A stretch of 64,000 nucleotides of DNA, taken from positions 1 through 64,000 of the forward strand of contig NZ_RHFG01000011.1 in the NCBI RefSeq assembly GCF_004745485.1, given 5' to 3'. Origin of the DNA: Brevibacterium sp. S22. GTDB lineage: Bacteria; Actinomycetota; Actinomycetes; Actinomycetales; Brevibacteriaceae. Every line of letters starts with the position of its first letter. The stretch's first letter is position 1. Both the position numbers and the translations under genes were made by a program. Below, one piece after another: positions 1 to 64,000 of the stretch. The notes below the pieces were generated by a model. The model was not told where the DNA came from and did not search any database. It saw only the letters and a list, made by a program, of their open reading frames with translations.

Positions 1-93
1 ACATATCACCGACGTCGTCGACAAGCCCGGTTGGGTCGATTGACACCAGTGGAGTACGAAGCAATCATAGAGCCAGCTGCTCTCGCAGCATGA
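1..93 (+). mobile_element. IS3-family transposase, C-terminal end (cut by window edge)
   Basis: Frame 1 gives 30 codons and a TGA at 91-93. They contain the motif LGRLTPVEYEAI after a basic YHRRRRQAR stretch. This is the usual end of the rve integrase domain of IS3-family OrfB transposases, where a (M/L)TPVEYE motif closes the protein. The rest of the element lies to the left of the window. The sequence just after the stop (about 102-130, TGTCACCC then a pyrimidine-rich stretch) resembles an IS3 right inverted repeat, but the left end is not visible to confirm it. Whether the element is intact cannot be judged. Confidence 0.75.
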
Positions 94-570
94 CACTCAC
101 GCTGTCACCCTTCTTTGCATCAGTCCCTCGGTCGGTACCACGAGCTTTCCGACCGGTACCGGATGGTCAGGCTAATCGTTTTTAAACTTCGTGTCAGCTA
201 TTGTCGAGCCCTGGGTTTGGTGGAGAGGTACGCTGAGAAGTTCATCCAAACGGTTTACTCAACGGCTCACGCCGTCACGGGAATTGACGCGATGCCGCGC
301 ACTGCTTACATGGTTCGGCGGGAAGAGCAGGAGCGCGGAGCCGTGGTCCATTCGGTGATGTTCGATCGTTGGGGGCGCCCCTAAGAGATACACGCGCTAC
401 TAACGACTTCGCCCGAGCGGATGCTCATCGGGAAGAAATTTGATTCATATTTCCGACATCAGGACTACCCAAACTTGAGATAATCAGGCGAGCATACAGA
501 CCTGCACTCTCCATTGCGAAGGGCCAGACAACCCCGCCTCAACCAGCCCGCACCCACCCCAGAACACCCA
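94..570. other. Gap with no convincing gene
   Basis: This stretch lies between the transposase end and the oxidoreductase promoter. An open frame of 89 codons at 115-384 (plus strand) starts inside the presumed insertion-sequence end, has no good ribosome binding site and resembles no family I know, so I do not call it a gene. Nothing else was recognised. Confidence 0.5.
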
Positions 571-611
571 TTGCAATCGCGCTCACCCAATATTATTATC
601 GTCGTAATATT
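571..611 (+). promoter_or_regulatory. Promoter with overlapping palindromic operator for the oxidoreductase operon
   Basis: TTGCAA (571-576) and TATTAT (594-599) are separated by 17 bp, a good sigma-70-type spacing. The inverted repeat AATATTA (589-595) / TAATATT (605-611) with a 9-bp spacer covers the -10 element. A repressor bound there would block transcription. The TetR gene at the end of the same unit (2642-3280) is the obvious candidate. The repeat is seen; the regulator is inferred. Confidence 0.5.
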
Positions 612-653
612 AATCTGCCGAGTGATGAGCCGGCTCAATGAGGAGTGGTGTTG

Positions 654-2642
654 ATGTCTTCGCTGTTTCCAAACCTATTCAGCCCGATCGACCTGGGCCC
701 GCTGCGGCTGCGCAACCGCATCGTCTCCTCCGGTCACGACACGATGCTCGCCGATGACGGCTTCATCGGATCCGAACTCGTCGCCTATCACGAACGCCGG
801 GCCGCCGGTGGGGCAGGACTGATCGTTCTGCAGGTCTCCGGGGTACATGAAACCGCCCGCTACACCAGTCACGTGCTCATGGCGACAGACCCGGAGTCCG
901 CGAAAGGGTACAAGGCAGTAGCGGACGCGGTACACGGCCACGGGTGCGGAATCGTCGCCCAGCTGTTCCACCCCGGCCGTGAGGTCATGGATGGGGAACA
1001 GGGGATGGCGCCCCAGGCGGTGGCGCCCGGCGACCGACCCCAGGAACGCTTCCACGTGGTCCCCCAGACGCTGTCGACACAGGTCATCGAAGAGATCGTC
1101 GACGGCTACGGGCATTCCGCTGAACTCATCTGCGAAGCCGGCATCGACGGGGTCGAGGTCGTCGCCAGTCACGGCTACCTGCCGATCCAATTCATCAACC
1201 CGTCGGTGAATACGAGAACCGATAAGTACGGAGGTTCCCCGGAGAACCGAATGCGGTTCCTCCTCGAGTCGATCACCAGCGCCCGCCGAGGCGCGGGAGA
1301 CGGCAAGGTCGTCGGTCTCCGTATCTCGGGTGACGAACTCACCAGCAACGGCATGAACGACACCGAAGTCCTCGAGGTCATCAAGGCCGTCGAAGACCAG
1401 GGCATGGTGGACTACATCTCGGTCACCGGCGGGGACTCGTCGACGCTGCAGGGAGCCCAGCACATCGTCCCCTCGATGCAGTACGAACCTGCCTACCTCG
1501 GACGACTGTCCGGGCAGGTGAAGAAGTTCACGGACCGCCCTGTGATGGTGGCGGGCCGGATCAATCAGCCGCATGAGGCGGAGAAGGCGATCGCCGAGGG
1601 TCAGACAGACCTGTGCATCATGACCCGAGCCATGATCTGCGACCCGGAGATCGCGAGCAAGGCCCAACGCGATGCGGTGGACGAGATCCGTGCCTGCATC
1701 GGCTGCAACCAAGCCTGCATCGGCCATTTCCAGCAGGGAGTGGGCATCAGTTGCATCCAGTACCCGGAATCCGGCAGAGAACTGACCTTCCTCCCCCGCC
1801 CGACCGTCAGAGAAGCGTCACGCCTGCTCGTCGTCGGCGGTGGACCGGCAGGGTTGAAAGCCGCGGCAGTGGCGGCGGAAGCTGGCGCAGCCGTCACGCT
1901 CCTCGAGCGCGAGAAGTCCCTCGGCGGCCAGGTTCTCCTTGCGGAGAAGCTGCCGCATCGGTCGGAGTTCGGCGGCGCCGCGACGAACCTGACCGCAGAG
2001 GCGGTGCGGGCCGGCGTCGACATCCGCACCGGAACGGAATTCTCGTCAACGCATCTTGACGAGCTGCGCCCCGACCACGTGGTTTTCGCGACGGGCTCGA
2101 CAGACCGCGACCCGGACTATGAGATCGTCGACTCTCCCCTGGTCCTGACCGCAAGGCAGTATCTGGTCGACGTACCGGAACTGCCTCAGGGCGGAGTCCT
2201 CATCGCCGATTGGAGAGGTGACTGGGCAGGGCTGGGTGTGGCGATCATGCTTGCTCGCAAACGTCCGGTCACACTGGCCACCTCGGCGAACTTCCCCGGA
2301 GCCGGCATCCAGCAGTACACGCGGACTGCGCTCATGCCCGAACTCATTCGGTCGAAAGTCAGCTTCATCAATGATGTCCGCCTCGCGGGAGTCGATGAGG
2401 ACACGGTCTACCTGCAGTCGACGCTGTGTGATGAAGTCATTCAGGTTGAAGACATCGCCACGACGATCGTCAACCACGCGCCGCGTGCGGTGGCCCCGCA
2501 GGTCGACCTGGGTGGGACTCCCTCTGTGCGCATCGGCGACTGCAAAGCCCCACGCACTGTCGAAGAGGCCGTCTATGAGGGCCTGACCGCTGCGAATGAC
2601 TTCATCCTCGGCACTGGCCACCGTGCCCGGGTGAGCGCCTGA
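654..2642 (+). CDS. FMN/FAD and 4Fe-4S oxidoreductase, 2,4-dienoyl-CoA reductase / N-demethylase type
   Basis: This 662-residue protein joins an Old Yellow Enzyme TIM barrel (about residues 1-340, FMN and substrate site) to a Cys cluster and an FAD/NAD(P) module. The cysteines C348, C351, C355 and C367 (CX2CX3CX11C) should bind a 4Fe-4S cluster. The dinucleotide motif GGGPAG is near residue 395. The layout matches FadH, trimethylamine dehydrogenase and N-methylproline/stachydrine-type demethylases. Substrate cannot be read from sequence. I chose ATG 654 over GTG 645 because AGGAG at 641-645 is correctly spaced for it. The stop overlaps the TetR start by one base, so the two are co-transcribed. 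The symporter downstream hints at use of an imported compound. Confidence 0.88.
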   Translation: MSSLFPNLFSPIDLGPLRLRNRIVSSGHDTMLADDGFIGSELVAYHERRAAGGAGLIVLQVSGVHETARYTSHVLMATDPESAKGYKAVADAVHGHGCGIVAQLFHPGREVMDGEQGMAPQAVAPGDRPQERFHVVPQTLSTQVIEEIVDGYGHSAELICEAGIDGVEVVASHGYLPIQFINPSVNTRTDKYGGSPENRMRFLLESITSARRGAGDGKVVGLRISGDELTSNGMNDTEVLEVIKAVEDQGMVDYISVTGGDSSTLQGAQHIVPSMQYEPAYLGRLSGQVKKFTDRPVMVAGRINQPHEAEKAIAEGQTDLCIMTRAMICDPEIASKAQRDAVDEIRACIGCNQACIGHFQQGVGISCIQYPESGRELTFLPRPTVREASRLLVVGGGPAGLKAAAVAAEAGAAVTLLEREKSLGGQVLLAEKLPHRSEFGGAATNLTAEAVRAGVDIRTGTEFSSTHLDELRPDHVVFATGSTDRDPDYEIVDSPLVLTARQYLVDVPELPQGGVLIADWRGDWAGLGVAIMLARKRPVTLATSANFPGAGIQQYTRTALMPELIRSKVSFINDVRLAGVDEDTVYLQSTLCDEVIQVEDIATTIVNHAPRAVAPQVDLGGTPSVRIGDCKAPRTVEEAVYEGLTAANDFILGTGHRARVSA

Positions 2643-3280
2643 TGGGGGCACGAACAGGGCGTCCCTCCCTGTCGCAAGAGGAGATCGCCGATCGTAAGGG
2701 CATGGTGATCACTGCGACTCTGGAGCTGATCAGCGAACGCGGCACCTCGGGGATCCGCCTCAAGGACGTCGCGCGAGCCGCAGGCATCTCGGTCGGGACC
2801 ATTCAGTACTATTTCGACTCCCGCGAAGACCTCATCCTCAGCGCCTATCAGCAGCATTCGCAGAACGTCATTGCTTTGGTCAGAGCCTCGTCCCATGAAG
2901 GCACAGACCCGTGGACCAGCCTTGCTCAGACCTTCCACGACTTCTTCCACGTCGCCGATTTCTCTACCCGGACGCGACTGTGGATCGAATTCGTGGCAGC
3001 GGCAACCAGAGACGAAGAGCTGCGGCACCTGCTCGATGAAGTCTTCCTCGCCTGGAAACAGGTCATCCGACGCATCGTCGAAGCCGGGATCGCCGATGGC
3101 AGCTTCGTCCCCCAACTGGATGCCGAGATCGCCATCGATGCCCTGTTGGCACAGCTCGACGGTTTCGAAATCGCCCACGCCACTGGAGCGACCGGCACGA
3201 ACGTCGAACGCATCGAATCGGTGCTCCAGCACACGGCACGCGTCCTCCTGGGCGCGCCGAAGGAATCACCTGACCACTGA
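2642..3280 (+). CDS. TetR-family transcriptional regulator
   Basis: A 212-residue protein with the N-terminal TetR helix-turn-helix (about residues 20-65: GTSGIRLKDVARAAGISVG then TIQYYFDSREDL) and a C-terminal all-helical ligand domain. The domain arrangement is close to BetI-like TetR proteins. Its ATG overlaps the TGA of the oxidoreductase gene by one base, so it is translationally coupled to its likely target. Two palindromes could be its sites: 589-611 over the oxidoreductase promoter and 3278-3290 just before the symporter genes. Ligand unknown. Confidence 0.9.
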   Translation: MGARTGRPSLSQEEIADRKGMVITATLELISERGTSGIRLKDVARAAGISVGTIQYYFDSREDLILSAYQQHSQNVIALVRASSHEGTDPWTSLAQTFHDFFHVADFSTRTRLWIEFVAAATRDEELRHLLDEVFLAWKQVIRRIVEAGIADGSFVPQLDAEIAIDALLAQLDGFEIAHATGATGTNVERIESVLQHTARVLLGAPKESPDH

Positions 3281-3290
3281 CCATTGGTCA
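3278..3290. promoter_or_regulatory. Palindrome TGACCATTGGTCA, possible operator
   Basis: A perfect 6+1+6 inverted repeat that includes the stop codon of the TetR gene and lies about 70 bp before the small membrane protein and symporter genes. TetR-family operators are often of this size. It differs from the palindrome at 589-611, so it may serve another protein or none. Confidence 0.3.
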
Positions 3291-3360
3291 CTGCCCACAC
3301 GCACCACCAACTACGCACCACCTCAACCATCGATTGATTGATCCAAGGGAGGAACATCTG

Positions 3361-3540
3361 ATGTGGGGATCCATTGCAGTTTCCGTCGTGTACGCCGTCG
3401 TACCGACCTGCTGCGTCCTGATCGGGTTCGGTCTCATCCGTCGAGACTACAAACCCTCTGAACACGCTCCGACGAACAGCCAACCGAGTGACCAGCCGAA
3501 TGATCTGCTGTCTCGGCCAAGCGAGAAGGGTGGAATCTGA
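3361..3540 (+). CDS. Small single-helix membrane protein paired with the symporter
   Basis: A 59-residue protein with one hydrophobic helix (about residues 4-25: SIAVSVVYAVVPTCCVLIGF) followed by a polar Ser/Pro-rich tail. ATG 3361 follows a strong GGAGG at 3351-3355; the upstream in-frame ATT/TTG codons do not. The stop is one base before the symporter ATG, so the two are surely co-translated. Small companions of this kind are known beside some SSS-family carriers, where they may be accessory subunits. That role is inferred here, since I recognise no named family. Confidence 0.75.
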   Translation: MWGSIAVSVVYAVVPTCCVLIGFGLIRRDYKPSEHAPTNSQPSDQPNDLLSRPSEKGGI

Positions 3541-3541
3541 C

Positions 3542-5326
3542 ATGTTTGCAGCTGCCATCTTCGGAAGCTTTCTGCTCTACCTCGTCATCGGGGCCGTCGT
3601 CGGTCGAAGAGTGAAGGACAAGTCTGACTACTACGTAGCGGGCCGAGCAGCCCCGACCTTCCTCGTCGCCGGCACACTCGTCGCGTCATTCCTGTCCACC
3701 GTCTCGTTCATGGGCGAGCTCGGCTTCTCCTACGACGGGTATCCCGTGGTCATGCTGCTGCTGACAGCATTCAACATCTCCGGATATGTCTTGGGAGTCA
3801 TGCTGTTCGGCCGCTACCTGCGGCGGTCCTCTGCTCTGACCGTGCCGGAGTATTTCGGAAAGCGGTTCAACTCACCGGGCCTCCAGGCATTGGCCGGTGT
3901 CATGGTCGTCGTCGGCATCGGACTGTACCTCGTCGCTGTTACTCAAGGCCTGGTTCTTGTCATCGGGCAGCTCATCGACATTCCGCAATGGGTGCTCCTG
4001 GTGATCGTGTGGGCCTCGTACACGATCTTCACGTTCTTGTCGGGATCCCAAGGTGTCCTCGTCAACGACACGATCATGTTCGTCGTCTTCACAGTTGCGG
4101 CGATCTTGGGCATGGGATGGATCATCGGCGCTTCCGGAGGACCGGTGACCGCGATGCAGAAGATGGCAGCGCTGACAAGCAAACCCGATGGCATCTCATG
4201 GCACGGGCTGACCGGAGCGGACAACTATATCGGCACTCCAGCGCAGGCGATCATCTACGCGGTGACCTTCGGCATCGTGTGGTGCACCGTGGTCGCAGTG
4301 AGCCCGTGGCAGTCGAGTCGTTTCCTCATGGCGAAGAATGAACATGTGGCCATCCGGTCTGCGCTCTTCGCGACCGCCGCGCTGGCAGTGACCTATCTGT
4401 TCCTCACCTTCGGTGGGTTCTCCATCAACCTGTTCAACGACGGAATCACTCCCAGCGAGATCGCTTTCATCTGGGCCGGGCAGAATGTCCTGCCGTCATT
4501 GTTGGGCGTCATCGCCATCACCGGAATCGTGGCAGCAGGACTGTCATCAGCGGCGTCCTTCCTGTCTCTCATCGGATTCTCTGCGGCCAATGACGTCATG
4601 CCCTATCTGACGGGCAAGCGCGTCAGGGAGCCCGAACTCGCAACGGCCGCGGCCACCTCGACGACCGCAGCCGCTCCAGCGGCCCAGCAGTTCGCCTCAA
4701 CGGGACCAAGCCCCACCTCAGCCGGTACGTCCACTCCGGGAACAGACGTCACGACCGCGACGGGTGGGCCATCCAACGATTCAACCGACGCGTCGGGAGA
4801 CGATGACATCCGTGGCCTCCAGGTGGCTCGGTGGACGATGGTCGTGGCCGGCCTCGTCGTGCTCGTGATCACGTGGGTGGCGCCACCGGCGGTCCTGACG
4901 ATCGGCTATTTCGCAGCGACTCTGTTCGCCGCGTCCTGGGGTCCGATCGCCTTCTGGAGCGTGCGGTCGACGAAGCTGTCTGCGCGTGGTGCCGCCGTGG
5001 GTATGATCGCCGGGTTCGTCGTCGTTGCGATCTTCGAGTCGCTTTCAGAGTTTGCTGGGATCGAGCTTCCGGACCTGCTCAACCCTACGATTCTCGGATT
5101 CGTGGCGTCCATCGGCGGCACCTTGCTGGGCAATATCGGCACGCGGCCGTCGAGTCTGGGCAATGCGTTCCGGGAGAGACTCATGGTGGTTCCGGAGGAA
5201 GACCGAGATCCCGTCAAGTATCGACGGACCCGCACGTGGGTCATCGGAACGGTTGTCATCCTGATCCTCTGCGGACTCGCCATGCTGTTGCTCTATGCAG
5301 TCCCATACGCAATGGCAGTCGGCTGA
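3542..5326 (+). CDS. Sodium:solute symporter (SSS family)
   Basis: A 594-residue membrane protein with about 13 hydrophobic helices and SSS signatures: the DYYVAGR motif early, a first helix with SFLSTVSFMGE, and GIVAAGLSSAASFLSL, the usual helix-8-like sodium site region. It should import an organic anion, amino acid or related solute with Na+. An Ala/Thr/Ser/Gly-rich polar stretch of about 60 residues (roughly 362-421) interrupts a loop between two helices, which is unusual for the family. ATG 3542 directly follows the stop of the small membrane protein. The operon with the oxidoreductase and TetR genes suggests a catabolic substrate. Confidence 0.88.
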   Translation: MFAAAIFGSFLLYLVIGAVVGRRVKDKSDYYVAGRAAPTFLVAGTLVASFLSTVSFMGELGFSYDGYPVVMLLLTAFNISGYVLGVMLFGRYLRRSSALTVPEYFGKRFNSPGLQALAGVMVVVGIGLYLVAVTQGLVLVIGQLIDIPQWVLLVIVWASYTIFTFLSGSQGVLVNDTIMFVVFTVAAILGMGWIIGASGGPVTAMQKMAALTSKPDGISWHGLTGADNYIGTPAQAIIYAVTFGIVWCTVVAVSPWQSSRFLMAKNEHVAIRSALFATAALAVTYLFLTFGGFSINLFNDGITPSEIAFIWAGQNVLPSLLGVIAITGIVAAGLSSAASFLSLIGFSAANDVMPYLTGKRVREPELATAAATSTTAAAPAAQQFASTGPSPTSAGTSTPGTDVTTATGGPSNDSTDASGDDDIRGLQVARWTMVVAGLVVLVITWVAPPAVLTIGYFAATLFAASWGPIAFWSVRSTKLSARGAAVGMIAGFVVVAIFESLSEFAGIELPDLLNPTILGFVASIGGTLLGNIGTRPSSLGNAFRERLMVVPEEDRDPVKYRRTRTWVIGTVVILILCGLAMLLLYAVPYAMAVG

Positions 5327-5491
5327 CCAGAGGTGATTTCGACCGCTGACCTGCGTCGAGGTGGCACACACCCGACCTTGCGTGTAAGACTACGAAGGCA
5401 TTTGTTATTTCACCGACCGCTCGAACTCCGAGCGCTCACACGATGACGACGTTCTCCCAATGGAGCGCGACGGAACCGAAGGAGCGACCCC

Positions 5492-6748
5492 ATGACAGAG
5501 ACGCCAGGGCTCACGGGCCATTGGGACATCGACCCCTCCCACTCTCGACTGGGATTCTCCACACGCCACGCGATGGTCTCGCGTGTGCGCGGAGCGTTCA
5601 ATGAGGTGTCCGGCTGGGCCGACATCGCCGAAGACCTGGCCGATTCGACCGCGACGGTCATTATCCAGACCGCCAGCGTCGACACCCGCACCGAGGGCCG
5701 CGACAACCACCTGCGTTCGGCGGACTTCTTCGACGTCGAGACCTACCCGGAGATCCGCTTCGTCTCCTCGGCCATCGACGAGGTCGACGAAGGCTCCTAC
5801 ATCGTCACCGGTGAGCTGACGATCCGTGACTTGACGAAGACCGTGTCGGTTCCGCTCGAGCTCATCGGCGTCGAGACCGATCCCTTCGGCAACCTGCGTG
5901 CCGGTCTCGAGGGTTCGCGCCGCATCGACCGCAAGGACTGGGGCGTGACCTGGAATACGAAGCTCGATTCCGGCGGCGTGCTCGTCAGCGACAAGATCAC
6001 GCTCGAGTTCGAGCTCTCCCTCATCAAGAACCTCGCCGAGGCGGCCCCCGCCGATTCATCCGAGACCGCCGCCCAGGACGAGGCCACCGGTGCGTCCGAG
6101 ACCGCCGCCCAGGACGAGGCCACCGGTGCGTCCAAGACCGCCGCCCAGGACGAGGCCACCGGTGCGTCCAAGACCGCCGCCCAGGACGAGGCCACCGGTG
6201 CGTCCAAGACCGCCGTTGAGGACGAGAACGCGGCCCAGGACGAGACCGCCACCGAGGCGCCGGAGCCCGTCACCGAGGCAACCCCTGCTCCCGAGACAGA
6301 GTCCGCGTCCCCGCAGGCAGCACCGCCGGTGACCGATGCCCCCGAGACCTCCGCTGATGCTCCGGCGCCAGAAGCTCCCGAGGCACCGGAAGCCCCGGAG
6401 GCCCCGAAGGCGGAATCCGCCGAGCCGGTTCCCGAGGCTCCGGAGACCCCTGAGCCAGCACCGGAACCGACCCAGCCGGCCCCCGAAGCTCCCGCACCGG
6501 AACCAGCCCCCGAAGCTCCGGAGTCGGTGACCCCGACCCCGGCGGCTGACGAGACTGTACCTCCTGCGCTGAAGACTCCGGAGACCGCAGCATCGGTGGC
6601 CCCGAAGGCTGAGCCCGCCAACAAGGAGTTCCCTCCCCCGCCGCCGGTCAAGCCCGCTGACGACCCGGATGAAAAAGCGCCGGAGACCAAACAGTCGGGC
6701 ACTCAGTCATCCGGCAGCGCCTTCGGCAAACTCTTCGGCCTCCGCTGA
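5492..6748 (+). CDS. YceI-family protein with long Pro/Ala/Glu-rich C-terminal tail
   Basis: A 418-residue protein. Residues 1-180 form a complete YceI lipocalin-like domain: GHWDIDPSHSRLGFSTRH at the start, the ADFFDVETYPEIRF motif, and GxWGVTWN-type motif RKDWGVTWNTKLDSGG. YceI proteins bind isoprenoid-type lipids in a beta-barrel. No signal peptide is seen, so it is probably cytoplasmic. From residue 191 four perfect or near-perfect 12-residue repeats (ETAAQDEATGAS) begin, then a low-complexity PEAPE-rich stretch to about residue 395 and a short conserved-looking end GSAFGKLFGLR. A tail over 230 residues long is not part of the family and may be a spacer or interaction segment. RBS GAAGGAG precedes ATG 5492. 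Confidence 0.9.
   Translation: MTETPGLTGHWDIDPSHSRLGFSTRHAMVSRVRGAFNEVSGWADIAEDLADSTATVIIQTASVDTRTEGRDNHLRSADFFDVETYPEIRFVSSAIDEVDEGSYIVTGELTIRDLTKTVSVPLELIGVETDPFGNLRAGLEGSRRIDRKDWGVTWNTKLDSGGVLVSDKITLEFELSLIKNLAEAAPADSSETAAQDEATGASETAAQDEATGASKTAAQDEATGASKTAAQDEATGASKTAVEDENAAQDETATEAPEPVTEATPAPETESASPQAAPPVTDAPETSADAPAPEAPEAPEAPEAPKAESAEPVPEAPETPEPAPEPTQPAPEAPAPEPAPEAPESVTPTPAADETVPPALKTPETAASVAPKAEPANKEFPPPPPVKPADDPDEKAPETKQSGTQSSGSAFGKLFGLR
6062..6205 (+). repeat. Four tandem 36-bp coding repeats in the YceI gene
   Basis: Four in-frame copies (6062-6097, 6098-6133, 6134-6169, 6170-6205) encode ETAAQDEATGAS or KTAAQDEATGAS. A degenerate fifth copy follows. The copies are nearly identical at DNA level, so slippage or recent expansion is likely and copy number may vary between strains. 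Confidence 0.9.
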
Positions 6749-6784
6749 GTCCAGTGCACTTCTACTGAGTCCAGTGCACTTCCG
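6745..6784 (+). repeat. 20-bp tandem duplication at the end of the YceI gene
   Basis: The sequence CTGAGTCCAGTGCACTT followed by CTA/CCG occurs twice in a row, the first copy containing the stop codon of the YceI gene. It is a simple local duplication. Confidence 0.8.
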
Positions 6785-6817
6785 CTGAGCTCAACAACCC
6801 AATACAGCAGTACTCAC

Positions 6818-6857
6818 CCGCGGGTGGGATCGGCACACCAGCCGATCCCACCCGCGG
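6818..6857. terminator. Perfect 17-bp stem-loop after the YceI gene
   Basis: CCGCGGGTGGGATCGGC (6818-6834) and its exact reverse complement (6841-6857) flank a 6-base loop ACACCA. The stem is very stable and stands about 70 bp after the YceI stop, so it can act as a terminator. It has no real U tract after it. A related but interrupted hairpin with nearly the same core and loop lies at 18452-18499, so this may be a repeated element and not only a terminator. Confidence 0.6.
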
Positions 6858-6956
6858 TTCGTTTCTGACCGCACACCTACTGACGAACAGCGGAATCAGG
6901 GTCATTTCGGCAATGAGTAGCGAGCGCGCTGCAGCACACCCATTGCCAACGACCAC

Positions 6957-6988
6957 GATGAAATATAGTATCTCTACTACATTTCATC
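6957..6988. promoter_or_regulatory. 32-bp near-perfect palindrome, operator of the ABC-2 exporter operon
   Basis: GATGAAAT (6957-6964) pairs with ATTTCATC (6981-6988), and inside them TAGTA (6966-6970) pairs with TACTA (6975-6979). Overall 13 of 16 positions match between the arms. It lies in an A/T-rich patch 24 bp before the ATG of the ABC gene, where the promoter should be. The XRE regulator encoded last in the operon (8841-9062), or an outside repressor, may bind it. Confidence 0.6.
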
Positions 6989-7011
6989 TATGGACTGCTG
7001 AGAGGTAGACG

Positions 7012-7947
7012 ATGGAGACTGCACATCCCGGCAGCACCCCGAACTCGACGCCGATCATTTCGGTCTCAGATCTGCGGATGGTCTACGGGAGCAAGACAGT
7101 CCTCGACGGCCTCAATCTCGACATCAATGCTGATGAGATCGTCGCCATGCTCGGCCCCAACGGTGCGGGCAAATCGACGACCATCGAGATCCTCGAAGGC
7201 TTCCGATCCGCCTCGAGCGGATCCGTGTCCGTCCTCGGCGCCGACCCCATCACCGGTGACTCGGGATGGCGATCACAGATCGGCATCGTCCTGCAGGCCT
7301 CGAGCGATCACGGCAAATGGCGGCCGCGCCAACTGCTGTCTCATCTCTCGGATTTCTATCGGCCGTATGTCGACCCATGGCCCGTCGACGAGCTGCTGGG
7401 ACTGGTCGGTCTGGACGAGCAGGCCGACCAGAAGCTGAAGACACTCTCCGGGGGTCAGCGGCGACGACTCGATGTGGCTATGGCCATCATCGGACGACCC
7501 TCTCTTCTCTTCCTCGACGAACCGACCACAGGGTTCGACCCCCGTGCCCGGCGCGACTTCCATGACCTCATCCACCGCCTCAGCGATCTCGAGGGAGTGA
7601 CGATCATGCTCACGACACATGACCTCGCCGAGGCGGAGGCCCTGTCCTCCCGCATCGTCATCCTCGCCGGTGGTCGGATCATCGCCGATGGATCCGCCCT
7701 GGAACTCACACACGCGATCGGTCGCACCGCCGAGATCACGTGGATCCAAGAGGGCCAGCGCCACATGCATGTGACGGAGGATTCGACGAGCTTCGTGCGT
7801 GAGCTGCTGGCCAGCGATCAGGACTCACCGATCACAGACCTGGAGATCCGCCGAGCGACTCTCGAAGATGCCTACCTCTCGATTGTCGAGCAGTTCGAAT
7901 CGGGCAGCGACCTGGATACGCAGACTTTCGAAGGGGCACAGCTATGA
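7012..7947 (+). CDS. ABC-2 type exporter, ATP-binding protein
   Basis: A 311-residue ATPase with Walker A GPNGAGKST (about residue 47), signature LSGGQRRRLDVAMA (about 145), Walker B LLFLDEPTTGFDP (about 165) and the H-loop TTHDLAEAEAL. The sequence resembles the drug/antibiotic and Nod-factor exporter subfamily (CcmA-like). The C-terminal 80 residues are a regulatory extension. The start follows GAGAGG. It overlaps the permease gene by 4 bases. The substrate is unknown; drug or antibiotic efflux is the common role. Confidence 0.9.
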   Translation: METAHPGSTPNSTPIISVSDLRMVYGSKTVLDGLNLDINADEIVAMLGPNGAGKSTTIEILEGFRSASSGSVSVLGADPITGDSGWRSQIGIVLQASSDHGKWRPRQLLSHLSDFYRPYVDPWPVDELLGLVGLDEQADQKLKTLSGGQRRRLDVAMAIIGRPSLLFLDEPTTGFDPRARRDFHDLIHRLSDLEGVTIMLTTHDLAEAEALSSRIVILAGGRIIADGSALELTHAIGRTAEITWIQEGQRHMHVTEDSTSFVRELLASDQDSPITDLEIRRATLEDAYLSIVEQFESGSDLDTQTFEGAQL

Positions 7948-8834
7948 CATCGAATGACATTCAACGCAGAATCCCACACACGAATCCCGTGCTCAACCTC
8001 ATCCGTACGGGACTGCGGCGCGGCCTGATCTCGGCCCGGATCCAATTGACGACCCCCAGCGAGATCTTCGGAACCGTGGTGATGCTGGCGATCTTCATCG
8101 GGACCCTGTTCTTCATGCGGGGGTCCACCTTCGCCGGTGCCACCGTCGACCTCGGATCGACCGGTTTCCCCGGAATCATCGCCATGGGCACCATCTTCGG
8201 CGGGGTGATGGGCATCGTCAGCGTGCTGTCCATGGACAAGACCAACGGCACCCTGCTGCGGTCGAAGTCGGTCCCGGGCGGCACTGCCGGCTATCTCATC
8301 GGTGAGATCACGGCGAACGTCATCAACACCCTCGTCACCTCCGTGACGCTGCTCATCGTCGGGCTGTTCCTCTTCGATGGGCTCGACTTCGCGTCGCCGG
8401 CGCGTTGGCTGCTCTTCATCACAGTCCTCGTCCTCGGCTTGGTCTCGACTCTGTCGATCGGCGCCGTGTTGGGTGCCCTGATGAGCAACCCGAAGTTCAT
8501 GGGACTGGTCATGATGCCGGTGCTCGGCCTCATCGCGATCTCCGGCATCTTCTACCCGATCGTGGCGCTGCCGCTGTGGCTGCAGGGCCTCGCGCAGGCA
8601 TTCCCGCTGTATTGGCTGGGCCTGGGGCTGCGGTCCTCTCTGCTGCCCGACAGCATGGCAGCGATCGAGATCGCCGGTTCCTGGCGGCTCGAATGGGTGT
8701 TCATCGTGTTGGGGCTATGGGCCGTCCTCGGTCTCATCTTGGCGCCGAAGCTGCTGTCGCGAATGGCCAGACGCGAGTCGGGATCGGCTGTGGCGGCTCG
8801 CCGCAAGGGCGTGGCCGAGCAGTGGGGAGTCTGA
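7944..8834 (+). CDS. ABC-2 type exporter, permease protein
   Basis: A 296-residue protein with six hydrophobic segments between about residues 30 and 275 and an ABC-2 membrane fold, including the segment GIFYPIVALPLWLQGLAQAF before the last helices, which is typical of the family. It starts with ATGA overlapping the stop of the ATPase gene and should dimerise to form the channel of that exporter. Confidence 0.88.
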   Translation: MTSNDIQRRIPHTNPVLNLIRTGLRRGLISARIQLTTPSEIFGTVVMLAIFIGTLFFMRGSTFAGATVDLGSTGFPGIIAMGTIFGGVMGIVSVLSMDKTNGTLLRSKSVPGGTAGYLIGEITANVINTLVTSVTLLIVGLFLFDGLDFASPARWLLFITVLVLGLVSTLSIGAVLGALMSNPKFMGLVMMPVLGLIAISGIFYPIVALPLWLQGLAQAFPLYWLGLGLRSSLLPDSMAAIEIAGSWRLEWVFIVLGLWAVLGLILAPKLLSRMARRESGSAVAARRKGVAEQWGV

Positions 8835-8840
8835 GCGGAA

Positions 8841-9062
8841 GTGTCAGAGACCGTTCACAACCGCATCGCGATGCTCCGGGCCGAACGCAAGGTCTCGCGT
8901 CGCGAGCTCGCCGAGGCGCTCGGAGTCCACTATCAGACGATCGGGTACTTGGAGCGGGGCGAGTACAGCCCCAGCCTCTACCTGGCTCTGCGCATCGCCG
9001 AATATTTCGAGGTCCCCACCGAGGTGGTCTTCTCCACCCGGGAGTTCCCGCGCATCGGGTAA
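8841..9062 (+). CDS. Small XRE-family helix-turn-helix regulator
   Basis: A 73-residue protein made almost wholly of one XRE/Cro helix-turn-helix (VSRRELAEALGVHYQTIGYL, then ERGEYSPSLYLALRIAEYF). It starts with GTG 8841, six bases after the permease stop, and AGCGGAAG provides the binding site. Proteins of this short class (YozG-like) frequently sit last in exporter operons. It likely controls the operon through the palindrome at 6957-6988, an inference from position. Confidence 0.9.
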   Translation: MSETVHNRIAMLRAERKVSRRELAEALGVHYQTIGYLERGEYSPSLYLALRIAEYFEVPTEVVFSTREFPRIG

Positions 9063-9073
9063 GGAGCTCACTG

Positions 9074-9123
9074 CTGTCGTTCTGGGCGACAGCGAGGACG
9101 ACCGGAACACTTCGTTCCGGTCT
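9074..9123. terminator. Two adjacent hairpins after the exporter operon
   Basis: GCTGTCG (9074-9080) pairs with CGACAGC (9088-9094), and GACCGGAA (9101-9108) pairs with TTCCGGTC (9116-9123). Both follow the last gene of the exporter operon and precede the DUF885 gene. No U tract follows, so termination is plausible but not proven. Confidence 0.45.
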
Positions 9124-9169
9124 GTGGTCGATGAGTCACTGAGCTCATTGCCTCGGATACAGTTCCGTC

Positions 9170-10876
9170 ATGGCTTCCCACACAGAACCGACGTCCCGGA
9201 GAAACCCGTCACCGATCGACGCCATCGCCGATGCCTACTTCGACGAGCTGTGCGTTCTCTCCCCGTCGATCTCGTTGTTCCTCGGAACCGAGAACCCTCA
9301 CGGCTTCGACGACTACTCCCCCGAGGGGCTGAAAGCTGCAAACGAACTGCGTGCTCGCACCCTGGCCCTGTTAGATGACGCAGAAGCCGACGGGCTCACG
9401 ATGGAAAGCCTCGACGAGACCGATCTCGTCACTATCGACGCAATGCGCGAACGACTGGATACCGCCACGGATCTCTTTGAAGCGGGTTTGCAGCACACCG
9501 TTCTCAACGTCATCGAATCGCCGGTTCAGCAGATGCGCGACATATTCGATCTTCTCCCCACTGACACTGAAGATGAATGGGAGACGGTTTCACGTACTAT
9601 GGCCGCATTGCCGCGGTCGATCGACGGTTACCGGGAGTCACTCCGCTATGCTCGCGACGAACTCGGCCGAGTGCCTGCTCGCCTGCAGATCGAACGAGTC
9701 GCCGCCCAGGCCGAAGTGCTCAGTCAGGCGGACAGCCGTTTCACCACGATCGCCGCAGACGCCACCAGCTCCGCCGCCGAAACCCTCGCACGCGAACTGA
9801 CCGTCCACGCCGAATCCGCGAGAGAGGCATTCGGCGGCTTCGCCCGATTCCTCCGCACCGAACTGACCGAACACGCTCCAGAGAACGAAGCCTGCGGCCG
9901 AGAAGACTACGCACTGTTCTCACGCGAGTTCCTCGGCGCTGAGGTCGACCTGGAAGAAACCTACGAATGGGCCCTCGACGAACTCGACTCCATCGATGCG
10001 GAGCAGAGACGAGTCGCGAACATCATTCACCCCGGCGTCGAACTCTTCGACGTCATGCGGATGCTCGACAGCGATCCCCAGCGCGCTCTCCATGGCACGA
10101 AGGCTCTGCAGGAGTGGATGCAGACGGTCGCCGACGAAGCGATCACCGAACTCGGCAAGACCCATTTCGACATCCCGGAACCGCTGCGGACCATCGAGTG
10201 CATGATCGCGCCCTCGGCCACCGGCGCAGTCTACTATTCTCAGCCCAGCGAAGACTTCAGCCGTCCGGGCCGGATGTGGTGGTCGGTGCCCGACGGAGTC
10301 ACCGAATTTGCAACGTGGCAGGAGAAGACCACGGTCTACCACGAGGGCGTGCCGGGCCATCACCTGCAGATGGGGCAGGCGTCCTATCTCGCCGACTCGC
10401 TGAATCAATGGCGCCGCCACGTCTGCTGGGTCTCCGGCCACGGTGAGGGCTGGGCTCTCTACGCCGAAAGGCTCATGGCCGAACTCGGTTTCCTCGACGA
10501 ACCCGGCGATTATCTGGGTATGCTCGACTCCCAACGGCTACGCACATCACGGGTGATCGTCGACATCGGCTTCCACCTCGGCCTCAAAGCCCCGGACCAC
10601 CTCGGCGGGGGAACTTGGGACCGTGCCACAGCATGGGAGTTCCTCACCCGGAACGTCGCCATGGACCGGACCTTCCTCGCGTTCGAACTCGACCGTTACC
10701 TCGGGTGGCCCGGACAGGCTCCGAGCTACAAGATCGGTCAGCGTCTGTGGGAGGACATCAGAGACGGATCCCGCGCCGTGGCGGGCGCGGGATTCGATCT
10801 CAAGGAATTCCACAGTCGTGCGCTGGGCCTCGGGTCCATCGGTCTCGATCCCCTGCGCAGGGCGCTGCTGCGCTGA
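9170..10876 (+). CDS. DUF885-family metallopeptidase-like protein
   Basis: A 568-residue protein that covers the whole DUF885 family length. The motif HEGVPGHHLQ near residue 391 resembles the zinc-binding HExxPGHH of the family. The downstream GEGWALYAERL segment carries the further glutamate seen in these proteins. The end GAGFDLKEFHSRALGLGS is also typical. Members are thought to be carboxypeptidase-like enzymes, mostly uncharacterised. No signal peptide is present, so it is likely cytoplasmic. It stands alone between an exporter operon and a convergent lipoprotein gene. Confidence 0.88.
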   Translation: MASHTEPTSRRNPSPIDAIADAYFDELCVLSPSISLFLGTENPHGFDDYSPEGLKAANELRARTLALLDDAEADGLTMESLDETDLVTIDAMRERLDTATDLFEAGLQHTVLNVIESPVQQMRDIFDLLPTDTEDEWETVSRTMAALPRSIDGYRESLRYARDELGRVPARLQIERVAAQAEVLSQADSRFTTIAADATSSAAETLARELTVHAESAREAFGGFARFLRTELTEHAPENEACGREDYALFSREFLGAEVDLEETYEWALDELDSIDAEQRRVANIIHPGVELFDVMRMLDSDPQRALHGTKALQEWMQTVADEAITELGKTHFDIPEPLRTIECMIAPSATGAVYYSQPSEDFSRPGRMWWSVPDGVTEFATWQEKTTVYHEGVPGHHLQMGQASYLADSLNQWRRHVCWVSGHGEGWALYAERLMAELGFLDEPGDYLGMLDSQRLRTSRVIVDIGFHLGLKAPDHLGGGTWDRATAWEFLTRNVAMDRTFLAFELDRYLGWPGQAPSYKIGQRLWEDIRDGSRAVAGAGFDLKEFHSRALGLGSIGLDPLRRALLR

Positions 10877-10947
10877 GTATGGTCCGCCTCCGGGAGGGTG
10901 TGCGCCTCACCTGCGGCAGCGCCCCCGCCAGGCGGCCCGATATGAAC

Positions 10948-12753
10948 TCAGTTGGTCTCCCACTCCCAGAAGTTCCAGAACATCGACGGGTCGAGCGTCG
11001 TTGTCGACACGTTCGAGACCTTGTCCCTGTGGATTGTCAGCGACGGGTGTTGGAAGAGCGGCATGCCGAAAGCGTCATCGACGAGGTGCTTCTCGACGTC
11101 TTCAGCCAGGGAAGCCTGCTTGTCCGGGTCGATGGTCACCAGCATCTCATCGAGCGTCTTCGTCAAATCCTTGTTGTAGTACCCGCTGTAGTTGTTCAGC
11201 GCTCCCTTGCGGTAATACGAGTCTGACTCTGTCACCGCCGTCGTGGTCAGCGCCCAACCGAACAGCGAGGCGTCATAGGTTCCATCGCCGAGGCGAGTCC
11301 CCCAGTTGACGTCACCGGCATCTTCGACCTTAAAGCCGGCCTTCTCCGCTGATTCCTTGATCAGCGCGAACAGCTGGGATCGCCTGGCGTTCGTATTGTC
11401 GTAGAGGAAGCGCACGCTCGGTGCCTCGGCGCCGGCGTCGTCCAACAGCTTCTTCGCTCCGTCGATATCGACTTCGTCATAGTCCGTAATTCCCGACTCA
11501 GCGACAATGTCGTCGTACAGCGGCGAGTCAGGAGCCTGGTTGAACGAATCGCGAACCTCGGCCTCTTTGTTAAGTGGTTTGATGAGGCGATCGACGATCT
11601 CCTGGCGCGGCAGTGTTTTGAGGAATGCCTGCCGTACTTTGAGCGCAGCGTCCTCGTCTCCGCCATAGCTGGCTGGGTCGAAGGGGCCGTTGTTGTCGAA
11701 GGTGAGGTCGACGTGCTCGAACGTGGCATCCTCGCCGGGCAGAATCGACACACCCTCGAGCTCTTCCGCCGCGGTCAGAACATCGGCCGTCGACTGCGGC
11801 TGGGTCAGGTCGACCTCGCCGTTCTCGATCGCCTGCACCATGGCCATCGGGTCGCCGTTGTAGCGGATCGTCACGGAGTCGATCTTGGGTTCGACCGGCC
11901 CGGTGTAATCCTGATCGCGAGACAGCGTCAGGTACTGCCCCTCTTCGAAGTCGGTGATCTCATAGGGTCCGTTATGGACGAGAAGATCCTCGTTCTCCGG
12001 CATCGAGGTGAAGTCGAAGCCGGTGTTCCAGAAGTTCGAGATCTTCGACAGGGCAGCGTTGTCGCCGGATTCGATCGCGTCGAGGATCGCCTCCTTGCCC
12101 TCCTGCGGGTCGGTGGTGCCCAGAGCATTCTTGGCCACGATGTGCGCAGGCACTCCCGAACCGTAGGCTCCGAGTCCGAATTCTGTCTCCCAGTCGGCAA
12201 AGGGCTTCGAGTACGTGAACGTCAGGGACTTGCTGTCCTCGCTGATCTCGGGGAAGTCTTCGATCAGCGGAGCGCCCACCGCAGAGGAGTCGAAGAAGAC
12301 CGTGCCATCGGGATTGTCCTGCAGCGTTCCTTCATCGTCTCGGTTGTCATCGACGGTGTTGAAGTGCTGAGACCGTGCCGCCCAGGTCAGAGCGAGGTCT
12401 GCGGCGTCGACCGGAGTGCCGTCCGACCAGTTCGCGCCTTCGCCGAACGTGTATTTGACCTTCAGCGGGTCGTCGGAGACCTTCTCCACTTCACCGAGGG
12501 CACCATCGTGCAGTTCGAGCTCATCGTCGTAGTACTTGAAATTGTCATTGCTCATATAGGCGACGATGGTGTTGGCGACGGCGTTGCCGTCCATCGTCAT
12601 ATCGTTCATCGACCGGAAGGCTTCGTTCCATCCGATGTTGAGCACCGATCCGCCACTGCCTGATTTGTCATCAGAGCCTCCCGGAGGAGTGCATCCGGTC
12701 ATGACGATCGCCGTCGTAGCGGCGAGACTTCCAGCGATGAAATGCTTCTTCAC
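10948..12753 (-). CDS. ABC transporter substrate-binding lipoprotein, peptide/solute family 5
   Basis: A 601-residue SBP_bac_5 (DppA/OppA-like) protein. The N-terminus MKKHFIAGSLAATTAIVMTG ends in a lipobox with Cys at residue 21, so it should be lipid-anchored outside the membrane. Internal features such as LEVKYTFxxGANWSDGTPVDAADLALTW-type segments match the family. It starts with GTG after GAGGAC. No peptide permease or ATPase genes are near: the genes upstream on the same strand are an OpuC-type importer with its own binding protein. It may serve a transporter encoded elsewhere. Confidence 0.9.
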   Translation of the reverse strand: MKKHFIAGSLAATTAIVMTGCTPPGGSDDKSGSGGSVLNIGWNEAFRSMNDMTMDGNAVANTIVAYMSNDNFKYYDDELELHDGALGEVEKVSDDPLKVKYTFGEGANWSDGTPVDAADLALTWAARSQHFNTVDDNRDDEGTLQDNPDGTVFFDSSAVGAPLIEDFPEISEDSKSLTFTYSKPFADWETEFGLGAYGSGVPAHIVAKNALGTTDPQEGKEAILDAIESGDNAALSKISNFWNTGFDFTSMPENEDLLVHNGPYEITDFEEGQYLTLSRDQDYTGPVEPKIDSVTIRYNGDPMAMVQAIENGEVDLTQPQSTADVLTAAEELEGVSILPGEDATFEHVDLTFDNNGPFDPASYGGDEDAALKVRQAFLKTLPRQEIVDRLIKPLNKEAEVRDSFNQAPDSPLYDDIVAESGITDYDEVDIDGAKKLLDDAGAEAPSVRFLYDNTNARRSQLFALIKESAEKAGFKVEDAGDVNWGTRLGDGTYDASLFGWALTTTAVTESDSYYRKGALNNYSGYYNKDLTKTLDEMLVTIDPDKQASLAEDVEKHLVDDAFGMPLFQHPSLTIHRDKVSNVSTTTLDPSMFWNFWEWETN

Positions 12754-12825
12754 ATTGTCCTCAGTTTCATTGTGATCTTCTGTGGGTGGAGCAGATCTGA
12801 TGCGCCGCAGTGATGGCGGCTGTCC

Positions 12826-13491
12826 TCATACGGCGTTTGCGACCTGCAGGCGTTTCACTCCGGCTGGGGCGGCCACGCGCAGAAGGAGCGCGAATGCCTG
12901 GTCCACGAGGATGGCGAGCACGGCCACCCAGATGGCACCGGCGACGACTCCTTCCATCCCGTAGGCGACCTGGTTGAGGATGACATCGCCCAGGCCTCCG
13001 CTGCCGGCGATCGTGGCGATGGTCGCGGAGCTCACGGTCAGCACCGCGGAGGTGCGGATGCCGGCGATGATCATCGGCAACCCCAAGGGCAGTTCGACCT
13101 TGAGCAGCACTTGGACGGGAGACATGCCCATGCCGCGTGCGGCCCGAGTAAGGTCACGGTCGATCGAGTCGACGGATTGAAAGGCATAGCTGAGGATGGG
13201 CGGGAAGGCGAGCAGGAACAGCGCGATCATGGCATTGAGCATGCCGATGCCCACGAAGCCGATGAGGATCGCGATGAGCGCGAGGCTGGGAAGCGCTCGG
13301 CCGATGTTCGTCACGCTCACCGCGAGGAATTCTCCGCGGTGGATATGGCCGAGCCAGACTCCGACCGGCACACCGATGACAATGGCCGCGAGCAGCGGAA
13401 TGAGACTGATGATGAGGTGGTCACCGGTCTTCGCCAGCAGCAACCCGACGTTCTCGATCATGAAGGGGAAAGCCCCGAAGATGACGTCCAT
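12826..13491 (-). CDS. Compatible-solute (glycine betaine/choline, OpuC type) ABC permease 2
   Basis: A 221-residue inner-membrane protein with five to six helices and the BPD_transp_1 EAA-like loop (RAARGMGMSPVQVLLKVELP then LGLPMIIAGIRTS). This is typical of ProW/OpuCB/OpuCD permeases of the quaternary-amine family. Its start overlaps the stop of the first permease by one base, so the pair form a heterodimeric channel. It is the last gene of the importer operon. Confidence 0.9.
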   Translation of the reverse strand: MDVIFGAFPFMIENVGLLLAKTGDHLIISLIPLLAAIVIGVPVGVWLGHIHRGEFLAVSVTNIGRALPSLALIAILIGFVGIGMLNAMIALFLLAFPPILSYAFQSVDSIDRDLTRAARGMGMSPVQVLLKVELPLGLPMIIAGIRTSAVLTVSSATIATIAGSGGLGDVILNQVAYGMEGVVAGAIWVAVLAILVDQAFALLLRVAAPAGVKRLQVANAV

Positions 13492-14210
13492 CAGCTCCTC
13501 GCTTTCGTCCAGGGGGTGAGCACTCGGCCCAGCAGCACCAGCAGGCCGTCGAGCGCGAATGCCAGCAGTACGGCAAGAGCTCCGGCTCCGACGAACTGCG
13601 TATTGAATGGTGAGGACACCGCTTTGATGATCGGCGACCCCAGACCGTCGTCGACGACGAAAGCGGCGATCGTGGCGATGCTCACCGTGAGCACCGTGGC
13701 GATGCGCACCCCGGAGATGATCGACGGCAGCGCCAGAGGCAGTTCGACTTTGACCAGAAGCTGGTTGCGGTCGAGCCCCATACCGGTCGCGGCCCTGCGC
13801 ACGTCATCGGGGACTCCGGAGAGTCCGACCAGGACGGCCTGGAAGATGATGACGAGGGTGAAGCACACCAGTGCGATCTCGACTGTCAGCAGGCTCAGTC
13901 CGGTGAACGGCACCAGCAGCTGGAACAGGGCCAACGGCGGCAGTGTGTAGAGGAAGGTCGCGGCCATGCCGATCGGTCCGGCCAGCCACTTCTTCCGGTA
14001 GGCCAACAGCCCGGCGAAGAAGGCGATGACGAAGCCGATCGATACGGCGATGGCCACCATGACGATATGGCTGAGCAGCGGCGGCCAGAAGACCGTCGCC
14101 CATTGGCTGATGAACCAGTCACCGCAGAATACGCCGTTGTTGATCACACAGTCCGAGACCTGTCCGTAATCAGGAATGACAGGATCGCCAAGAGGGGCGA
14201 AATCGCTCAT
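13491..14210 (-). CDS. Compatible-solute (OpuC type) ABC permease 1
   Basis: A 239-residue permease with the same BPD_transp_1 layout as its neighbour, with RAATGMGLDRNQLLVKVELP as the ATPase-contact loop. It carries an extra N-terminal segment of about 25 residues before the first helix with a likely outside Cys pair (CVINNGVFC). It overlaps the ATPase gene by 4 bases. Together with the second permease it forms the channel. Confidence 0.9.
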   Translation of the reverse strand: MSDFAPLGDPVIPDYGQVSDCVINNGVFCGDWFISQWATVFWPPLLSHIVMVAIAVSIGFVIAFFAGLLAYRKKWLAGPIGMAATFLYTLPPLALFQLLVPFTGLSLLTVEIALVCFTLVIIFQAVLVGLSGVPDDVRRAATGMGLDRNQLLVKVELPLALPSIISGVRIATVLTVSIATIAAFVVDDGLGSPIIKAVSSPFNTQFVGAGALAVLLAFALDGLLVLLGRVLTPWTKARS

Positions 14211-15244
14211 GCTCTCACGCCTTCGCGGTCCTCTCCGGCAGCCGGCGGTGCGATGAGATCTCGCAGGCTCACCTCGCCGAGGCGGCTGTCACCGGCATGG
14301 ACAATGGCCCCTTCCGCCCGAGCAGCGGAGACGACGGACAACGCTTCGCGCAGGGTCATCGTGGCTTCGACGTCGGGCCAGCCTGCCGTGGTGGTTCGGG
14401 CATCCGCCGTCTCAGCCTCAGCCCCGGCTCGGTCGTGGCTGTCGGAGACGACTTCGCCGACCGTCGTCAACGCCAGGCGTTTGAGTCCACGCTCGGCTCC
14501 GAGGAACTCGCCGACGAAGTCATCGGCGGGGTTCGACAGCACCTCGGCGGGCGTGCCGAACTGCGCAAGCTTGCCGCCGGGCTTGAGGATGGCGATTCTG
14601 TCGGCCATCTTGATCGCCTCATCGATGTCATGGGTGACGAACAGCGTCGTCTTGCCCACCGCGCGGTGGATGGCGAGGAATTCATCCTGGACCGCGACCC
14701 TGGTGATCGGGTCGAGGGCGCCGAAGGGTTCGTCCATGAGCATCACCGGCGGGTCGGCGGCGAGCGCCCGGGCGATGCCCACACGCTGCTGCTGTCCGCC
14801 GGAGAGCTGAGCCGGGTAGCGTGGGAGCCAGGTGTCGACAGGACTGAGCCCGACCAGTTCGAGAAGTTCGGCCGTACGGGCGCGGATCCTCTTCTTCTCC
14901 CAGCCGAGGATGGCGGGGACGGTGGCGATGTTGTCGGCGACCGTGTAGTGCGGAAAGAGACCTGACTGTTGGATCGCGTAGCCGATGGTCCGCCGCAGTT
15001 CGATGGCCGACTGGTCGGTGATCGAGCGATCGCCGATGCGGATGTCGCCGCTGGTGAGGTCGACGAGCCGGTTGACCAGCTGCAGGGCTGTGGTCTTTCC
15101 TCCGCCGGAGGGGCCGACGAGGCAGACGAGTTCACCGGCCTCGACCTCGAGGTCGAGGGCGTCGAGGGCTGGTGCGGCGGCGCCGAGGTAGGTCTTCGTA
15201 GCTTGGTCGAAGGTGATCGAGGTGCCTGTGGAGTGCTGGGTCAT
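14207..15244 (-). CDS. Compatible-solute (OpuC/ProV type) ABC ATPase
   Basis: A 345-residue ATPase with Walker A GPSGGGKTT (about residue 43), signature LSGGQQQRVGIARAL, Walker B VMLMDEPFGALDPITR and H-loop FVTHDIDEAIKMADR. The DIDEA motif after the H-loop and the family-typical VQDEFLAIHRAV are hallmarks of the glycine betaine/carnitine/choline importers. The C-terminal 70 residues include a single degenerate CBS-like stretch, shorter than the tandem CBS pair of osmosensing OpuCA. Osmotic gating by CBS is therefore uncertain. It starts one base after the binding-protein stop. Confidence 0.9.
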   Translation of the reverse strand: MTQHSTGTSITFDQATKTYLGAAAPALDALDLEVEAGELVCLVGPSGGGKTTALQLVNRLVDLTSGDIRIGDRSITDQSAIELRRTIGYAIQQSGLFPHYTVADNIATVPAILGWEKKRIRARTAELLELVGLSPVDTWLPRYPAQLSGGQQQRVGIARALAADPPVMLMDEPFGALDPITRVAVQDEFLAIHRAVGKTTLFVTHDIDEAIKMADRIAILKPGGKLAQFGTPAEVLSNPADDFVGEFLGAERGLKRLALTTVGEVVSDSHDRAGAEAETADARTTTAGWPDVEATMTLREALSVVSAARAEGAIVHAGDSRLGEVSLRDLIAPPAAGEDREGVRA

Positions 15245-15245
15245 T

Positions 15246-16214
15246 TCACATCAATCCGTTCTCGTCGAGGAACATCTTCGCCACATGCGCCGGGTCGAGC
15301 CGGTTGATGGCGGATGCCTCGTTCATCGCCTGGATCGCTTCCAGGGTGAGCAGTGACTGCAGTTCGTCGAGAAGCTCCGACGCATCGTCATCGAGTTCAG
15401 CGTATGCATCGTCCCGGATGAGGGGGACGACGTTCTGGAAGCCGAAGAGCTTCTTATCGTCGTCGAGGACGACGAGATCGCTGCGCAGAAGCTGCGGGTC
15501 AGTTGTGAAGACGTCTGCGGCGTCGATCTCGCCACGCTCGATGGCTTGGTAGTTCAGCCCGATGCTCAGGGTCTTGAGTTTCATGTTGTCCAGACCGTAG
15601 GTGTCGACGATTCCCTCGTACCCCTGTGCGCCGGTGACGTTGTCGGGGTAGGTCGAGTAGGTGAAGTTGCCTATTCCTTGGAGGTCGGACACGGTCTTCA
15701 GGTCGTTCTCTTCGGCGAATTCCTTACGCACGGCGACTGCGTTCTTGTTCTCGAACGGCGTCGCTCGCAACATCGTCACCTGGTTGTCCTCTGCCCATCT
15801 CTGAGCGAGGTCGTAGGTCTCCTGTGCGGAGTCCATGAGCTTCTCCTCGCCCATGAAGGTCACTAACATGACGCCGGTGTATTCCGGGTAGAGGTCGATC
15901 TGGCCCGACAGCAGGGCTGTGTTGATGATGTCGCTGGAGCCGACGTTCGTCTTCAGGTCGACGGTGTAGCCGAGGTTCCGCAGCCCCTGGGCGTAGAGCT
16001 CGCCGGTGATCCAGCTTTCGGCGAAGCCTTTGGAGCCTACGGTGATCGACCGCGTGCCCTTCTTCGCAGCGGACTGGTCACCCTCCCGGCTGCTGGTGCA
16101 CCCGCTCAGCGACGCTCCGGCTGCGCCGAGCGCTCCCAGGCACAGGAGACCTCTGCCGAGTCCGGAGAGCGCCTGTCGTCTGTTGAGATGTCCTTGTTGT
16201 CCGACTACGGGCAT
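15246..16214 (-). CDS. Compatible-solute (OpuC/ProX type) substrate-binding lipoprotein
   Basis: A 322-residue OpuAC-family protein. The leader carries a twin-arginine-like NRRQAL motif, a hydrophobic stretch and the lipobox LSGC (Cys about residue 39), so Tat or Sec export followed by lipid anchoring is likely. The mature part opens with the family motif ITVGSKGFAESWITGELYAQ and holds GSSDIINTALLSGQIDLYPE, which shapes the ligand pocket. The ligand should be a quaternary amine such as glycine betaine, choline or ergothioneine-like compounds; sequence alone does not decide. It follows the hydrolase gene by 6 bases. Confidence 0.9.
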   Translation of the reverse strand: MPVVGQQGHLNRRQALSGLGRGLLCLGALGAAGASLSGCTSSREGDQSAAKKGTRSITVGSKGFAESWITGELYAQGLRNLGYTVDLKTNVGSSDIINTALLSGQIDLYPEYTGVMLVTFMGEEKLMDSAQETYDLAQRWAEDNQVTMLRATPFENKNAVAVRKEFAEENDLKTVSDLQGIGNFTYSTYPDNVTGAQGYEGIVDTYGLDNMKLKTLSIGLNYQAIERGEIDAADVFTTDPQLLRSDLVVLDDDKKLFGFQNVVPLIRDDAYAELDDDASELLDELQSLLTLEAIQAMNEASAINRLDPAHVAKMFLDENGLM

Positions 16215-16220
16215 CCTTCC

Positions 16221-18377
16221 TCAGTTCAGGTGGCGAGGGATGCTCGCCGAGGTAGCTCGAGAGTGGAATCGCTTTCCGTCGAGGTAGGCGACGAGTTCGT
16301 TGGTGACGAGGAAGCTGTCCTCGTCCCCGCGCATCGTCGACCGGGTGCGCAGTTCGACGTCCCATCCCGCATCGGCCGATGCGGTCGCGGCGGCCTGCGC
16401 GTGATTGGCACCGACCTCGAGTGCCGGACGTCGGTAGATGATCGTCCTTTCACACGTCGCCACGGGAGACCGCGGGTCGGCCTCATTTCGTGAGTAGGAG
16501 TCCCGCTCGTTGGTGTAGTAGAAGAGCCCGTCGCTGAGGTCGGTCTGCCAATCCTCGGTCACCGTCGTCACCGTGGCGCTGCGACCGACGAGGTCACACT
16601 CGAGCTCACGCGTCATCGGTGCACCGTCGGAATCGATGACCGACACCGGTGGGGTCGGCGGAGTGCCCAGCTGTGCGGTCACCTCCGCCGAGGTACGGCC
16701 ATCGTCGTCGACGGAGGCGACCGTGCGGATCGGCAACGTCAGTTCCGGCGTCGAGTCGACGGTGATGAGTGTGGTCTCCGGCGAGGGCCAGAGGTTGGGC
16801 CAGAAGCTCGCAGAGATGCTCAGGCGGAGCCGATGCCCGGGAGCGAATCGATGCGCTGTGGCCAACAGCGGGAAGTCGATGGTGACCGGCGTTCCCGGGG
16901 TCAGTGACTCAGGGTTTTCATGGCTCGAATGGTGGGTGAGATTGAACAGTCCGATCGTGACGAGCCGTGAGCTGCCGTCAGGAGCGACATCGCACAGGCG
17001 TACTGCGATGACTCCGCGGTCGCGGTCGGAGGTCAGCGTTGCGCGCACATTGGGAGTCCCGACGATCTCCAGACCGTTCTCGACGTCCCAGTCACAGGTG
17101 TATGACCGGGCGTCATCGGCGGCCTGGTCTCCGGCCATTCCTGCGGCCTCGCCGAACTGGAGCCAGCTGCCTCCCTGGTAGCCCAGCAGCGCGGTGGAAG
17201 TGAGCGGGGCGCGGTCGGCGATCTGCGCCTCGGCGGCGGGCATCACGGTGTCCGCGATCTGCGGGCTCGGCCAGGTCGCCTCGGCGATCCACCGTCCCGG
17301 ACGGTGCACACGGTCGGAGAGGATGGGGGTGCTGTCGGGAACATAGGCGCGCAGCTGCGGCTGTTCGTCAACACCGTTGTCGATGCCGCTCATCCACTTG
17401 TCCCACCACCGGACGGCTTCGGAGATGAAGTCGATGCCAGGACCGGGAGCGGCCTGGTGAGGATAGTTGTGGGCCCAGGGGCCCAGCAGCGCATGAACCG
17501 CTGGGGATTCGGGATCGGTGCTCCGGCGACGATTCGCGTTGTCCATGAGTCGGAAGAGAGTGGTCCGGTATTCGTCGAGCAGTCCACCGACGGCCAGCAC
17601 GGGAACCTCGATGGCGTCCGGCGTTTCGCACACCGAAGCGTGTTTCCAGTAGTCGTCACGGCGCTGATGGCCGAGCCAATCTTCGATGTTGACAGGGGCT
17701 TCGTCGATGCGCCGCTTCCAGTCTTCCTGCCAGCCGTCGCCCATGATCGCAGGATCCTGTGGGCGGGCGTTGTAGGCCCACATCGTCGATGCCCAGGAGA
17801 GGATCTGGTCGCCGACGATGGTTCCGCCGTTGTAATGGACGTCGTCGGCGTAGCGGTCATCGGTGGAGCAGATGGTGATGACGGCGGCGAGTTCTGGTGG
17901 CTGCAGCGCGGCAAGCTGCAGGCCGTTGAATCCGCCCCACGATTTGCCGATGACACCGACCTTTCCGTTGCACCAGTCCTGTGCGGCGATCCATTTGAGC
18001 ACCTGCAGTCCGTCGTCGAGCTCCGTCGCCGAGTACTCGTCGGTCATGACCCCAGTCGAGTCACCGCAGCCGCGCAGATCGACGCGAACGCTGGCGTAGC
18101 CGGCACGGGCGAACTCCGGGTGGATCGTGTCATCACGACCGGCGGTCATATCATTCTTGCGGTATGGAATGTACTCAAGAACAGCGGGAACAGCTTCGTC
18201 ACCGAGATCTTCGGGCAACCAGATTCGAGCAGCGAGTTCGACTCCATCGCTCAGGGCGATGCGTGTATGTTTGATGATTCGAACCGGTCGAGGATCTTCG
18301 CGGTACCGGTCGGCCGGGGCGAGCGATTCGGTTTGTGTGTCGTCGGGAAGTGCGGAGTTCTCAGTATTCGATGACAT
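16221..18377 (-). CDS. CocE/NonD-family alpha/beta hydrolase (X-Pro dipeptidyl-peptidase-like)
   Basis: About 718 residues from the chosen ATG 18377; an earlier TTG at 18425 would add 16 residues but has no binding site. Residues 30-330 form the S15 catalytic domain with the nucleophile elbow GKSWGG near residue 143. The C-terminal half is the jelly-roll domain of the CocE family. Members hydrolyse acyl esters or amides, including cocaine esterase and glutaryl-acylase. No signal peptide is seen. It is the first gene of the unit that continues into the OpuC-type importer 6 bases later, so it may release or process the solute imported by that system. That link is inferred. Confidence 0.85.
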   Translation of the reverse strand: MSSNTENSALPDDTQTESLAPADRYREDPRPVRIIKHTRIALSDGVELAARIWLPEDLGDEAVPAVLEYIPYRKNDMTAGRDDTIHPEFARAGYASVRVDLRGCGDSTGVMTDEYSATELDDGLQVLKWIAAQDWCNGKVGVIGKSWGGFNGLQLAALQPPELAAVITICSTDDRYADDVHYNGGTIVGDQILSWASTMWAYNARPQDPAIMGDGWQEDWKRRIDEAPVNIEDWLGHQRRDDYWKHASVCETPDAIEVPVLAVGGLLDEYRTTLFRLMDNANRRRSTDPESPAVHALLGPWAHNYPHQAAPGPGIDFISEAVRWWDKWMSGIDNGVDEQPQLRAYVPDSTPILSDRVHRPGRWIAEATWPSPQIADTVMPAAEAQIADRAPLTSTALLGYQGGSWLQFGEAAGMAGDQAADDARSYTCDWDVENGLEIVGTPNVRATLTSDRDRGVIAVRLCDVAPDGSSRLVTIGLFNLTHHSSHENPESLTPGTPVTIDFPLLATAHRFAPGHRLRLSISASFWPNLWPSPETTLITVDSTPELTLPIRTVASVDDDGRTSAEVTAQLGTPPTPPVSVIDSDGAPMTRELECDLVGRSATVTTVTEDWQTDLSDGLFYYTNERDSYSRNEADPRSPVATCERTIIYRRPALEVGANHAQAAATASADAGWDVELRTRSTMRGDEDSFLVTNELVAYLDGKRFHSRATSASIPRHLN

Positions 18378-18451
18378 AGCATTCCAGTCTAGGGACGCTC
18401 CTGCACCGCCGTTCAGTTCGTTCAAAGGCTGAGATGCTGATCACAAAACTC

Positions 18452-18499
18452 CCGCGGATCCGCAAGCTGAATCGGCGCACCAGCCGATCCGTCCCGCGG
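18452..18499. repeat. Interrupted hairpin sharing its core with the one at 6818-6857
   Basis: An inner stem ATCGGC (18471-18476) / GCCGAT (18483-18488) with loop GCACCA is flanked by CCGCGG at both ends (18452-18457 and 18494-18499). The right arm, loop and outer CCGCGG closely follow the perfect hairpin at 6818-6857. It lies between divergent genes, so it cannot be a terminator for either of them in the usual sense. Confidence 0.55.
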
Positions 18500-18549
18500 C
18501 TATTATTGGGACCATCACCGTGTGACCTGACAGAGGAAGTGGGACTGCC

Positions 18550-19473
18550 ATGGCCAAGCTGACAAAGATGGTCTCAGCCATCGGGTCCCTCAAGGACCTC
18601 AATTCTGCCCGTGCCGAGTTCGATGATGCCTCGAAGACCATCCCCGCCGAGGCTGCCTTCCCACCCGCAGACATCCGTCCAACTGCGGACGATTCCCGCA
18701 CCCTGATGCTTCGGGTGACGAATCCGGGAAACTTCGCCGAGGAGGCCCCGCGGGCATCGAGACAAGGTGACACGTTCGCGGTCATCCACGTTCCTGCATC
18801 AAACGATTTCGCCGCGGTACTCGTGTTCAATCCCGCGACGCAGATCGAGTCGGGACAGACGTTCGGTTCCATCGCCGACGAGGGCGGGTGGCCGGTCATC
18901 GTCGCCATGGCCGAGGAGTACCTCGGCATCCGCATCGATCACGTCGCACAGCTGGAATCAGACGCACTCGGTCGAGTCATCGACGAACTCGGCGGCCTCC
19001 AGGTCTATAGCCGTACTGCATTCAGCGCGGCCGGAACCGACTTCGTCGAAGGCACGAACAACCTCGACGGCTCGGCGGCCCAGGTCTTCACCGCGGCGGA
19101 CCCGGTCGATGATTCGGGCCAGACCCGCACCCGTAACCAGCGCGCGGTGCTCCGGGCGCTCATTCAGGCGCTCAAGTCAGGCGGGTTGGTCAAGGACCCG
19201 AACAAGGGCGCCGCCGTCCTCGGTCACTTTGCCTCTGGCATTCAGCACAACGCCGAGCTGACCACGGTCGAACTCGGCAAGATCGCCAACAGCCTCCGCA
19301 CCCTGCAGTCGGATGACATCGCGGTGGTCACCGTGCCCACGAACTCGCGCCGAGAGGACGACGGCGCGGTCAGCATCGACTTCGATCCCGAGGCGGTACC
19401 GGCGCTAAAGAACTCTCTGGCCAGCAACGACCTTCCGGAGTTCTCCCGCTACCTCGTCTCTCTGGGCTACTGA
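18550..19473 (+). CDS. LCP (LytR-CpsA-Psr)-like protein, soluble and degenerate
   Basis: A 307-residue protein with an LCP-type domain from about residue 55. It keeps the pattern LGIRIDHVAQLESDALGRVI, then DELGGLQVYS, LDGSAAQVFT and the late D-x-R-x-x-RNQR motif (DSGQTRTRNQRAVLRAL). LCP enzymes move lipid-linked glycopolymers to peptidoglycan outside the cell. This protein lacks the N-terminal membrane helix entirely. The usual Ser-x-Pro-Arg-Asp motif that contacts the pyrophosphate is replaced by VFNPATQ. It is therefore probably not an active ligase and may be a cytoplasmic lipid-binding or regulatory relative. It stands alone with a good GAGGAAG site. Confidence 0.7.
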   Translation: MAKLTKMVSAIGSLKDLNSARAEFDDASKTIPAEAAFPPADIRPTADDSRTLMLRVTNPGNFAEEAPRASRQGDTFAVIHVPASNDFAAVLVFNPATQIESGQTFGSIADEGGWPVIVAMAEEYLGIRIDHVAQLESDALGRVIDELGGLQVYSRTAFSAAGTDFVEGTNNLDGSAAQVFTAADPVDDSGQTRTRNQRAVLRALIQALKSGGLVKDPNKGAAVLGHFASGIQHNAELTTVELGKIANSLRTLQSDDIAVVTVPTNSRREDDGAVSIDFDPEAVPALKNSLASNDLPEFSRYLVSLGY

Positions 19474-19612
19474 CTTCTACCTAGCTCTTCATCCTCCTGC
19501 CTAGTTCTTCATCATCACCAGCATCAGGGCTCAGCTTGCCGCACGGCCCCTAGACCGTGGACTTCGTGAACGTTCGGTCAATGCGGGGACGAGCAACTTA
19601 GCGGCCCACAGT

Positions 19613-19786
19613 CTAGTCGGCCGTAGCTCGAAGCCCCCCGAGGGGTATCGGAGTTCTATCGAGTAACAGATGAAGGACATCGGCATCCCCTCGCAAAGCA
19701 CCATCGGGAACGTCTTTGACCGTTAACTCGTTCGCTGACGGCCCTACGAGTGAGTCGCCGAGGATGTCGACCGCAGGCGTTGCCAT
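19613..19786 (-). CDS. Possible 57-codon ORF, unknown
   Basis: Starts at ATG 19786 and reads MATPAVDILGDSLVGPSANE and on through a balanced, non-repetitive composition to a TAG at 19613-19615. It lies just after a decayed gene on the same strand. I recognise no family. It may be a separate small gene or the last part of the same broken gene. Confidence 0.25.
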   Translation of the reverse strand: MATPAVDILGDSLVGPSANELTVKDVPDGALRGDADVLHLLLDRTPIPLGGLRATAD

Positions 19787-19792
19787 ATCGGC

Positions 19793-20163
19793 TCAGCGAT
19801 TCCAGCCACACGTTCCGAACGAGATGCTGAGGGTGCCAGTGAAGCCTGTGGCAACGACGAACTTCTTCAGACGCTTGAGGTCGTCTGGGGTGACGACGGT
19901 AACCTTCTCGCCACGTCTGGGCTTCGCTCATGATGTTTTCCAATATGCTCGCCAGTCGAGACCATCGCCGCCGAACCGCAGTGCGGGGGACCAGGCCAGC
20001 GAGCTGTACATCTAGCCTATACGTCTCCGGGTCGAGACGCGGATCTGGCAGTTCCGTCACCTCGAATGTGATCCCCTGATTCTCGGACCAAATTAGCTCG
20101 CGGGGCCTTTTTGATTTTGCTGGAGTCACCGCTGACTGCCGACCTGAGCTGCTGCTCAGACAT
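19793..20163 (-). pseudogene. Decayed gene remnant with frameshifts, unknown family
   Basis: From ATG 20163 the minus strand gives MSEQQLRSAVSGDSSKIKKA, then after a frame change ITFEVTELPDPRLDPETYRL, after another SSLAWSPALRFGGDGLDWRA ending in a TGA, and finally GEKVTVVTPDDLKRLKKFVV continuing to a TGA at 19793-19795. Each piece has normal protein composition, but no single frame spans them. This is best explained by a broken gene. I do not recognise the family. Confidence 0.35.
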
Positions 20164-20467
20164 AGTCGTAGTCGGGCTCGAGAGCAGATACTGTGCGGAT
20201 GGCCAAATCGCCGATGCGGCATAAGCCGTATTCCGCCTCTGCTCAGCGTCAACAGCTGCAATCTGCTTGCGCAGATACTTGCTTCAGCCAAAACCAGTGA
20301 CTCCAACCCTGGTGCCGCATATTGTTTCACTCGTACCGCCATCACCACCGTCAGATGCTCGACCCTGATCTGGTCACTGCGTCGGCGCGTAGCCCTCAAA
20401 CTGTTAGGATGCCGGTAACCGTTTCTGGTGCGAATGACAGACTCTCAATAGATCAGAGGGCCGAAGT

Positions 20468-21346
20468 GTGATTTTAAGCGACGATGCGATACCCATGCGC
20501 TGGTGGGACTACACGAGGAACTTCGGCGACCTGCTTGGTCCGTGGCTCGTTCAACGAATGTCCGGCAGAGACATCAAGTGGGTTCCCCGCCATGAGCCGC
20601 ACTACATCACCGTAGGCTCCATTCTGGGCCACGTCCGGCCGTCCAGCGTCGTGTGGGGCGTCGGCTCCTTCGGCAGTGAAGGCGAGAAGAAGGTGACGAC
20701 CGGAAACAGGTATTTGGCCACCAGAGGGCCCCTGACAAGGGCTCGGCTGGAGATGTACAAGCAATCGTCCCCTCGCAACTATGGAGATCCGGCCCTGCTG
20801 GTCCCGGACCATCACCCGGCCTCTACTCAGCAGGACAGCAAGGTCGGTCTGATACTTCGGTGGTCGGAACGCGTGCGCAAACGGAATTTCGACGTCGACG
20901 GCGTACGCGTCATCGACCTGGAGACGGACAGCATCGAGGACACCCTGGATGCCATCACCTCATGCGAAGTGATCATATCGACGTCACTGCACGGACTCAT
21001 TCTCGCCGATGCTTACGGCATCCCCAACGCTTGGTTGATCGCAGACACCGGGTACGGCAAAGAGCACAAATTCTGGGACTACCTGCTTTCGGTCCGGAAG
21101 GAACGAGAACCGGTCGAAGCGGACATCACCGAAAAGGGAATGACCGTCAGCTCGTTCATGAATAGATTCTCCTTTGACGATCGCCCGATGAAGATCGACC
21201 TCGAGGCATTGAAAGCTTCCAATCCGTTCACCGGGAACTCGCCTCGGATCGCCGAAGCTGAGAAGGTCGCACTGACAGGAGCGGAAGAGATGGCCGCTCA
21301 AGGCCGCGTGGACCGGAAGAGCCTCCAGCCGCGCTACCTCAAGTAG
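20468..21346 (+). CDS. Polysaccharide pyruvyl transferase family protein
   Basis: A 292-residue protein with the family pattern: NFGDLLGPWLV near the start, RGPLTRARL, NYGDPALLVP in the middle and STSLHGLILADAYGIPNAWL near residue 175. These enzymes (CsaB, WcfO, ExoV types) transfer pyruvate from phosphoenolpyruvate to a sugar or polyol to make an acetal. GTG 20468 follows AGAGG. It is the first gene of the plus-strand arm of the glycopolymer locus and precedes two polymerase genes, which suggests it decorates the polymer. Confidence 0.85.
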   Translation: MILSDDAIPMRWWDYTRNFGDLLGPWLVQRMSGRDIKWVPRHEPHYITVGSILGHVRPSSVVWGVGSFGSEGEKKVTTGNRYLATRGPLTRARLEMYKQSSPRNYGDPALLVPDHHPASTQQDSKVGLILRWSERVRKRNFDVDGVRVIDLETDSIEDTLDAITSCEVIISTSLHGLILADAYGIPNAWLIADTGYGKEHKFWDYLLSVRKEREPVEADITEKGMTVSSFMNRFSFDDRPMKIDLEALKASNPFTGNSPRIAEAEKVALTGAEEMAAQGRVDRKSLQPRYLK

Positions 21347-21746
21347 CGCTTGAGCTTCCCACTCGATCTGGTCACACGGACTGCCGGAGATGCCCAGCCT
21401 CATGGCCCTTCTGGTGCCGGTGGCCTTCGGTCCCAACTCAGCCCTGCTGCCACTCGGCCCCATCACAGCCCTGCTGCGTGAACGCGATGTCGGAGCACCT
21501 GACTGACCTAGGCATGGACCGCATTCAGCGCCGAATCTCTGGTCGGAAGCTGACGAACGGCTTTGTTCTCCGAGCAGTGCGCTGATCGGAGTTGGCCTCG
21601 TCCCACTCGGCATCCTCGCCGATCCGCACGAAACATGTCATCGCCGGAATGAAGAAAGAGACGAAACGTTAGAATCGCATGGAACCCGATTCCAAACGGC
21701 CGCAACCGGACGGCAACCGTGATCACCCCAGCCGAAAGCACCAGCT
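21347..21746. other. 400-bp gap, no convincing gene
   Basis: A short plus-strand frame (from ATG 21391, MPSLMALLVPVAFGPNSALL, stop at about 21505) has a near-repeated AGCCCTGCTG sequence but no binding site or known family. The promoter of the following fusion gene is probably here; I found only TAGAAT at about 21670 without a good -35 box. Confidence 0.4.
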
Positions 21747-24700
21747 ATGACAAATGAGGACTCGCCCGTCACGATGTGGACGATGACTGGAACCCGCTTG
21801 GGAAGCTTTCTTGAGCACCGCGGCCAACTCGAAGCGGCCCTCTCGATCTATCGACGCACATGTTCCTCTCCGCCCACGCCTGGGGAGACGTTCGCCATCG
21901 GAAACTGCCTCTATCGGCTTGAACGATACAACGACGCCCTGCCTCTTCTCAGGACCTCCGCCCACGCAAGCGGGGCCACCGCTCAGCACATCAATCGATA
22001 TCTCAATGCCGTCGACTATGTAGGGGACTACGTGGGCGAACTCGACGAAGTGGGTGACGATTCCTCGCTCCGACCGCAACTGTTAAAACGATACGCCAGG
22101 CATCTGGAGAGGTCAGGCAACACCGAAACTGCGCTGGCCATATATCTGGCCTCCGACCAGTCCGACGATATCGACGTCCTCGACAAAATCTATGAGCTGA
22201 CCCCTTCCTCAGCGCCTGTCTGGCAACGCTTGGAACGGCACAACGCAACCGCTGTCCACCACCAACGGGACCCTGAGTGGCTGCGAAGGCGCGGAGAGTT
22301 GCTGTTCGAAGCTCACAAATTCTCTCAAGCAGGAGAGGTGTATGCCCAGCTGCTGGCGATAGACGATTCATCTTCATGGGACTCCTATAACGCGGGAATC
22401 AGCTTTGAGCTGGCGGGAGCACCCGCCTTTCAGAATCATTACGAACTCGCACGGAAACGCGATTCCTCGCTTGACGCCCAGACATATGGCATAGGTGTCT
22501 TCCACGAGAAGGCGCATCGTTACGAACGAGCCGGTCACGCATATCGGGCCCAAGCCGAGAAGACAATCTCTCCGTCGACCCGCACAGAGGTGCTGCGTCG
22601 AGCTGCGCTGGCATTCCAAGGCGCCTTCAATCTGAAAGAAGCGGAATCGGACGTCCTGCGGGCCATCGCACTGCGGCCTCGGAAGGCCGAGTTGCACGCT
22701 TTGCTTGCACTCAATTCCTATCTGCTCAATGAGTTCTCGGACGCAGCAGCCTCTGCTGCTCGGGCCCGGCAACTCGGTGACGCCAGCGCAGAGGTCAAGA
22801 ATCTACACTTCCTCAGCTGTGTCGGTACTGGGGACTTCGAAGGTGCGGTATTGTCCTTCCTCGACACGAGTATCGAAGCCCTTCTTGCCACGTTCGACAG
22901 GGTCCCTGACGATGGAGAATCAACTCTGGAAGCGATCAACACGCCAGAGGATCTCCCGGACATCGAGGCACATCGCCAATGGTCCCAGGTTCTGCTCGAC
23001 GCAGGACACACAGCTGCCTCCGCCGATGTCCTGACGAGCGGCATGGAACGCTATCAGGCGCACTTCGAACGTGCGGACGCGCTTAAGGCCGCCCGGGCGT
23101 TGCTAGCAACGGGCCGAGCCGAAAACGCGGCCCGCGTCATCCTCCAGTCGCTTCGCCACACCGATCCCGTCCCGAAGATCTATGACAATCCGAAAGTCCC
23201 AGGTCTGGGTACGATCTTTATGTATCGGGCGTGGCTGGACACCGAACCCGTTCGACCGAAGGACATCCTATTCGAGTCCAATCTCGGCCTGTCAATCGAC
23301 TGCAACCCGCTGGCTATCTACCGCCATATCCGTGACAACGAACCCAATGAATACACGTTCTACTGGGCTGTCGACAAGCAGGCAGCCGTCCCGACCGATG
23401 TCTGGCAGGACCCAAACACCATAATCGTCCGGAAAAACTCATCGCGCTACGTCAAGCTGCTTGCAACTGCCGGTTACCTGGTGAACAATTCAACTTTTCC
23501 TACCTACTATGTCCGCCGGAACGACCAGCAGTATCTGATGACCTGGCATGGCACGCCATTCAAGACGCTCGGGAAAGATCAACCCGAGATTCTCGGCCAT
23601 GCGAATATGTCCAGAAATCTCCTCCAGGCCTCTATCGTGCTGCATCCCAACAGTCACACGCAGCGTGTCCTCATGGAGAGCTGCGACGTCGCTGCGATCG
23701 CAACGGCACAGTCCGTGATCACGGGCTATCCCCGCAACGACGCTCTCACCTCCCGTACTGTAGGGACCAGACGGGACAGCGAGAAGCCGTTCGCCCTCTA
23801 TGCTCCGACGTGGAAGCCCGACACGGAATTGGCTGACCAAGCAGCTTCTGTCACCGAGGTGGTCAAGACTTTCAAAGCTCATGGATACGATGTCGCAGTT
23901 CGAGCCCATCACTACGTGGAAACGAAGCTCGCAGAACTCGCCCCGGACGTCAGCACCGTACCGAGGGACGTTCCGACGAATGACATCTTGCCCCAAGTCG
24001 ACGTGTTGGTCACTGACTATTCGAGCATCTACTTCGATTTCGCCGTTCTGCGTAGGCCGATCATCTTCTACGTACCCGATTGGTGTGGCTACACGTCTGC
24101 TCGCGGAGCCTACTTCGCGGAGGACCACCTTCCGGGACTCGTCTGCCGGACTTATGCGGAGCTGCAGCGGGCACCGGTGCGGCTGGAGACGCGCCCTGAC
24201 GAGGCCAGACCATCAGAAGCGTTTATCAAGGAGTTCGCCCCGTCGGACGACGGACAGGCAAGTGCCCGCGCAGCTGACCTGCTGCTCAGAGGGGACCATT
24301 GGGACATCGCCTCCGCCTCCGGCGCGACACCGAAGAAGGTATTATTTCGACAAAGCTTCATCCCTAATGGGATGACCTCGTCTTTCGTCAATCTGGCACG
24401 TTCTCTGCCCCGCGAGAAGTATCGTCCGTTCGCACTCACCGACGCAGTGGCAGCGCACTCAGACAAGGCGCGGGGCGAGATGGTCAGGTCGCTGCCACCC
24501 GATATCGGTGTCATCGGTCGAATCGGACGGCATGCCGTCTCGCGCAAGGAGCACCTCGCGCTCCACGCCATCTCCGGCGACTCTTCAGCGATCAGTGACG
24601 AAGCAAGGCGCATCCGCAGGGAGGCGTTCGAGTTCGAGGCTTCACGAGTGACAGGAGACGCCCAATTCGACGAAGTCATCGAATACGACGGCTATTCCTC

Positions 24701-25508
24701 GTTCATGGCCAATGTGGTTTTGGGACATGCCAAACGCACGCGGGTCACTGGCCTCCTTCTCCATTCGGACCTCAAACGCGAAGCGGCTCTGCGGTTTCCC
24801 GAAATCTACCGAATCGTCGACCAGATTTCCGACTTCGATCGCGTCGCCGCAGTCTCACCATCGCTGGCCGCGATCAACGAGGACGGGCTGCAGTCCCTCG
24901 GTGCGGGACAGTCAGTAATCGGTCATGTCCGGAACATCATCGACACCAATTCGATGACCAAGCAGGCTGCGGAACCAATTGCTCCTGACCTGCAAGGATT
25001 CGTGGAAGATTCCGACGATCTGATCGTCTCCCTTGGCCGGCTCTCCCCGGAGAAGAATCTCGCAGACACGATTCGCGCCTTCGCGAAGGTGCAGAGGGAC
25101 CGCTCCGACGCTCGCCTCCTCATCGTCGGGGACGGTCCGGAACGGGCGAAGCTGAGTGTCTTGGCGAACTCGCTGCTGCCCGAAGGGTCTTTCAGGTTCG
25201 CCGGTCACCGTAGCAACCCCTTCCCCTACCTGGCAGCCGCAGACGCACTCGTCATGTCGTCATTCCACGAGGGACAGCCGATGGTCATCCTGGAAGCACT
25301 GGCGCTGGACACCCCCACCGTAGCGATGCACATTCCGTCGCTCTCCGAGTTCGAAGACCTGTCCGGAGTCGTCGTCTCCGACTTCAACGTCGATTCGCTC
25401 GCAGCGAAGATCGGCTCGGTACTCTCAAATCCGCCTGCCGTCGATTTCGACCCAGCGGCATATGTCGAGGCAGCCCTCAGCGAATTCGACCTCACCTACG
25501 GACAGTGA
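21747..25508 (+). CDS. TPR - CDP-glycerol:poly(polyol phosphate) polymerase - GT4 fusion protein
   Basis: A 1253-residue protein with three parts. Residues 1-470 are helical repeats of TPR type. Residues about 500-850 are a Glyphos_transf (TagF/TagB) domain, with TWHGTPFKTLG near 598, YAPTW and TDYSSIYFDFAVLRRPIIFY near 755, as in teichoic acid polymerases that transfer glycerol- or ribitol-phosphate from the CDP-linked form. Residues 866-1253 are a GT4/GT-B glycosyltransferase with LGRLSPEKN (about 1095), GDGPER and the donor-binding EGQPMVILEALALDTPTVA. It should add polyol phosphate and a sugar to the same chain. No membrane helix is seen. The next polymerase gene follows about 100 bases later. 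Confidence 0.85.
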   Translation: MTNEDSPVTMWTMTGTRLGSFLEHRGQLEAALSIYRRTCSSPPTPGETFAIGNCLYRLERYNDALPLLRTSAHASGATAQHINRYLNAVDYVGDYVGELDEVGDDSSLRPQLLKRYARHLERSGNTETALAIYLASDQSDDIDVLDKIYELTPSSAPVWQRLERHNATAVHHQRDPEWLRRRGELLFEAHKFSQAGEVYAQLLAIDDSSSWDSYNAGISFELAGAPAFQNHYELARKRDSSLDAQTYGIGVFHEKAHRYERAGHAYRAQAEKTISPSTRTEVLRRAALAFQGAFNLKEAESDVLRAIALRPRKAELHALLALNSYLLNEFSDAAASAARARQLGDASAEVKNLHFLSCVGTGDFEGAVLSFLDTSIEALLATFDRVPDDGESTLEAINTPEDLPDIEAHRQWSQVLLDAGHTAASADVLTSGMERYQAHFERADALKAARALLATGRAENAARVILQSLRHTDPVPKIYDNPKVPGLGTIFMYRAWLDTEPVRPKDILFESNLGLSIDCNPLAIYRHIRDNEPNEYTFYWAVDKQAAVPTDVWQDPNTIIVRKNSSRYVKLLATAGYLVNNSTFPTYYVRRNDQQYLMTWHGTPFKTLGKDQPEILGHANMSRNLLQASIVLHPNSHTQRVLMESCDVAAIATAQSVITGYPRNDALTSRTVGTRRDSEKPFALYAPTWKPDTELADQAASVTEVVKTFKAHGYDVAVRAHHYVETKLAELAPDVSTVPRDVPTNDILPQVDVLVTDYSSIYFDFAVLRRPIIFYVPDWCGYTSARGAYFAEDHLPGLVCRTYAELQRAPVRLETRPDEARPSEAFIKEFAPSDDGQASARAADLLLRGDHWDIASASGATPKKVLFRQSFIPNGMTSSFVNLARSLPREKYRPFALTDAVAAHSDKARGEMVRSLPPDIGVIGRIGRHAVSRKEHLALHAISGDSSAISDEARRIRREAFEFEASRVTGDAQFDEVIEYDGYSSFMANVVLGHAKRTRVTGLLLHSDLKREAALRFPEIYRIVDQISDFDRVAAVSPSLAAINEDGLQSLGAGQSVIGHVRNIIDTNSMTKQAAEPIAPDLQGFVEDSDDLIVSLGRLSPEKNLADTIRAFAKVQRDRSDARLLIVGDGPERAKLSVLANSLLPEGSFRFAGHRSNPFPYLAAADALVMSSFHEGQPMVILEALALDTPTVAMHIPSLSEFEDLSGVVVSDFNVDSLAAKIGSVLSNPPAVDFDPAAYVEAALSEFDLTYGQ

Positions 25509-25604
25509 TGCCACTGTTTGCCAAAGGTCTTCGCCCGCGCACGAGCGCAGAACTCGTACGCAGCCGATCGGCGAATCCGACTGCTCTCGAATAAGGTGGA
25601 ATCT

Positions 25605-27236
25605 GTGAAGGACACGCAAGAGCAGAAGCACAGGGAACGATGGGGCAAGCGATGGCTCCGGACGGTCGCGGACAAGGAAGAGCGCAAACAGCTCTTCCAC
25701 GAGTTCCAACAGTCTGTCGCCGTTCACCCTGACCTCATCTTCTACGAGAGCATGTCCGGAGCGAAGATGATGGACAGTCCCTTCTCCATATTCGAGGACC
25801 TGTTCACCAGCACCCCGACCCACAGCGGCTATATTCACGTCTGGTCCGCGAGGTCTCAGGATGTCATACCACCACGGTACCGGGACCTCGATTCCGTCGT
25901 CACGGTGCGACGGCACACGCCGGCCTACTTCTACTATCTTGCGAGGGCCAAATACATCATCAGCAACTCGGCTCTGCCCGAATACTTCGTTCGTCGGTCC
26001 GAGCAGCGCTACCTCAATACATGGCACGGGATCGGCTACAAGACGCTAGGACGTACCGAGCGCAATCCCCTGGGGGCCGCTCTCGCGGTATCGAACATGT
26101 TGCAGGCAACACATGTGATCAGCCCCTGCGAGTTCATGACACGGATCCACCTGACCGGATTCTCTATGGCTCATATGTTCACCGGGAAGCTCGCCGAAAC
26201 AGGTTACCCTCGGATCGATACCACGTTGAATGCCACCGAGTCCGATAGAAACAACTTGCATTCGGTCTTGGGCTGCACCGCGGGGGAGCCTGTCGTCACT
26301 TATGCTCCGACGTGGAGAGGCGATGCTTTCGACGTCGACCGTCTGCGATCCGACTTGCACAATCTGGCGGAGCTCGACTGCACAGTCGTCTTCTTGGGAC
26401 ATCATCTGATGCTAAAGTACGTCAGCCCCGACGTCCTCGACGAAGTCGTTGTTCCTCCTGACTTCGTCAATACCAACCAGCTGCTGTCGATCACCGATGT
26501 TCTCATCACGGATTATTCGAGCATCTTCTTTGATTTCCTGGTTACCGGCCGCCCCATCGTCCACTATGTCTACGATTACGACGAGTACGCGACTAAACGT
26601 GGACTCAACCTCACGAAGGCCGAGCTACCTGGTCTCGTGACTTCCACCTCGGACGAACTCATCACCGCGGTGTCCTCGTTCCTGTCCGCACGGCCTGATC
26701 TTACCGACGACTATCGTGACCACTTGGTTCGGTTCAACCCGCATGACACCGGCGACTGCACTCGACGAGTCGTCGAATGGTTCCTCCGCGATCGCACTAC
26801 TCATGTCCGTCAGCTCGAGGGGATCGATGAACGCCCCCGAGTCATCTTCTGGGGCGGGCGTCTCGGCTCCGGCGAGGAGCTCGACACCTATTTCAAAGAG
26901 GTGAAAGCACTCGCGGGCAATGACGACATCGATGTGTCGCTGTTCGTCTCTCGATCGGTGCGCAAAAACCAAGCCGCCATTGAGTGGATCCGCAACCTGG
27001 GATCATCGATCTCCATCATCGTTCGCGACGAGTACTCATTCGGAATGACCACAGACGAACGAGCAGCGCGCGAAGTGCCGGCGGCGCAACGGTCCAGTCT
27101 GGAAGAGTCTGCTTACGACAGAATCTATCAGAGGGAATACCGACGGATGTTCGGCGATACACGCTTCGACGAGGTCCGTCTCTTCCCTGGCCTCTCACAT
27201 TTCTGGAAGCGTCTATCCCAGGATGCATTCAAGTGA
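25605..27236 (+). CDS. CDP-glycerol glycerophosphotransferase family polymerase
   Basis: A 543-residue Glyphos_transf protein with YLNTWHGIGYKTLGR near residue 137, TYAPTWRGDAFD, and TDYSSIFFDFLVTGRPIVHY near residue 300. These motifs contain the catalytic histidines of the TagF class. I chose GTG 25605 because AAGGTGG stands at proper distance; the longer reading from TTG 25518 lacks a site. It adds a polyol phosphate unit to a lipid-linked acceptor at the membrane's inner face. The C-terminal 100 residues are an unassigned mixed region. It converges with the XcbB-type gene with 15 bases between the stops. Confidence 0.85.
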   Translation: MKDTQEQKHRERWGKRWLRTVADKEERKQLFHEFQQSVAVHPDLIFYESMSGAKMMDSPFSIFEDLFTSTPTHSGYIHVWSARSQDVIPPRYRDLDSVVTVRRHTPAYFYYLARAKYIISNSALPEYFVRRSEQRYLNTWHGIGYKTLGRTERNPLGAALAVSNMLQATHVISPCEFMTRIHLTGFSMAHMFTGKLAETGYPRIDTTLNATESDRNNLHSVLGCTAGEPVVTYAPTWRGDAFDVDRLRSDLHNLAELDCTVVFLGHHLMLKYVSPDVLDEVVVPPDFVNTNQLLSITDVLITDYSSIFFDFLVTGRPIVHYVYDYDEYATKRGLNLTKAELPGLVTSTSDELITAVSSFLSARPDLTDDYRDHLVRFNPHDTGDCTRRVVEWFLRDRTTHVRQLEGIDERPRVIFWGGRLGSGEELDTYFKEVKALAGNDDIDVSLFVSRSVRKNQAAIEWIRNLGSSISIIVRDEYSFGMTTDERAAREVPAAQRSSLEESAYDRIYQREYRRMFGDTRFDEVRLFPGLSHFWKRLSQDAFK

Positions 27237-27251
27237 ACGTCCGCACAGATT

Positions 27252-28286
27252 CTATGGAATTGACCGTATGCCTGCCGGAATCTCCACACCAAGAAGCAGC
27301 GAATTGATGGCCATGACCTGAGCATAGATCGTTTTCGGAGCCACATCGGGATGTTTCACGATACCGCTGTTCTGCGAATCGAAGATGGTCATTCTTTTCA
27401 GCAGAGGCTCGATCAGCTCGGAGGTGTAGGCGAATTGCGGCGAACGAGACGAGGTGATGAGCACTGAGCCAGGTTCGGAGACGCCCCGATCACGTGTGAT
27501 TTCGGTGAACAGTTCAGAGAACACCTCTTGCTTCGGTCGCGGAAACGTGCCGCCAGCTGTGAAGTGATAATCGTTCTTGTAGTCTTCGTACCACACGTCC
27601 GACAGAATCGGGTCGACCGCGACATATCGCCACCCGCCGGCTAGCCCGTGGTAAACGGCCCCGGTTCCGCCCTTCGACGCCCCGTAGATCACGACACTAT
27701 CGCGAGGAACCGCGAAACGAGCAGCCACATCGCTGATCAACCGGTGGACATTGAGACCATTCTCGGGCAGCGCAGTCGTATCCAGGTAGAACGCTCCTTT
27801 GACTCCTCCGATGTCCGCCACTCGAAGCACAGCGGTATTCGGTGCCAGGAACTTCCGAAGCGTCGCGAAGGACGGGCGAAAATAGCGCACCAGTCGCGCC
27901 CGCGAGCTGACCGGCGAGAAGACCACAACAAGCCTGTCGACCTGGCGGCTGGAAGGTTCTTCTAAAGTGTAGAAGATGCCGCTGTCCGAGACACTCACCG
28001 CTCCGCTCTTGACAGCCGGCCAATGATGTCGCAAACGATCATGTCGGATGAATCGGCTCTCTCCATCGGCATGATAGTAGAGTGAGTAGCCGAGGTTCGT
28101 CAGTCTCTGAAGCAGCAGTTTGGCCCGCTCATCCGACAGAGCGATCTTCATGAGATCTCGCTTCGGGTTCAGATTCGGATCGGTGCGAACCCTAAAATAT
28201 CGAGGCAATCCCTCGTTGTCGAAGACAGCGAGGTCGATGTCGTCGGGACCGGCTTGGGCGTCAGTCCAAAGGATACGGTTCTTCAC
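27252..28286 (-). CDS. XcbB/CpsF-type capsule protein with alpha/beta-hydrolase-like core
   Basis: A 344-residue protein. The N-terminal 100 residues are of unknown fold. From about residue 115 (RLVVVFSPVSS) an alpha/beta-hydrolase-like core follows, with the nucleophile-elbow sequence VIYGASKGGTGAVYHGL near residue 200. Proteins of this layout occur in capsule loci under the XcbB/CpsF name, but I cannot check the assignment. A role in adding or removing an acyl group is inference. GTG 28286 overlaps the stop of the 44-codon gene before it, so it is translationally coupled. Confidence 0.6.
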   Translation of the reverse strand: MKNRILWTDAQAGPDDIDLAVFDNEGLPRYFRVRTDPNLNPKRDLMKIALSDERAKLLLQRLTNLGYSLYYHADGESRFIRHDRLRHHWPAVKSGAVSVSDSGIFYTLEEPSSRQVDRLVVVFSPVSSRARLVRYFRPSFATLRKFLAPNTAVLRVADIGGVKGAFYLDTTALPENGLNVHRLISDVAARFAVPRDSVVIYGASKGGTGAVYHGLAGGWRYVAVDPILSDVWYEDYKNDYHFTAGGTFPRPKQEVFSELFTEITRDRGVSEPGSVLITSSRSPQFAYTSELIEPLLKRMTIFDSQNSGIVKHPDVAPKTIYAQVMAINSLLLGVEIPAGIRSIP

Positions 28287-28417
28287 GGCTTCACGTTACC
28301 CCATTCGAATCCGTGAGCATCCACCACCTGGACCGGCCGGTCTTCGGTCCGGATCAGAGTCCCGATTTCATCACAGATGACGTAGGCATAGTGTTTCCAG
28401 CTTCCGCGTGGATGCAC
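28283..28417 (-). CDS. 44-residue microprotein between polymerase and XcbB-type genes
   Basis: Starts with GTG 28417, 6 bases after the stop of the large polymerase gene and with AGGA four bases before it. It reads VHPRGSWKHYAYVICDEIGT and so on, ending WGNVKP. Its TGA overlaps the GTG of the next gene (GTGA). Composition is ordinary for a soluble protein, with Trp, Tyr, Cys and charged residues and no membrane helix. Spacing and coupling on both sides support real translation. It fills what would otherwise be a 137-bp gap in an operon where other junctions overlap. I recognise no family. Confidence 0.6.
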   Translation of the reverse strand: MHPRGSWKHYAYVICDEIGTLIRTEDRPVQVVDAHGFEWGNVKP

Positions 28418-28423
28418 GAGATC

Positions 28424-31400
28424 CTAGTGCGCGGTCGGCGGTTCGATGACGTCGTCGGGCTTCAACACGCGTGCCCGTAGCATGCGAGCGAGCTGATTCA
28501 CCGCTGGCCATGATGGAACGGCTGCCGGGGCTCTCCCCTCACTGGCTAACTCGTCGATGACGAACTGCAATAGGTCGGAGAAGTTCTCGGCGACGTTGCG
28601 GCCCTCGGCCCAACCGGGATACAGGCCGCGTTCCTTTTCGTAGCTGATTCGGTCTGGTACGAAGTGCACTGCCGTACCGCCTGTCAGCTCGAAGTCATAG
28701 ACGATCGACGAATAGTCGGTGATGAGGACATCAGCGACCGCCATGAGGTCCTCAACGTGTGGATAGTCCGAAACATCTAGCGTGAACGGCAGCTCCTCAT
28801 GCTTGGAGTTCGCCACGTGGTGCGCACGCACGAGAACTCGAGCCTCTGTCGCTTCCGCCAGCCGCAGAGGGTCGAGAAGAAACTCTCGCCAGCGCAGCGG
28901 GCGACCGTTCCGGTCAGCGTCTCTCCACGTCGGCACATACAGAATCACCCGTTCACCGGCACTCAGGCCGAGCAGCTTTCGAAGCTGGCCCTGTCGGTTG
29001 AGAGATTCGAGCAATCGAGCGTTTCGTGGCTGTTCGCCAACGGCGACCGCGCCTTCGTATCCCAGGCTCGCACAAAGCCTGTGCGCTGCCGTTTCCGACT
29101 GTGCCAGCAGCAGATCCCACTGAGGCACTTCGGTCCTCATGATACGGCGGTAGGTCAGAGGAACCTTGCGCCGGGACATGTCTAATAGCAGCTTCTTGTT
29201 CGGCGTCCCGTGCCACGTCTGCAGATAGAACTGGCCGGGAAGTTTTTGGACGTAGTAGGGGAAATTGTTGTTGTTGACCCACACCCGGCTCGTCGCCATC
29301 GCCCTGTGCCATGCGGCAGTTCCTTCGACGATGGGGACACCACCATCTGGCACATCGACGCGACGGTCGCGAACAGACCAATAGAGCGGTATGTCGCTTC
29401 GTGTGTCTCTGATAGCGTCAAAGATTGCCCTTGGGTTGTCGTTGGCACTCTTTCCGTTATATGACTCGAAGACGATGCCGTCGGCCAACTGCCCCCAGTC
29501 CTTATCGCGGAGTTGGAAACGCCCGTACTTGGACCGCTCGCCTGATGACCACGGGGGAGAAGCCATGACGGAGACAGCGCCGGAGTTCTTGCCTTCGACC
29601 CGGAGCGTGTTCCACTCGGTGAAGCAGTCCACAGGTCGGATTGCCAGTTTGCCTGCAGCCCTAGCCCAACTGTCGGTTTGATTCGGTGTTTCTCCGTACT
29701 TCAGGTGATAACCGCCTGCGAGCGCCGCGACCTTGCCTCCTTCGGCCCCGGTTGTCGTCAGGTCATACACAGCGGTAAAGCTGCCATCGGCATGGAACGC
29801 AGATTCTGAAGGTTCAATCGTCTGCTCGGAGGACTTGAGCACGACCTTGAGTCTTTCCGGAGGATCGATCCGACCGATGATCAGCAATCGGTCCCGGTCA
29901 TTTGTTGCACCAGTGACAGTCACTCGCCTGAACCGCTGCACCAGTCTCACCTTTCCGGCAGAGTTTGCTGCAAGACGCACGCTTGAAGTGCCGGGCAAGA
30001 GGTAATCCACCGCGGAATGGTAGACATCGACGTCATGGTCATCTTTTGTCGTCGCTGTTAGTCTCCACTGCCGTTCGCCCTGAGATCGGAAACGCTCAGG
30101 GAGCTCAGGCAGAGTGGCTGTAAAGATCGAAGGGCCTTGTGCTTTCAGTTCGACGTCATTTTCCGCAGCGCGCAATGTCAAGCTATAGACATCTGCGGAA
30201 CCGTCGACAGTCACCGTCACATCCCGTCCGCGGAAGTCGACGTTCTTCACCACGACTGGATCAGTCGGAATGTGTACAGGACGAATCGACAATTCGCTTC
30301 GGGCGTCAGCTATGACTGTCAGACGTCCCGAATCGAGAATCGGGCTTGGCGCAATCATTCCCACTACCGCTGTCGACACAGCAGGCGTGTGTACATGCAT
30401 CGCGCCCATTTCGAAGGAACCGATCAGGTCGATACCTCTGGGCGATATGTCACTCAGACTGGAAACATCAACGCCAACCGTGAATCCGCCGGCTTCGTAC
30501 GTCCGCCAAGGATCTCCGACGTCCAAGTCCACTCGATTGTCGTTACGAGACTCTGCCGAAACGTCCAGAACTGTCGCCCCATCCATGATTCCCTGCATAC
30601 GGAATGTGGTCCGCCCCGGATCGACCCCAGGAATGTATGCGCACCCCTGGAACTCGATCTGCTGTTCACCGATCCAGCGTGCGTTTCTCACGATCACGAC
30701 GGGTTTGAAGTCGACAGGCTGTGCTTTCAGCAACCGCTGCGGAATATCCGACTTAAGCCGCGACAGATACGTCGGTGCGACTATCCACGTACCGTCGACG
30801 AGTTCCAGGGGCACAGCTCGAGTCTCTTCCATCCTCGTCCCGAGGATTTCTTCGATATCGTCCATGTCCCCGAACGCCACAACCCACATGCAGAGACGTT
30901 CCTGCGCCGGCATGAGTTTCCAGGCGTCTTTCGGCATTGTCTTTCGAAGGGTTCTGGCCGCATCACAGAGGGTCTTTCGGAACCGTTTGTTAGCCGTATC
31001 GAGGTATTCGGCGTGCATCGCGAGGTCAGTGCCCATCCAGATCGCATACGCCTGCTCAACAACGTGGTCGGGCGCGTGGTTCAAGGTGTCTCTGAGCGCA
31101 TCGATGACATCAAGCTTTGACTGCAGATCACTCAGTTCGGCTTTGCGTTTGGAACGAGTGTCTCGGCCGTCGGCCAGTCTCCACGCATACACGTCGTTCG
31201 TAAGCACGTCGATCGCCGCAGCACCGACCAGTGCCCTATACACAGGCTCTTGGTCCTCGTAGTTGGAGAACCCCCACATCTCCCCCACATGACGATTCCA
31301 GAAATCGTGCCTATAGACTTTGTTCCACAGCACAGGCTCTTCCAGCAGTTCCGGCATATCTTCCAACCGAACCGCCAACCGCTGGCGAATATGTACTCGC

Positions 31401-31942
31401 GCGGTCAGCTTCGGCCTGGACCAGCCGGCCGAGCCAATACGAACATACGACCCAGTGGCGATGTCAGAACCCGTCCGTTCAAGTGAGTCAACCAGAGTCG
31501 AGTAGGCTTCGGTCAACACCTCGTCATCCGCATCGGCAAAGGCGATGTACTTGCCACGAGCAACCTCGACTCCGCGATTGCGTGCACGCGCTGGCCCTTC
31601 GTTGGGTCCTGTGAGCACAGAAACGCGCGTAGAACCGTGATGCTGGTTGGCTTTCTCAACGGTGTCGTCAAAAGAGCCGTCGTCGACGACGATGACTTCC
31701 AACGACACACCGCTCTGGTTGAGGATGCTCTTCAAGCATCGGTCAATGAAGTCACTCGCGTTGAATGCAGGAACAATAACGCTCAGAGTTGGAGTGTCCG
31801 TGTCTTCCTGGTTGGGAGATCCCACGGTCGATGTTCTGGTCGAAGTGAGTTCAGATTCCCGCTTTCGCCGGAATTCTTTGAATCCTTCGACGCCGCCATG
31901 CCGCAGATGCCACAGTGCTTTACGCCACTGCTGTCCACTCAC
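28424..31942 (-). CDS. GT2 glycosyltransferase - poly(polyol phosphate) polymerase fusion
   Basis: A 1172-residue protein. Residues about 50-280 are a GT-A family 2 domain with LSVIVPAFNASDF, VVDDGS and the metal-binding DADDE. Residues about 350-780 are a long unassigned region, partly beta-rich. Residues about 830-1150 form a Glyphos_transf domain with FYLQTWHGTPNKKLL near 910, ILYVPTWRDA and LITDYSSIVYDFELTGG near 1075. It should add a sugar and a polyol phosphate to the growing chain. It starts with GTG 31942 overlapping the DUF6270 stop (GTGA). Confidence 0.85.
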   Translation of the reverse strand: MSGQQWRKALWHLRHGGVEGFKEFRRKRESELTSTRTSTVGSPNQEDTDTPTLSVIVPAFNASDFIDRCLKSILNQSGVSLEVIVVDDGSFDDTVEKANQHHGSTRVSVLTGPNEGPARARNRGVEVARGKYIAFADADDEVLTEAYSTLVDSLERTGSDIATGSYVRIGSAGWSRPKLTARVHIRQRLAVRLEDMPELLEEPVLWNKVYRHDFWNRHVGEMWGFSNYEDQEPVYRALVGAAAIDVLTNDVYAWRLADGRDTRSKRKAELSDLQSKLDVIDALRDTLNHAPDHVVEQAYAIWMGTDLAMHAEYLDTANKRFRKTLCDAARTLRKTMPKDAWKLMPAQERLCMWVVAFGDMDDIEEILGTRMEETRAVPLELVDGTWIVAPTYLSRLKSDIPQRLLKAQPVDFKPVVIVRNARWIGEQQIEFQGCAYIPGVDPGRTTFRMQGIMDGATVLDVSAESRNDNRVDLDVGDPWRTYEAGGFTVGVDVSSLSDISPRGIDLIGSFEMGAMHVHTPAVSTAVVGMIAPSPILDSGRLTVIADARSELSIRPVHIPTDPVVVKNVDFRGRDVTVTVDGSADVYSLTLRAAENDVELKAQGPSIFTATLPELPERFRSQGERQWRLTATTKDDHDVDVYHSAVDYLLPGTSSVRLAANSAGKVRLVQRFRRVTVTGATNDRDRLLIIGRIDPPERLKVVLKSSEQTIEPSESAFHADGSFTAVYDLTTTGAEGGKVAALAGGYHLKYGETPNQTDSWARAAGKLAIRPVDCFTEWNTLRVEGKNSGAVSVMASPPWSSGERSKYGRFQLRDKDWGQLADGIVFESYNGKSANDNPRAIFDAIRDTRSDIPLYWSVRDRRVDVPDGGVPIVEGTAAWHRAMATSRVWVNNNNFPYYVQKLPGQFYLQTWHGTPNKKLLLDMSRRKVPLTYRRIMRTEVPQWDLLLAQSETAAHRLCASLGYEGAVAVGEQPRNARLLESLNRQGQLRKLLGLSAGERVILYVPTWRDADRNGRPLRWREFLLDPLRLAEATEARVLVRAHHVANSKHEELPFTLDVSDYPHVEDLMAVADVLITDYSSIVYDFELTGGTAVHFVPDRISYEKERGLYPGWAEGRNVAENFSDLLQFVIDELASEGRAPAAVPSWPAVNQLARMLRARVLKPDDVIEPPTAH

Positions 31943-32820
31943 ATGGCCTCACCACCGCTCTTCTTCACCTGCCGACGGATGCTTTCGACGATCGACTCAT
32001 AGTCAGGATGTCGGAAGTGGAAAGGCTGCGGACCCCATTTGTGATTCCTGTCGATCCGAAGCTCACGACTCTCTCTCACCACTGACGACGTTGTCAGCGA
32101 TCGCGCTTCTCTACGATACGGGATGTAGTCGGTATTCGCGGACAGCGCCCGATCGGCATACTCTTCCGCCTCAGTAGGTTTCACCGTCAGGAGGCTCTGC
32201 CATGCTTCGCCGACTCCCCGACCACTTGAGAGGCCGCGACCAGCCTGTCGCGCCCCGCGTTGGAGGCGTCGCCATTCGCGCCCGAGCTTAGCGAGTCTGT
32301 CATTCTGAGGGTGAGGTGCCCCGTCGACGGCGCCGGCCCATTCGATATCGAGGAAGATGGTCTTCTCCTCTAGCTTGGCCTCGTTGAGACCGTCAATGAG
32401 CTTTGCGAAGCCCGCTCTCCAAAGCGAAAAATGCTCAGCGGTGCCGAATTCGATCAGTCGAGCCCCTTCACGACGTGCCACACGAGCGGCTCCACAGGAC
32501 TCGATTTCAAGTGAGTTCGTCATGGTGGAGCCATCGGGGAACTTCCAGAATCCCCGGCGTTCATCGACCAAGTCGAGTAGGACGACGTCGAGGTCGTCTG
32601 CATTCTTGACGATCCGTTCGAGGCCGGTGCCCTTGAGGTCACTGTTAACCATTCGCTTCTGGAACGCCGAGGTCAGGTCGCTGAGATCGATGCCGGCCGT
32701 CCCGTGCGGAGATTCCAGGCTCGTCACCGAGTGCCTGGCCACGTAGGTCGCTACCTCAGCCTCAGGCATAAACTCCGCCGTATCACGGCTCACGCAGGAA
32801 CCGAAGATTGCGATCTTCAT
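31939..32820 (-). CDS. DUF6270 domain-containing protein
   Basis: A 293-residue protein that opens with KIAIFGSCVSRDTAEF, the hallmark of DUF6270, whose fold resembles SGNH hydrolases (a Ser after GSC would be at residue 8-9). Further conserved-looking spots are VLLDLVDERRGF and DIEWAGAVDGAPHPQND. The biochemical role is not established. Its ATG overlaps the TagH stop and its TGA overlaps the polymerase start. It sits between the exporter and polymerase genes, so a chain modification such as acylation is a reasonable guess. Confidence 0.7.
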   Translation of the reverse strand: MKIAIFGSCVSRDTAEFMPEAEVATYVARHSVTSLESPHGTAGIDLSDLTSAFQKRMVNSDLKGTGLERIVKNADDLDVVLLDLVDERRGFWKFPDGSTMTNSLEIESCGAARVARREGARLIEFGTAEHFSLWRAGFAKLIDGLNEAKLEEKTIFLDIEWAGAVDGAPHPQNDRLAKLGREWRRLQRGARQAGRGLSSGRGVGEAWQSLLTVKPTEAEEYADRALSANTDYIPYRREARSLTTSSVVRESRELRIDRNHKWGPQPFHFRHPDYESIVESIRRQVKKSGGEAM

Positions 32821-34124
32821 CGGCCCGAATCCTGATGGACTGCAGGAGCATCGTCTTCCTGTCGCAAACGCTGCCGCTCCTCATATCGTTCATCGGCGAT
32901 CTTGCGTGCGCGCGAAGCCAGTCGCCGGCCGGTGAAGTCATCAGCAGCGGCAACTGAGGAAGCACGGTCATTCGGATTCGCCGCTCGCAGAACCACCCGC
33001 TTCTTACTAGGGTTGAGCCGCAGCGGCGGGGCATCAGTGATTCGTGGGGCACTCACTACCTGAGAAGCAGGTTTGGGCAGCGACGGGAACTTGGCCTTCG
33101 GGATCTCGGCGTCGAAGGATTTCGGCCAGACCTGCTCTTCGGCGGCGGCCAGCATCGGCGTCGGAGTCTCTTCGACTTCTTCGACCGCGTGCTGTCTCTT
33201 TACATGGCGTGCCGAGTCGGCCTTCTTCTTGGCCGGGCGTGCTGCATGGCGCGGGATGGGATTCTTGATGAGTTCGGGTTCGAGGATATTGATCTCCTCT
33301 TTGACCGCGTTGCTCACCACATCGGCGAGGAGTTTGTCAGCGATATCCTCTTTGCCCTTGGCGACGTTCCACGCCCACCAACGATATTTTTCGGCGACAG
33401 CCTCGGCGGGGCCGTTCATGAGGATCTCTCCTCGGTGCATCCAGACTGCACGGGTGCACAGCTCCTGAATCACTTTGGCGGCGTGGTTGACCAGAAGCAC
33501 CGTACCTGCTTCGGCGAGGAGTTCGTCCATCGCTCGTTCGCTTCGCTCAGCGAACGTAGCGTCACCTGTCGACAGCGCCTCATCAATGAGCAATATCTTC
33601 GGCCGGGCAGCCAGCGCGATGGCAAATCGAAGTCTGGCGCCCATTCCTGAGGAGTAGGTGCCCATCGGCCGGTGGATAGCCGACCCCAGCGCGGAGAGTT
33701 CGACGACATAGTCAAAGGCCTCAGCCGCCTCCTCGGGAGACAAGCCCATCGCCAGACAACCGAGGCGGACGTTCTCACTTCCCGACAGCGCAGGCTGCAG
33801 GGCAGCGCTGACTCCGAGCAGAAGTGGCTGGTAACGGACAAGGATGCGGCCTCGATCCGGTTGTTCGACTCCAGCGACATTGCGCAGGAACGTCGACTTG
33901 CCGGAACCGTTGGCACCGACGATGCCGACCATCTCTCCTTCGCGGGCTACGAAGTTGACTCCACGCAGGGCTCGCACTGTGGTCTGACCTTGCCGCCCGA
34001 CGACTTTGTTCGTCAGTCGCCGAATTCCCGTGGCCTGGTTACTCGGATCGTTGGTGTTGACGGTGTAACGAACCTGAACGTTCTCAGCGATGATGTTCGG
34101 ATCCTGCGGCTCAGAGTCGGCCAT
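32817..34124 (-). CDS. tagH: Teichoic-acid/polysaccharide export ABC ATPase (TagH type)
   Basis: A 435-residue ATPase. It has Walker A GANGSGKST (about residue 70), signature YSSGMGARLRFAIAL (about 157) and Walker B ILLIDEALSTGD. The family-specific LLGVSAALQPALSGSENVRL segment marks the TagH/RfbB/Wzt branch. After the ATPase, about 185 residues rich in Lys, Ala and Pro extend the C-terminus, similar in position to TagH tails but without a recognisable membrane helix. With TagG it would flip a lipid-linked polymer. ATG 34124 has a strong GGAGGAG and overlaps the TagG gene by 14 bases. Confidence 0.85.
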   Translation of the reverse strand: MADSEPQDPNIIAENVQVRYTVNTNDPSNQATGIRRLTNKVVGRQGQTTVRALRGVNFVAREGEMVGIVGANGSGKSTFLRNVAGVEQPDRGRILVRYQPLLLGVSAALQPALSGSENVRLGCLAMGLSPEEAAEAFDYVVELSALGSAIHRPMGTYSSGMGARLRFAIALAARPKILLIDEALSTGDATFAERSERAMDELLAEAGTVLLVNHAAKVIQELCTRAVWMHRGEILMNGPAEAVAEKYRWWAWNVAKGKEDIADKLLADVVSNAVKEEINILEPELIKNPIPRHAARPAKKKADSARHVKRQHAVEEVEETPTPMLAAAEEQVWPKSFDAEIPKAKFPSLPKPASQVVSAPRITDAPPLRLNPSKKRVVLRAANPNDRASSVAAADDFTGRRLASRARKIADERYEERQRLRQEDDAPAVHQDSGR

Positions 34125-34992
34125 AGTTCTCCTCCCCTCTCCAGAAGAAGAGGAATCCGACGATGAGAAGTCCGAAGGCCCAGACCGTACCGACGATCCA
34201 CATCTTCGGATCTGAATCGACTCCGTAGAGCAGCGAGTTGCGCACCAGCGTCAGATAAGCGTGCATCGGGTTGTACTGCATTGCTTCCAAGAGTGCCGGA
34301 TGCTTGTCCAGTCGATCCTCGATGGAGAAGAACACTCCCGAGCCGTAGAGCCAGAATCGGCTGACAATCGACATGAAGTTCGTGAGGTCGGGGATCTTGT
34401 GGCCAAGACGGGCAAGGAAACACGCGAGCCCGACGTTGAAGATCGTCTGCAGGATGACCACGGGGATCACAAGAAGGACTCGCCACGTGATCTCTTCCAG
34501 CGGTGGGGCAATCGCGAGGACGATGACCATGACCAGCAGGGTCGGCATGAAGTCAAGGAAATTGCGGACCACAGTGGAGATCGGAAGTGCGGCACGCGGG
34601 AATTGGAATCCCTTGATCATCGACGCGCCAGAACGGATCGCCCCGGTTCCGCCGGTCATGCACTTGCCTGTGTAGCCGAAGAAGAACACTCCCACGACGA
34701 GGAAGCCGAGGAAGTTGTGGATACCTCGTGAGGTCCCCAGAATGTATCCGAAGATGAACCAGAAGGCGAGCACTGAAAGCAATGGGTTGAGGAACAGCCA
34801 GCCGTAGCCGAGTATGTTCTTCCTCGTCGAGCTCGACATCTTGGCCCGGGATTCGGCGATGATGAAGTGCCGACGGTTCCACAGCGCTGCGAGGTAGCTG
34901 CGCAGACTCGTCCGTCGTCCGACGGGCACGAGTCCCTCACTCGAGACGGACGGGATCGAGCTCAGCCCGAGGGGATTCTTCGTCTCACTCAT
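34111..34992 (-). CDS. tagG: Teichoic-acid/polysaccharide export ABC permease (TagG type)
   Basis: A 293-residue ABC-2 permease with about six helices between residues 60 and 285, including the early KNILGYGWLFLNPLLSVLAF segment that marks the polysaccharide-export permeases. ATG 34992 (after GGGGAG) overlaps the stop of the glycosyltransferase gene; the longer reading from 35055 would overlap that gene by 22 codons and lacks a site. It pairs with TagH to export the finished polymer. Confidence 0.87.
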   Translation of the reverse strand: MSETKNPLGLSSIPSVSSEGLVPVGRRTSLRSYLAALWNRRHFIIAESRAKMSSSTRKNILGYGWLFLNPLLSVLAFWFIFGYILGTSRGIHNFLGFLVVGVFFFGYTGKCMTGGTGAIRSGASMIKGFQFPRAALPISTVVRNFLDFMPTLLVMVIVLAIAPPLEEITWRVLLVIPVVILQTIFNVGLACFLARLGHKIPDLTNFMSIVSRFWLYGSGVFFSIEDRLDKHPALLEAMQYNPMHAYLTLVRNSLLYGVDSDPKMWIVGTVWAFGLLIVGFLFFWRGEENYGRL

Positions 34993-36722
34993 CGCACAAA
35001 ACTCCCCACGAGTTGAGAATAGACCTGCCCATACCGTCGTCCGATTTCCTTCCACCTGCGCGTTGTAAGAACGTGTTCACGTCCATTGTCTCCGAATCTT
35101 GCCCTGGCCGAGCCATTGAAGGCGAGTTCGGACAGCAGTTCCGCGAGTTTCTGCGGGTTCTCTGGCGGCGACCACATGCCTGCACTGTCCGGAACCAGTT
35201 CGCGCAGTGCCGGCAGGTCGGAGATGACAACAGGTCTCGCAAGTCCCATCGCCTCGATCGGTTTGATCGGAGTGACCAGGCGGCAGACCGGTTCGTCCTT
35301 GCGCGGCACGACGATGGCGTCGAGAGCGAGCTGATAGTCGATTGCCTGTGCTTGGGAGACTCGACCGGTGAAGACCGCGTTCTCTCCCAGGCCCGCAGCG
35401 CGTTCCCGCAATTCCGGCAGAGCAACACCGTCACCGGCGATCAACAGCCGGAGGTCCGTTCCTTGGCGGCGGGCGAGGATGACGGCCTCAACGAGATCGT
35501 CGAGGCCCTCGTAACCGACGATGGACGCCGCTGTTCCGACCCAAATGCCGTCTTCGGGCAGGCCGAGACTCTTTCTCACTGCGGCCGGAGTACGGGTGAC
35601 ATCGGCGTCGACGACGGCCTCAGAAACCGAGTTCGGAATGAGGGTGATGGATTCTGCCGGCACTCCTCCGGCGATCAGGTGCTCGCGCATCGTCTCGCCC
35701 AGGGTGATGACAGCGTCAGCCGCCGAGGCGACTTCGATCTCCTTCGACCGCATCATGGCGAATCGTCGGCTCTCCCGACGCGCGGTCCGATCTGCGGGAG
35801 TGCTGCCTGCAGCGGCCCAAGTCTCCTCGAGAACTCCGCGGACCTCATAAACCCACGGCAGTCCGATGGCTCTGGCTGCAGCTCCGGTGGCCAGACCGTT
35901 GACATAGTGCGTAGTGGTGTGAAGGAGGTCGACTTGGCGTTCGAGAGCACTGTCGGCGATCCATGCAGCCTGGTCCTCGAGACGCGAAGTGGGTGTGGCG
36001 GCCGGGCGGAGTGGCACGTCTCGCAGGTATTCGATCCCGTCGACGGATTCGACAGTGTCTTGGCTGAGACGTCCGATCGTCACCGGGTAGGAGGGGCGAG
36101 TAACTGCTGCAACCTGATGCCCGGCGTCCTTGAGAGTGGAGAGGACGAGGTGGCTGCGGTAGGCGTAGCCCGATCGGGTATGGGGCAATGAGTTCGTCAG
36201 CACATGCAGGGACGCAGCAGCACCAGAACCTGATCGGACGGCGGGACGAGCAATGAGGTAAGAGTCGGTGTCGGGCCACCATCCAGGCGACATGGACTTT
36301 CGCTCAGCGGAGAGACGCTGCCTGCGTCTGCCGTCCGGCAGCACGCGGATCGCCTCGTCGATATTGCCTTGGGTCCACAGGATGCGCGAGCGCAGAGGCG
36401 CAGCGTTGTCGAGCGAGCGGGCGATGCGATCCGCGGCGTCGAGCATGCCGAGGTTGAGTGCGATTTCGCCGAGAAGGCGTGAGGGCGCAGGGGAGCCGGC
36501 GACCAGCGACTTCGCAGTCGTCTCTTCTCCCAGCAGCCATGCAGAAGCCGCCCGTCCCGCGACGCCCGGCAGGCAGCCGATTGCGCGCCCCACGAAACGT
36601 GAAGCTGGTCCGGGCAGGCGGCGTGCCAGCTGCATGCCGAAGAACACGCGGTCATCGTTGATATGACCGGCCGTGGTCACGACCACGTTCGTCAGCTGTC
36701 GGGCGAGGAAGCGCAGGTTCAC
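34989..36722 (-). CDS. GT4-family glycosyltransferase
   Basis: A 577-residue GT-B enzyme. Residues 1-180 are an extra N-terminal helical region. Then LHVLTNSLPHTRSGYAYRSH opens the acceptor domain, with YEVRGVLEETWAAAG, and the donor domain has VGYEGLDDLVEA, LLIAGDGVALPELR and the nucleotide-binding E-x7-E region TPIKPIEAMGLARPVVIS. It has a plus-strand paralogue at 47215-49815 with the same SGYAxRSHxVL pattern. ATGA overlaps link it to its neighbours on both sides. Confidence 0.87.
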   Translation of the reverse strand: MNLRFLARQLTNVVVTTAGHINDDRVFFGMQLARRLPGPASRFVGRAIGCLPGVAGRAASAWLLGEETTAKSLVAGSPAPSRLLGEIALNLGMLDAADRIARSLDNAAPLRSRILWTQGNIDEAIRVLPDGRRRQRLSAERKSMSPGWWPDTDSYLIARPAVRSGSGAAASLHVLTNSLPHTRSGYAYRSHLVLSTLKDAGHQVAAVTRPSYPVTIGRLSQDTVESVDGIEYLRDVPLRPAATPTSRLEDQAAWIADSALERQVDLLHTTTHYVNGLATGAAARAIGLPWVYEVRGVLEETWAAAGSTPADRTARRESRRFAMMRSKEIEVASAADAVITLGETMREHLIAGGVPAESITLIPNSVSEAVVDADVTRTPAAVRKSLGLPEDGIWVGTAASIVGYEGLDDLVEAVILARRQGTDLRLLIAGDGVALPELRERAAGLGENAVFTGRVSQAQAIDYQLALDAIVVPRKDEPVCRLVTPIKPIEAMGLARPVVISDLPALRELVPDSAGMWSPPENPQKLAELLSELAFNGSARARFGDNGREHVLTTRRWKEIGRRYGQVYSQLVGSFVR

Positions 36723-38080
36723 GAGACCACCTGCTCGAGGACACGTTCGTAGGTGTACCCCATTGCGGCTGCCGAAGCGTGCCGAATCACCCAGTCGCGC
36801 GGGTTCTGACCAGCGGGCGGATTCGCTCCGAATTCCTCACCGGCTTCGACCCGTACTCGCATCCGCTCCATCGCTGCTGCCACCGAATCGGTGTCGCCTG
36901 GAATCGCAACTTCTCCTGCCGCGGTGTGCGTGATGATGTCGGCAGCTTCGCCGGCGACGACGCCGAGGACTGGAATTCGACGGGCCATCAGAGAGTAGAG
37001 CTTCGAGGGCACTGTCCATTCATAGGATTCAAGTGAGCTGAGGCTGACCAGTCCGGCGTCCGCCCACTCCCAATGAGCCGCGAGTTCGGCACCAGAGATC
37101 TGGGGATGGAATTCGACCGGCACCCCATGGGCGGCCGCTGCCGCCTTGAGCTCGGCGGTGTCAACGCCACCGCCGACAATGCGCAGCCGCACACCTTCGG
37201 TACGAGCCAAGGCGCGGATCGAGGTACTGAGATTCTGCGACCGCCCGACAGTGCCCACATACAGCAGGTTGAGCCCGCTGCGTTTGGCAGCCGTTCTGCG
37301 GTTGACGTCATCGCCGGCAGCGCCGGCCTCTTCGGCTGGAGCAATGAGTGGAATCGCACCCGTCGCAGTCAGCCCGGACGCACCTTCCAGCTCCGCGGGT
37401 GAGACTCCGCTGCGGACGACCTCGGCGGTCACTCCACGCTGTTCCAGACGACGTTTGAACCCCTCCGTGGTGACGACGACGACCGCTGCACGCCGTTGAG
37501 CACGAGTGAGCAGGTCGGGCAGAAGCCGATGTTCGAGACTCCGTGTCAGCTTCCCCGGAAGATACTTCCCAACGGCGCCCGTGACCAGGTTCATCTCCGA
37601 AATGAGGTCCGGCCACGCATCGCGCACCTCAGCGATATGAGGCACGCGCAACAGTCGCGACAAAGTGTCACCTGCCAGCAGAAACGGCAGTGCCGGTGTC
37701 GTGGACACGATGACGTCGGGGCGCATTCTGCCCCGCAGCCGGTCGATGACAGCCGACATCGCACCTGTCGCCGACACCGTCTGGTCGAGCAGCTGACGAG
37801 CCATTGACGATCCGCTGTGCAGGTACGGCACGCGGAGGATCCGCTCTCCGTCCACGCCTGTGTCCCAGGTGCCGCCGAGGCGCACGTCAACTCGCCGGCG
37901 CCCCTGTCCCACATTGGAGCCGAAGAATCCGTTCCGGTCGGAATACGGATAGTGAGGGTGTGGTGCCACCGTGATGACGTCGTGTCCGACGGCACGCAGG
38001 TGGTCGACGAGGATCCGCCATCGTCGCTGCGGTGCACCGACCTCGGGATAGTAGTAATGGCTGAGCAGAACGATTCTCAT
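36719..38080 (-). CDS. GT4-family glycosyltransferase (WbuB-like)
   Basis: A 453-residue GT-B protein starting MRIVLLSHYYYPEVGAPQRR, the usual opening of WbuB/WcaI-like transferases, with VAPHPHYPYSD next. The donor domain shows LLYVGTVGRSQNLSTSIRAL and LMARRIPVLGVVAGEAADII. An extra low-complexity loop lies near residues 250-275. ATG 38080 overlaps the TagO-like stop (ATGA); an earlier possible start at 38119 would overlap it further. It likely adds an early sugar to the lipid-linked starter. Confidence 0.87.
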   Translation of the reverse strand: MRIVLLSHYYYPEVGAPQRRWRILVDHLRAVGHDVITVAPHPHYPYSDRNGFFGSNVGQGRRRVDVRLGGTWDTGVDGERILRVPYLHSGSSMARQLLDQTVSATGAMSAVIDRLRGRMRPDVIVSTTPALPFLLAGDTLSRLLRVPHIAEVRDAWPDLISEMNLVTGAVGKYLPGKLTRSLEHRLLPDLLTRAQRRAAVVVVTTEGFKRRLEQRGVTAEVVRSGVSPAELEGASGLTATGAIPLIAPAEEAGAAGDDVNRRTAAKRSGLNLLYVGTVGRSQNLSTSIRALARTEGVRLRIVGGGVDTAELKAAAAAHGVPVEFHPQISGAELAAHWEWADAGLVSLSSLESYEWTVPSKLYSLMARRIPVLGVVAGEAADIITHTAAGEVAIPGDTDSVAAAMERMRVRVEAGEEFGANPPAGQNPRDWVIRHASAAAMGYTYERVLEQVVS

Positions 38081-39114
38081 GCGGTGACCGCCTCCGTGCG
38101 GGCGCGGCGATTCAACCACATGGGCAGCAGTGCGTAGAGGGCGAGCAATCCGACCCAGAACACGTGGGCAGGGTAAGTTGTCGCCGTATTCCCACTGATG
38201 AGAGTCGGAACAGCCATCATGCAGGCGAGGACACTCAATGCGGCGTGGAAGAGCGAAACGGAGCCGTGCGACCAGCCCGCCTGCTGGATCCGCTGATAGA
38301 TATGTTCACGATGAGGCAAGAGGATATTCTCTCCTCGGAACAGACGCAGGACCAAGGTGAGTCCGACGTCGAAGAAGACGAAGATCATCGGTGCGATGAT
38401 GACGACGATCGGTACGCCTTGCACGAACAGCCAGACCGCGAGAGCGAAGACGGCCGCTCCGATGCCGTAGCTTCCCGTGTCCCCGAGGAACGCTTTGGCC
38501 CGACCGAGGTTGAACGGAAGGAACCCGACGGCAGCGCCGGCCAGCGCCAGAGCAAGCAGCGCAATGTCGTTCTCACCCACCCAGGAACTGACGAAGGCGA
38601 ACCATCCTGCGGTCACGATGGTCCACTCGGTGACATAGCCGTTGAGTCCGTCGACGAAGTTCACGGCGTTGACAGTAGTCACTCCGATGACTGCGAAGGC
38701 GATGACGTGAGCGAGTCCCTGCGTCGAGAACATCGCGATGATCGCGCTGAACAGCAGAGCCAGGATGACCTGGCCGATCAGGCGCCCGGCGGGACGCAGC
38801 GAGTCGAGATCATCGCTCATCCCGATCGCCGAATAGCACCAGGTCAATACCAGGAAACCGATCGGCAGGAGGGTTCCGCCGAGGCCGAACATCCCGTCTT
38901 CGCTGACGCTCCAGACCATGGCGAGGACTGTGGCCACGGTGATCCCGCACCCGATGGCGACTCCTCCGCCGCGCACGGTCGAGAGAGTATGCGAAGAACG
39001 ATGAGACGGAACATCGACGACCCCTGCTCGGCGCAGCAGCGGAAAGGCGATGAGGGCGCTGAGTGTCGTGACCACAGCGGCCACGACGAGGATCACCAGC
39101 GACTGCAGACCCAT
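38077..39114 (-). CDS. tagO: Undecaprenyl-phosphate sugar-1-phosphate transferase (TagO/WecA family)
   Basis: A 345-residue protein with ten or eleven membrane helices. It has the MraY/WecA motifs SDDLDSLRP (catalytic Asp pair), NFVDGLNGYV, FLGDTGSYGIG and the cytoplasmic HREHIYQRIQ. It transfers a GlcNAc-1-phosphate type unit from the UDP-sugar to undecaprenyl phosphate and starts chain synthesis. Its ATG overlaps the last base of the dehydratase stop and its stop overlaps the next transferase. The gene symbol follows teichoic acid usage; sugar specificity is not shown by sequence. Confidence 0.88.
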   Translation of the reverse strand: MGLQSLVILVVAAVVTTLSALIAFPLLRRAGVVDVPSHRSSHTLSTVRGGGVAIGCGITVATVLAMVWSVSEDGMFGLGGTLLPIGFLVLTWCYSAIGMSDDLDSLRPAGRLIGQVILALLFSAIIAMFSTQGLAHVIAFAVIGVTTVNAVNFVDGLNGYVTEWTIVTAGWFAFVSSWVGENDIALLALALAGAAVGFLPFNLGRAKAFLGDTGSYGIGAAVFALAVWLFVQGVPIVVIIAPMIFVFFDVGLTLVLRLFRGENILLPHREHIYQRIQQAGWSHGSVSLFHAALSVLACMMAVPTLISGNTATTYPAHVFWVGLLALYALLPMWLNRRARTEAVTA

Positions 39115-41009
39115 CAGATGCCAGCTCCGGTGTCCAACGGTTCGGGGTCGAGCAGATTCGTCAGCCGCGCTTCGAGCAGGTGGCGTTGAGTGAAGACCTG
39201 CGGGTCACGAGATTCCGCCACGAGGGCACCGAGCTTCTCCAGGTCGATCGGAGCTATAGGCACCTGAGTGATCAGCGGATGATTGGGTCGGCTGTCGACC
39301 TCATCCGGCGACAGAAGTGCCTCAGTGAGCTTCTCCCCAGGTCGCAGTCCCGTGTAGACGATATGCGCATCACTGCGTCCCGACAGCGCGATCACACGTT
39401 TGGCGAGGTCATCGATGCGGATCGGTTCGCCCATATCGAGGACCAGAGTCTCTCCGGGGCCGCCGATCGCCGCGGCCTGCAGAACGAGTTCACACGCTTC
39501 GTCGGCAGTCATGAAGTACCGAGTGACCTCGGGATCGGTGACGGTGACGGGGTCGCCCGACGCCACCTGAGCCACGAAGGTCTCGAGCACAGACCCCCGA
39601 GAACCGAGCACATTGCCGAAGCGCACCGACATATAGCGTCGGCCGGTCGCCGCCGCCACGGATGCGATCGCCCGTTCGATGGAGAACTTGGTTCGCCCCA
39701 GCACCGAGGTGGCGCCAGCGGCTTTGTCGGTGGAGATGTGGACGAAGGCATCGACGTCGTGGGCAACGGCAGCAGTGAGCAGATCGAGGCTGGCACCGAC
39801 ATTCGTGCGCACTGCCTGCTCCGGGAAGCGTTCGAGGAAAGTCAGGTGTTTGAGCGCTGCGGCATGGAAGATGATGTCCGGCTTCGCCTCGGCGACGAGG
39901 GCATCGATGAAGGCGGGATCCCGCAGGTCACCGAGGACGAGATCGTCGCTGGTCAGCAGCGCTGAACCTTCGAGACCGAGCTCAGTGGCGTGCAGACCGG
40001 ATTCGTCCCGGTCGGTCATGATGAGCCGAGCAGGATCGAAGCGGGAGACCTGACGGCACAGCTGTGACCCGATGGAGCCGCCTGCCCCCGTGACGAGGAC
40101 GACCTTGCCGGTGATCGCCGAGGCGATGTCGTCGATATTGGTCGAGATCGGTTTGCGTCCGATGAGGTCTTCGATGCTGACGTCTCGGAAGCTGCGATGC
40201 CGCAGGTCGGCGACGTCATGGGCGTCCGGCTCGGGACGCGCCAATGCGGTATCGGACAGCTTCGGCATGATCTTGATCTCGACCGGACGGGATTCGAGAT
40301 TCGATGCGATCCGGGAGAGATCTTCGGGCGGCAGGTCGGCGATGGCGATGATGACGACTCCGGCACCGGTGCGGTCGACCTGAGTGGCGATGTCCGCAAT
40401 CGGTCCGAGCACTCTGGTGCCGTTGTAGCGCAGGTGGCGTTTGGCCGGATCATCGTCGAGGATCCCGACGGCGACGTATTCGCTCATCGAATCCTGAGCG
40501 ATCATGTCCAGAGCGAGCATGCCTTGGTTTCCGGCACCGACGACGAGCGTCCGACGCGAGGCGCCGGAGGCTGTGAGGCTGCGCTGCCGCAGATTCCGCC
40601 GCGCCCAGTTCTCAAGGCTCTTGGCGACGATCATGAGCGCACCCGCAGCGATGGGCACACTGGTGGGGATGAGCAGGCTGCTTGCGAAGGCGAATTCGAC
40701 GACCCACATGATCCCGACGCCCAGGCCGACGGTGCCGACGATGGCAGCGAACTGGTCGGTCGAACCGCGACGGTAGCGTCCGCGGTAGATCGCCAGCGGT
40801 CCTCCAACGAGGAAGACGACCAGGGCAATCGCCGAACAGACGAACATGCCCAGTGCATTGACGAGATGAGTGTGGAAGTCGTATCGCACAAGCGTCATCG
40901 CCACGACGAGGAACGCGAAGACGAGACCATCGATGAGTGACAGCGCCATTGCTCTGCCGTTCCGCCTCATTGGGGTCCGTGAGGGTATGGGCCCTGAATT
41001 GCTTCCCAC
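39114..41009 (-). CDS. Membrane nucleoside-diphosphate sugar dehydratase (CapD/PglF/WbpM type)
   Basis: A 631-residue protein. About four helices fill residues 20-140, a first Rossmann unit has LVVGAGNQGML (about 155-170), and the SDR core begins VLVTGAGGSIGSQLC near 303. The catalytic region reads STDKAAGATSVLGRTK, where long-chain SDRs have YxxxK but this subgroup has Met or another residue in place of the Tyr; here it is Leu. It should convert UDP-GlcNAc to a 4-keto-6-deoxy sugar used for a rare amino sugar. The GTG start at 41009 is uncertain because ATG codons at 40970 and 40949 are also possible. It is first in the minus-strand operon. Confidence 0.85.
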   Translation of the reverse strand: MGSNSGPIPSRTPMRRNGRAMALSLIDGLVFAFLVVAMTLVRYDFHTHLVNALGMFVCSAIALVVFLVGGPLAIYRGRYRRGSTDQFAAIVGTVGLGVGIMWVVEFAFASSLLIPTSVPIAAGALMIVAKSLENWARRNLRQRSLTASGASRRTLVVGAGNQGMLALDMIAQDSMSEYVAVGILDDDPAKRHLRYNGTRVLGPIADIATQVDRTGAGVVIIAIADLPPEDLSRIASNLESRPVEIKIMPKLSDTALARPEPDAHDVADLRHRSFRDVSIEDLIGRKPISTNIDDIASAITGKVVLVTGAGGSIGSQLCRQVSRFDPARLIMTDRDESGLHATELGLEGSALLTSDDLVLGDLRDPAFIDALVAEAKPDIIFHAAALKHLTFLERFPEQAVRTNVGASLDLLTAAVAHDVDAFVHISTDKAAGATSVLGRTKFSIERAIASVAAATGRRYMSVRFGNVLGSRGSVLETFVAQVASGDPVTVTDPEVTRYFMTADEACELVLQAAAIGGPGETLVLDMGEPIRIDDLAKRVIALSGRSDAHIVYTGLRPGEKLTEALLSPDEVDSRPNHPLITQVPIAPIDLEKLGALVAESRDPQVFTQRHLLEARLTNLLDPEPLDTGAGI

Positions 41010-41096
41010 TGTCCTCTTTTCTTCCGAAGTTCCTGGCGGTCACGGCGAGTTCCGAAGCGAGGTTTCATCTCTCGCCGAGCCTCATTCGACTTCCCG

Positions 41097-41102
41097 ATTG
41101 TA
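41097..41102 (-). promoter_or_regulatory. Candidate -10 box of the minus-strand glycopolymer operon
   Basis: The minus strand reads TACAAT here, about 90 bp before the dehydratase start, within an A/T-richer intergenic stretch between divergent operons (41010-41289). No good -35 match stands at 16-18 bp. It is weak evidence and offered only as the best candidate. Confidence 0.25.
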
Positions 41103-41289
41103 CTATTGGCCCTAACAGGTTTCATACAGAACGAACGCCGCGAACACTAAGAATTGGTTGCATTCAACACGTCCTGCAGCCAGGTTCCATTCCGTTCGTA
41201 CTGGTGCCCCACAAGGCCACTTGGCCAAGCGTTTCGGCTGTTCGCACCGCTGCTTTCCACCGTCTGCCCCCTTCGAGAGGACTCGATCC

Positions 41290-43182
41290 GTGCCACGAAC
41301 ACCACTTCGCACTTTGAGGACCGCTGTGTGGCATCTGCGCAACGGCGGGGTCAGACAAGTCGCGAAGTGGCGGCGTCGCCGCTCGGTGGTCCAAGGTGCT
41401 GCAGAAGCATCCGCCGAAGTCGCCACCGGGAGCCTCTCGGCGGAGGTCCTTGCGGAGCTGTTCCCACCCCTGCCGTTGCCGCACCGCACGCCGGTATTCG
41501 ACCAGCTCTTGGTCGGAGTCGTCCTCGACGAGTTCTCGACTGAGAGCTTCGGCTATGAGTGGCCGATCAGACGACTGTCGCCGTCGAGCTGGGCGACCGA
41601 ACTCGACGGGCTCGACTTCGTCTTCGTCGAATCGGCCTGGAGTGGAAACGACGGGCAGTGGAAGTTCAAGCTCACCAGTCCGTCCGGCCCCGGCTCAGAG
41701 ATCACCGAGCTGCTCAGTGAGTGCCGTCGCCGAGGCATTCCGACTGTCTTCTGGAACAAGGAGGATCCACCGCACTTCGAAGATTTTCTGCCGCTGGCGC
41801 GGATGTTCGACGTCGTCTTCACCAGCGATGTCAGGCTGATCCCCGAGTATCGATCCAGGCTGGGACATGACAGAGTCGCTGCCCTGCCGTTTGCCGCACA
41901 GCCCGCGATCCACAATCCTTCACAACCTGCACGGAATGCCGCGGCCAGGGACATCGCCTTTGCCGGCATGTACTTCGCCCACAAATACCCAGAGCGCAGA
42001 GAACAGATGGACCTGCTGCTCGGAGCGGCTGACGCCGTATCGCCGAGGATGCAGTACGGCTTGGAGATCTTCTCCCGTTTCCTCGGCAATGATGAGCGTT
42101 ATCAGTTCCCCGGCAGCTTGGCCGGGCGAGTGGTCGGGTCGCTGCCCTATCGGAACCTGCTCACGGCGTACAAGCACTTCAAGGTCTTCCTCAACGTCAA
42201 CTCCGTCACCGACTCCCCCAGCATGTGCGCCCGCAGGATCTTCGAGATCAGCGCCGCGGGCACTCCCGTCGTCACCACTGCCAGCGCGGCGACCCGCGAG
42301 TTCTTCCCCACGTCCGAGGTCCCTCAGCCCGAGACTCAGGAGGAAGCGGAATGGACTCTGCGCGCTTATGTCCGCAGCCCTGAGCTGAGAGACCGCACCG
42401 TTCACCTTGCCCAACGACGCATCTGGGCCGAACACACGTACACGCATCGGGCCATGACGGTGATGGATACGCTCGGTCTGGACTATGCGCGCCCGTTCCC
42501 GACGTCGGTGTCAGCGGTCGTCTCCACGAATCGGCCGGACCACCTCGGCGAGGTTCTGCGGACCCATGCCGAACAGCTGCACACGGATAGGGAACTCGTG
42601 TTGGTGACCCACGGGTTCGCGGCACCTGCCGATCTGCGAGCACGCGCCGCAGAAGCAGGGATCGACCATCTGCAGATCGTCGAGGTCGACGCTGCGCAGC
42701 CGTTGGGAGTCTGCCTCAATCGCGGAGTTCAGGCGGCTTCCGGCGAAGTCATCGCGAAGATGGACGACGATGATGTGTACGGAGCGCACTATCTGGGCGA
42801 CCAACTTGCAGCCCTGCGCTATTCGAATGCCGATCTCGTCGGCAAGCAGGCACACTACCTGCACATTCGGGGCCGCGACATCGTCATCTGCCGCTTCCCC
42901 GAACGCGAGCATCGGTTCACCGATCTCGTCATGGGACCGACTCTGATGACCCATCGGTCAACACTTCTGGACAACCCGTTTGCGGAGCGCACCCTCGGCG
43001 AAGACACGGAGCTCCAGCAGAGACTCGTCGGCTCCGGAGCCCGGATCTACTCGGCAGACAGGTTCAACTTCGTCCAGGTCCGCGGCGACCATGCCCACAC
43101 GTGGAGCGTCGACGACAGTCACCTGCTGGCCAACGGAGACGTCCACGCATTCGGATACGCTCCGGACCACTACTGCTTCTGA
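41290..43182 (+). CDS. Glycosyltransferase, CgeB-like GT-B domain fused to GT2-like domain
   Basis: A 630-residue protein. Residues about 70-390 have the DUF3880/Glyco_trans_1_2 pattern of CgeB proteins: GVVLDEFSTESFGYEW, WNKEDPPHFEDF, VFTSDVRLIPEYR and FAGMYFAHKYPERR. Residues about 405-630 resemble a GT2 catalytic domain with SAVVSTNRPDHL and KMDDDDVYGAHYL. The acceptor and donor are unknown. GTG 41290 follows GAGAGGA at the right distance, whereas the longer frame from 41158 lacks one. It heads the second plus-strand operon and is a paralogue of the gene at 43736. Confidence 0.8.
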   Translation: MPRTPLRTLRTAVWHLRNGGVRQVAKWRRRRSVVQGAAEASAEVATGSLSAEVLAELFPPLPLPHRTPVFDQLLVGVVLDEFSTESFGYEWPIRRLSPSSWATELDGLDFVFVESAWSGNDGQWKFKLTSPSGPGSEITELLSECRRRGIPTVFWNKEDPPHFEDFLPLARMFDVVFTSDVRLIPEYRSRLGHDRVAALPFAAQPAIHNPSQPARNAAARDIAFAGMYFAHKYPERREQMDLLLGAADAVSPRMQYGLEIFSRFLGNDERYQFPGSLAGRVVGSLPYRNLLTAYKHFKVFLNVNSVTDSPSMCARRIFEISAAGTPVVTTASAATREFFPTSEVPQPETQEEAEWTLRAYVRSPELRDRTVHLAQRRIWAEHTYTHRAMTVMDTLGLDYARPFPTSVSAVVSTNRPDHLGEVLRTHAEQLHTDRELVLVTHGFAAPADLRARAAEAGIDHLQIVEVDAAQPLGVCLNRGVQAASGEVIAKMDDDDVYGAHYLGDQLAALRYSNADLVGKQAHYLHIRGRDIVICRFPEREHRFTDLVMGPTLMTHRSTLLDNPFAERTLGEDTELQQRLVGSGARIYSADRFNFVQVRGDHAHTWSVDDSHLLANGDVHAFGYAPDHYCF

Positions 43183-43400
43183 GGATCCGCTCTTCAACGC
43201 TCGCTCGAAAGCCCCCATGACCCGCACCAACCGGCCCGCGGAATTCTTCGTATGCCCCAGGTGAACTGTTGGTGAAATGGGCGGTTTCGGTCTGCTCCGG
43301 TCAGTAGCGTGGCGGTCATGCTGTGAAGATTTCGCAGTGGAACGCCATGCCTTCCGGTGGCCAGAAGTTCCATTGCGGACGTTGGACAACTGGAGCCCAT
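43183..43400 (+). other. 218-bp leader between the two CgeB-like genes
   Basis: The first junction in this operon that is not tight. The next junctions overlap or are short. An internal promoter may sit here but I found no clear -35/-10 pair. Nothing coding was recognised. Confidence 0.3.
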
Positions 43401-43739
43401 TTGAAGACCACCACGACCGGAACCGAGGACCTCGGAGCCGTCCGCGAGAACATCTCTCGTGTCATTGATGAGACTTCGTCCCTCAATGCCGAACTCGCCA
43501 AGGAACTCATCAGCGCCTACGACCGCGAGTCGAAGCTGCTCGGCGGAATCAACAAGCGCGAGAACGAAATTGCGCGGCTGAAGAACGAAGTCGCGAAGCG
43601 GGATGCGAAACTCGCCTCGGTCAACGAACGCCTCGAACGGCTGCTGGGCTCCAAGGCCATGCAGGTCCAGCGCGCGTACTGGCGCCTGCGCCGTCCTCAG
43701 GGCGGGACCCCCCGGCAGACGAAGGGCGGTCAGCGATGA
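43401..43739 (+). CDS. Small coiled-coil protein coupled to a glycosyltransferase
   Basis: About 112 residues from TTG 43401, chosen because GGAG stands 5 bases upstream; a GTG at 43323 would add 26 residues. Almost the whole length is predicted coiled coil by heptad pattern (ELISAYDRESKLLGGINKRE, then ARLKNEVAKRDAKLASVNER), followed by a basic end with a short YWRLRRP motif. Such coiled coils occur as parts of larger glycosyltransferases. It overlaps the next gene by 4 bases, so it may be a partner or a split-off segment of that enzyme. Confidence 0.7.
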   Translation: MKTTTTGTEDLGAVRENISRVIDETSSLNAELAKELISAYDRESKLLGGINKRENEIARLKNEVAKRDAKLASVNERLERLLGSKAMQVQRAYWRLRRPQGGTPRQTKGGQR

Positions 43740-46369
43740 AGGAAGCCGATATCAAGAAGCGGCAGGCCTCTCTTGACGCCCGCATCAAAGAACTGAAAGC
43801 AACCCGCACTCGCCAGAAGTCGCTCGGTGTGCACACGCAGTCGGACTACTTCATCGACGGTCTGCTCGGACGGCACCCCTACATCGATCTGGCCGAGTCG
43901 CGTGAGGAATACCTCGATCGCCACCGCTCCTTCGCCGCTCCCGTCGAAGCCAAGATCTCAGCCCTCGTCGAAAAGGCTCAGCAGCTGCCCACGACTTCGG
44001 GGCAGCATTGGGATCCTCGACGGAAGCTGCGCATCGGAATAATCGCCGACCGGTTCCTCTTCGACTCGCTCAAGGACGCGGCTCATGTGGTGCCGATCAG
44101 TCCCGTAACCTATGAGCAGGACATGGCGGACATCGACCTGCTGCTCATCACCTCAGCCTGGCGCGGCCTCGCTGACGAATGGTTCAATGTCGCCCTGTCC
44201 GGTTCCCCGGCACGTCAGATCCTCGAGTCGCAGGTCGTTCCCTTCGCCCGTGCGAACGAGATCCCGATCGCCTTCTATTCGAAGGAGGATCCACCGAACT
44301 ACGAACAGTTCGCCCCCCTGGCGAAATTCGCCGACCACGTGTTCACCAGCGCCGTCGAATGCGTTCCCCGATACCGCGAGTACCTCCACAATCGAGTGCC
44401 GGTGACTGTGCTGCCTTTCGCAGTGAACTTCGTCCACCACCATCCGCTCGGAAGCATGCGCCACTCCGGCCGCGAGTTCGTCTTCGCCGGATCCTGGTTC
44501 GAGCACAAGTACCCGGAGAGGAAGTCATCCGCCCAGCGGATCTTCGACGGTCTGCTGTCGGCCGGAGCCGATCTCACGATCGTCGACCGCAACCTCGAGC
44601 TCGACACGGAGAAGTTCGCGAAGGCTGAACGCTATCTCTTCCCTGAGCGGTACCTGCCGCATCTGCACGGGCCGATCGATCACGAGACCCTGCTCGACCT
44701 GCAGCGTCTCCTTCCTGTGGGCATCAACCTCAACTCCGTCGTGAACTCCCAGTCGATGTATGCCAACCGGATCATCGAACTGCAGGCCATGGGCACGTTC
44801 ATCGTCTCGAACTACAACGCGGGAGTGAACTCCCTCTATCCGCAGGTGTGTATGCCCGACTCCGCTCTCGACATGGAGCAGACGTACCGTGCACTGACAC
44901 AGCGAAGCATCCGGCAGGCACAGGTGGCTGGAATCCGCGCCGCTTTCACCGCCAACACCGCATTCGACCGCATCGACACGATCGCCGAGGAGATGGGGCT
45001 GGATTCCGGTTCCCCCGATCACACGGTCTACGTCACCGGACTGGCCGAATCGGACTTCGAAGTCTTCCGCCGGACACAGTCTTATGCGGGTCCGATGGCA
45101 GCTCTTCCAAACGGCTCAGACCGTGTCGCCGGAGCCGACGGCGACGTCGTCATCGATCTGACCGGGCATTCCGATTTCGGTCCTCACCTCGTGCAGGACG
45201 CGGTGAATGCATTCCGCTTCACCGACGTCGACGAGGTCCGGATTCTGCCTATCGATACGACCGAGTCTCTCTACGAATTCGTCGATCCGGTCGACTCCGA
45301 CCAGCACATCACCGCCACGTGGCGCCCGGCCGGAAGCCGCCTCAGTGACGGTGTCGGGCCTGAGCGAACAACGCTGACGATCGCCTCGGACCTCGTCCTC
45401 GAGCGGGTCGAGACGATCGACTTCGCGGCCGAGCCCGAGATCAGTGTGGTCGTTCCCGTGTACAACAACGGTCCGCACCTGAAGTTCAAGTGCTTCGAAT
45501 CCCTCCGCCGGTCGTCGATCTTCGATCGCTGCGAAATCCTCCTCGTCGACGATGGGTCCACCGACATCGAAACGCCTGCGATCCTCGACGAACTTGACCG
45601 TGCCTACCCGAACGTTCGAGTCCACCGGTTCCCGGCCGGTGGTTCGGGCAGCGCCTCACGTCCACGCAACAAGGGGCTCGAACTCACCCGCACCCCGTAC
45701 GTGACCTACCTTGATCCGGACAACGAGCAGACGAACGACGGTTATGCGCTGCTGCTCGAGATGGTCGAAGAGCACGGATACGACTTCGCCATCGGCAATA
45801 TGATGCGGTTCAAGCACAACCGGATCATGATCAAGAACGCGGGCATCCTGCGACCGGTCGTCGGCGACGACGGCGTGCTCGAAGACAATGCGCTCTCTCG
45901 AGTGAAGTTCCAGCCGATGAGCATCCAGGCGCTCGTGGCAGACACGCAGTGGCTGAAGAGCCTCGGCATCTATCAGCCGATCGGCGCCGTGGGACAGGAT
46001 TCCTACTTCTTCCAGCAGATGCTCTTCCACGCCCGCCGGATCGGGCTGACGTCGACACCGATCCACACCTACTATGCGGCGGTGACGAACTCGACGGTCA
46101 ATGCCATCGGCCCGCGCTTCTACGAGAAGTACCTGCCCCTGGAAGAGGACAGGTCTGCGTGGCTGCGCGAGGTCGGTCTGCTCGAGGACTACAACGCCAA
46201 ACGGCTCGAACCCTTCGTCAAAGGATGGTTCGTCCAGAAGCTCGCGTTCGCCGCCGAAGAGGATATCGATGAGTGCAAGAGCCTCATCCGTCGACTCACG
46301 CGGTTCTACGGCAAGACGTCGTGGAAGGACGCCGAGCTCGCCGAACTCCATGCCGTCACACATGTCTGA
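43736..46369 (+). CDS. Glycosyltransferase, CgeB-like GT-B domain fused to GT2 domain
   Basis: An 877-residue protein with a short N-terminal coiled coil (about 1-30). Residues about 100-400 are CgeB-like: IGIIADRFLFDSL, YSKEDPPNYEQF, FTSAVECVPRYR, FAGSWFEHKYPERK. Residues about 565-790 are a GT2 domain with ISVVVPVYNNGPHLKFKCFE, LLVDDGSTDIE and TYLDPDNEQTNDG. The rest is a C-terminal extension. It is the second of two related fusions in the operon; both keep the KEDPP and HKYPER motifs. Sugar specificity is unknown. Confidence 0.82.
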   Translation: MKEADIKKRQASLDARIKELKATRTRQKSLGVHTQSDYFIDGLLGRHPYIDLAESREEYLDRHRSFAAPVEAKISALVEKAQQLPTTSGQHWDPRRKLRIGIIADRFLFDSLKDAAHVVPISPVTYEQDMADIDLLLITSAWRGLADEWFNVALSGSPARQILESQVVPFARANEIPIAFYSKEDPPNYEQFAPLAKFADHVFTSAVECVPRYREYLHNRVPVTVLPFAVNFVHHHPLGSMRHSGREFVFAGSWFEHKYPERKSSAQRIFDGLLSAGADLTIVDRNLELDTEKFAKAERYLFPERYLPHLHGPIDHETLLDLQRLLPVGINLNSVVNSQSMYANRIIELQAMGTFIVSNYNAGVNSLYPQVCMPDSALDMEQTYRALTQRSIRQAQVAGIRAAFTANTAFDRIDTIAEEMGLDSGSPDHTVYVTGLAESDFEVFRRTQSYAGPMAALPNGSDRVAGADGDVVIDLTGHSDFGPHLVQDAVNAFRFTDVDEVRILPIDTTESLYEFVDPVDSDQHITATWRPAGSRLSDGVGPERTTLTIASDLVLERVETIDFAAEPEISVVVPVYNNGPHLKFKCFESLRRSSIFDRCEILLVDDGSTDIETPAILDELDRAYPNVRVHRFPAGGSGSASRPRNKGLELTRTPYVTYLDPDNEQTNDGYALLLEMVEEHGYDFAIGNMMRFKHNRIMIKNAGILRPVVGDDGVLEDNALSRVKFQPMSIQALVADTQWLKSLGIYQPIGAVGQDSYFFQQMLFHARRIGLTSTPIHTYYAAVTNSTVNAIGPRFYEKYLPLEEDRSAWLREVGLLEDYNAKRLEPFVKGWFVQKLAFAAEEDIDECKSLIRRLTRFYGKTSWKDAELAELHAVTHV

Positions 46370-47222
46370 TGCCGCACTCAGCGAAGAGCCCCCATTCGAG
46401 CGACTGGGCACATTGCTGCCCGGAGACCGCATCGAGCGACGCCCCGGTCTCTTCCAACGCTTCGATTTCCACGCCGGAACGGTGACGGTTCCCGCGCTCC
46501 TGTGGTCACGGGTCGAGCCGACCGGCCGTCTCGTCATCGCCTTCAACGGAGCAGTCCGGAGGACACCGGGGAAGGATCCGCAGGAGATCTTCCAACGGCG
46601 GACCTGGGTCGACGACTTCGACGCCGATGTCCTCTTCATCTCCGATCCGACGCTGCGCACGGACAATCAGATCAGCATCGGGTGGGGGCAAGGTGCTCCC
46701 GGCCGCTTTGCGCTGCCCGCGATGGCCCAGACGGCCCGTTTCGTCGCGGAGTGTCTCGAGGTTCCGTCGGCTGCTCGCCTGTATTTCGGGACCAGCGCGG
46801 GAGGCTTCCAGGCTCTCCAAGCAGCCGCCCGCGACGAGGGCAGCCGTGCCTTGGTGAACAACCCGCAGATCGACTGGACGAAGTACATCCCGGTGTACGT
46901 CACAACGATCGCCCGCCAGATCTATGAGGGTGCGACTCCAGAAGAGACGGCGGAGAACTTCCCGGACAGGACGTCGACCGCTCACGCCTTCGCCGAGTTC
47001 GGGCATATCCCCCGAACTCGCTGCCTGCTCAATGCCGCCAGCGAGAACGATGCCCTCGCGCAGCTGCCCGCGCTTGTCGACGCTCTGCCCGCTCAGTCCG
47101 GTGAACGATCCTGTTTTGATGTATCGCTGTATTCCGACGTCCGCGGCGGTCACAATCCACTGTCCAAAGCCGCCACCGCCGCGGCCGTCAACGCTATCGT
47201 CAGCGAGGCCGCGGATGAGTGA
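46362..47222 (+). CDS. Alpha/beta-hydrolase-like protein of the glycopolymer locus (paralogue A)
   Basis: A 286-residue protein from ATG 46362 (an in-frame ATG at 46350 would add four residues). It carries a nucleophile-elbow motif LYFGTSAGGFQAL near residue 145, VNNPQIDW after it, and a late GGHNPLS which could provide the histidine. It shares LFISDPTL, IGWGQG and FGxSxGGF with the protein at 51245-52033, so the two are paralogues. No signal peptide is seen. It overlaps the upstream gene by 8 bases and the downstream one by 8. A chain-modifying esterase or acyltransferase is possible but unproven. Confidence 0.7.
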   Translation: MSDAALSEEPPFERLGTLLPGDRIERRPGLFQRFDFHAGTVTVPALLWSRVEPTGRLVIAFNGAVRRTPGKDPQEIFQRRTWVDDFDADVLFISDPTLRTDNQISIGWGQGAPGRFALPAMAQTARFVAECLEVPSAARLYFGTSAGGFQALQAAARDEGSRALVNNPQIDWTKYIPVYVTTIARQIYEGATPEETAENFPDRTSTAHAFAEFGHIPRTRCLLNAASENDALAQLPALVDALPAQSGERSCFDVSLYSDVRGGHNPLSKAATAAAVNAIVSEAADE

Positions 47223-49815
47223 ACGGATCGAAGTCGACACCCGTGAACCAGCACCTGAACCTGTGTTGGAGTCCGTTCCTGCCGTCGAATCCTTGAGTGA
47301 GAGCAGCCGAACCGACCGCGTCCCCGCTGAGAATCCGATTGTCGACGGCATCGCAGCTGCCGCTCGACTGCTGTCCGAGCATTCCGATGACCTGGAGACG
47401 GCCGCGCGGAAGATCAGCTCAGTACTCAACGGTCTGACGTCTTCGGCAACGGTCTGCCGGATTCTCTTCCACACTGCGGTGGCCGAAGGTTCATCGCTGC
47501 GATCGCGGTTCGTCGCTGACCTGTTGGCCAGCAACGGCCGTGCCCAGCTGGCACGTCTGCTGGCTGATCAGGCGATCGCAACTGGGGCGAAGCCATGGCA
47601 GAGGAGACGGCTGGAGTCCCTCATGCAGGATGCTCCGAACAGCGACTTCGGTGAGGGCGCCCGCCGATCCTTCGACCTGACCATCTCAGCTGACGGAACG
47701 ACCACGCTCGAGTCAACAGGGTCGGATGCGGAGCCGGCGGCTGAGCACGAGCTGCGTTCCGTCACCCGCTCTCTCGGTGCGGATACAGACTGGCTCGCCG
47801 AACTTGTCTGCGCCCTCGATGACACCCCCGTCGGCATTCAGCACGATGTCGTCTGCATCCGCATTGCCTCGACTGAGTTCGCACGCCAAGCGCTGACACC
47901 GGTGCTTGAGACCCTCGCGATCCTGCCCGTCGTACCGATCCTCGTCGCCGAGTCTGTCGCGGCAGCACTGTCGACCTCTGACTCGGTGGGTCGGCCCCTC
48001 CTCGACCGAGCTCGAGCCGTTCTGCTCACACCGAACCGATCAGGACAGCAGACGATCATCTCGATCCGCGGCTCCGAACTGCTCGACGCCGGACCGAGCT
48101 CGGACCTCGTCCTACCGACGGATGTCGATATCCAAGCGCTGGGAGCCGCCCTCGGGCTGACGACCATCGTCGAGTCACCTGTGCTGGCCAAACACGTACG
48201 CACGGTCGTCGACTCTCTTCGGATCGAATCATCCCGACTGCTGCCCCTGTCCTCTGCGACCAGAGCGTTCGCCCGGCTGCTACGGTTCCGGGGAACGCGA
48301 CGGCAGAACGCTCCGGTTCGCAATATTCTGACCGGACACCTTCTGGCCGCCGGCTTCTTTGCTGAGGCCATGGCTCTCGTCGATACCGTGCCGCCCTCCG
48401 ACCGCGGGAAGGTCTACCGCGCGCGACGCATCCGTGCTCTCTTCGGAACGGGACGCTTCGACGAGGTCGCCGACACTGCCGATTCCGCGACCGCATCCGC
48501 CGCGGACCGACCTCTCATCAGCGAGTCGGCAGCCGCCTCGGCGATGCTGCGCGAGCTAGAATCCGTGTCCGAGAACACCTCGGTGCCGTTCGAGCCCGTG
48601 CCCGGGAGGATCCTCACCATCCTCCACGCGAGCGCACCGGACCAGAGCGGCGGCTACGCGGTTCGCGCACACAGCGTCCTCAAGACCATCGCCGCAGGCG
48701 GCTTCGAGGTCATCGCTCTCACCCGCCCGGGCTTTCCCGAGGCAGCGAACTCGTTGGAACCGGGGGCCACCGCCGAGGTGGTTCACGACGGGATCCGCTA
48801 CCTTCGCCTGGGCAGCGATTCCGCCCGCGCCGATGGTGAGTTCGCGTACATGTGTGAGGCCATCGACCATTTCGCCGAGGTGATCCGCGGGGAACGACCG
48901 TCGGCCGTCCATCTGCGTTCGACCTATGTTTCGGCTCTGCCGGGGCTCATCGCAGCCAAACGCTTCGGCCTGCCCGTCGTCTACGAGGTCTCGGGCATGT
49001 GGGAACTCGTCTACGAGGCCGCGAACACCGCCCGGATGGAGGGCCGTCGTGCACGCACCGTGGTGCTGGAGAACGCAGTGTTGGAGCATTGCGACGAAGT
49101 CCTCACCATCACCGAGGCGATGCGCGACATCATCAGCGACAGAGTGCACACTCGACGCCCGATCGGCATCATGCCCAATGCCGTCGATACGGCCGAGTTC
49201 GCGTCTGCAGAGAAGAACCCGCAGGTGATCTCGCGATTCGATTGGAGCGCCCACGACCCGATCATCGGATACATCGGCACGTTCGTCGGCTACGAGGGTC
49301 TCGACATCCTCGTTCGCGCCATCGCTCTCGTCCGCAGCCGCGGAGTCCTGGTGCGCGCACTGCTCGTCGGAGACGGCGCAGAGTCGTCCCGGATCCGGTC
49401 GCTGGCAGCCGATCTCGGCCTCGACGAATCGACCATCGTCTTCACCGGGCGCGTCTCCCATGACGAGGTCGCCGAGCTCTATTCGGTCATCGATGTCTGC
49501 GCCTATCCGCGCCTGCTCACCCCGGCGACCCGCGCGGTCTCACCGCTCAAACCTTTCGAGGCGATGGCAGCGAAGAAGTCCGTCATCGTCTCCGACGTCC
49601 CGGCCCTGGCGGAGATCGCCGGATACGGCGAGCGCGGTCTCGTTGTGCCCAGCGGTGACGTCGAGGCTCTCGCCGAGGCGATCAGCGCAGCCATCGAGGA
49701 TCCTTCCGCGACGCTGTCACGGGTGGAGGCCGCGGCCGCATGGACGGAATCGGAGCGCAGTTGGTCGGCGGTCGGTGCGGTCATGGGATCGGCGCTCGCT
49801 AGGCTGACGTCATGA
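47215..49815 (+). CDS. GT4-family glycosyltransferase with long N-terminal region
   Basis: An 866-residue protein; ATG 47215 overlaps the hydrolase-like stop by 8 bases. Residues 1-460 are an unassigned, mostly helical region. The acceptor part opens with ILTILHASAPDQSGGYAVRA (about 463), then YEVSGMWELVYEAAN. The donor part has GTFVGYEGLDILVRAIAL, LLVGDGAESSRIR, VFTGRVSHDEV and KPFEAMAAKKSVIVSD. It is related to the enzyme at 34989-36722 in the other operon. The donor sugar cannot be told. Confidence 0.83.
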   Translation: MSERIEVDTREPAPEPVLESVPAVESLSESSRTDRVPAENPIVDGIAAAARLLSEHSDDLETAARKISSVLNGLTSSATVCRILFHTAVAEGSSLRSRFVADLLASNGRAQLARLLADQAIATGAKPWQRRRLESLMQDAPNSDFGEGARRSFDLTISADGTTTLESTGSDAEPAAEHELRSVTRSLGADTDWLAELVCALDDTPVGIQHDVVCIRIASTEFARQALTPVLETLAILPVVPILVAESVAAALSTSDSVGRPLLDRARAVLLTPNRSGQQTIISIRGSELLDAGPSSDLVLPTDVDIQALGAALGLTTIVESPVLAKHVRTVVDSLRIESSRLLPLSSATRAFARLLRFRGTRRQNAPVRNILTGHLLAAGFFAEAMALVDTVPPSDRGKVYRARRIRALFGTGRFDEVADTADSATASAADRPLISESAAASAMLRELESVSENTSVPFEPVPGRILTILHASAPDQSGGYAVRAHSVLKTIAAGGFEVIALTRPGFPEAANSLEPGATAEVVHDGIRYLRLGSDSARADGEFAYMCEAIDHFAEVIRGERPSAVHLRSTYVSALPGLIAAKRFGLPVVYEVSGMWELVYEAANTARMEGRRARTVVLENAVLEHCDEVLTITEAMRDIISDRVHTRRPIGIMPNAVDTAEFASAEKNPQVISRFDWSAHDPIIGYIGTFVGYEGLDILVRAIALVRSRGVLVRALLVGDGAESSRIRSLAADLGLDESTIVFTGRVSHDEVAELYSVIDVCAYPRLLTPATRAVSPLKPFEAMAAKKSVIVSDVPALAEIAGYGERGLVVPSGDVEALAEAISAAIEDPSATLSRVEAAAAWTESERSWSAVGAVMGSALARLTS

Positions 49816-51221
49816 CACGGACGATGCTGTTCTACGGGCATGTCGCCTCGAACTGGGGCGACCTAGCCATCAATGCCGGTGCCCTCGAACTGATGCGCCG
49901 GGCCGAGGTCGACATCGAAGGCTCGACGGCTGTTCTCCTCGCTCCTTCGGACCAGTTCCGCAGGCAGGCGGGCTTCACCCTCAAGGGCATGAAGCAGCTG
50001 ATCGTTCCCTCTGACGGCCGTGCACGCGGTGGCCGTGACGAGGTCGAACTGCTCATCGACTATGTCGCTCATCCGCACCGGTTCGCCGAAGATGTCGGTA
50101 TGGCCGATGTCGACCTCGTCGTCCTCAACGCCGGCGAGCATCTCTTCGAGTCGGCGACCGGAGAGAACCTCATCGACCTCGTGTGGAGGATCCTCCCCGC
50201 ACTGGCCGCGCAGTCGCTGAAGAAACCAGTCCTCCTGCTGCCGTCGACCGTCGGCCCGTTCCGCACATCGTTCGGGACCGCGCTCGAGGAGTTCCTCCAC
50301 CAGGGCGTCGACGCAGCAGCTTACCGTGATCTCGAGTCCCGGAGACTCGAGTCGCCCGACCTCGGTCAGGAGCTTCCGGTTCTCCTGGATCCCGGCTTCT
50401 TCGTGCCGGGACTTCGGGCTCAAGAGGAAGAGAACCGCGACGAGGATGCCCTTGGCATCGTCTTGCGGCCCGAGGACATGGGGATCCGACCAGGGTCACG
50501 CCGTTCGGCATTCGTGCAGAACAAACTCCGAGACTCGCAGTTCCGCAGCTCTCAGGCGTTCCAACTCTTCACCTCGGTGGCCGAAGCCCATCTGGCCGAT
50601 GGAGGAAAGGTGAAGGTCATCGTCCAGACCCGAGCCGACCGGGGAATCTCCACGGCGGTCGCCGATCATCTCACCGAGGTCGCCGGTTCGGACTGGGTCG
50701 AACTCATCGATCCGACTGGGTTCCGGTCGTTCGTCGACGAGCTCGGCCGCCTTGGTGCTTTGGTGACGTCACGCTTCCATTCGGTCATCCTCGCCTCGTC
50801 TCAGGCGGTGCCGACCGTGGGCGTGTATTCGGAGACGCACGGACACAAGATGCCCGGGCTGTTCGAGCTGCTCAAATTTCCCGACTGCGCCGTGCGTCTG
50901 GATGACCGCAGCATCTCGGCAGTGCGCGACGAAGTCGACGCGGCGCTGTCCACGGTCCGCGGCTCCATCGACGAGATCCACAATCGGATCCGGGCGAACA
51001 GAACCCTGGTCCGTCGCTGGTTCGCCGAGGCGATCGCCTCGCAGGAGACGACGATATTCGACACGTCTGCACTGAGGATCGAGGCGTTGGCGCTGCTCTA
51101 TCGGGCAGGGCTCGAACGCGCGCAGAAGGAATCACTGTCCCAAGTGCTGCAGGCAGTTCACGAACTGCGTGACGCCGACAGCCGCTCAGATGACAATGCA
51201 CCCGGCGCAGAGTCGCGCTGA
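49812..51221 (+). CDS. Polysaccharide pyruvyl transferase family protein (second copy)
   Basis: A 469-residue protein, longer than the copy at 20468. Family features are NWGDLAINAGALELM at the start, VVLNAGEHLFE, LLLPSTVGPF, LPVLLDPGFFV in the middle and SRFHSVILASSQAVPTVGVY near residue 320. The last 100 residues are an added helical tail. It should put a pyruvate acetal on a sugar or polyol. The ATGA overlap with the GT4 gene before it supports joint use of the two enzymes. Confidence 0.83.
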   Translation: MTRTMLFYGHVASNWGDLAINAGALELMRRAEVDIEGSTAVLLAPSDQFRRQAGFTLKGMKQLIVPSDGRARGGRDEVELLIDYVAHPHRFAEDVGMADVDLVVLNAGEHLFESATGENLIDLVWRILPALAAQSLKKPVLLLPSTVGPFRTSFGTALEEFLHQGVDAAAYRDLESRRLESPDLGQELPVLLDPGFFVPGLRAQEEENRDEDALGIVLRPEDMGIRPGSRRSAFVQNKLRDSQFRSSQAFQLFTSVAEAHLADGGKVKVIVQTRADRGISTAVADHLTEVAGSDWVELIDPTGFRSFVDELGRLGALVTSRFHSVILASSQAVPTVGVYSETHGHKMPGLFELLKFPDCAVRLDDRSISAVRDEVDAALSTVRGSIDEIHNRIRANRTLVRRWFAEAIASQETTIFDTSALRIEALALLYRAGLERAQKESLSQVLQAVHELRDADSRSDDNAPGAESR

Positions 51222-51244
51222 GAACGACCCGAGGAGCTGAAGAG

Positions 51245-52033
51245 ATGATCGAACGCACCATCCCCGAGGAGGGGCACCACCACGCCGAATCGGTGGCGGC
51301 GTTCACCGGGCCCCAGCCGGGCGCCTCGACGACGTACACGATCATGCTCGATGACGTCCCCATCGATCTGCGTTACGACGATCGCGGATTCGACACCACC
51401 GTCGTCTTCTTCCATGCCGCGATCACGAAGGCGGTGCGTCGATACCCGGTGTTCTCCGGGGCCACGTTCTCCGAAGACGTCGCTGCGAATCGTCTGTTCA
51501 TCAGCGACCCTTCTCTCTACGTCGATTCCCGAATCAAGCTCGGCTGGTACGCCGGCAGCAGTCGGCAGCCGAAGCTGCAGGACGCATTGACTGAGATCAT
51601 CTCCAGATTCGACAGTCCGGATCGTCGGCTCGTCTTCTTCGGTGCTTCCGGTGGAGGATTCGCCTCTCTCTATTACTCCACGCACTTTCCCGGGTCGATC
51701 GCTGTTCCGGTCAACCCGCAGACGACGATCCGCAACTATGTGCCGGTCATCGTCAACCGGTACCTCAACTATGCGTGGGACGGACTGCCCGTCGACGAGC
51801 TGCCGGTGTGCACCGATGTCATCAAGCTCTACCGTCGTCCCGTGTCCAATTCGGTTCTCTATGTGCAGAACTCCGGCGACAGCGATCATTTGGAGCACCA
51901 CTATGCGCCGTTCTTCGATGCGCTGCCGGACGATCACCAGGTGGAGTCCCACCTCGTCGATGCCGGTGAAGGCCATGTTCCGCCGAAGCGTGCCCTGTTG
52001 GGCACGATCCTCAAGGACGTCGTCGGCAGCTGA
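51245..52033 (+). CDS. Alpha/beta-hydrolase-like protein of the glycopolymer locus (paralogue B)
   Basis: A 262-residue protein starting at ATG 51245 after GAGGAG. It has LVFFGASGGGFASLYYSTHF around residue 130, PVNPQTTIRNYVPVIVNRY after it, and DAGEGHVPPK near the end with a likely catalytic His. The shared FISDPSL, LGWYAGS and FGASGGGF motifs tie it to the protein at 46362-47222. It is last in the plus-strand operon and converges on the rhamnosyltransferase gene with 6 bases between stops. Function unproven. Confidence 0.7.
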   Translation: MIERTIPEEGHHHAESVAAFTGPQPGASTTYTIMLDDVPIDLRYDDRGFDTTVVFFHAAITKAVRRYPVFSGATFSEDVAANRLFISDPSLYVDSRIKLGWYAGSSRQPKLQDALTEIISRFDSPDRRLVFFGASGGGFASLYYSTHFPGSIAVPVNPQTTIRNYVPVIVNRYLNYAWDGLPVDELPVCTDVIKLYRRPVSNSVLYVQNSGDSDHLEHHYAPFFDALPDDHQVESHLVDAGEGHVPPKRALLGTILKDVVGS

Positions 52034-52039
52034 GAACCC

Positions 52040-53215
52040 TCAGGTGATGGTGAGGCGGAACGGGAGCGTATTGGCCGCGGTGTCGCCGGAAAACTGACGC
52101 AGTTCGACCGACCATTTCGACGCTCGGAAGTTCTGACGGATCGACCAGCTGCCGTCCTCGGCGCATTCTGCCGATCCCATGTGCTTGAAGTCGTTTTTGC
52201 CCTTCAACCAGAGTTCGATGCGGCTGCCGGGTGTGCCGACTCCGATGAATTCGGTGGCGCCGGCTTTCCGCGCTTTGCCCGGCAGGGGCGAACGCAGGTA
52301 GAAGAACGGTTCGCTCTGTCCGAAGATGTCGGAGTTGATGCGGATGCACTTCTGCTTGAGCATACGCGTCCGACGGTGCAGATCGAGCAGAGCGTACTGC
52401 TGCGGCTGGGTGCGACGCCACGTCAGACCCATCGTCTCCGGGGTTGCTTCGTGTTCGACGACGCTGGCTTGGAACGCTTCGAGGTCGATGCCGAACGGTT
52501 TGAGATCCGTTTGGGTGAGCGGGCGCATGGAGTCGCCGAATTGGGCGATCCGCGAGTCGTAGTCCCCGTCGCCTTGCCGATGGTAGAGGTAGAGCCAGTC
52601 ATCGGTGTCGGTCTCGACTCGGTGGGCCAGTCCCCCGCGCTGAACCGCGGTGGTCAGCCATTTCCGGTGGGAGGAGAGCATGAGGTCGCCGACGTCGGTC
52701 GCTGAACCGAAGAAGGTCGAGTTCGGGACGTGGCTGGGGTAGATCAGCTCGCCTCGGTTGCCGCGCGGTGCGTCGATGCCGACGCCTTTCGCGGTCGTGG
52801 CTACCTGCGCCCCGGCAACATCCGGTTCGAAGGCCTCGAGGTGGGCGTCGTGCAATCGGGCCGAGATCGCATCGTCGTCATCGAGCAGCTGGGCGTGGAG
52901 GGGACGCTTCGGGTGCGTCTCCGCCTTGAGTGCCGCGCGCACGGTGTCGCCGAGGCGGGAGTGATCCGGGACGAAGTGGAAGCGAACCGTGTCGGTGAGT
53001 CCGTGGGCGTCGATGACGTCGTGGACATCGCCGAGGATGTCCGGCGGCAGGTCCGAGTCGAGCAGGATGGCCCACACCAGGTCTCGGTTGCCCATCGCGG
53101 CCACGCTGGCGGCGGTGATGCTGCTGAAGAGTCCGAGTCGGGTTCGCCACCAGACGGGGTCGAAGATGCCCACACCCATGCGGGTCACCATCACGGTGCG
53201 CGTTTGAACTGCCAC
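52040..53215 (-). CDS. Putative rhamnosyltransferase-family glycosyltransferase
   Basis: A 391-residue protein matching the uncharacterised putative rhamnosyl transferase family (GT-A-like): an N-terminal TRMGVGIFDPVWWRTRLGLF, ILLDSDLPPDI and the metal-site-like LLDDDDAISARLH. The C-terminal 100 residues look like a beta-rich add-on. It begins 11 bases after the wecB stop, so both are one unit. The start GTG 53215 has a weak site, and ATG 53191 or 53179 are alternatives. A role in adding rhamnose is implied only by the family name. Confidence 0.7.
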   Translation of the reverse strand: MAVQTRTVMVTRMGVGIFDPVWWRTRLGLFSSITAASVAAMGNRDLVWAILLDSDLPPDILGDVHDVIDAHGLTDTVRFHFVPDHSRLGDTVRAALKAETHPKRPLHAQLLDDDDAISARLHDAHLEAFEPDVAGAQVATTAKGVGIDAPRGNRGELIYPSHVPNSTFFGSATDVGDLMLSSHRKWLTTAVQRGGLAHRVETDTDDWLYLYHRQGDGDYDSRIAQFGDSMRPLTQTDLKPFGIDLEAFQASVVEHEATPETMGLTWRRTQPQQYALLDLHRRTRMLKQKCIRINSDIFGQSEPFFYLRSPLPGKARKAGATEFIGVGTPGSRIELWLKGKNDFKHMGSAECAEDGSWSIRQNFRASKWSVELRQFSGDTAANTLPFRLTIT

Positions 53216-53226
53216 GATCGTCGCCG

Positions 53227-54390
53227 TCAGTCGGCGAAGGCGACGTCTGGGGCGAATTCCGCTATGCGGTCGCCGACGCCGAGCAGCGATTCGATGGCTG
53301 CGACCGACCGGGCGGCGGCTCGTCCGTCACCGTAGGGGTTGACGGCTTTGGCCATGGCTTCGTAGGCGAGCGCGTCGTCGAAGAGTCGGGAGACTTCGGT
53401 GACGATCACGGTGGTGTCGGTGCCGACGAGTTTGACCGAACCGGCGGTGACCGCCTCGGGGCGTTCGGTGTTCTCGCGCATGACGAGGACGGGTTTGCCG
53501 AGGCTGGGGGCTTCTTCCTGGATGCCGCCGGAGTCGGTGAGGACGACGTCCGAGGCGGCCATGACCGTGGTGAATTCGCCGTAGGACAGCGGTTCGGTGA
53601 CGAGCACGTTGTCGAACTTCTCGACTCGGGGCAGAACGGCTTCGCGCACGAGCGGGTTGCGGTGGGCAGGGAGCAGGATGAGCAGTTCTGGTCGGGCAGC
53701 GGCGAGCTGGGCCAGCGCGTCTCCGATGTTCTCCATGGACGAGCCGAGGTTCTCCCGACGGTGGGTCGTCACGAGCAGTTTCGGGCGGTCGGAGGCGACA
53801 TAGTCGGCGACGATCGGGTCGGCCGGGGCCACGTTCATGTCGACGGCGATGTGGAGGGCGTCGATGACGGTGTTTCCGGTGACGACGACGTCGGCCGGAT
53901 TGATGCTCTCGGCCAGCAGGTTGTCACGTGACCGTGCGGTCGGGGCCAGGTGGAGTGCGGAGATCTGGCTGGTCAGCTTCCGGTTGGCTTCCTCGGGGAA
54001 GGGGCTGAGCAGGTTCCCCGAGCGCAGTCCGGCCTCGAGGTGGATGACCGGGATGCCGCGGTTGAAGGCGGCGATGGAGGCGCCCATGACTGTGGTCGTA
54101 TCGCCTTGGACGAGCACTGCGTCGGGTGCCTCGTCTTCCAGCACGGAGTCGAGTTCACCGATGACACGGGAGGCGATCCCGTTGAGTGTCTGCCCCTGGG
54201 ACATGATGTTGAGGTCCACGTTCGGGACGATTCCGAACAGATCGTTGACCTGGTCGAGCATCTCACGATGCTGGGCGGTGACGACGGTGCGGGAGTGCAG
54301 GGTCGCGCTCGATTCGATCGCCCGGATGAGAGGGGCCACCTTGATGGCTTCCGGCCTGGTGCCGAAAACGGTGAGGACAGTGGGGGTCAC
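53227..54390 (-). CDS. wecB: UDP-N-acetylglucosamine 2-epimerase (non-hydrolysing)
   Basis: A 387-residue protein. The start GTG 54390 has CAGGAG seven bases upstream and gives VTPTVLTVFGTRPEAIKVAP, the normal N-terminus; longer readings to 54513 are not supported. Family motifs are HLEAGLRSG, VTTHRRENLG, LPAHRNP and TDSGGIQEEAPSLGKPVLVM. The enzyme interconverts UDP-GlcNAc and UDP-ManNAc. With the divergent wecC it can provide UDP-ManNAcA, or UDP-ManNAc for a teichoic acid linkage unit. Confidence 0.93.
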   Translation of the reverse strand: MTPTVLTVFGTRPEAIKVAPLIRAIESSATLHSRTVVTAQHREMLDQVNDLFGIVPNVDLNIMSQGQTLNGIASRVIGELDSVLEDEAPDAVLVQGDTTTVMGASIAAFNRGIPVIHLEAGLRSGNLLSPFPEEANRKLTSQISALHLAPTARSRDNLLAESINPADVVVTGNTVIDALHIAVDMNVAPADPIVADYVASDRPKLLVTTHRRENLGSSMENIGDALAQLAAARPELLILLPAHRNPLVREAVLPRVEKFDNVLVTEPLSYGEFTTVMAASDVVLTDSGGIQEEAPSLGKPVLVMRENTERPEAVTAGSVKLVGTDTTVIVTEVSRLFDDALAYEAMAKAVNPYGDGRAAARSVAAIESLLGVGDRIAEFAPDVAFAD

Positions 54391-54692
54391 GCACGAACTC
54401 CTGGTCGGGAGAACCACGGGGGCCGCCTCGGCGAGGCAGGGTTCTCGCATCAAATACCGATGAAGATAATGGTATGAAGTTCTGCTGAACTTGGACATAC
54501 CGTCTCCATTCATCTCATCATGACGAACCCACCTTCGCTGACCGAATCAGAAGACCTTCACAGCGCATTCACTCAAAGTTGATGATGAAGTCACGTCAGC
54601 GGTCATTTCGTGAGTCATTGTGGTCAGGTTGCCTCGAGAAGCTCTCGGGTAACATCAGTAGTCGTTCATCTCGAGTTTGGAGCATCGCACAC
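54391..54692. promoter_or_regulatory. Divergent promoter region between wecB and wecC
   Basis: A 302-bp region between divergent starts. It holds the small palindrome CGAGAAGCTCTCG (54635-54647) and, overlapping it, a loose pair TTGCCT and TAACAT with a 15-bp spacer, which is too short for confidence. Shared control of the two genes is likely from layout. Confidence 0.35.
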
Positions 54693-55952
54693 ATGCCGCC
54701 CACCGCCACCTCTCAACGCCCTTCCGTCGCTGTCGTCGGCCTCGGTTATATCGGTCTTCCGACCGCAGCTGTTCTGGCCAGTTCGGGCGCAGAGGTCGTC
54801 GGTGTCGACATCAACGCCGATGCCGTGGCCACGATCAACGCCGGCAAAGTTCCCTTTGTGGAGCCGGATATGGCGACAACGGTGGCCGGTGTCGTCTCTC
54901 AGGGCTACCTGCGAGCCACGACCGAGACTCCGCACGCGGACAATTACATCGTCGCCGTGCCGACGCCGTTCAAGGACGGGCACGAACCGGACCTGTCTTA
55001 CATCGAGACTGCGGGTAAGCAGATTGCACCCCTGCTCGAGGGCAATGAGCTCATCATTCTCGAATCGACTTCGCCTCCCGGAGCAACGGAGTTCCTGGCC
55101 GAGACGATCATCAAGGAACGCCCGGATCTCACGCTCAAACCCGGCAGCGCACAGACCGTCTACTTCGCGCACTGCCCTGAGCGCGTGCTGCCCGGCCGGA
55201 TCATGATCGAGCTGCGGACCAACGATCGCATCGTCGGCACCCTCAACGGCAATGCCGGCGAACGTGCCCGCGATCTCTATGAGCTGTTCTGCGAGGGCGA
55301 GTTCCTCATGACCGATGCTCGTACCGCGGAGATGGCGAAGCTGACCGAGAACGCCTACCGCGACGTGAATATCGCCTTCGCGAACGAACTGTCGGTGATC
55401 TCCGACGGGCTCGACATCAACGTGTGGGAGCTCATCAAGCTCGCCAACCACCACCCTCGCGTCAACATCCTGCAGCCTGGCCCCGGAGTGGGCGGCCACT
55501 GCATCGCCGTCGACCCGTGGTTCATCGTCTCCACCGCGCCCGAGCAGTCTTCACTGATCCGCACAGCGCGTGAGGTCAACGATTCGAAGCCAGGCTACGT
55601 GCTCGACAAGCTCCTCCCTCAGGCACGTCGGATCCAGGATGTGCAGATCGCGGCACTTGGTCTGGCGTTCAAGCCGAACATCGACGACCTGCGCGAGAGC
55701 CCGGCCCGGCAGATCGTTGGACAGCTCGCCGATGCGCTCCCCAACGCGAACATCATGGCGGTCGAGCCGAACATCGACAACCTGCCTTCGGAACTCGAAG
55801 AGTGCGAGAACGTCACGCTCACTGAGGTGAACGAAGCCATTCGCGCTGCCGATATCGTGCTGCTGCTCGTTGACCACAACGAATTCACCCGCATCGACCG
55901 GACCCTGCTCACGCAGAAGATCGTCCACGATACGCGGGGCGTCTGGGGCTGA
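54693..55952 (+). CDS. wecC: UDP-N-acetyl-D-mannosamine dehydrogenase
   Basis: A 419-residue protein from ATG 54693 (TGGAG upstream), giving the Rossmann motif VAVVGLGYIGLPTAAVLA. The middle region has PERVLPGR and AELAKLTENAYRDVNIAFAN-type sequence. The active-site Cys lies in GPGVGGHCIAVDPWF, which fits the UDP-ManNAc 6-dehydrogenase branch. It makes UDP-ManNAcA with two NAD+. It faces wecB. A strong bidirectional hairpin follows. Confidence 0.92.
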   Translation: MPPTATSQRPSVAVVGLGYIGLPTAAVLASSGAEVVGVDINADAVATINAGKVPFVEPDMATTVAGVVSQGYLRATTETPHADNYIVAVPTPFKDGHEPDLSYIETAGKQIAPLLEGNELIILESTSPPGATEFLAETIIKERPDLTLKPGSAQTVYFAHCPERVLPGRIMIELRTNDRIVGTLNGNAGERARDLYELFCEGEFLMTDARTAEMAKLTENAYRDVNIAFANELSVISDGLDINVWELIKLANHHPRVNILQPGPGVGGHCIAVDPWFIVSTAPEQSSLIRTAREVNDSKPGYVLDKLLPQARRIQDVQIAALGLAFKPNIDDLRESPARQIVGQLADALPNANIMAVEPNIDNLPSELEECENVTLTEVNEAIRAADIVLLLVDHNEFTRIDRTLLTQKIVHDTRGVWG

Positions 55953-55981
55953 GACCTGAGACCGAACCCACTTACCTATCG

Positions 55982-56013
55982 ACTGCGCCGCTGAGAATAC
56001 TCAGCGACGCAGT
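55982..56013. terminator. Bidirectional terminator between wecC and the PIN gene
   Basis: ACTGCGCCGCTGAG (55982-55995) pairs with CTCAGCGACGCAGT (56000-56013) with one mismatch in 14 and a 4-base loop AATA. T-richer sequence follows on the plus side. It lies between two convergent genes, 30-40 bp from each, the right place to stop both. Confidence 0.75.
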
Positions 56014-56050
56014 TGTATTCTGCGGCACGGCTCCAAAACGAGTCCTGCGG

Positions 56051-56635
56051 CTACTCGGTCAGATCGTCAATCAGAAGGTCATACAGCTCTGCCAATTCCG
56101 CAGAACGGCAGAGATGAGCGAGGAACGCGGCAGGACTCTCCACAGGAGGGTTTCGTCTCCGGCGGAACAGAGTGAGTACTGCCATCACCGCTTGGTCACG
56201 ATGTGCATAGGCCGTGTTTGTCATGAACTCGTCTCCGGTGAGAATCTCAATTGAAGCCTCACGAACGATGTCCGAGTCGAGCAAACCAGCTCGCTGGTCG
56301 TCGGTGACTATCGCATCCGCTCCGCTCATCAGTGCTGCGTGTAAGACATGTTCGTCATCAGGGTCCCGCAGCCCGTATCCGTATTCCCGATCACGCGGTG
56401 CTAGGATCTCAGCTCCAGGGAACGCCACACTCATCCGGTGCAAGAGGGCCGCATGCCTTTCGCCACTCATAGAACGATTCTTCTTCTCGTCGATTCGGTT
56501 GAGCACATCGATCAGCTCGTTGAGGACACCGGAGCTCCAATGGGGCGTATAAGCATTTTCTGCCGCAAGTTGCAGGAGGAAGTCCCTCTGCATACCGGGG
56601 ACGAGTACGCAGGTGTCCAAGACGGCTTTGTACAC
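56051..56635 (-). CDS. PIN-domain toxin of a toxin-antitoxin pair
   Basis: A 194-residue protein with the PIN-like start YKAVLDTCVLV (first acidic residue D7), a middle DPDDEHVLHAAL and IVTDDQRAG, giving the acidic residues that bind a metal for RNA cleavage. It starts with GTG 56635 after GAGAGG, 12 bases downstream of the antitoxin stop. The C-terminal 60 residues are beyond the minimal PIN domain. Target RNA unknown. Confidence 0.85.
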   Translation of the reverse strand: MYKAVLDTCVLVPGMQRDFLLQLAAENAYTPHWSSGVLNELIDVLNRIDEKKNRSMSGERHAALLHRMSVAFPGAEILAPRDREYGYGLRDPDDEHVLHAALMSGADAIVTDDQRAGLLDSDIVREASIEILTGDEFMTNTAYAHRDQAVMAVLTLFRRRRNPPVESPAAFLAHLCRSAELAELYDLLIDDLTE

Positions 56636-56647
56636 GCGGGCGGCCTC

Positions 56648-57166
56648 TCAGCTCAGATGATTCCTGCGTTCCTGTCGAATCTCGGACAGGGCTTCCGCGC
56701 TCTCTCCTTCGTCGACGTTTTGGTATTCATAGGAGCTCTCAGAGATGAAATCCGATCGCTCGATATGAAGCTGGTCCCGGTAAGCCACAACATCAGCCAA
56801 CCGCAGTTTCCGTCGAACCGAACCAGGAACGTTGGCTTCGAGTTCGCCTGCATCGATGAGTTTGACGATAGTAGGACGACTGAGCCCAAGCAGATCAGCT
56901 GCCTGCTGGGTAGTGATCTCTTGATCACGCCGGAGCAGGCTGACCGATTGCCCTTTACGAAGCCCTTCTGCGGCACGCTTCAGCACGTCGAACAGCTCCT
57001 CTGTCAGCTCCACCCGGTCAGTCCCGTCAGCTCCGGACAAGTAGTAGCGGCCCGAAACCCCGTCTTCGCGTCGTTGCTTGTGTGCAATGAAATCAACGAC
57101 AGCAGCCAGTTTGCCGTCCTCGGCGCTGTCTTCTGCCGACACTGCGACAGCATCCGATTCGATCAT
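56648..57166 (-). CDS. Antitoxin with excisionase/MerR-like helix-turn-helix
   Basis: A 172-residue protein from ATG 57166 with GGAGTG at good distance; earlier start codons to 57184 lack one. Residues about 80-125 form an excisionase-type DNA-binding helix-turn-helix (TQQAADLLGLSRPTIVKLID). The acidic C-terminal half (SSYEYQNVDEGESAEALSEI) is suited to bind and cover the PIN toxin. The operator palindrome at 57188-57208 just upstream fits autorepression. Confidence 0.85.
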   Translation of the reverse strand: MIESDAVAVSAEDSAEDGKLAAVVDFIAHKQRREDGVSGRYYLSGADGTDRVELTEELFDVLKRAAEGLRKGQSVSLLRRDQEITTQQAADLLGLSRPTIVKLIDAGELEANVPGSVRRKLRLADVVAYRDQLHIERSDFISESSYEYQNVDEGESAEALSEIRQERRNHLS

Positions 57167-57187
57167 GATCACTCCTACCCCCAACTA

Positions 57188-57210
57188 CGTAACATTATTC
57201 TAGTTACGAA
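57188..57210 (-). promoter_or_regulatory. Operator/promoter of the PIN toxin-antitoxin pair
   Basis: A perfect inverted repeat CGTAAC (57188-57193) / GTTACG (57203-57208) is followed by another TTACG copy at 57214-57218, all in an A/T-rich stretch about 20-50 bp before the antitoxin ATG. On the minus strand TAGAAT can serve as a -10 box inside it. Repeated sites are typical of TA autoregulation. Confidence 0.6.
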
Positions 57211-57408
57211 AATTACGAAAAACAATGATCCCGGAGCCGGAAGCCCGTTGCACCCAGCACGCACTCCGCCGGGAGGGCGATTGCATCCATTCGGCAGGAC
57301 GCTCAAGCGTAAGGTGGACTCAACGTCTCCACTGCAGAACGAGTACGCCTCGTTTCGACTGATGAAGACTGCGCCCGTTGCCGCCCGCCGAAGTGCTGAG
57401 GAGAAGAA

Positions 57409-59391
57409 TTGACCGCTGAACCGATCTGGCTTCCTGACCCCGACCAGACCCCGCGTCCGCAGATCCTTGACTTCATCGACTTCGCGAACGAGCGCACCGG
57501 TAAGACCATGGCCAGCTACGACGATCTGTGGCGCTGGTCGGTCAACGACCTCGACGGGTTCTGGGGCGCGATCTGGGACTTCTTCGACGTCATCGCCGAT
57601 GAACCGTACACCGAAGTCCTCGCCGACCGATCGATGCCCGGTGCCACCTGGTTCCCCGGCACTCGCCTCAATTACGCCGAGCACGCCCTGCGGGCCGCCC
57701 TCGATGACAATCTCGCGAACGAACCGGCGATTATTACTATCAAAGAGTCCGGCGAGAGCACCGAGATCACCTGGCGTGAACTGCGCCGTCAAGTCGGATC
57801 CGTTGCCGCCTGGCTGCGCGATCAAGGCGTCGGTCAGGGCGACCGCGTCGTCGGCTACCTGCCGAACACTCACCACTCGCTCATCGCCTTCCTCGCCACC
57901 GCCTCTATCGGAGCCGTCTGGTCCGCCTGTGCCCAGGACTACGCCGCCGAAGGTGCCGCGACGAAGCTCGGCCAGCTCGAACCGACAGTGCTCTTCGCCG
58001 CCGACGGCTACCTGTGGAACGGTCAGGCCTTCGACCGCCGCGACCAAGTCGCGGACTTGGCCAACCGGATGCCGAGCCTGCGGGCCGTGGTCGGGATGGG
58101 CAACCTCGGCGAGGAATTCATCGATGAACAAGGTCAGATCACGAACCTCGCCACCTGGGATGATGTCGCCTCCGGGGATACGGAGCCCGAGTTCGCGCGC
58201 GTCGATTTCGATACCCCGCTGTGGGTGCTGTACTCCTCTGGCACGACGGGGATTCCCAAGGGGATCGTGCACAGCCACGGAGGCGTCGTCATCGATCACC
58301 TGCGCCTGCTGGGTCTCCACCTCGACATCCGGCCGGGTGACCGGTTCTTCTGGTACACGAATACGAACTGGATGATGTGGAACCTCGTCGCCTCGGCGCT
58401 GGTGGGCGGTGCGACCACGGTGTGCTTCGACGGCAGCCCTCTCTATCCGGGGCCGGGCAGGCTGTGGGAGATCGCCGCGGATACCAAGGCCAATGTGATC
58501 GGGGTCAGTCCTGGGATCTTCCTGGCCGGGATGAAGGCTGGGATTGAGCCCGGCAAGGAGTTCGACCTCTCCGCGCTGCGGACGATCGGCGCCACGGGTG
58601 CCCCGGTGCCCGCCCACTGTTTCCCGTGGGTGCGCGATGCTGTCGGCGAGCGCGTGCAGCTGGCCTCGACGAGCGGCGGCACGGACGTCGTCAGCGGCTT
58701 CGCCGGGTCCGCTCCGAACTGTCCGATATGGGCTGGTGAACTCTCACGGCCCGTCCTCGGCGTGGCGTTGGAGTCGTGGGACGATGACGCTCAGCCGCTG
58801 GTCGACGAGGTCGGGGAGATGGTCATCACCGAGCCGATGCCGTCGATGCCGGTGAAGTTCTGGAACGATCCCGACGGTGAGCGCTACCGGGAGACGTACT
58901 TCTCGATGTTCCCCGGGGTCTGGCGCCACGGCGACTGGATCACGATCACCGACCACGGCAGCGTGGTCATCTCCGGCCGCTCGGATGCCACCCTCAACCG
59001 ACAGGGCGTGCGCCTGGGCAGCGCCGATATCTACGACGTCGTCGACGGCATCCCCGAGGTGGCCGAATCCTTGGTCATCGGCGCCGAGCAGCCGGACGGC
59101 GGGTACTGGATGCCGCTGTTCGTGGTGTTGGCGTCTGGGGTTTCGTTGGATGCTGGTCTGCGGTCAAGGATTGCTGGGGAGCTGCGGTCGAAGGCGTCTC
59201 CGCGGCATGTGCCCGATGACATCATCGCGGTCCCTGCTATTCCTCATACTCGCACGGGGAAGAAGCTTGAGGTGCCGGTGAAGCGGCTCATCCAGGGGCA
59301 CTCTCTGGAGAAGGTGGCGAATCCGGATGCTGTGGATTCGTTTGAGGCGCTGGCGTACTTTGCGCGGTTTGCGGAGGTCGGCGAGGGCTGA
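57409..59391 (+). CDS. aacS: Acetoacetate--CoA ligase
   Basis: A 660-residue acyl-adenylate enzyme of normal family length. The AMP-binding P-loop is YSSGTTGIPKGIVHSHGG near residue 274, followed by WYTNTNWMMWN, TSGGTDVVSGF and the hinge region GRSDATLNRQGVRLGSAD; the A10 lysine is in RTGKKLEVPVKR. These spacer motifs separate acetoacetyl-CoA synthetases from acetyl-CoA synthetases. It activates acetoacetate (ketone-body and polyhydroxybutyrate or leucine metabolism). It starts with TTG 57409 after GAGGAGAAG. It stands alone between the TA pair and a HEPN-like gene. Confidence 0.92.
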   Translation: MTAEPIWLPDPDQTPRPQILDFIDFANERTGKTMASYDDLWRWSVNDLDGFWGAIWDFFDVIADEPYTEVLADRSMPGATWFPGTRLNYAEHALRAALDDNLANEPAIITIKESGESTEITWRELRRQVGSVAAWLRDQGVGQGDRVVGYLPNTHHSLIAFLATASIGAVWSACAQDYAAEGAATKLGQLEPTVLFAADGYLWNGQAFDRRDQVADLANRMPSLRAVVGMGNLGEEFIDEQGQITNLATWDDVASGDTEPEFARVDFDTPLWVLYSSGTTGIPKGIVHSHGGVVIDHLRLLGLHLDIRPGDRFFWYTNTNWMMWNLVASALVGGATTVCFDGSPLYPGPGRLWEIAADTKANVIGVSPGIFLAGMKAGIEPGKEFDLSALRTIGATGAPVPAHCFPWVRDAVGERVQLASTSGGTDVVSGFAGSAPNCPIWAGELSRPVLGVALESWDDDAQPLVDEVGEMVITEPMPSMPVKFWNDPDGERYRETYFSMFPGVWRHGDWITITDHGSVVISGRSDATLNRQGVRLGSADIYDVVDGIPEVAESLVIGAEQPDGGYWMPLFVVLASGVSLDAGLRSRIAGELRSKASPRHVPDDIIAVPAIPHTRTGKKLEVPVKRLIQGHSLEKVANPDAVDSFEALAYFARFAEVGEG

Positions 59392-59549
59392 GGCGGAGCC
59401 GGAATACCAGACCCGTGTGGTCCGACTGCAGAGGGCAGATCACCTCGGCAAGCGTGACGACAATGGGTCCTGCTCATTCATAGTCGATAAGCGGAATAGC
59501 AGAAGCGTGAGGCTTCAAAGCAACATTGTAGCGACGCGCGTGCCGAGTG

Positions 59550-60809
59550 TTAGTCTTCCAACTGGGCAGCGATATGCAGGGGCCGAGGCTCGGGCAGTTG
59601 ATTGTTGAGCCCACGCTCGATCAACAGCCGAGTGGCTTCTCTTAATTCCGGTATGACGGCGGCCATATTCTCCGAGTCTCGAGGGTCAAGCATACGTGCC
59701 CACCCACGGCTCCAATTCACTTCCGTCGAATGTAGAGAACCCTGGTGAACGGTAGTCGAGCGCCACCCGTACACGCGATTGAGTCTTTGGGCAACGGAGT
59801 CTGACACTACAAGTCGAACAGTCTCCCTGTATCTTTTCGTCGCTCCCGGTAACGAGTTGCAGCATGTGCAAACCTCAGAAGTGAAAAGGGTGTTGCCAAT
59901 CGCTTCGATGGCCGCAACATAGGCTACGGCGGACACGGATGGATGACGGGCAGAGACGTACTCCGCTTCGAGAAACATGTCGAGGGCGGCAGTGAGTTCC
60001 TCCCCTTCAGCTTGGTGGTAAGCATCATCAGTCCACCTTGGCACCGGATGCGCCTCCCACTTCTCCACAGGCGATGCTTCTTGGACGAGGCAGATTCCAG
60101 GTCGAACTTTGTGTTGAGGCGGCCCCTGATCGTATTGCGGCATCGGAGCGACCGCTATTTCATAGGGAACGCCCCAGGCAACAGCAAGCAATCCACACAC
60201 GCGGCGTAGCTCTCGCCCTGCTTTGCTGACCGCGCTTTCCATTGACGACGCATTTGTACGACCCACCACCCAGATCGGTCGAGAAACTTGCATCTTGTAG
60301 CCCGATGACATCGAATTTCCGGAATCGTGATGATAAACAAGATCCGTGAAATCAGTGTCCGTAGCGCGCAACGTCATTGACCCTATGTGAAGAGTTCCCT
60401 CCAGACGGCACGGATAGCTGAGCATTCTCGGGGTTTGCACCAGTAACGCCGACCATTCGAAGTCAGCCGCAACCGCAACGACAAGTTGGACTGCTCGCTG
60501 CACTGCTTTCGACAAGGATTTGAGAAGGCCCCCGTCGATCGGGTCGTCGTCGACCGCATAAAACTGACTGCGAGTATCGTCCTGCTCCACTAACAGTCCG
60601 AGCCCGCTATTGAATTCTCGACCGGAATCGATGGTGCCAAGGTCGATGAACGTCCCTCCGAAATCACTGGAGCGACTACTCGAACAGATAGAGACATTCG
60701 GGTAGGTTTTCGACAGCTCGATCTGCAATTGGGCAATCCACCCATCGGCATGTTCAGTGAAGTTCAGCCGTGACGAGAACAGCTTGTGCTTGTGGGCGAA
60801 GACGGTCAT
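59550..60809 (-). CDS. HEPN-like protein, possible defence function
   Basis: About 419 residues from ATG 60809 (an upstream TTG at 60845 has no site). The N-terminal 230 residues are of unknown fold. The C-terminal part, from about residue 270, contains AYVAAIEAIGNTLF and then VYGWRSTTVHQGSLH, where R and H four residues apart match the RX4-6H motif of HEPN nucleases, especially the ApeA-like type. A CTCCNSL segment with Cys pair lies between. The gene is visibly richer in A/T than its neighbours, a sign of transfer. It is likely an antiphage or stress RNase, but this is inferred. Confidence 0.55.
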   Translation of the reverse strand: MTVFAHKHKLFSSRLNFTEHADGWIAQLQIELSKTYPNVSICSSSRSSDFGGTFIDLGTIDSGREFNSGLGLLVEQDDTRSQFYAVDDDPIDGGLLKSLSKAVQRAVQLVVAVAADFEWSALLVQTPRMLSYPCRLEGTLHIGSMTLRATDTDFTDLVYHHDSGNSMSSGYKMQVSRPIWVVGRTNASSMESAVSKAGRELRRVCGLLAVAWGVPYEIAVAPMPQYDQGPPQHKVRPGICLVQEASPVEKWEAHPVPRWTDDAYHQAEGEELTAALDMFLEAEYVSARHPSVSAVAYVAAIEAIGNTLFTSEVCTCCNSLPGATKRYRETVRLVVSDSVAQRLNRVYGWRSTTVHQGSLHSTEVNWSRGWARMLDPRDSENMAAVIPELREATRLLIERGLNNQLPEPRPLHIAAQLED

Positions 60810-61079
60810 GGATTGATTCTCAGCTAGTTCCACACCCGCTCGCAATGGAGCCGAACGATCGTGTCAGAAACGATAGCTGCAACTGCGGTAGTGTCGACCC
60901 CGCTTACACCGCCGCCCGGTAGATGGCCTAAATGTCCTAGTTGTGCAATTCCCCGGTTCCGCGAACCTACCGCTAACGACCGAGCCTGCACCCAATCCCA
61001 CGACGGACGAACCCGACCCCGTACGCCACTGACGCGGATGTGCAGGGTCGGGCCGCCTCGGCGAGGGTGAGGGTTTGTT

Positions 61080-62750
61080 TCACTCTCCGTCGATGTGTTC
61101 GGCGCTGGTCTCCTTGGTGTTCTCGACGTTGGCGATGACTTCCTCCGATTTCAGGCGGGTCTTGATGCCGACGTAGAAGACGATGATGGTGAAGATGGCA
61201 CAGATCAGCTCGCCCCATCCGAACGTGAGCACGCCGATGGCGCCCTCGCCATAGTTGCTCAGCAGGCTGAGCACGGCCAGGCCGCCGAGCCACAGGATCA
61301 TCCACCAGCCGGATTTGAACTGCAGCGGCGGGATCTTGCTGCGGTCGCTGAACACATAGTGCAGTCCGAGGACCACGTAGCCGAGCACCATCGCCAGGAA
61401 CAGTTTCCAGTTCGTGTCCCAACCGGTCCAGAACACGATGAGGTTCGCGGCAAGGAACCCGAGGAATGGCAGGATGTCTCCGCCGGGCAGGCGGAACGGG
61501 CGCTCCTGATCGGGCAGCTGACGGCGCAGGGCCGCCACCGTGACCGGGCCGGAGCCGAAGGAGATGACGGTGCCGGAGGTGATGAACCCGACCATCTTCG
61601 CCCACGACGGGAACGGGAAGAACAGGAAGCAGGCGACGATGAACGTCACCACCAGCCCGAACCACGGAATGCCCTTCTTGTTCAGCTTCGTCATGGCACT
61701 CGGGGCATTGCCCACGCGAGCTTGCGAATACGACAGTCGCGGGGTGAGCGCGGTGAAGATCAGGCCGGTGTCAGCCGGGGAGACGACGGCGTCGATGTAG
61801 AGGATGATCGCCAGCCACATCGCACCGAGCATGATCGCGATCTCTGCCCACGGTCCTGCCGAGTTCGAGAACGACAGTCCGCCCCAACCGTCCTTGAGCA
61901 GGTCGGTGGGGATGGCGCCGATGAATGCGACCTGCAGGAGGATGTAGATGATGCCGGTGAGCACGATCGAACCGATGACAGCGAAGGGCACATTCTTCTG
62001 CGGGTTCTTCGTCTCGCCGGCGAACTCCACGCCCTGACGGAACCCGAGGTAGGAGAACACGATGCCCGCCGCCGGCAGGGAGGCGAATATCGGTGCCAGG
62101 CCGTTCGGGGCGAAGCCGCCGAACTCAGCCATGTGGAAATGTCCGGGGTTGAACGCGAGGATCGCCAGGACGACGAACACGAGGACGATGACGGCGAGCT
62201 TCCACCACACGAGCACATTGTTGAACTGAGCGAAGAACTTCACTCCGAACATGTTGATGACGCAGAAGACCGCGACCATCGCGATGCTCACGAAGATGCC
62301 GGGAACGGTGAGGACGAGGACGCCCTCCTTCGTCTCCATCAGCCATGGCATATAGCTCGAGGCGTACTGCACGGCTGCGAGCACCTCGATGCCGACGGTT
62401 CCCGCCGCCGACAGCCACGTGATCCATCCGCTGGTGTAGCTGGCGAACGAACCGAAAGCATAGTGCGGGTAGCGCACGACACCGCCGGCGACGGGGAACA
62501 TGACACCGAGCTCGGAGTAGTTCAGCGCCACGAAGATGATGAGGATCGCGCCGAGAGCCCACGACAGGATCGCGGCGGGGCCGGCCATGCTCGCGGCGTC
62601 GAAGGCACCGAAGAGCCACCCGGAGCCGATGATCGACCCGACTCCGGTGAAGAGCAGCCCGGTCTTGCCGATATCGCGTTTGAGTCCTTTGTCGTGGACG
62701 ACTGTCACGCTCGTATGCGAGCCCGATGACAGGGGACTGTGTGAGGGCAC
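61080..62750 (-). CDS. APC-family amino acid permease
   Basis: A 556-residue membrane protein with twelve helices. It begins GLLFTGVGSIIGSGWLFGAF, the helix-1 GS/IG-type motif of the amino acid-polyamine-organocation superfamily, and has YSELGVMFPVAGGVVRYPHY in helix 3. GTG 62750 follows GGGAGG at 6 bases. The substrate is unknown; amino acids are the usual cargo. A palindrome at 62822-62834 stands in its promoter region. Confidence 0.9.
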   Translation of the reverse strand: MPSHSPLSSGSHTSVTVVHDKGLKRDIGKTGLLFTGVGSIIGSGWLFGAFDAASMAGPAAILSWALGAILIIFVALNYSELGVMFPVAGGVVRYPHYAFGSFASYTSGWITWLSAAGTVGIEVLAAVQYASSYMPWLMETKEGVLVLTVPGIFVSIAMVAVFCVINMFGVKFFAQFNNVLVWWKLAVIVLVFVVLAILAFNPGHFHMAEFGGFAPNGLAPIFASLPAAGIVFSYLGFRQGVEFAGETKNPQKNVPFAVIGSIVLTGIIYILLQVAFIGAIPTDLLKDGWGGLSFSNSAGPWAEIAIMLGAMWLAIILYIDAVVSPADTGLIFTALTPRLSYSQARVGNAPSAMTKLNKKGIPWFGLVVTFIVACFLFFPFPSWAKMVGFITSGTVISFGSGPVTVAALRRQLPDQERPFRLPGGDILPFLGFLAANLIVFWTGWDTNWKLFLAMVLGYVVLGLHYVFSDRSKIPPLQFKSGWWMILWLGGLAVLSLLSNYGEGAIGVLTFGWGELICAIFTIIVFYVGIKTRLKSEEVIANVENTKETSAEHIDGE

Positions 62751-63505
62751 CTTTGCCTCCCAGGGTTGACGTCAGATTCTCGGCGGCCAGTTTTCTCCTG
62801 TCGATTCGTGATGTCAATTACATAACCGGGTTATCTCTCGAGGTCATGGACGCAGACGACCACGAACACGGTTTTTCCGTGTGCGGGGTCGAATGGTGGA
62901 CCTTTTCGGGTCACTATGTGAGGTTTGCGTTCCAGAGCACCGTCTCAGGCCGTCGATCGGGCCACCGGCAGTCGGTTCTGTGAGCGTGAACCTAAACACC
63001 ACATGACCATAGGGTCGGCGCGGAACTGCGTACACGCAGACCAAAAGAGCAGTGCACGACGCGAAAGTGACAAAATGCCGGCTTCGCCGAGGGGGGGGGA
63101 CAGTCAATACGCGTGTACATCAGTCGCGCAGAGCCATCGGACTAGTCCAAGGTGAACGTTCAACCGCACGTTTCCCATCGAGGAGCTTCCACACAAATCG
63201 CCGGCCTGGTTTCAAACCCGACAGTATATTTTGCCCACAGCCATTACCATGTTCATTCTCCGTGTGAGCACAGTCGGCACCAAGACTTATGCAGCGATTG
63301 GAGACATCTGGGCGAACGATCTCATGTGGCTTCATAGATACCAAGCCTCATGACTTCTCGACTTCCAGGCAACAGCTGCGATCGTCTACCGTCGCTGACT
63401 TTGGAATAGCTCATCTAGAATGAGTCAAGAGGGCAGGCTCCCATTACATCGGTCGAGAGTCTGCTGGACAGATGATCTTCAACTTCCAGGATTCCAGGTA
63501 ATCAC
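62751..63505. other. 755-bp gap between the permease and IclR genes
   Basis: Both genes read away from this gap, so it should hold two promoters. TTGACA is read on the minus strand at about 62812-62817 before the permease gene. A run of nine G lies at 63091-63099. Open frames of up to 88 codons on either strand lack binding sites and family resemblance, so none is called. Confidence 0.45.
62822..62834 (-). promoter_or_regulatory. Palindrome ATAACCGGGTTAT in the permease promoter region
   Basis: A perfect 6+1+6 inverted repeat directly upstream (for the minus strand) of TTGACA (about 62812-62817). A regulator binding here could activate or repress the permease. No -10 match is convincing 17 bp later. 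Confidence 0.35.
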
Positions 63506-64000
63506 ATGTCGAAACCCTCGCAGCCGCATATCAGGGCTGTCGAACGATCCGTCGCGATTCTGCAAGCTCTGGAAAGAACTCAGCGACCTCTACGTCTCAA
63601 AGAGATCAGCGAAGCGGTCAAGCTGCACAGTGCAACTGTGTCGCGGGTCCTGGCTACCCTACAGGCCTCGAACTATGTCGTCGAAGAGGATCAGCGCTAC
63701 CGCCTCGGTGCGGCGGTACTTCGACTCACGCACGGCTACTTGGTCAATGACCCTCTTAGCCAGTTCGCCCGGCCTGTCATGCAGAGCCTGACCAGACTGA
63801 CCGGGCTGACATCGACCCTGCACCTGCTCAGCGGACTAGAGCGACTACTCTCGGTTCGAGTCGATGGCTTCGAACCGATGCAGTACCAGCAGCCGATCGG
63901 ACGCTGGCTGCCTCTGTTTATCGGATCGGGTAAGACAATTGCTGCTTTCATGCCAGCACAACAACAGAAAGAAGTGGCGGCACTCGGTCACGGTCATGAG
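63506..64000 (+). CDS. IclR-family transcriptional regulator (cut by window end)
   Basis: 165 codons are present from ATG 63506 and the frame stays open to the window end; IclR proteins have about 250-270 residues. The start MSKPSQPHIRAVERSVAILQ is the usual N-terminus, followed by the winged helix (LRLKEISEAVKLHSATVSRV then LATLQASNYVVEEDQRYRLG) and the beginning of the effector domain (QSLTRLTGLTSTLHLLSGLE). The binding site is weak (CAGGTAATCAC). Effector and targets lie outside the window. Confidence 0.88.
   Translation, partial: MSKPSQPHIRAVERSVAILQALERTQRPLRLKEISEAVKLHSATVSRVLATLQASNYVVEEDQRYRLGAAVLRLTHGYLVNDPLSQFARPVMQSLTRLTGLTSTLHLLSGLERLLSVRVDGFEPMQYQQPIGRWLPLFIGSGKTIAAFMPAQQQKEVAALGHGHE

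Follow-up and report, generated by a model that had tools for sequence, protein, structure and literature searches.

In the genus Brevibacterium, a core consisting of a GT2-TagF polymerase, a DUF6270 protein and a TagH-type exporter ATPase is kept in 12 of 57 genomes (a count covering those with an orthologue of the polymerase Pol3), while the adjoining polymerase is swapped; this combination is the new observation reported here. In Brevibacterium sp. S22, the domains, homology, catalytic motifs, synteny and polymerase exchange described below lead us to favor, with modest confidence, the reading that this is a locus for the synthesis and export of an anionic wall teichoic acid of type II, in which sugar and glycerol phosphate alternate and which carries side chains and pyruvate ketals. 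The window analyzed comprises 64,000 nucleotides of contig NZ_RHFG01000011.1. An original prediction had placed a pyruvylated teichoic acid-type locus at 20468-55952. Its gene content was confirmed, while its left end should be moved to the gene of an LCP-family (LytR_cpsA_psr) transferase (18550..19473, + strand; PF03816, 50 bits), since an orthologue of this gene adjoins the syntenic locus in relatives. The LCP protein is the proposed attacher of the glycopolymer to peptidoglycan. Wall attachment is tied to this one gene, whose TIGR00350 domain scores 51.5 bits, below the cut-off of 62.3.

The predicted TagG/TagH exporter, TagO-like starter and CapD-like dehydratase were each borne out by domain matches. 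On the minus strand, a TagH-type ABC exporter ATPase (32817..34124; PF00005), whose best NCBIfam matches are teichoic acid export ATPases (166 bits, below the cut-off), is followed by a TagG-type permease (34111..35055; PF01061 (ABC2), 37.7 bits), two GT4 glycosyltransferases (34989..36722, PF13692/PF00534; 36719..38119, PF13692/PF13579), a TagO/WecA-type polyprenyl-phosphate glycosyl-1-phosphate transferase (38077..39114; PF00953, 92 bits) and a CapD/PglF-type sugar-nucleotide 4,6-dehydratase (39114..41009; PF02719, 297 bits; PF13727, 39 bits). Domain scans and synteny thus place polymerase, TagO-type starter and TagGH-type exporter together, as in the definition of a wall teichoic acid type II locus. 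The three predicted TagF-like (PF04464) genes, two of them fusions, were also recovered, with 228, 239 and 199 bits. Calling the fused polymerases unusual was too strong, as both layouts have been described and experimentally studied in Gram-negative capsules.

Pol1 (21747..25508, + strand; 1253 aa; PF04464, 228 bits; PF00534, 95 bits) consists of a TPR-like N-terminus, a TagF-like polyol-phosphate transferase domain and a C-terminal GT-B glycosyltransferase domain. Residues 492-1247 align with residues 374-1135 of Cps3D (PDB 8qoy_A; E 3.7e-114), an alignment that spans both catalytic domains. Both TagF histidines, H444 in the TWHG motif and the second one, H584, have aligned counterparts in Pol1, and WHGTP, the second histidine and GRxSxEK are invariant in eight sequences, namely Pol1 and seven homologues. 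The GRxSxEK motif of Pol1 aligns with Cps3D and corresponds to the Arg/Lys pair of GT-B enzymes (TarM R326 and K331), an assignment made by motif and spacing and not by residue alignment to Cps7D. The TarM spacing fits that of the motif, while the published Cps7D GT-B mutants R1123 and K1132 are spaced differently; we cannot be sure that the Arg and Lys of the motif are both the same residues as in Cps7D. TPR matches in Pol1 lie below the Pfam cut-off and the N-terminus falls outside the Cps3D alignment; among homologues, TPR matches exceed the cut-off in L020, L036 and L044, and none was found in L039. With the TagF-like domain followed by GT-B in one chain, Pol1 is best read as a Cps3D-type polymerase. 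Cps3D is reported to alternate glycerol-3-phosphate and galactose (PMC5974469 and PMC11666461), and TagF-like/GT-B enzymes are described in the former as makers of alpha-linked poly(glycosylpolyol phosphate). The predicted alternating, decorated repeat unit is accordingly well supported for one polymerase, Pol1. Which donor a TagF-like domain accepts cannot be predicted from its sequence; CDP-mannitol is one possibility.

Next to Pol1 lies Pol2 (25518..27236, + strand; 572 aa; PF04464, 239 bits), which has a TagF-like domain and the N-terminal half only of a GT-B domain. Its match to 8qoy_A covers residues 366-879 only (E 5.8e-84), and the C-terminal domain of the Cps3D GT-B part comprises residues 948-1119 (PMC11666461). 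A frame-truncated Pol2 was considered and dropped, as counterparts of similar length (577-641 aa) are present in the loci of five relatives; we propose that Pol2 is a primer or transition transferase. The left arm also contains an XcbB/CpsF-family protein (27252..28286, - strand; NF033892, 293.5 bits, cut-off 125) with a nucleophile-like GASKGG motif. An AlphaFold model of this protein, built from a 3-row alignment, was too poor for use (pLDDT 38.2). In the variable region at the left, PyrT1 (20468..21346, + strand; PF04230, 47.7 bits), a polysaccharide pyruvyltransferase, has 46% identical homologues in G024 and G054.

Pol3 (28424..31942, - strand; 1172 aa; PF00535, 118 bits; PF04464, 199 bits) combines an N-terminal GT2 (GT-A) domain and a C-terminal TagF-like domain, separated by a middle region of about 600 residues for which no family match was obtained. 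It matches TagF (3l7i) with E 8.5e-49 and chondroitin synthase (2z86) with E 1.4e-20, and both the DxD motif (D137-A-D139) and the two histidines (H911 and H1041) of the GT-A/TagF-like (Cps1B) type are present. An AlphaFold model from a 2-row alignment was too poor for use (pLDDT 30.8). Since the GT-A/TagF-like enzymes studied so far make poly(oligosaccharide phosphate) and move sugar-phosphate rather than glycerol-phosphate (PMC5974469), Pol3 may, by analogy, make no use of CDP-glycerol at all. Orthologues of Pol3 with 60-78% identity occur in 11 other genomes of the genus, and the adjacent gene of a DUF6270 protein (31939..32820, - strand; PF19786, 182 bits) was found in all 12 core loci. 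From this conservation, Pol3 is proposed to be a core polymerase or linker enzyme.

The polymerase nearest to the core Pol3 is a second GT2-TagF protein in eight of the 12 loci and a TagF-GT-B protein in the remaining four. Slot proteins of different types share at most 25% identity, whereas TagH is 76-98% identical among the loci, and the distribution of slot types on the Pol3 tree needs four changes, at least three of them forced by well-supported branches. The position next to Pol3 therefore resembles an exchangeable slot of the kind seen in serotype exchange, so that the relatives' backbones probably differ although they are built on one shared core. As a tentative proposal, which we rate somewhat below an even chance, the fixed core (Pol3, DUF6270 and TagGH) would be combined with interchangeable polymerases, of one or the other of two folds, that switch the backbone, a TagF-GT-B slot giving alpha-linked glycosyl-glycerol-phosphate and a GT2-TagF slot a beta-linked sugar- or polyol-phosphate polymer, and the TagF-GT-B enzymes would be the missing Gram-positive type II polymerases. 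Outside the genus, the locus L062 (another genus of the same order) contains TagH-, TagD-, Pol1-, Pol3-, WecC- and LCP-like genes within 20 kb, in favor of the type II reading. Counting against it, a TagH-like neighbor with more than 40% identity accompanies only two of eight TagF-GT-B stretches, one stretch being just 7.4 kb long. A phylum search at E 1e-60 recovered the S22 genome alone among 396; with two candidates scored per genome and strict thresholds, such searches are weak evidence on spread.

Pol1 and Pol3 could also make separate polymers, which speaks against a single type II product. In such a scheme Pol1, with Pol2 and XcbB, would synthesize an alpha-linked glycosyl-glycerol-phosphate polymer. 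A beta-linked poly(oligosaccharide phosphate) would be the product of Pol3, and one exporter would be used for both. The key motifs are kept in both domains of either fusion, the rule published in PMC5974469 links GT-A/TagF-like enzymes with sugar-phosphate polymers, and two GT2-TagF polymerases lie within 2.4 kb of each other in eight of the 12 core loci. However, a single exporter would have to serve both polymers, and the conservation of Pol3 while its neighbor swaps fits a shared linker role better, so that we regard two products as unlikely.

The supply of precursors bears on a further alternative, namely that the window locus makes the known pyruvylated mannitol/glycerol poly(polyol phosphate) teichoic acid and that the fused glycosyltransferases add side chains only. 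Searches of the S22 genome gave no match to PF01467, PF01128 or PF03808 inside the window. The only TagD of the genome (TagD equivalog, 209.8 bits, cut-off 165.4) is encoded on another contig, C37, and NCBIfam assigns the other three PF01467 genes as NadD, CoaD and RibF. Contig C37 also holds a CDP-mannitol/glucitol-type IspD+SDR pair, another pyruvyltransferase and a TarL-like polymerase (NF041713, 314 bits, under the cut-off of 1000). In this pair, a PF01128 cytidylyltransferase adjoins a PF01370 reductase, the arrangement of CDP-mannitol and CDP-glucitol pairs; the top PDB matches of the IspD-type protein are IspD and ribitol-5-phosphate cytidylyltransferases, and the SDR matches CDP-6-glucitol synthase (8v4g) with 4.9e-31, although UDP-glucuronate decarboxylase (2b69) scores higher. 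A complete single pathway within the window was dropped, as TagD and the IspD-type gene sit on C37. A TagA/WecG-type linkage unit (GlcNAc-ManNAc) was likewise dropped, since PF03808 gave no match in the genome while the Bacillus subtilis control was positive.

B. iodinum is reported to have pyruvylated mannitol and glycerol wall teichoic acids, and the window contains two pyruvyltransferases and three TagF-like genes, as a poly(polyol phosphate) product would lead one to expect. The CDP-mannitol-type pair, TagD, the TarL-like polymerase and a further pyruvyltransferase are, however, on C37; the pair and the TarL-like gene recur together in two of four related loci examined (G003 and G009); and Pol1 shows homology to a polymerase of the alternating kind, not to a side-chain enzyme. 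We therefore consider this alternative quite improbable, and the claim that the window locus by itself makes the reported Brevibacterium polymers was not supported. Plain polyol-phosphate polymers probably belong to C37, judging from its gene content. The mannitol and glycerol teichoic acids of B. iodinum and B. permense, which share the genus, pyruvate ketals and polyol phosphate with the present case and are known here as structures only, fit the C37 locus better than the window locus. The glycerol teichoic acid described for B. iodinum has a backbone of 1,3-poly(glycerol phosphate), not of type II, and bears GalNAc in side chains, which counts against the type II reading. No genetic study tying Brevibacterium genes to teichoic acids was found among the matches listed in the literature search.

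The right arm contains many glycosyltransferase genes, proposed to serve in decoration. On the plus strand it contains a two-domain glycosyltransferase (PF13524 and GT2; 41158..43182, 674 aa), a GT2 glycosyltransferase (43736..46369, 877 aa; PF00535, 81 bits), a hydrolase-like protein with a GTSAGG motif (46362..47222; no family match), which has a 60% identical counterpart in Brevibacterium sp. RIT 803 (a relative with the TagF-GT-B slot), a GT4 glycosyltransferase (stp3-like; 47215..49815; PF13692, 98 bits), the polysaccharide pyruvyltransferase PyrT2 (49812..51221; PF04230, 55 bits) and a second hydrolase-like protein, with a GASGGG motif (51245..52033; no family match). Since the first hydrolase-like frame (46362-47222) overlaps the upstream part of the GT4 ORF listed from 46924 (963 aa), that gene probably starts at 47215. 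There follow, on the minus strand, a putative glycosyltransferase with a weak Rhamno_transf match (52040..53215; PF11316, 35.6 bits) and a UDP-GlcNAc 2-epimerase (WecB/MnaA; 53227..54513; TIGR00236, 443 bits), and on the plus strand a UDP-ManNAc 6-dehydrogenase (WecC; 54579..55952; NF008286, 580 bits, cut-off 459) as a source of UDP-ManNAcA. The two pyruvyltransferases (PF04230, 48 and 55 bits, cut-off 25.3 bits) and several glycosyltransferases (at 34989, 36719, 41158, 43736 and about 47215, with the weak match at 52040) agree with the original prediction, whose gene list was correct in what it named and omitted XcbB/CpsF, DUF6270, WecB and the UDP-ManNAc dehydrogenase. A capsule or a phosphate-free, teichuronic acid-like polymer with ManNAcA, for which the TagF-like genes would give only a short linker, would suit WecB, WecC (580 bits), the many right-arm glycosyltransferases and an XcbB/CpsF family named for capsule loci, but is very unlikely given three TagF-like domains, one of them inside a Cps3D-type polymerase, and no Wzy-type family reported among the 30 window proteins scanned, in a kind of scan that membrane proteins can escape.

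For the favored type II wall teichoic acid, we infer the following sequence of steps, together with the substrates, the linkages and the mode of attachment. Synthesis would begin at the lipid carrier with the TagO-like enzyme, and the two GT4 enzymes would assemble the linkage unit. To this, Pol3, through its GT-A and TagF-like domains, would add a conserved element, either a linker or a first unit, that consists of sugar and polyol-phosphate or sugar-phosphate. Pol2, which has no second GT-B half, would add polyol-phosphate only, as a primer, and Pol1 would then alternate glycerol-3-phosphate (TagF-like domain) and an alpha-linked sugar (GT-B domain) as Cps3D does, the CDP-glycerol having to come from TagD on C37. 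Decoration would involve the right-arm glycosyltransferases, UDP-ManNAcA supplied by WecB/WecC and the pyruvyltransferases, before TagGH exports the polymer and the LCP protein attaches it.

Several known systems resemble parts of this locus. Cps3D and Cps7D of Actinobacillus pleuropneumoniae (PMC5974469 and PMC11666461) share with Pol1 the order of TPR-like region, TagF-like domain and GT-B as well as the key residues. They act, however, in a Kdo-lipid group 2 capsule, whereas Pol1 occurs in a Gram-positive genus, lies beside TagGH, TagO and LCP genes, and has two companions, Pol2 with its half GT-B domain and a GT-A/TagF protein that is conserved. Like Pol3 and the slot proteins of eight relatives, capsule polymerases of the Cps1B/CslB type have an N-terminal GT-A and a C-terminal TagF-like domain, without the long unmatched middle region of Pol3 (PMC5974469). 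The same source describes Bibersteinia trehalosi strains that carry either a TagF-like/GT-B or a GT-A/TagF-like polymerase, similar to the slot described here; those are Gram-negative capsule loci within one species, whereas the Brevibacterium swap spans species of a Gram-positive genus and its slot adjoins a conserved second polymerase and teichoic acid export genes. The machinery for wall teichoic acids of type I (TagO/TagGH/TagF/TarL; 3l7i) shares the TagO-like starter, TagGH-type exporter, TagF-like domains and LCP, but differs in that the S22 genome has no WecG/TagA match, the polymerases are fused to glycosyltransferases and the cytidylyltransferase lies on another contig. SCO2578 of Streptomyces was dropped as a TagF-like precedent, as the literature shows it to be an LCP protein.

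In the Gram-negative capsule literature, the synthesis of type II wall teichoic acids was described as little known and a role of TagF-like fusion polymerases was asked about (PMC5974469, 2018). A Cps3D-type polymerase that lies next to genes for teichoic acid export and initiation, in a genus whose wall polymers have been solved chemically, makes this question testable, and a fixed export and starter core with one polymerase slot offers a route to testing how a little-understood class of wall polymers forms. The slot type would predict which species have alpha-linked and which beta-linked glycerol-phosphate backbones, and its exchange is relevant to how type II teichoic acids are synthesized.

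The window is the opening 64 kb of contig C5 (129,152 bases) of a 4.5 Mb genome in 72 contigs, and the candidate type II wall teichoic acid locus within it begins with an LCP gene (18550) and finishes at the end of WecC (55952). Its left arm, on the plus strand, comprises the polysaccharide pyruvyltransferase PyrT1 (20468-21346) and the polymerase genes Pol1 (21747-25508) and Pol2 (25518-27236). On the minus strand follow an XcbB-family gene, Pol3 (28424-31942), DUF6270, TagH, TagG, two GT4 genes (including GT4a, 34989-36722) and TagO-like and CapD-like genes. The next block is encoded on the plus strand and comprises two large glycosyltransferases, a hydrolase-like gene, a GT4 gene, the second pyruvyltransferase PyrT2 (49812-51221) and another hydrolase-like gene. 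The right end holds a weak glycosyltransferase match and WecB (both minus) and WecC (plus). GC content is 0.57-0.61 for the PyrT1 to TagG genes versus 0.61-0.65 from GT4a onwards. No matches to PF01467, PF01128 or PF03808 were found within the window. Three hydrolase-like window proteins (27252-28286, 46362-47222, 51245-52033) each contain a G-x-S-x-G-G motif and may transfer acyl groups to the polymer or cleave esters from it; the second and third show a nominal 20-29% identity to the first by global alignment.

Pol1 (1253 aa) matches the structurally solved capsule polymerase Cps3D over both catalytic domains (E = 3.7e-114) and is a TagF-GT-B fusion. Residue alignment showed that the TWHG histidine and a second histidine (TagF H444 and H584) as well as the Arg and Lys of the GRxSxEK motif are kept, all of them invariant in Pol1 and seven homologues (8/8). 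Pol2 (572 aa) aligns with Cps3D residues 366-879, which cover the TagF-like domain but stop halfway through the GT-B domain. As the second half of GT-B enzymes binds the sugar donor, Pol2 should not be a glycosyltransferase. Pol3 (1172 aa) carries a GT2 domain with a DAD motif at the N-terminus and a TagF-like domain at the C-terminus, while its middle part of about 600 residues gave no family matches. This layout is termed GT-A/TagF-like in a capsule polymerase study (PMC5974469), where mutants also showed that Cps7D and Cps1B each need their histidine pair and that Cps7D needs one Arg and one Lys of its GT-B domain. The GRxSxEK residues of Pol1 would be the counterparts of this Arg and Lys, as assigned by the motif and TarM, with the published Cps7D numbers spaced differently.

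Near full-length Pol3 orthologues (60-78% identity) were detected in 11 other genomes, so that the core is present in 12 of the 57 genus genomes. Synteny was compared over 21 stretches, including L020 from G044 (Brevibacterium sp. RIT 803), with the own-genome row taken from the window genes. DUF6270, TagH and GT4a accompany Pol3 in all 12 genomes, TagG in 11 (none was seen in G024) and LCP in 7, some stretches being too short to show it. The slot, defined as the polymerase closest to the core within 3 kb and typed by Pfam, is occupied by a second GT2-TagF protein of about 1240 aa in eight genomes (L033, L034, L035, L037, L038, L040, L041, L043) and by a TagF-GT-B protein in four (the window, L020, L036, L039). 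Two genomes with divergent Pol3 (37-38%), G054 with TagF-GT-B and G023 with GT2-TagF, were left out of this count. Pairwise identities among the 12 genomes are 76-98% for TagH, 57-79% for Pol3 and 18-78% for the slot proteins, never exceeding 25% across types. Mapping the slot type onto the Pol3 tree requires four changes, at least three of them forced by starred branches, and the clustering of the slot labels does not exceed that after shuffling (500/500 shuffles as low). This pattern, on 12 tips with several weak forks, fits repeated exchange.

Pol1 (78%), Pol2 (81%) and XcbB (∼80%) of the window closely resemble their counterparts in RIT 803, but Pol3 is only 66% identical. The nearest Pol3 proteins (76-78%) are those of G009, G016, G036 and G018; the Pol3 neighbour in G036 is of the TagF-GT-B type and shares just 34% identity with Pol1, and those in the other three are GT2-TagF slots. 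In RIT 803, xcbB (L020:15400-16800) appears to be broken in two by a shift of reading frame. A transposase gene of the IS110 type (L020:8635-9564) lies upstream of Pol1, at the place of PyrT1 in the window; it is a possible agent of cassette exchange. In a second type of locus, related to that on contig C37 of the window genome, homologues of Pol2 and XcbB adjoin a TagF-GT-B protein about 900 aa long in all four genomes examined (G003, G009, G044, G056). Therefore, Pol2 and XcbB seem to travel with TagF-GT-B polymerases. No Pol2 was seen in the stretches of two of the four window-type loci with a TagF-GT-B slot (G036, G006).

The TagF-GT-B fusion is found in at least 17 of the 57 genus genomes. 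With a profile of eight genus fusions and four candidates scored per genome, near full-length matches were obtained in 15 of the 248 order-level genomes, eight of which belong to other genera. A weaker search across the phylum (396 genomes, with two candidates scored in each) gave such a match in the own genome only. TagH-like neighbours above 40% identity occur in two of the eight extra-genus stretches, together with TagD-, Pol3-, WecC- and LCP-like genes in L062 and TagG-, AT3- and pyruvyltransferase-like genes in L068. Only weak TagH-like matches (25-34%) were obtained in L064 and L065, and none in the remaining four, of which L067 spans only 7.4 kb.

Seven genes of the genome match PF04464, three in the window and four on C37 (29,985 bases), where two are full matches, the 592-aa one resembling TarL best, and two are weak. 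C37 also encodes a 584-aa pyruvyltransferase and the only TagD of the genome (TIGR01518 equivalog, 209.8 bits); the other three of the four PF01467 genes are NadD, CoaD and RibF. An extended SDR gene on C37 adjoins an IspD-type gene, and the housekeeping IspD is part of a fused IspD/IspF gene on contig C46. The SDR protein matches the solved CDP-6-glucitol synthase 8v4g (4.9e-31), with UDP-glucuronate decarboxylase scoring higher. Adjoining IspD-family/SDR genes have been proposed for CDP-glucitol or CDP-mannitol in PMC10918830. The IspD, SDR and TarL-like set is present in G003 and G009 and was not seen in 40 kb of G056 or 20 kb of G044. Since B. iodinum, according to a review, has one pyruvylated mannitol and one pyruvylated glycerol teichoic acid, C37 is a better candidate than the window locus for the source of plain polyol-phosphate polymers. 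If the window locus uses glycerol, its CDP-glycerol would have to be borrowed from C37.

The two weak PF04464 proteins are related (433 aa, L008:10364-11665, 36 bits; 448 aa, L009:915-2261, 46 bits), and G003, G009 and G056 have relatives of both in their C37-type loci. An 884-aa protein without Pfam matches (L008:13618-16272) is kept in those of G003, G009, G044 and G056. A serine recombinase gene (L009:7385-9562) lies near the C37 end, about 5 kb beyond the last teichoic-acid-type gene. Tandem double-PF04464 proteins of roughly 1000-1300 aa represent a further polymerase layout; they occur in G003 (L046:3136-6564) and G056 (L048:3925-7389), with neighbours common to the C37 locus, and in G016, G019, G027, G028, G030, G036, G037 and G054.

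The original prediction described the fused polymerases as unusual, which is too strong, because both fusion layouts are known and, in PMC5974469, are noted in Bibersteinia trehalosi strains. That study names type II wall teichoic acid synthesis as an open question in 2018. Neither a proposed Brevibacterium gene locus for this polymer nor an exchangeable polymerase slot in any wall teichoic acid locus was found among the literature matches listed.

Domains, motifs, homology, synteny and slot exchange are established by our analysis; we infer the donors, linkages, step order and wall attachment of the polymer. In Gram-negative capsules, GT-B fusions make α-linked poly(glycosylpolyol phosphate) and GT-A fusions β-linked poly(oligosaccharide phosphate), as stated in the same study (PMC5974469), and applying this rule to Brevibacterium is an extrapolation. 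Under it, the group transferred by Pol3 and by the GT2-TagF proteins of the slot would be sugar-phosphate. Thus, if the capsule rule holds, slot exchange would alter the backbone chemistry of the polymer as well as the anomer.

Follow-up and report, generated by a model that had tools for sequence, protein, structure and literature searches.

Which polymer would be made by a single 1253-residue chain that joins helical repeats to two glycosyltransferase-type domains, and is such an enzyme already known? Both questions arise from P0001, encoded in a 64,000-nucleotide stretch of the Brevibacterium sp. S22 genome (contig NZ_RHFG01000011.1; the window). The initial annotation had described helical repeats, a TagF/TagB-like polymerase domain and a GT4 domain, in that order and with the motifs of both catalytic parts intact, and Pfam searches and the fold model agreed with this order. 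Glyphos_transf (PF04464) covers residues 500-846 (E 1.6e-67) and Glycos_transf_1 (PF00534) residues 1088-1230 (E 3.6e-27), while TPR models match the P0001 N-terminus only below their cut-offs and pass them in similar-length homologues from other genomes. Residues 1-500 are all-helical in the AlphaFold2 model (pLDDT 78.9), which has the TPR superhelices of OGT, SPINDLY, APC/C and consensus designs as its best PDB matches. The predicted fold and the TPR scores of the homologues together confirm the N-terminal part as a TPR domain. Among the NCBIfam matches listed (25 of 29 models), no equivalog was above cut-off, and P0001 scored far below the cut-offs of the TarF, TarL and TarB models.

The top PDB match to P0001 by sequence was Cps3D (PDB 8qoy; E 3.7e-114), in one alignment spanning both catalytic domains (query 492-1247). 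Cps3D was also the top match by fold for the whole chain (Z 41.6 over 926 residues, model 102-1200), whereas TagF alone reached Z 33.9 and GT4 alone about 20; among the matches listed (best 50 by fold), every one except 8qoy and the Hib enzyme 8a0m is confined to a single domain. Against a Cps3D-like reading, identity in the fold alignments is only about 24-26%, and the differing placement of the domains brings the global rmsd to 21.9 A. In Actinobacillus pleuropneumoniae, serotypes 3 and 7 make their capsules with Cps3D and Cps7D, polymerases whose published order is TPR-TagF-GTB and which add glycerol-3-phosphate and galactose in alternation (PMC5974469, PMC8262930, PMC11666461). The suggestion that this exact order was undescribed is therefore overturned: the same fusion had been characterised, and Cps3D crystallised. 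The three-part design is already known, and what is new is its Gram-positive (Brevibacterium) wall-polymer setting; we found no Gram-positive TPR-TagF-GT4 enzyme in published titles or abstract starts, a search with subscription journals mostly outside its coverage.

Residue mapping aligned His601, within a WHG motif, to TagF H444, His721 to TagF H584, and Arg1098 and Lys1103 to Cps3D R982 and K987, with Glu1175 marked beside them in the GT4 domain; we infer an offset of 3 between the 8qoy numbering and the paper numbering for Cps3D residues. By this alignment, both catalytic domains were confirmed as complete and their catalytic residues as conserved. In this enzyme group, WHG has been tied to Gro3P transfer and QHG to hexose phosphate (PMC11666461). 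With TagF followed by GT-B, a TPR part, the histidine pair with WHG, and Arg/Lys, P0001 would belong to the TagF/GT-B class of TagF-like polymerases, the majority of which are reported to carry an N-terminal TPR domain. It shares with Cps3D and Cps7D the domain order in one chain, the catalytic His/His and Arg/Lys positions and the overall fold; those enzymes, however, come from Gram-negative group 2 capsule loci and use a lipid-Kdo primer, whereas P0001 lies in a Gram-positive wall locus. For Cps3D and Cps7D, polymer formation has reportedly been restored in trans by mixing mutants with one or the other catalytic domain inactivated. GT-A/TagF capsule polymerases (Cps1B, Ccs2, Cps12B) have the TagF-like domain family in common with P0001 but carry an N-terminal GT-A sugar transferase instead of a C-terminal GT-B, and the TPR part of Cps1B is C-terminal, being removed by truncation to 32-858 of 1246 (PMC5974469).

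The helical region of P0001 is longer than in either relative (about 490 residues, over 20 helices). The Cps3D TPR comprises 14 helices (residues 100-357) and dimerises, while that of Cps7D is predicted to have 20 helices in a monomeric enzyme (PMC11666461); from the size of its helical region, we guess that P0001 is a Cps7D-like monomer. The proposal that the TPR part measures length or binds partners came close to the results for Cps3D and Cps7D, in which truncating the TPR abolished elongation of the poly(Gro3P) linker and made the enzymes more distributive, with shorter chains as the product (PMC11666461).

We consider it likely (probability roughly 0.7) that P0001 is a Gram-positive TagF/GT-B polymerase of the Cps3D/Cps7D type that makes type II (glycosyl-polyol-phosphate) wall teichoic acid, a reading supported by the Cps3D match, the catalytic residues and WHG motif, tagD, the neighbouring genes (table 1), the cassette exchange and the tree. 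The TagF-like domain would use a CDP-polyol, with CDP-glycerol the likeliest, as donor of the polyol phosphate that it transfers to the sugar, and the GT4 domain would add sugar from a nucleotide sugar to the polyol with retention, so that the two in turn would build poly(glycosyl-polyol phosphate). The alternation foreseen by the initial annotation is true of the homologues and extends to P0001 by homology; its polyol and sugar donors, primer and anchoring are likewise inferred. The neighbouring TagO/WecA-type transferase and GT4 enzymes, probably together with the GT2-TagF protein P0003, would make the polyprenyl-linked primer. The TPR scaffold may orient both catalytic domains and hold the chain or the primer-making enzymes, conferring processivity; the ABC transporter would export the polymer, and LCP proteins would attach it to peptidoglycan.

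Table 1. Features of the P0001 locus (positions within the window).
Feature	Position	Strand	Evidence or remark
LytR-CpsA-Psr (LCP) family protein	18550..19473	+	PF03816 E 3.5e-13, above cut-off
Exchanged block	19472..29096	.	no blastn alignment over 150 bases to sister genome G036
Polysaccharide pyruvyltransferase-family protein	20468..21346	+	PF04230 E 2.5e-12
P0001, TPR-TagF-GT4 polymerase	21747..25508	+	1253 aa, ATG start, no internal stop
P0001 helical TPR region	21747..23219	+	residues 1-491 (about); all-helical model, TPR fold matches
P0001 TagF-like (CgoT-like) GT-B domain	23244..24284	+	residues 500-846; PF04464, residue mapping
P0001 GT4 (CgaT-like) GT-B domain	24312..25505	+	residues about 856-1253; PF00534, Cps3D alignment, residue mapping
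P0002, second TagF protein	25518..27236	+	PF04464 E 1.2e-70
XcbB/CpsF family capsular polysaccharide biosynthesis protein	27252..28286	-	NF033892 293.5 bits, cut-off 125
P0003, GT2-TagF fusion	28424..31942	-	PF00535 and PF04464
DUF6270 protein	31939..32820	-	
Polysaccharide/teichoic-acid type ABC transporter ATPase (TagH/Wzt-like)	32817..34124	-	TagH models below equivalog cut-offs
ABC-2 permease	34111..35055	-	Wzm/KpsM-like models, below cut-off
GT4 glycosyltransferase	34989..36722	-	
GT4 glycosyltransferase	36719..38119	-	
TagO/WecA/MraY-superfamily polyprenyl-phosphate sugar-1-phosphate transferase	38077..39114	-	PF00953 E 5.9e-26
CapD/FlaA1-type nucleotide-sugar dehydratase	39114..41009	-	PF02719
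Second pyruvyltransferase-family protein	49812..51221	+	PF04230
WecB-type UDP-GlcNAc 2-epimerase	53227..54513	-	TIGR00236 443 bits
UDP-ManNAc dehydrogenase (WecC type)	54579..55952	+	NF008286 580 bits, above cut-off

Glycerol as the polyol is favoured by tagD (CDP-glycerol synthase), which is present in the genome above cut-off; on plasmids of Phaeobacter and Paracoccus, tagD adjoins TagF-GT4 genes, and on one of Enterococcus its neighbours are TagF and GT genes. Counting against glycerol, the Brevibacterium tagD lies outside the P0001 locus, on another contig (C37) beside a different TagF gene set. The two domains might alternate as proposed, but with another CDP-polyol (mannitol, ribitol or arabinitol) as the donor for TagF. 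Mannitol wall teichoic acid is present in B. iodinum (PMC6801904), and the genome holds five strong TagF-domain matches, so not all of them need glycerol. With tagD in the genome and next to homologous enzymes on three plasmids, we regard a donor other than CDP-glycerol as rather unlikely.

The product could instead be a loosely held capsule or exopolymer not linked to peptidoglycan, since XcbB/CpsF and TagF/GT-B proteins are families of capsule loci. The locus nevertheless appears, by its Pfam matches, to carry marks of the wall teichoic acid pathway: the TagO/WecA-type transferase in the operon (PF00953; its NCBIfam equivalogs are below cut-off) and a putative LCP ligase (PF03816) adjoining the cassette. 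These make a capsule an unlikely product, although the LCP protein falls below the NCBIfam LCP cut-off (TIGR00350), which counts against the type II wall teichoic acid reading. LCP proteins can also anchor capsules, which makes the boundary between capsule and wall teichoic acid a soft one. For the ABC ATPase, the best NCBIfam matches are models of teichoic-acid export, below equivalog cut-off. Among the window reading frames scanned with Pfam, we found no KpsC/KpsS-type Kdo transferase, the mark of group 2 capsules, and no TagA-type ManNAc transferase; the WecB epimerase is present there. The terms for XcbB/CpsF as an O-acetyltransferase were absent from the main text of PMC11858502. Pyruvylated teichoic acids reported in Brevibacterium iodinum (PMC6801904) also favour a wall teichoic acid.

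A type I enzyme would be a further departure from the type II reading: the product of TagF would be plain poly(polyol phosphate), a sugar-free main chain that the GT4 domain would decorate with side-group sugars, as TarM does. TagF/TarF/TarL of type I wall teichoic acid share the TagF fold and the catalytic histidines with P0001; these enzymes produce plain poly(polyol phosphate), and the glycosyltransferases are separate. The fold matches of the GT4 domain include TarM, a side-group GT4 enzyme. Counting against type II, PMC6801904 describes type I teichoic acids in Brevibacterium, namely 1,3-poly(glycerol phosphate), in B. iodinum with alpha-GalNAc side groups, and mannitol phosphate. However, the best whole-chain match is Cps3D, whose two domains alternate (PMC8262930), and we consider side-group decoration by P0001 quite improbable.

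An accidental fusion, or two genes united only by an artefact of assembly or a frameshift, has practically no chance of being correct, as we found nothing in its favour, Brevibacterium sp. RIT 803 carries a 78% identical homologue of 1255 aa, and homologues of similar length occur in G044, G688, G054, G036, G674, G578 and G605. A match at E <= 1e-60 was present in 6 of 393 genomes of a class-wide sample, of which only the P0001 genome itself had a reading frame longer than 1000 aa, and an order-wide sample of 396 genomes gave 23 matches at E <= 1e-55, seven with a frame over 1200 aa; the two counts differ in sample and threshold and are not comparable as rates. A megablast search of plasmids with the gene found no match. 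A scan of viral contigs revealed one long homologue, L075. In a tree of the catalytic domains, restricted to proteins with both domains and without L045 and L060 (second copies of L011 and L072), all 11 long-N proteins grouped together (98/97). P0001 was placed beside G688, from another family, and apart from G036 and G054 of its own genus; the RpoB comparison for G688 and G674 consists of blastn values only.

The polymerase sits in an exchangeable cassette. Over about 9.6 kb around it, G036, the closest genome compared, carries a different cassette, while the flanks align at 83-92% (blastn alignments longer than 150 bases); the left edge of the block is the stop codon of the LCP gene. A similar cassette is found in G688, with a P0002 counterpart (TagF2) of similar length at 56% identity, XcbB/CpsF at 51% and the polymerase at 35-37%. 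P0002 aligned to P0001 498-987; after its TagF domain come about 150 aa that resemble only the N-terminal half of the GT4 domain. P0003 is found in 12 of 57 genomes of the genus at 60% identity or more, and the polymerase slot beside it holds TagF-GT4 in four of the 12 and a second GT2-TagF in the other eight, the two known capsule-polymerase architectures. In Bacillus subtilis, of a different phylum, the wall teichoic acid genes are type I tag/tar, and horizontal exchange of wall teichoic acid genes has been reported there too (PMC8753576).

The exchangeable polymerase cassette would determine the repeat unit. Tentatively, and with somewhat less than even odds, a shared, exchangeable stock of TagF-fusion polymerases may serve both the type II wall teichoic acids of Gram-positive bacteria and the group 2 capsules of Gram-negative ones. 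A constant Brevibacterium wall operon (TagO-type transferase, GT4 enzymes, ABC exporter, and GT2-TagF as the transition transferase joining primer to polymer) would then feed a plug-in slot, filled by TPR-TagF-GT4 or a second GT2-TagF, that sets the wall serotype as pathogen capsule loci do. Type II wall teichoic acids are a poorly understood class, for which the P0001 locus offers a concrete candidate for study in a cultivable genus. Since the sister genome G036 differs in its polymerase cassette and retains the flanks, a direct comparison could be made between cassette, polymer structure and the specificity of phages or antibodies.

We analysed P0001, a polymerase encoded by a single open reading frame (ORF; table). 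In a Pfam search, residues 500-846 matched a TagF-like domain (E 1.6e-67) and residues 1088-1230 the C-terminal domain of a GT4 enzyme (E 3.6e-27); TPR models matched the N-terminus, all below their own cut-offs. AlphaFold2 models of residues 54-1253 (17 aligned sequences, pLDDT 81.5, pTM 0.75) and 1-500 (5 sequences, pLDDT 78.9) revealed a helical fold across residues 1-490, with two GT-B domains C-terminal of it. For the second model, the closest PDB folds were TPR superhelices, among them OGT, SPINDLY, consensus TPR and subunits of the APC/C. Catalytic positions are retained in both enzymatic parts: His601 and His721 correspond to TagF H444 and H584, and Arg1098 (Cps3D R982) and Lys1103 to those of Cps3D. 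These results confirm the three-part fusion in one chain proposed in the initial annotation.

The accompanying claim that this order was undescribed did not hold. The top PDB sequence match was Cps3D of Actinobacillus pleuropneumoniae serotype 3, aligned in a single stretch (492-1247, E 3.7e-114); TagF alone gave E 1.1e-27. Published work describes Cps3D and Cps7D as an N-terminal TPR, a TagF-like glycerol-3-phosphate transferase (CgoT) and a GT-B galactosyltransferase (CgaT), the same order as in P0001, producing a polymer with alternating units; TPR truncations lost poly(Gro3P) elongation and made the enzyme more distributive (PMC5974469, PMC8262930, PMC11666461). Foldseek ranked the Cps3D crystal structure (8qoy) first for the P0001 model (E 1.3e-56). 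VIA-align gave a Z of 41.6 over 926 residues with a global rmsd of 21.9 A, so the domains are alike but are arranged differently relative to each other in the model and in the crystal. The architecture is thus already known, and P0001 is a further TagF/GT-B polymerase. All three parts also occur in a 1534-residue Phaeobacter ORF, placing the architecture in both Gram-negative and Gram-positive bacteria. Homologous TagF-GT4 genes adjoin tagD on Phaeobacter and Paracoccus plasmids, in Paracoccus with an XcbB/CpsF gene nearby; on an Enterococcus plasmid, tagD and wecB are clustered with genes for a TagF protein, a glycosyltransferase and a pyruvyltransferase.

Judged by homology, P0001 would alternate polyol phosphate and sugar, and its WHG motif, read with the motif legend in PMC11666461 that distinguishes the two, points to transfer of polyol phosphate and not of hexose phosphate.

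Coordinates of the features discussed
Feature	Coordinates	Strand	Remark
P0001, TPR-TagF-GT4 polymerase	21747-25508	+	1253 residues
P0002, second TagF protein	25518-27236	+	
XcbB/CpsF protein	27252-28286	-	GxSxGG motif by eye
LCP-family protein	18550-19473	+	
Run from dehydratase to P0003 (end 28424)	41009 down to 28424	-	ORF ends touching or overlapping
ORF	46101-47222	+	similar GxSxGG motif by eye
ORF	51245-52033	+	similar GxSxGG motif by eye
IMG/VR homologue	L075:3001-6378	+	contig classed viral
G044 IS110-type transposase	L051:14731-15660	-	
G044 XcbB/CpsF homologue	L052:1612-2644	-	two overlapping blast pieces

The minus-strand run encodes, in order, a CapD/FlaA1-type dehydratase, a TagO/WecA-type transferase, two GT4 enzymes, an ABC-2 permease, an ABC ATPase whose top NCBIfam matches were teichoic-acid export models (below cut-off), a DUF6270 protein and the GT2-TagF fusion P0003. 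Beyond it lie the XcbB/CpsF protein (NF033892, 293.5 bits against a cut-off of 125), P0002, P0001, a pyruvyltransferase-family protein and the LCP protein; WecB and WecC are encoded farther right. The LCP protein scored under the NCBIfam LCP cut-off and, on inspection by eye, lacks an obvious membrane segment at its N-terminus. Given the LCP and TagO-type genes, we infer that the polymer would be anchored to peptidoglycan. No KpsC/KpsS-type gene was found among the scanned ORFs of the window, so the system is not classed as a group 2 capsule, the TagF/GT-B assignment applying to the protein alone. Pyruvylated teichoic acids are known from Brevibacterium iodinum; those described in PMC6801904 are type I, which counts against simply transferring that structure to this locus. 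The three GxSxGG ORFs may encode a group of serine hydrolases or acyltransferases that work on the polymer.

In P0002, the TagF domain is followed by about 150 residues whose resemblance is limited to the N-terminal (acceptor-side) half of the GT4 domain; the donor-binding half of GT-B is missing. A fresh truncation was rejected, since a similar length is retained in G688, a genome of another family, indicating a conserved half GT-B.

On contig C37 of the same strain, tagD scored above cut-off beside more TagF-domain proteins. The stretches there (L053, L054) also carry pyruvyltransferase, GDPD, GT4, GT2 and AT3-SGNH acyltransferase genes. This second teichoic-acid-like locus suggests two wall polymers in one strain.

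Among the genomes compared, G036 is nearest by RpoB DNA identity (96.4%, followed by G006 at 91.0, G044 at 90.0, G054 at 83.0 and G688 at 79.3). Its polymerase, on the opposite strand, shares only about 34% identity with P0001, whereas that of G044 shares 78% despite lower RpoB identity. By blastn, window positions 15439-19471 and 29097-49903 aligned with the G036 stretch at 83-92% in five pieces; 19472-29096 gave no alignment above 150 bases with the fetched stretch. The exchanged block begins at the LCP stop codon and ends inside P0003, toward the 3' end of that gene; the C-terminal part of the P0003 protein is also more diverged (70% against 89%). In the G036 cassette, a TPR-TagF-GT4 of its own is accompanied by a hexapeptide acetyltransferase, a LicD-type protein and an XcbB/CpsF-like protein that scored below cut-off. 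The window's set is resembled by that of G688, from the same order (P0002-like 56%, XcbB/CpsF 51%, GT2-TagF 34%), whose polymerase aligns with P0001 from residue 16 or 17.

In a tree built from both catalytic domains only (35 rows), all 11 long-N-terminus proteins formed one group (98/97); P0001 and the G044 protein joined G688 (100/100), and those of G036 and G054 joined G674 and G578 of another family (100/99). The long TPR-TagF-GT4 homologue on the IMG/VR contig clustered with the Phaeobacter plasmid protein; this contig may be a bacterial island miscalled viral. The IS110-type transposase gene of G044 lies directly upstream of the polymerase and is a possible agent of cassette movement. 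The split XcbB/CpsF homologue of G044 possibly reflects a frameshift.

Relatives of P0003 (identity at least 60%) were found in 12 of 57 genus genomes, own genome included. The adjoining large-polymerase slot holds a TagF-GT4 protein in four (G000, the window's genome, G036, G044 and G006) and a second GT2-TagF protein of 1223-1249 residues in the other eight. The G006 form (1096 residues) matched no TPR model at E <= 0.001, and at least 14 of the 57 encode shorter TagF-GT4 proteins that lack the TPR part. The two slot types correspond to both architecture classes, TagF/GT-B and GT-A/TagF, given for Gram-negative capsule polymerases in PMC5974469. What is worth following is the setting of P0001 in a Gram-positive wall locus, together with the exchangeable polymerase slot.

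Follow-up and report, generated by a model that had tools for sequence, protein, structure and literature searches.

Two putative O-acyltransferases of the alpha/beta-hydrolase fold, and their wider family, at a probable cell-wall polymer locus of Brevibacterium

The DNA studied here (the window) is a stretch of 64,000 nucleotides from Brevibacterium sp. S22, positions 1 to 64,000 of contig NZ_RHFG01000011.1. Our subject is a pair of its genes, P1 and P2, each encoding a stand-alone alpha/beta-hydrolase domain. These genes, and those around them that matter to the argument, are as follows.

27252..28286, minus strand: P3, an XcbB/CpsF family protein; P1 and P2 are its distant relatives
31939..32820, minus strand: DUF6270 protein with the motifs GSCVSRDT ... 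WGPQPFHF; its family is fused to P2 relatives
32817..34124, minus strand: ABC exporter ATPase of the polymer locus
34111..35055, minus strand: ABC-2 type exporter membrane protein
41158..43182, plus strand: two-part glycosyltransferase (Glyco_trans_1_2 + GT2), a conserved neighbour; start uncertain
43323..43739, plus strand: small coiled-coil-like protein of the P1/P2 operon
43736..46369, plus strand: two-part glycosyltransferase (Glyco_trans_1_2-like + GT2), immediately 5' of P1
46362..47222, plus strand: P1, stand-alone alpha/beta-hydrolase domain, 286 aa
47215..49815, plus strand: GT4 glycosyltransferase with a long helical/TPR-like N-terminal region; start inferred, giving an 8-bp overlap with P1
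49812..51221, plus strand: polysaccharide pyruvyl transferase (PS_pyruv_trans, PF04230)
51245..52033, plus strand: P2, stand-alone alpha/beta-hydrolase domain, 262 aa
52040..53215, minus strand: putative rhamnosyltransferase-like protein (PF11316), convergent with P2
53227..54513, minus strand: WecB, UDP-GlcNAc 2-epimerase (TIGR00236)
54579..55952, plus strand: WecC, UDP-ManNAc dehydrogenase (NF008286)

The genes for a protein with two glycosyltransferase domains, P1, the GT4 enzyme, the pyruvyl transferase and P2 run in one direction, with overlaps of 8, 8 and 4 bp followed by a 23-bp gap (taking 47215 as the most likely GT4 start). A first-pass annotation of this DNA had proposed that P1 and P2 are paralogs enclosing the GT4 and pyruvyl transferase genes. 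Indeed, both reading frames are intact at these coordinates, and the enclosed genes form a near-overlapping operon with them. The locus further encodes a Glycos_transf_4 (TagO-type) protein, a CapD-type epimerase, several GT4 proteins and three proteins of the CDP-glycerol glycerophosphotransferase type. Judged by these gene families, it reads as a wall teichoic- or teichuronic-acid-type polymer locus with ABC export. The wall teichoic acids of Brevibacterium iodinum are pyruvylated, and the same source, in its section on Promicromonospora, describes a galactan that carries pyruvate and O-acetyl, both on Gal (PMC6801904).

P1 and P2 are 32% identical over 136 aa (BLASTP, E 6e-18). They have in common, in the same order, the motifs FISDP, GW, FGxSxGGF and NPQ, as had been noticed at first pass, and these motifs extend to the whole family. 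Homologs were gathered from genomes of the same genus, order, class and phylum, from plasmids and from IMG/VR contigs. A profile of the family scores both proteins far beyond chance (about 1e-69 for P1 and 1e-99 for P2), values that are flattering because the profile was built from members of the same set. A recent tandem duplication was considered as the origin of the pair and is ruled out by the tree, in which the two fall into separate clades with support of 99 each. Members of both clades are present in further species of Brevibacterium and in a single genome from a different family, and the order glycosyltransferase, P1, GT4, pyruvyl transferase, P2 is kept there as well.

A third protein of the window, P3, had been thought similar to P1 and P2. 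Its GASKGG elbow and its kinship at the profile level (2.4e-14; hhalign probability 92%, E 6e-7) bear this out, but it is a distant relative that belongs to a named family, being a full-length XcbB/CpsF protein (NF033892, E 1.6e-87, 293.5 bits, above the curated cut-off of 125 bits). A BLASTP comparison of P3 with P2 gives a weak match (3e-4), and one with P1 nothing useful. Like the P1/P2 family, XcbB/CpsF proteins are found in polymer loci; they differ in having a D...GAFYLDT element in place of DP...GWY.G, DPI in place of NPQ, and much conserved sequence of their own. The DPI means that the Gln of the NPQ motif, discussed below, is not shared by P3. Membership of P1 and P2 in XcbB/CpsF is likewise ruled out, since P2 reaches 15 bits and P1 none against the cut-off of 125, and XcbB lacks the Gln. 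Four PDB entries represent the XcbB/CpsF family (9hvz, 9hwh, 9hwi and 9i87). The P3 profile matches a solved XcbB/CpsF protein at 1e-65, and one molecule in these entries is named “bacterial protein _ ACoA”, which may denote an acyl-CoA complex; a literature search on these structures found no paper. AlphaFold2 (AF2) modeled P3 poorly (pLDDT 67), and the Foldseek matches of that model are uninformative. In another Brevibacterium genome, one XcbB/CpsF gene (L115, G019:C7:131644-132511) is broken into pieces, with an in-frame TAG and split frames; the same organism also has an intact copy.

The P1/P2 domain has no covering model in Pfam or NCBIfam. Among the Pfam alpha/beta-hydrolase families, no match rises above the gathering cut-off, the best being Peptidase_S9 at 12.4 and 11.4 bits; the Asp2 model TIGR03712 gives P2 only 10.8 bits, and P1 none, against a curated cut-off of 210.75. 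Single-sequence searches of the PDB returned nothing usable for P1 and weak matches only for P2. When the family profile is run against every sequence in the PDB, the top match is Asp2 (7.3e-6), followed by CsaC (4.9e-4), while Gap2, which is related to Asp2, stands at 0.04; a smaller, earlier profile gave 7.9e-6, 0.002 and 0.015 for Asp2, CsaC and Gap2, respectively. At the level of sequence, the match to Asp2 and CsaC is thus significant yet remote. Both are experimentally studied glycan O-acetyltransferases (PMC7501274; PMC5578698). CsaC (also SacC; PDB 6yuo, 6yuq, 6yus and 6yuv) acetylates the capsule of Neisseria meningitidis serogroup A (PMC7501274), and Asp2/Gap2 (PDB 6lnw and 6oyc) is the GlcNAc O-acetyltransferase of the accessory Sec system (PMC5578698). 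Asp2, the profile's best sequence match, shares with the family an sDPrL ... YlGt element and the elbow region; it differs in being larger (511 aa), in serving a protein-export system and in having the elbow GLSMG, and its alignment to the family stops before the Gln position.

The predicted structure of P2 points in the same direction. Its AF2 model is of high confidence (pLDDT 95.1, pTM 0.92) and places Ser135, Asp212 (after the strand 203-209) and His244 (after the strand 233-238) where the canonical alpha/beta-hydrolase triad lies. In a Foldseek search with this model, CsaC structures appear at ranks 4, 6, 10 and 13, with TM-scores of 0.61-0.62 normalized to the query and 0.64-0.67 normalized to the target. 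The latter are the highest target-normalized values among the 50 best matches, although in E-value order general hydrolases rank beside CsaC. The identity to CsaC in the structural match is about 15%.

Beyond the fold, the Ser-His-Asp triad and a setting in a polymer locus, P2 resembles CsaC in a more particular feature. CsaC has five residues, the triad plus what its authors call the “Gln extension”, whose mutation costs most or all of the activity: S114A and H228A abolish transfer, D198A reduces it by 99.5% and Q138A by 96.8%, and replacement of H201 loses more than 70% (PMC7501274). A HMMER alignment over CsaC residues 88 to 231 matches S114, Q138, D198, H201 and H228 with Ser135, Gln159, Asp212, His215 and His244 of P2; the correspondence is one of sequence alignment, with residues numbered by counting along the chain coordinates as printed. 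In both proteins the extra Gln lies 24 residues after the Ser, in a P-Q pair, a DxxH follows strand 7 and a GH follows strand 8. The P2 active site is predicted to comprise the triad Ser135-Asp212-His244 together with Gln159 and His215. The family also has an invariant DP...W element of its own, which is not aligned in CsaC.

These residues are widely retained. In P2 numbering, all 42 aligned homologs have D88, W101, S135, G137 and H244, and almost all have P158, Q159 and N209. Among 58 non-redundant members, the Ser is present in 55/56, the Gln in 52/57, the Asp in 42/55, His215 in 39/55 and His244 in 53/53. Loss of the catalytic Ser and His in most homologs, which would have spoken against a hydrolase-type enzyme, is hence the opposite of what is seen, and the CsaC-type Gln shows roughly the same degree of conservation as the nucleophile. 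It is also kept at all 18 of the IMG/VR loci, which were collected with a pattern that covered the elbow and did not include the Gln position. The few members without Gln include several with an altered elbow (the second domain of L060, L080 and L126); degenerate copies of the domain are found as the second domain of L060 and L075, and in L079 and L080.

The Gln is present in both P1 and P2, and P1 also keeps the GTSAGG elbow, NPQ and GGH, that is, Ser, Gln and His244. Unlike CsaC, P2 and most other members, the P1 subfamily lacks the Asp and His equivalent to D198 and H201. Its segment NAASENDALAQ, aligned with QNSGDSDHLEHH of P2, has Ser, Asp and Gln in the columns of Asp212, His215 and His219, a combination that is found throughout the P1 clade and in one distant relative (L023). 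This rearrangement appears to be a new variant of a known catalytic design. Without the Asp/His pair, the argument for O-acyltransferase activity is weaker for P1 than for P2.

The domain is patchily distributed, being present in 13 of 39 relatives and, within the order, in 32 of 297 genomes, as expected for variable surface-polymer loci. The members found here are mostly from Actinomycetes; those on plasmids are annotated as hypothetical, and a search of phage records gave no match to P2 or P3. Throughout the order, the surroundings of the domain repeatedly include genes for WecB, WecC, the ABC exporter and DUF6270. Many relatives carry the domain within a larger protein, the fusion partners being a D-glucuronyl C5-epimerase (L030, L073), heparinase II/III-like proteins (L031 twice, one of them weak; L065; L070), DUF6270 (L029, L069, L070, L071 and L074, with a degenerate domain copy in L079 and L080) and a hexapeptide acetyltransferase (L072); in L075 the domain is duplicated. 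On two Rhodobacterales plasmids, a GSCFA-domain protein adjoins a P1/P2-type domain. The fusions to these four kinds of partner tie the domain to the modification of polysaccharides.

Several of the fused proteins deserve description. The P2-type domain accompanies the C-terminal domain of the C5-epimerase in L030 (16496-18769) and L073 (5307-7547), which come from Brevibacterium and another genus; a combined epimerizing and acylating enzyme is possible. The heparinase II/III-like proteins, of 960-1520 aa, have the P2-type domain at the C-terminus:

L031, 3332-6601: heparinase II/III-like fusion
L031, 11927-14818: heparinase II/III-like fusion
L065, 5595-10160: heparinase II/III-like fusion
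L070, 4173-7457: heparinase II/III-like fusion

P2 itself is fused, in some species, to a region resembling the N-terminal part of the GT4 protein; two such proteins (L027, 11321-13270; L028, 11559-13526) stand in a block from which the GT4 domain itself is absent. DUF6270 proteins (31939-32820 in the window; L079, L080, L074 and L069) have GSCVSRDT close to the N-terminal end and WG..PFH close to the C-terminal end, and are often fused to a P2-type domain or lie beside one. From these motifs, DUF6270 looks like an SGNH/GSCFA-type hydrolase; a literature search on it found no paper.

We propose that P1 and P2 are probably cytoplasmic O-acyltransferases of the alpha/beta-hydrolase fold that decorate the cell-wall glycopolymer of this locus before its export by the ABC transporter. 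Neither protein has a hydrophobic segment (the 19-residue maximum is below 1.0), and the locus encodes an ABC exporter, making modification inside the cell plausible. The pyruvylated wall polymers of Brevibacterium, and the pairing of pyruvate with O-acetyl on a single residue in Promicromonospora (PMC6801904), also speak for the proposal. The earlier idea of intracellular serine-hydrolase-fold enzymes tied to polymer acylation thus gains from the predicted fold, the triad, the absence of hydrophobic segments and the match to CsaC and Asp2. By analogy with CsaC, the elbow Ser135 would receive an acyl group, acetyl or other, from CoA, giving an acyl-enzyme; Gln159, with His215 to hold it and Asp212 as backing, would position Ser135 and help to activate it. 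His244 would then activate a hydroxyl of the polymer, on a sugar or a polyol, to accept the acyl group, and the acylated polymer would be exported by the ABC transporter. To the homology, the predicted fold, the conservation of the five residues and the locus context, which we observe, this scheme adds a CoA donor, an acetyl group, transfer in place of hydrolysis, and an acceptor and its position, all of which we infer. A precedent for the chemistry exists in homoserine transacetylase-type enzymes, which transfer acetyl from acetyl-CoA to a hydroxyl on the same fold; they differ in lacking the Gln/His extension and in using small-molecule acceptors (PMC7501274).

The identity of the acyl group bears on this scheme. 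It would most likely be acetyl, the group that both characterized relatives, CsaC and Asp2, transfer. The presence in one operon of divergent subfamilies (S..D...Q versus D..H...H) would suit two donors or two acceptors, and there is a modest chance that the enzymes transfer another acyl group (succinyl, lactyl, aminoacyl or fatty acyl) or draw on a donor that is not CoA. If the donor were still an acyl-CoA, this would be a sub-case of O-acyl transfer. Against the proposal, its triad is shared with esterases. Carbohydrate esterases have the same fold and triad, esterases are among the top Foldseek matches, and the weak Pfam matches are to generic hydrolases; P1 and P2 could accordingly be esterases of the cytoplasm that take O-acyl groups off the polymer or its sugar precursors, or edit them there. 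We regard this as unlikely, because the top sequence matches are O-acetyltransferases, because the extra Gln of CsaC is kept about as strongly as the nucleophile, and because de-esterification in the cytoplasm before export has no obvious role. The argument from the Gln does rest on a single characterized enzyme, CsaC (PMC7501274).

Asp2 raises another consideration. It is bifunctional, and its role in transport is independent of the triad (PMC5578698); together with the degenerate copies of the domain in relatives (the second domain of L060 and L075; L079 and L080), this might suggest a mainly structural or assembly role, with catalysis secondary. The near-invariance of Ser, His and Gln in intact members makes such a role improbable. 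Still less probable, to the point of being hard to credit, is an action in chain termination or release, which the first-pass annotation had listed beside acylation. The setting among glycosyltransferases and teichoic-acid-type polymerases would accommodate it, but we found no relative with such an activity, and the family is also fused to modification enzymes and occurs outside polymerase operons. The fold, the triad and the match to CsaC and Asp2 favor O-acyl transfer instead.

The hydrolase-fold proteins had also been called undescribed. This holds for P1 and P2, for which neither Pfam nor NCBIfam has a model, and not for P3, a member of a family with solved structures, nor for the class of mechanism, which is already known from CsaC (PMC7501274) and Asp2 (PMC5578698). 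What appears to be new is the P1/P2 family itself, its breadth, its fusions and the P1 variant. The authors of CsaC had noticed uncharacterized proteins that share the extra Gln, and asked whether its addition is a general route by which such esterases become transferases (PMC7501274). Tentatively, and as a possibility that we rate below even, we suggest that the Gln-extended triad is the hallmark of a large superfamily of enzymes that O-acylate polymers, represented in Actinomycetes, in Alphaproteobacteria and on contigs classed as viral, and used as a module in C5-epimerase, heparinase-like, DUF6270 and hexapeptide acetyltransferase enzymes, with the Ser/Asp/Gln of the P1 subfamily (for Asp/His/His) as a new version of the catalytic site. 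If true, this would answer the CsaC authors' question. The family makes that question testable in dozens of diverse, small, soluble cases; natural variants without the Gln or with a shifted acid are available, and the fusions hint at what the substrates may be. Many proteins of cell-wall and capsule loci for which there is no family model would also gain a suggested function.

Two minor observations complete the description. Eighteen P2 relatives (L129-L146) lie on IMG/VR contigs classed as viral; many lie close to the end of their contig and could be flanking host DNA, while some (L141 and L143) are internal. In the window, two small minus-strand genes (56051-57184), with the polymer locus on one side and an acyl-CoA synthetase-like gene on the other, look from their sequence alone like those of a PIN-domain protein and a DNA-binding partner, a toxin-antitoxin-like pair.
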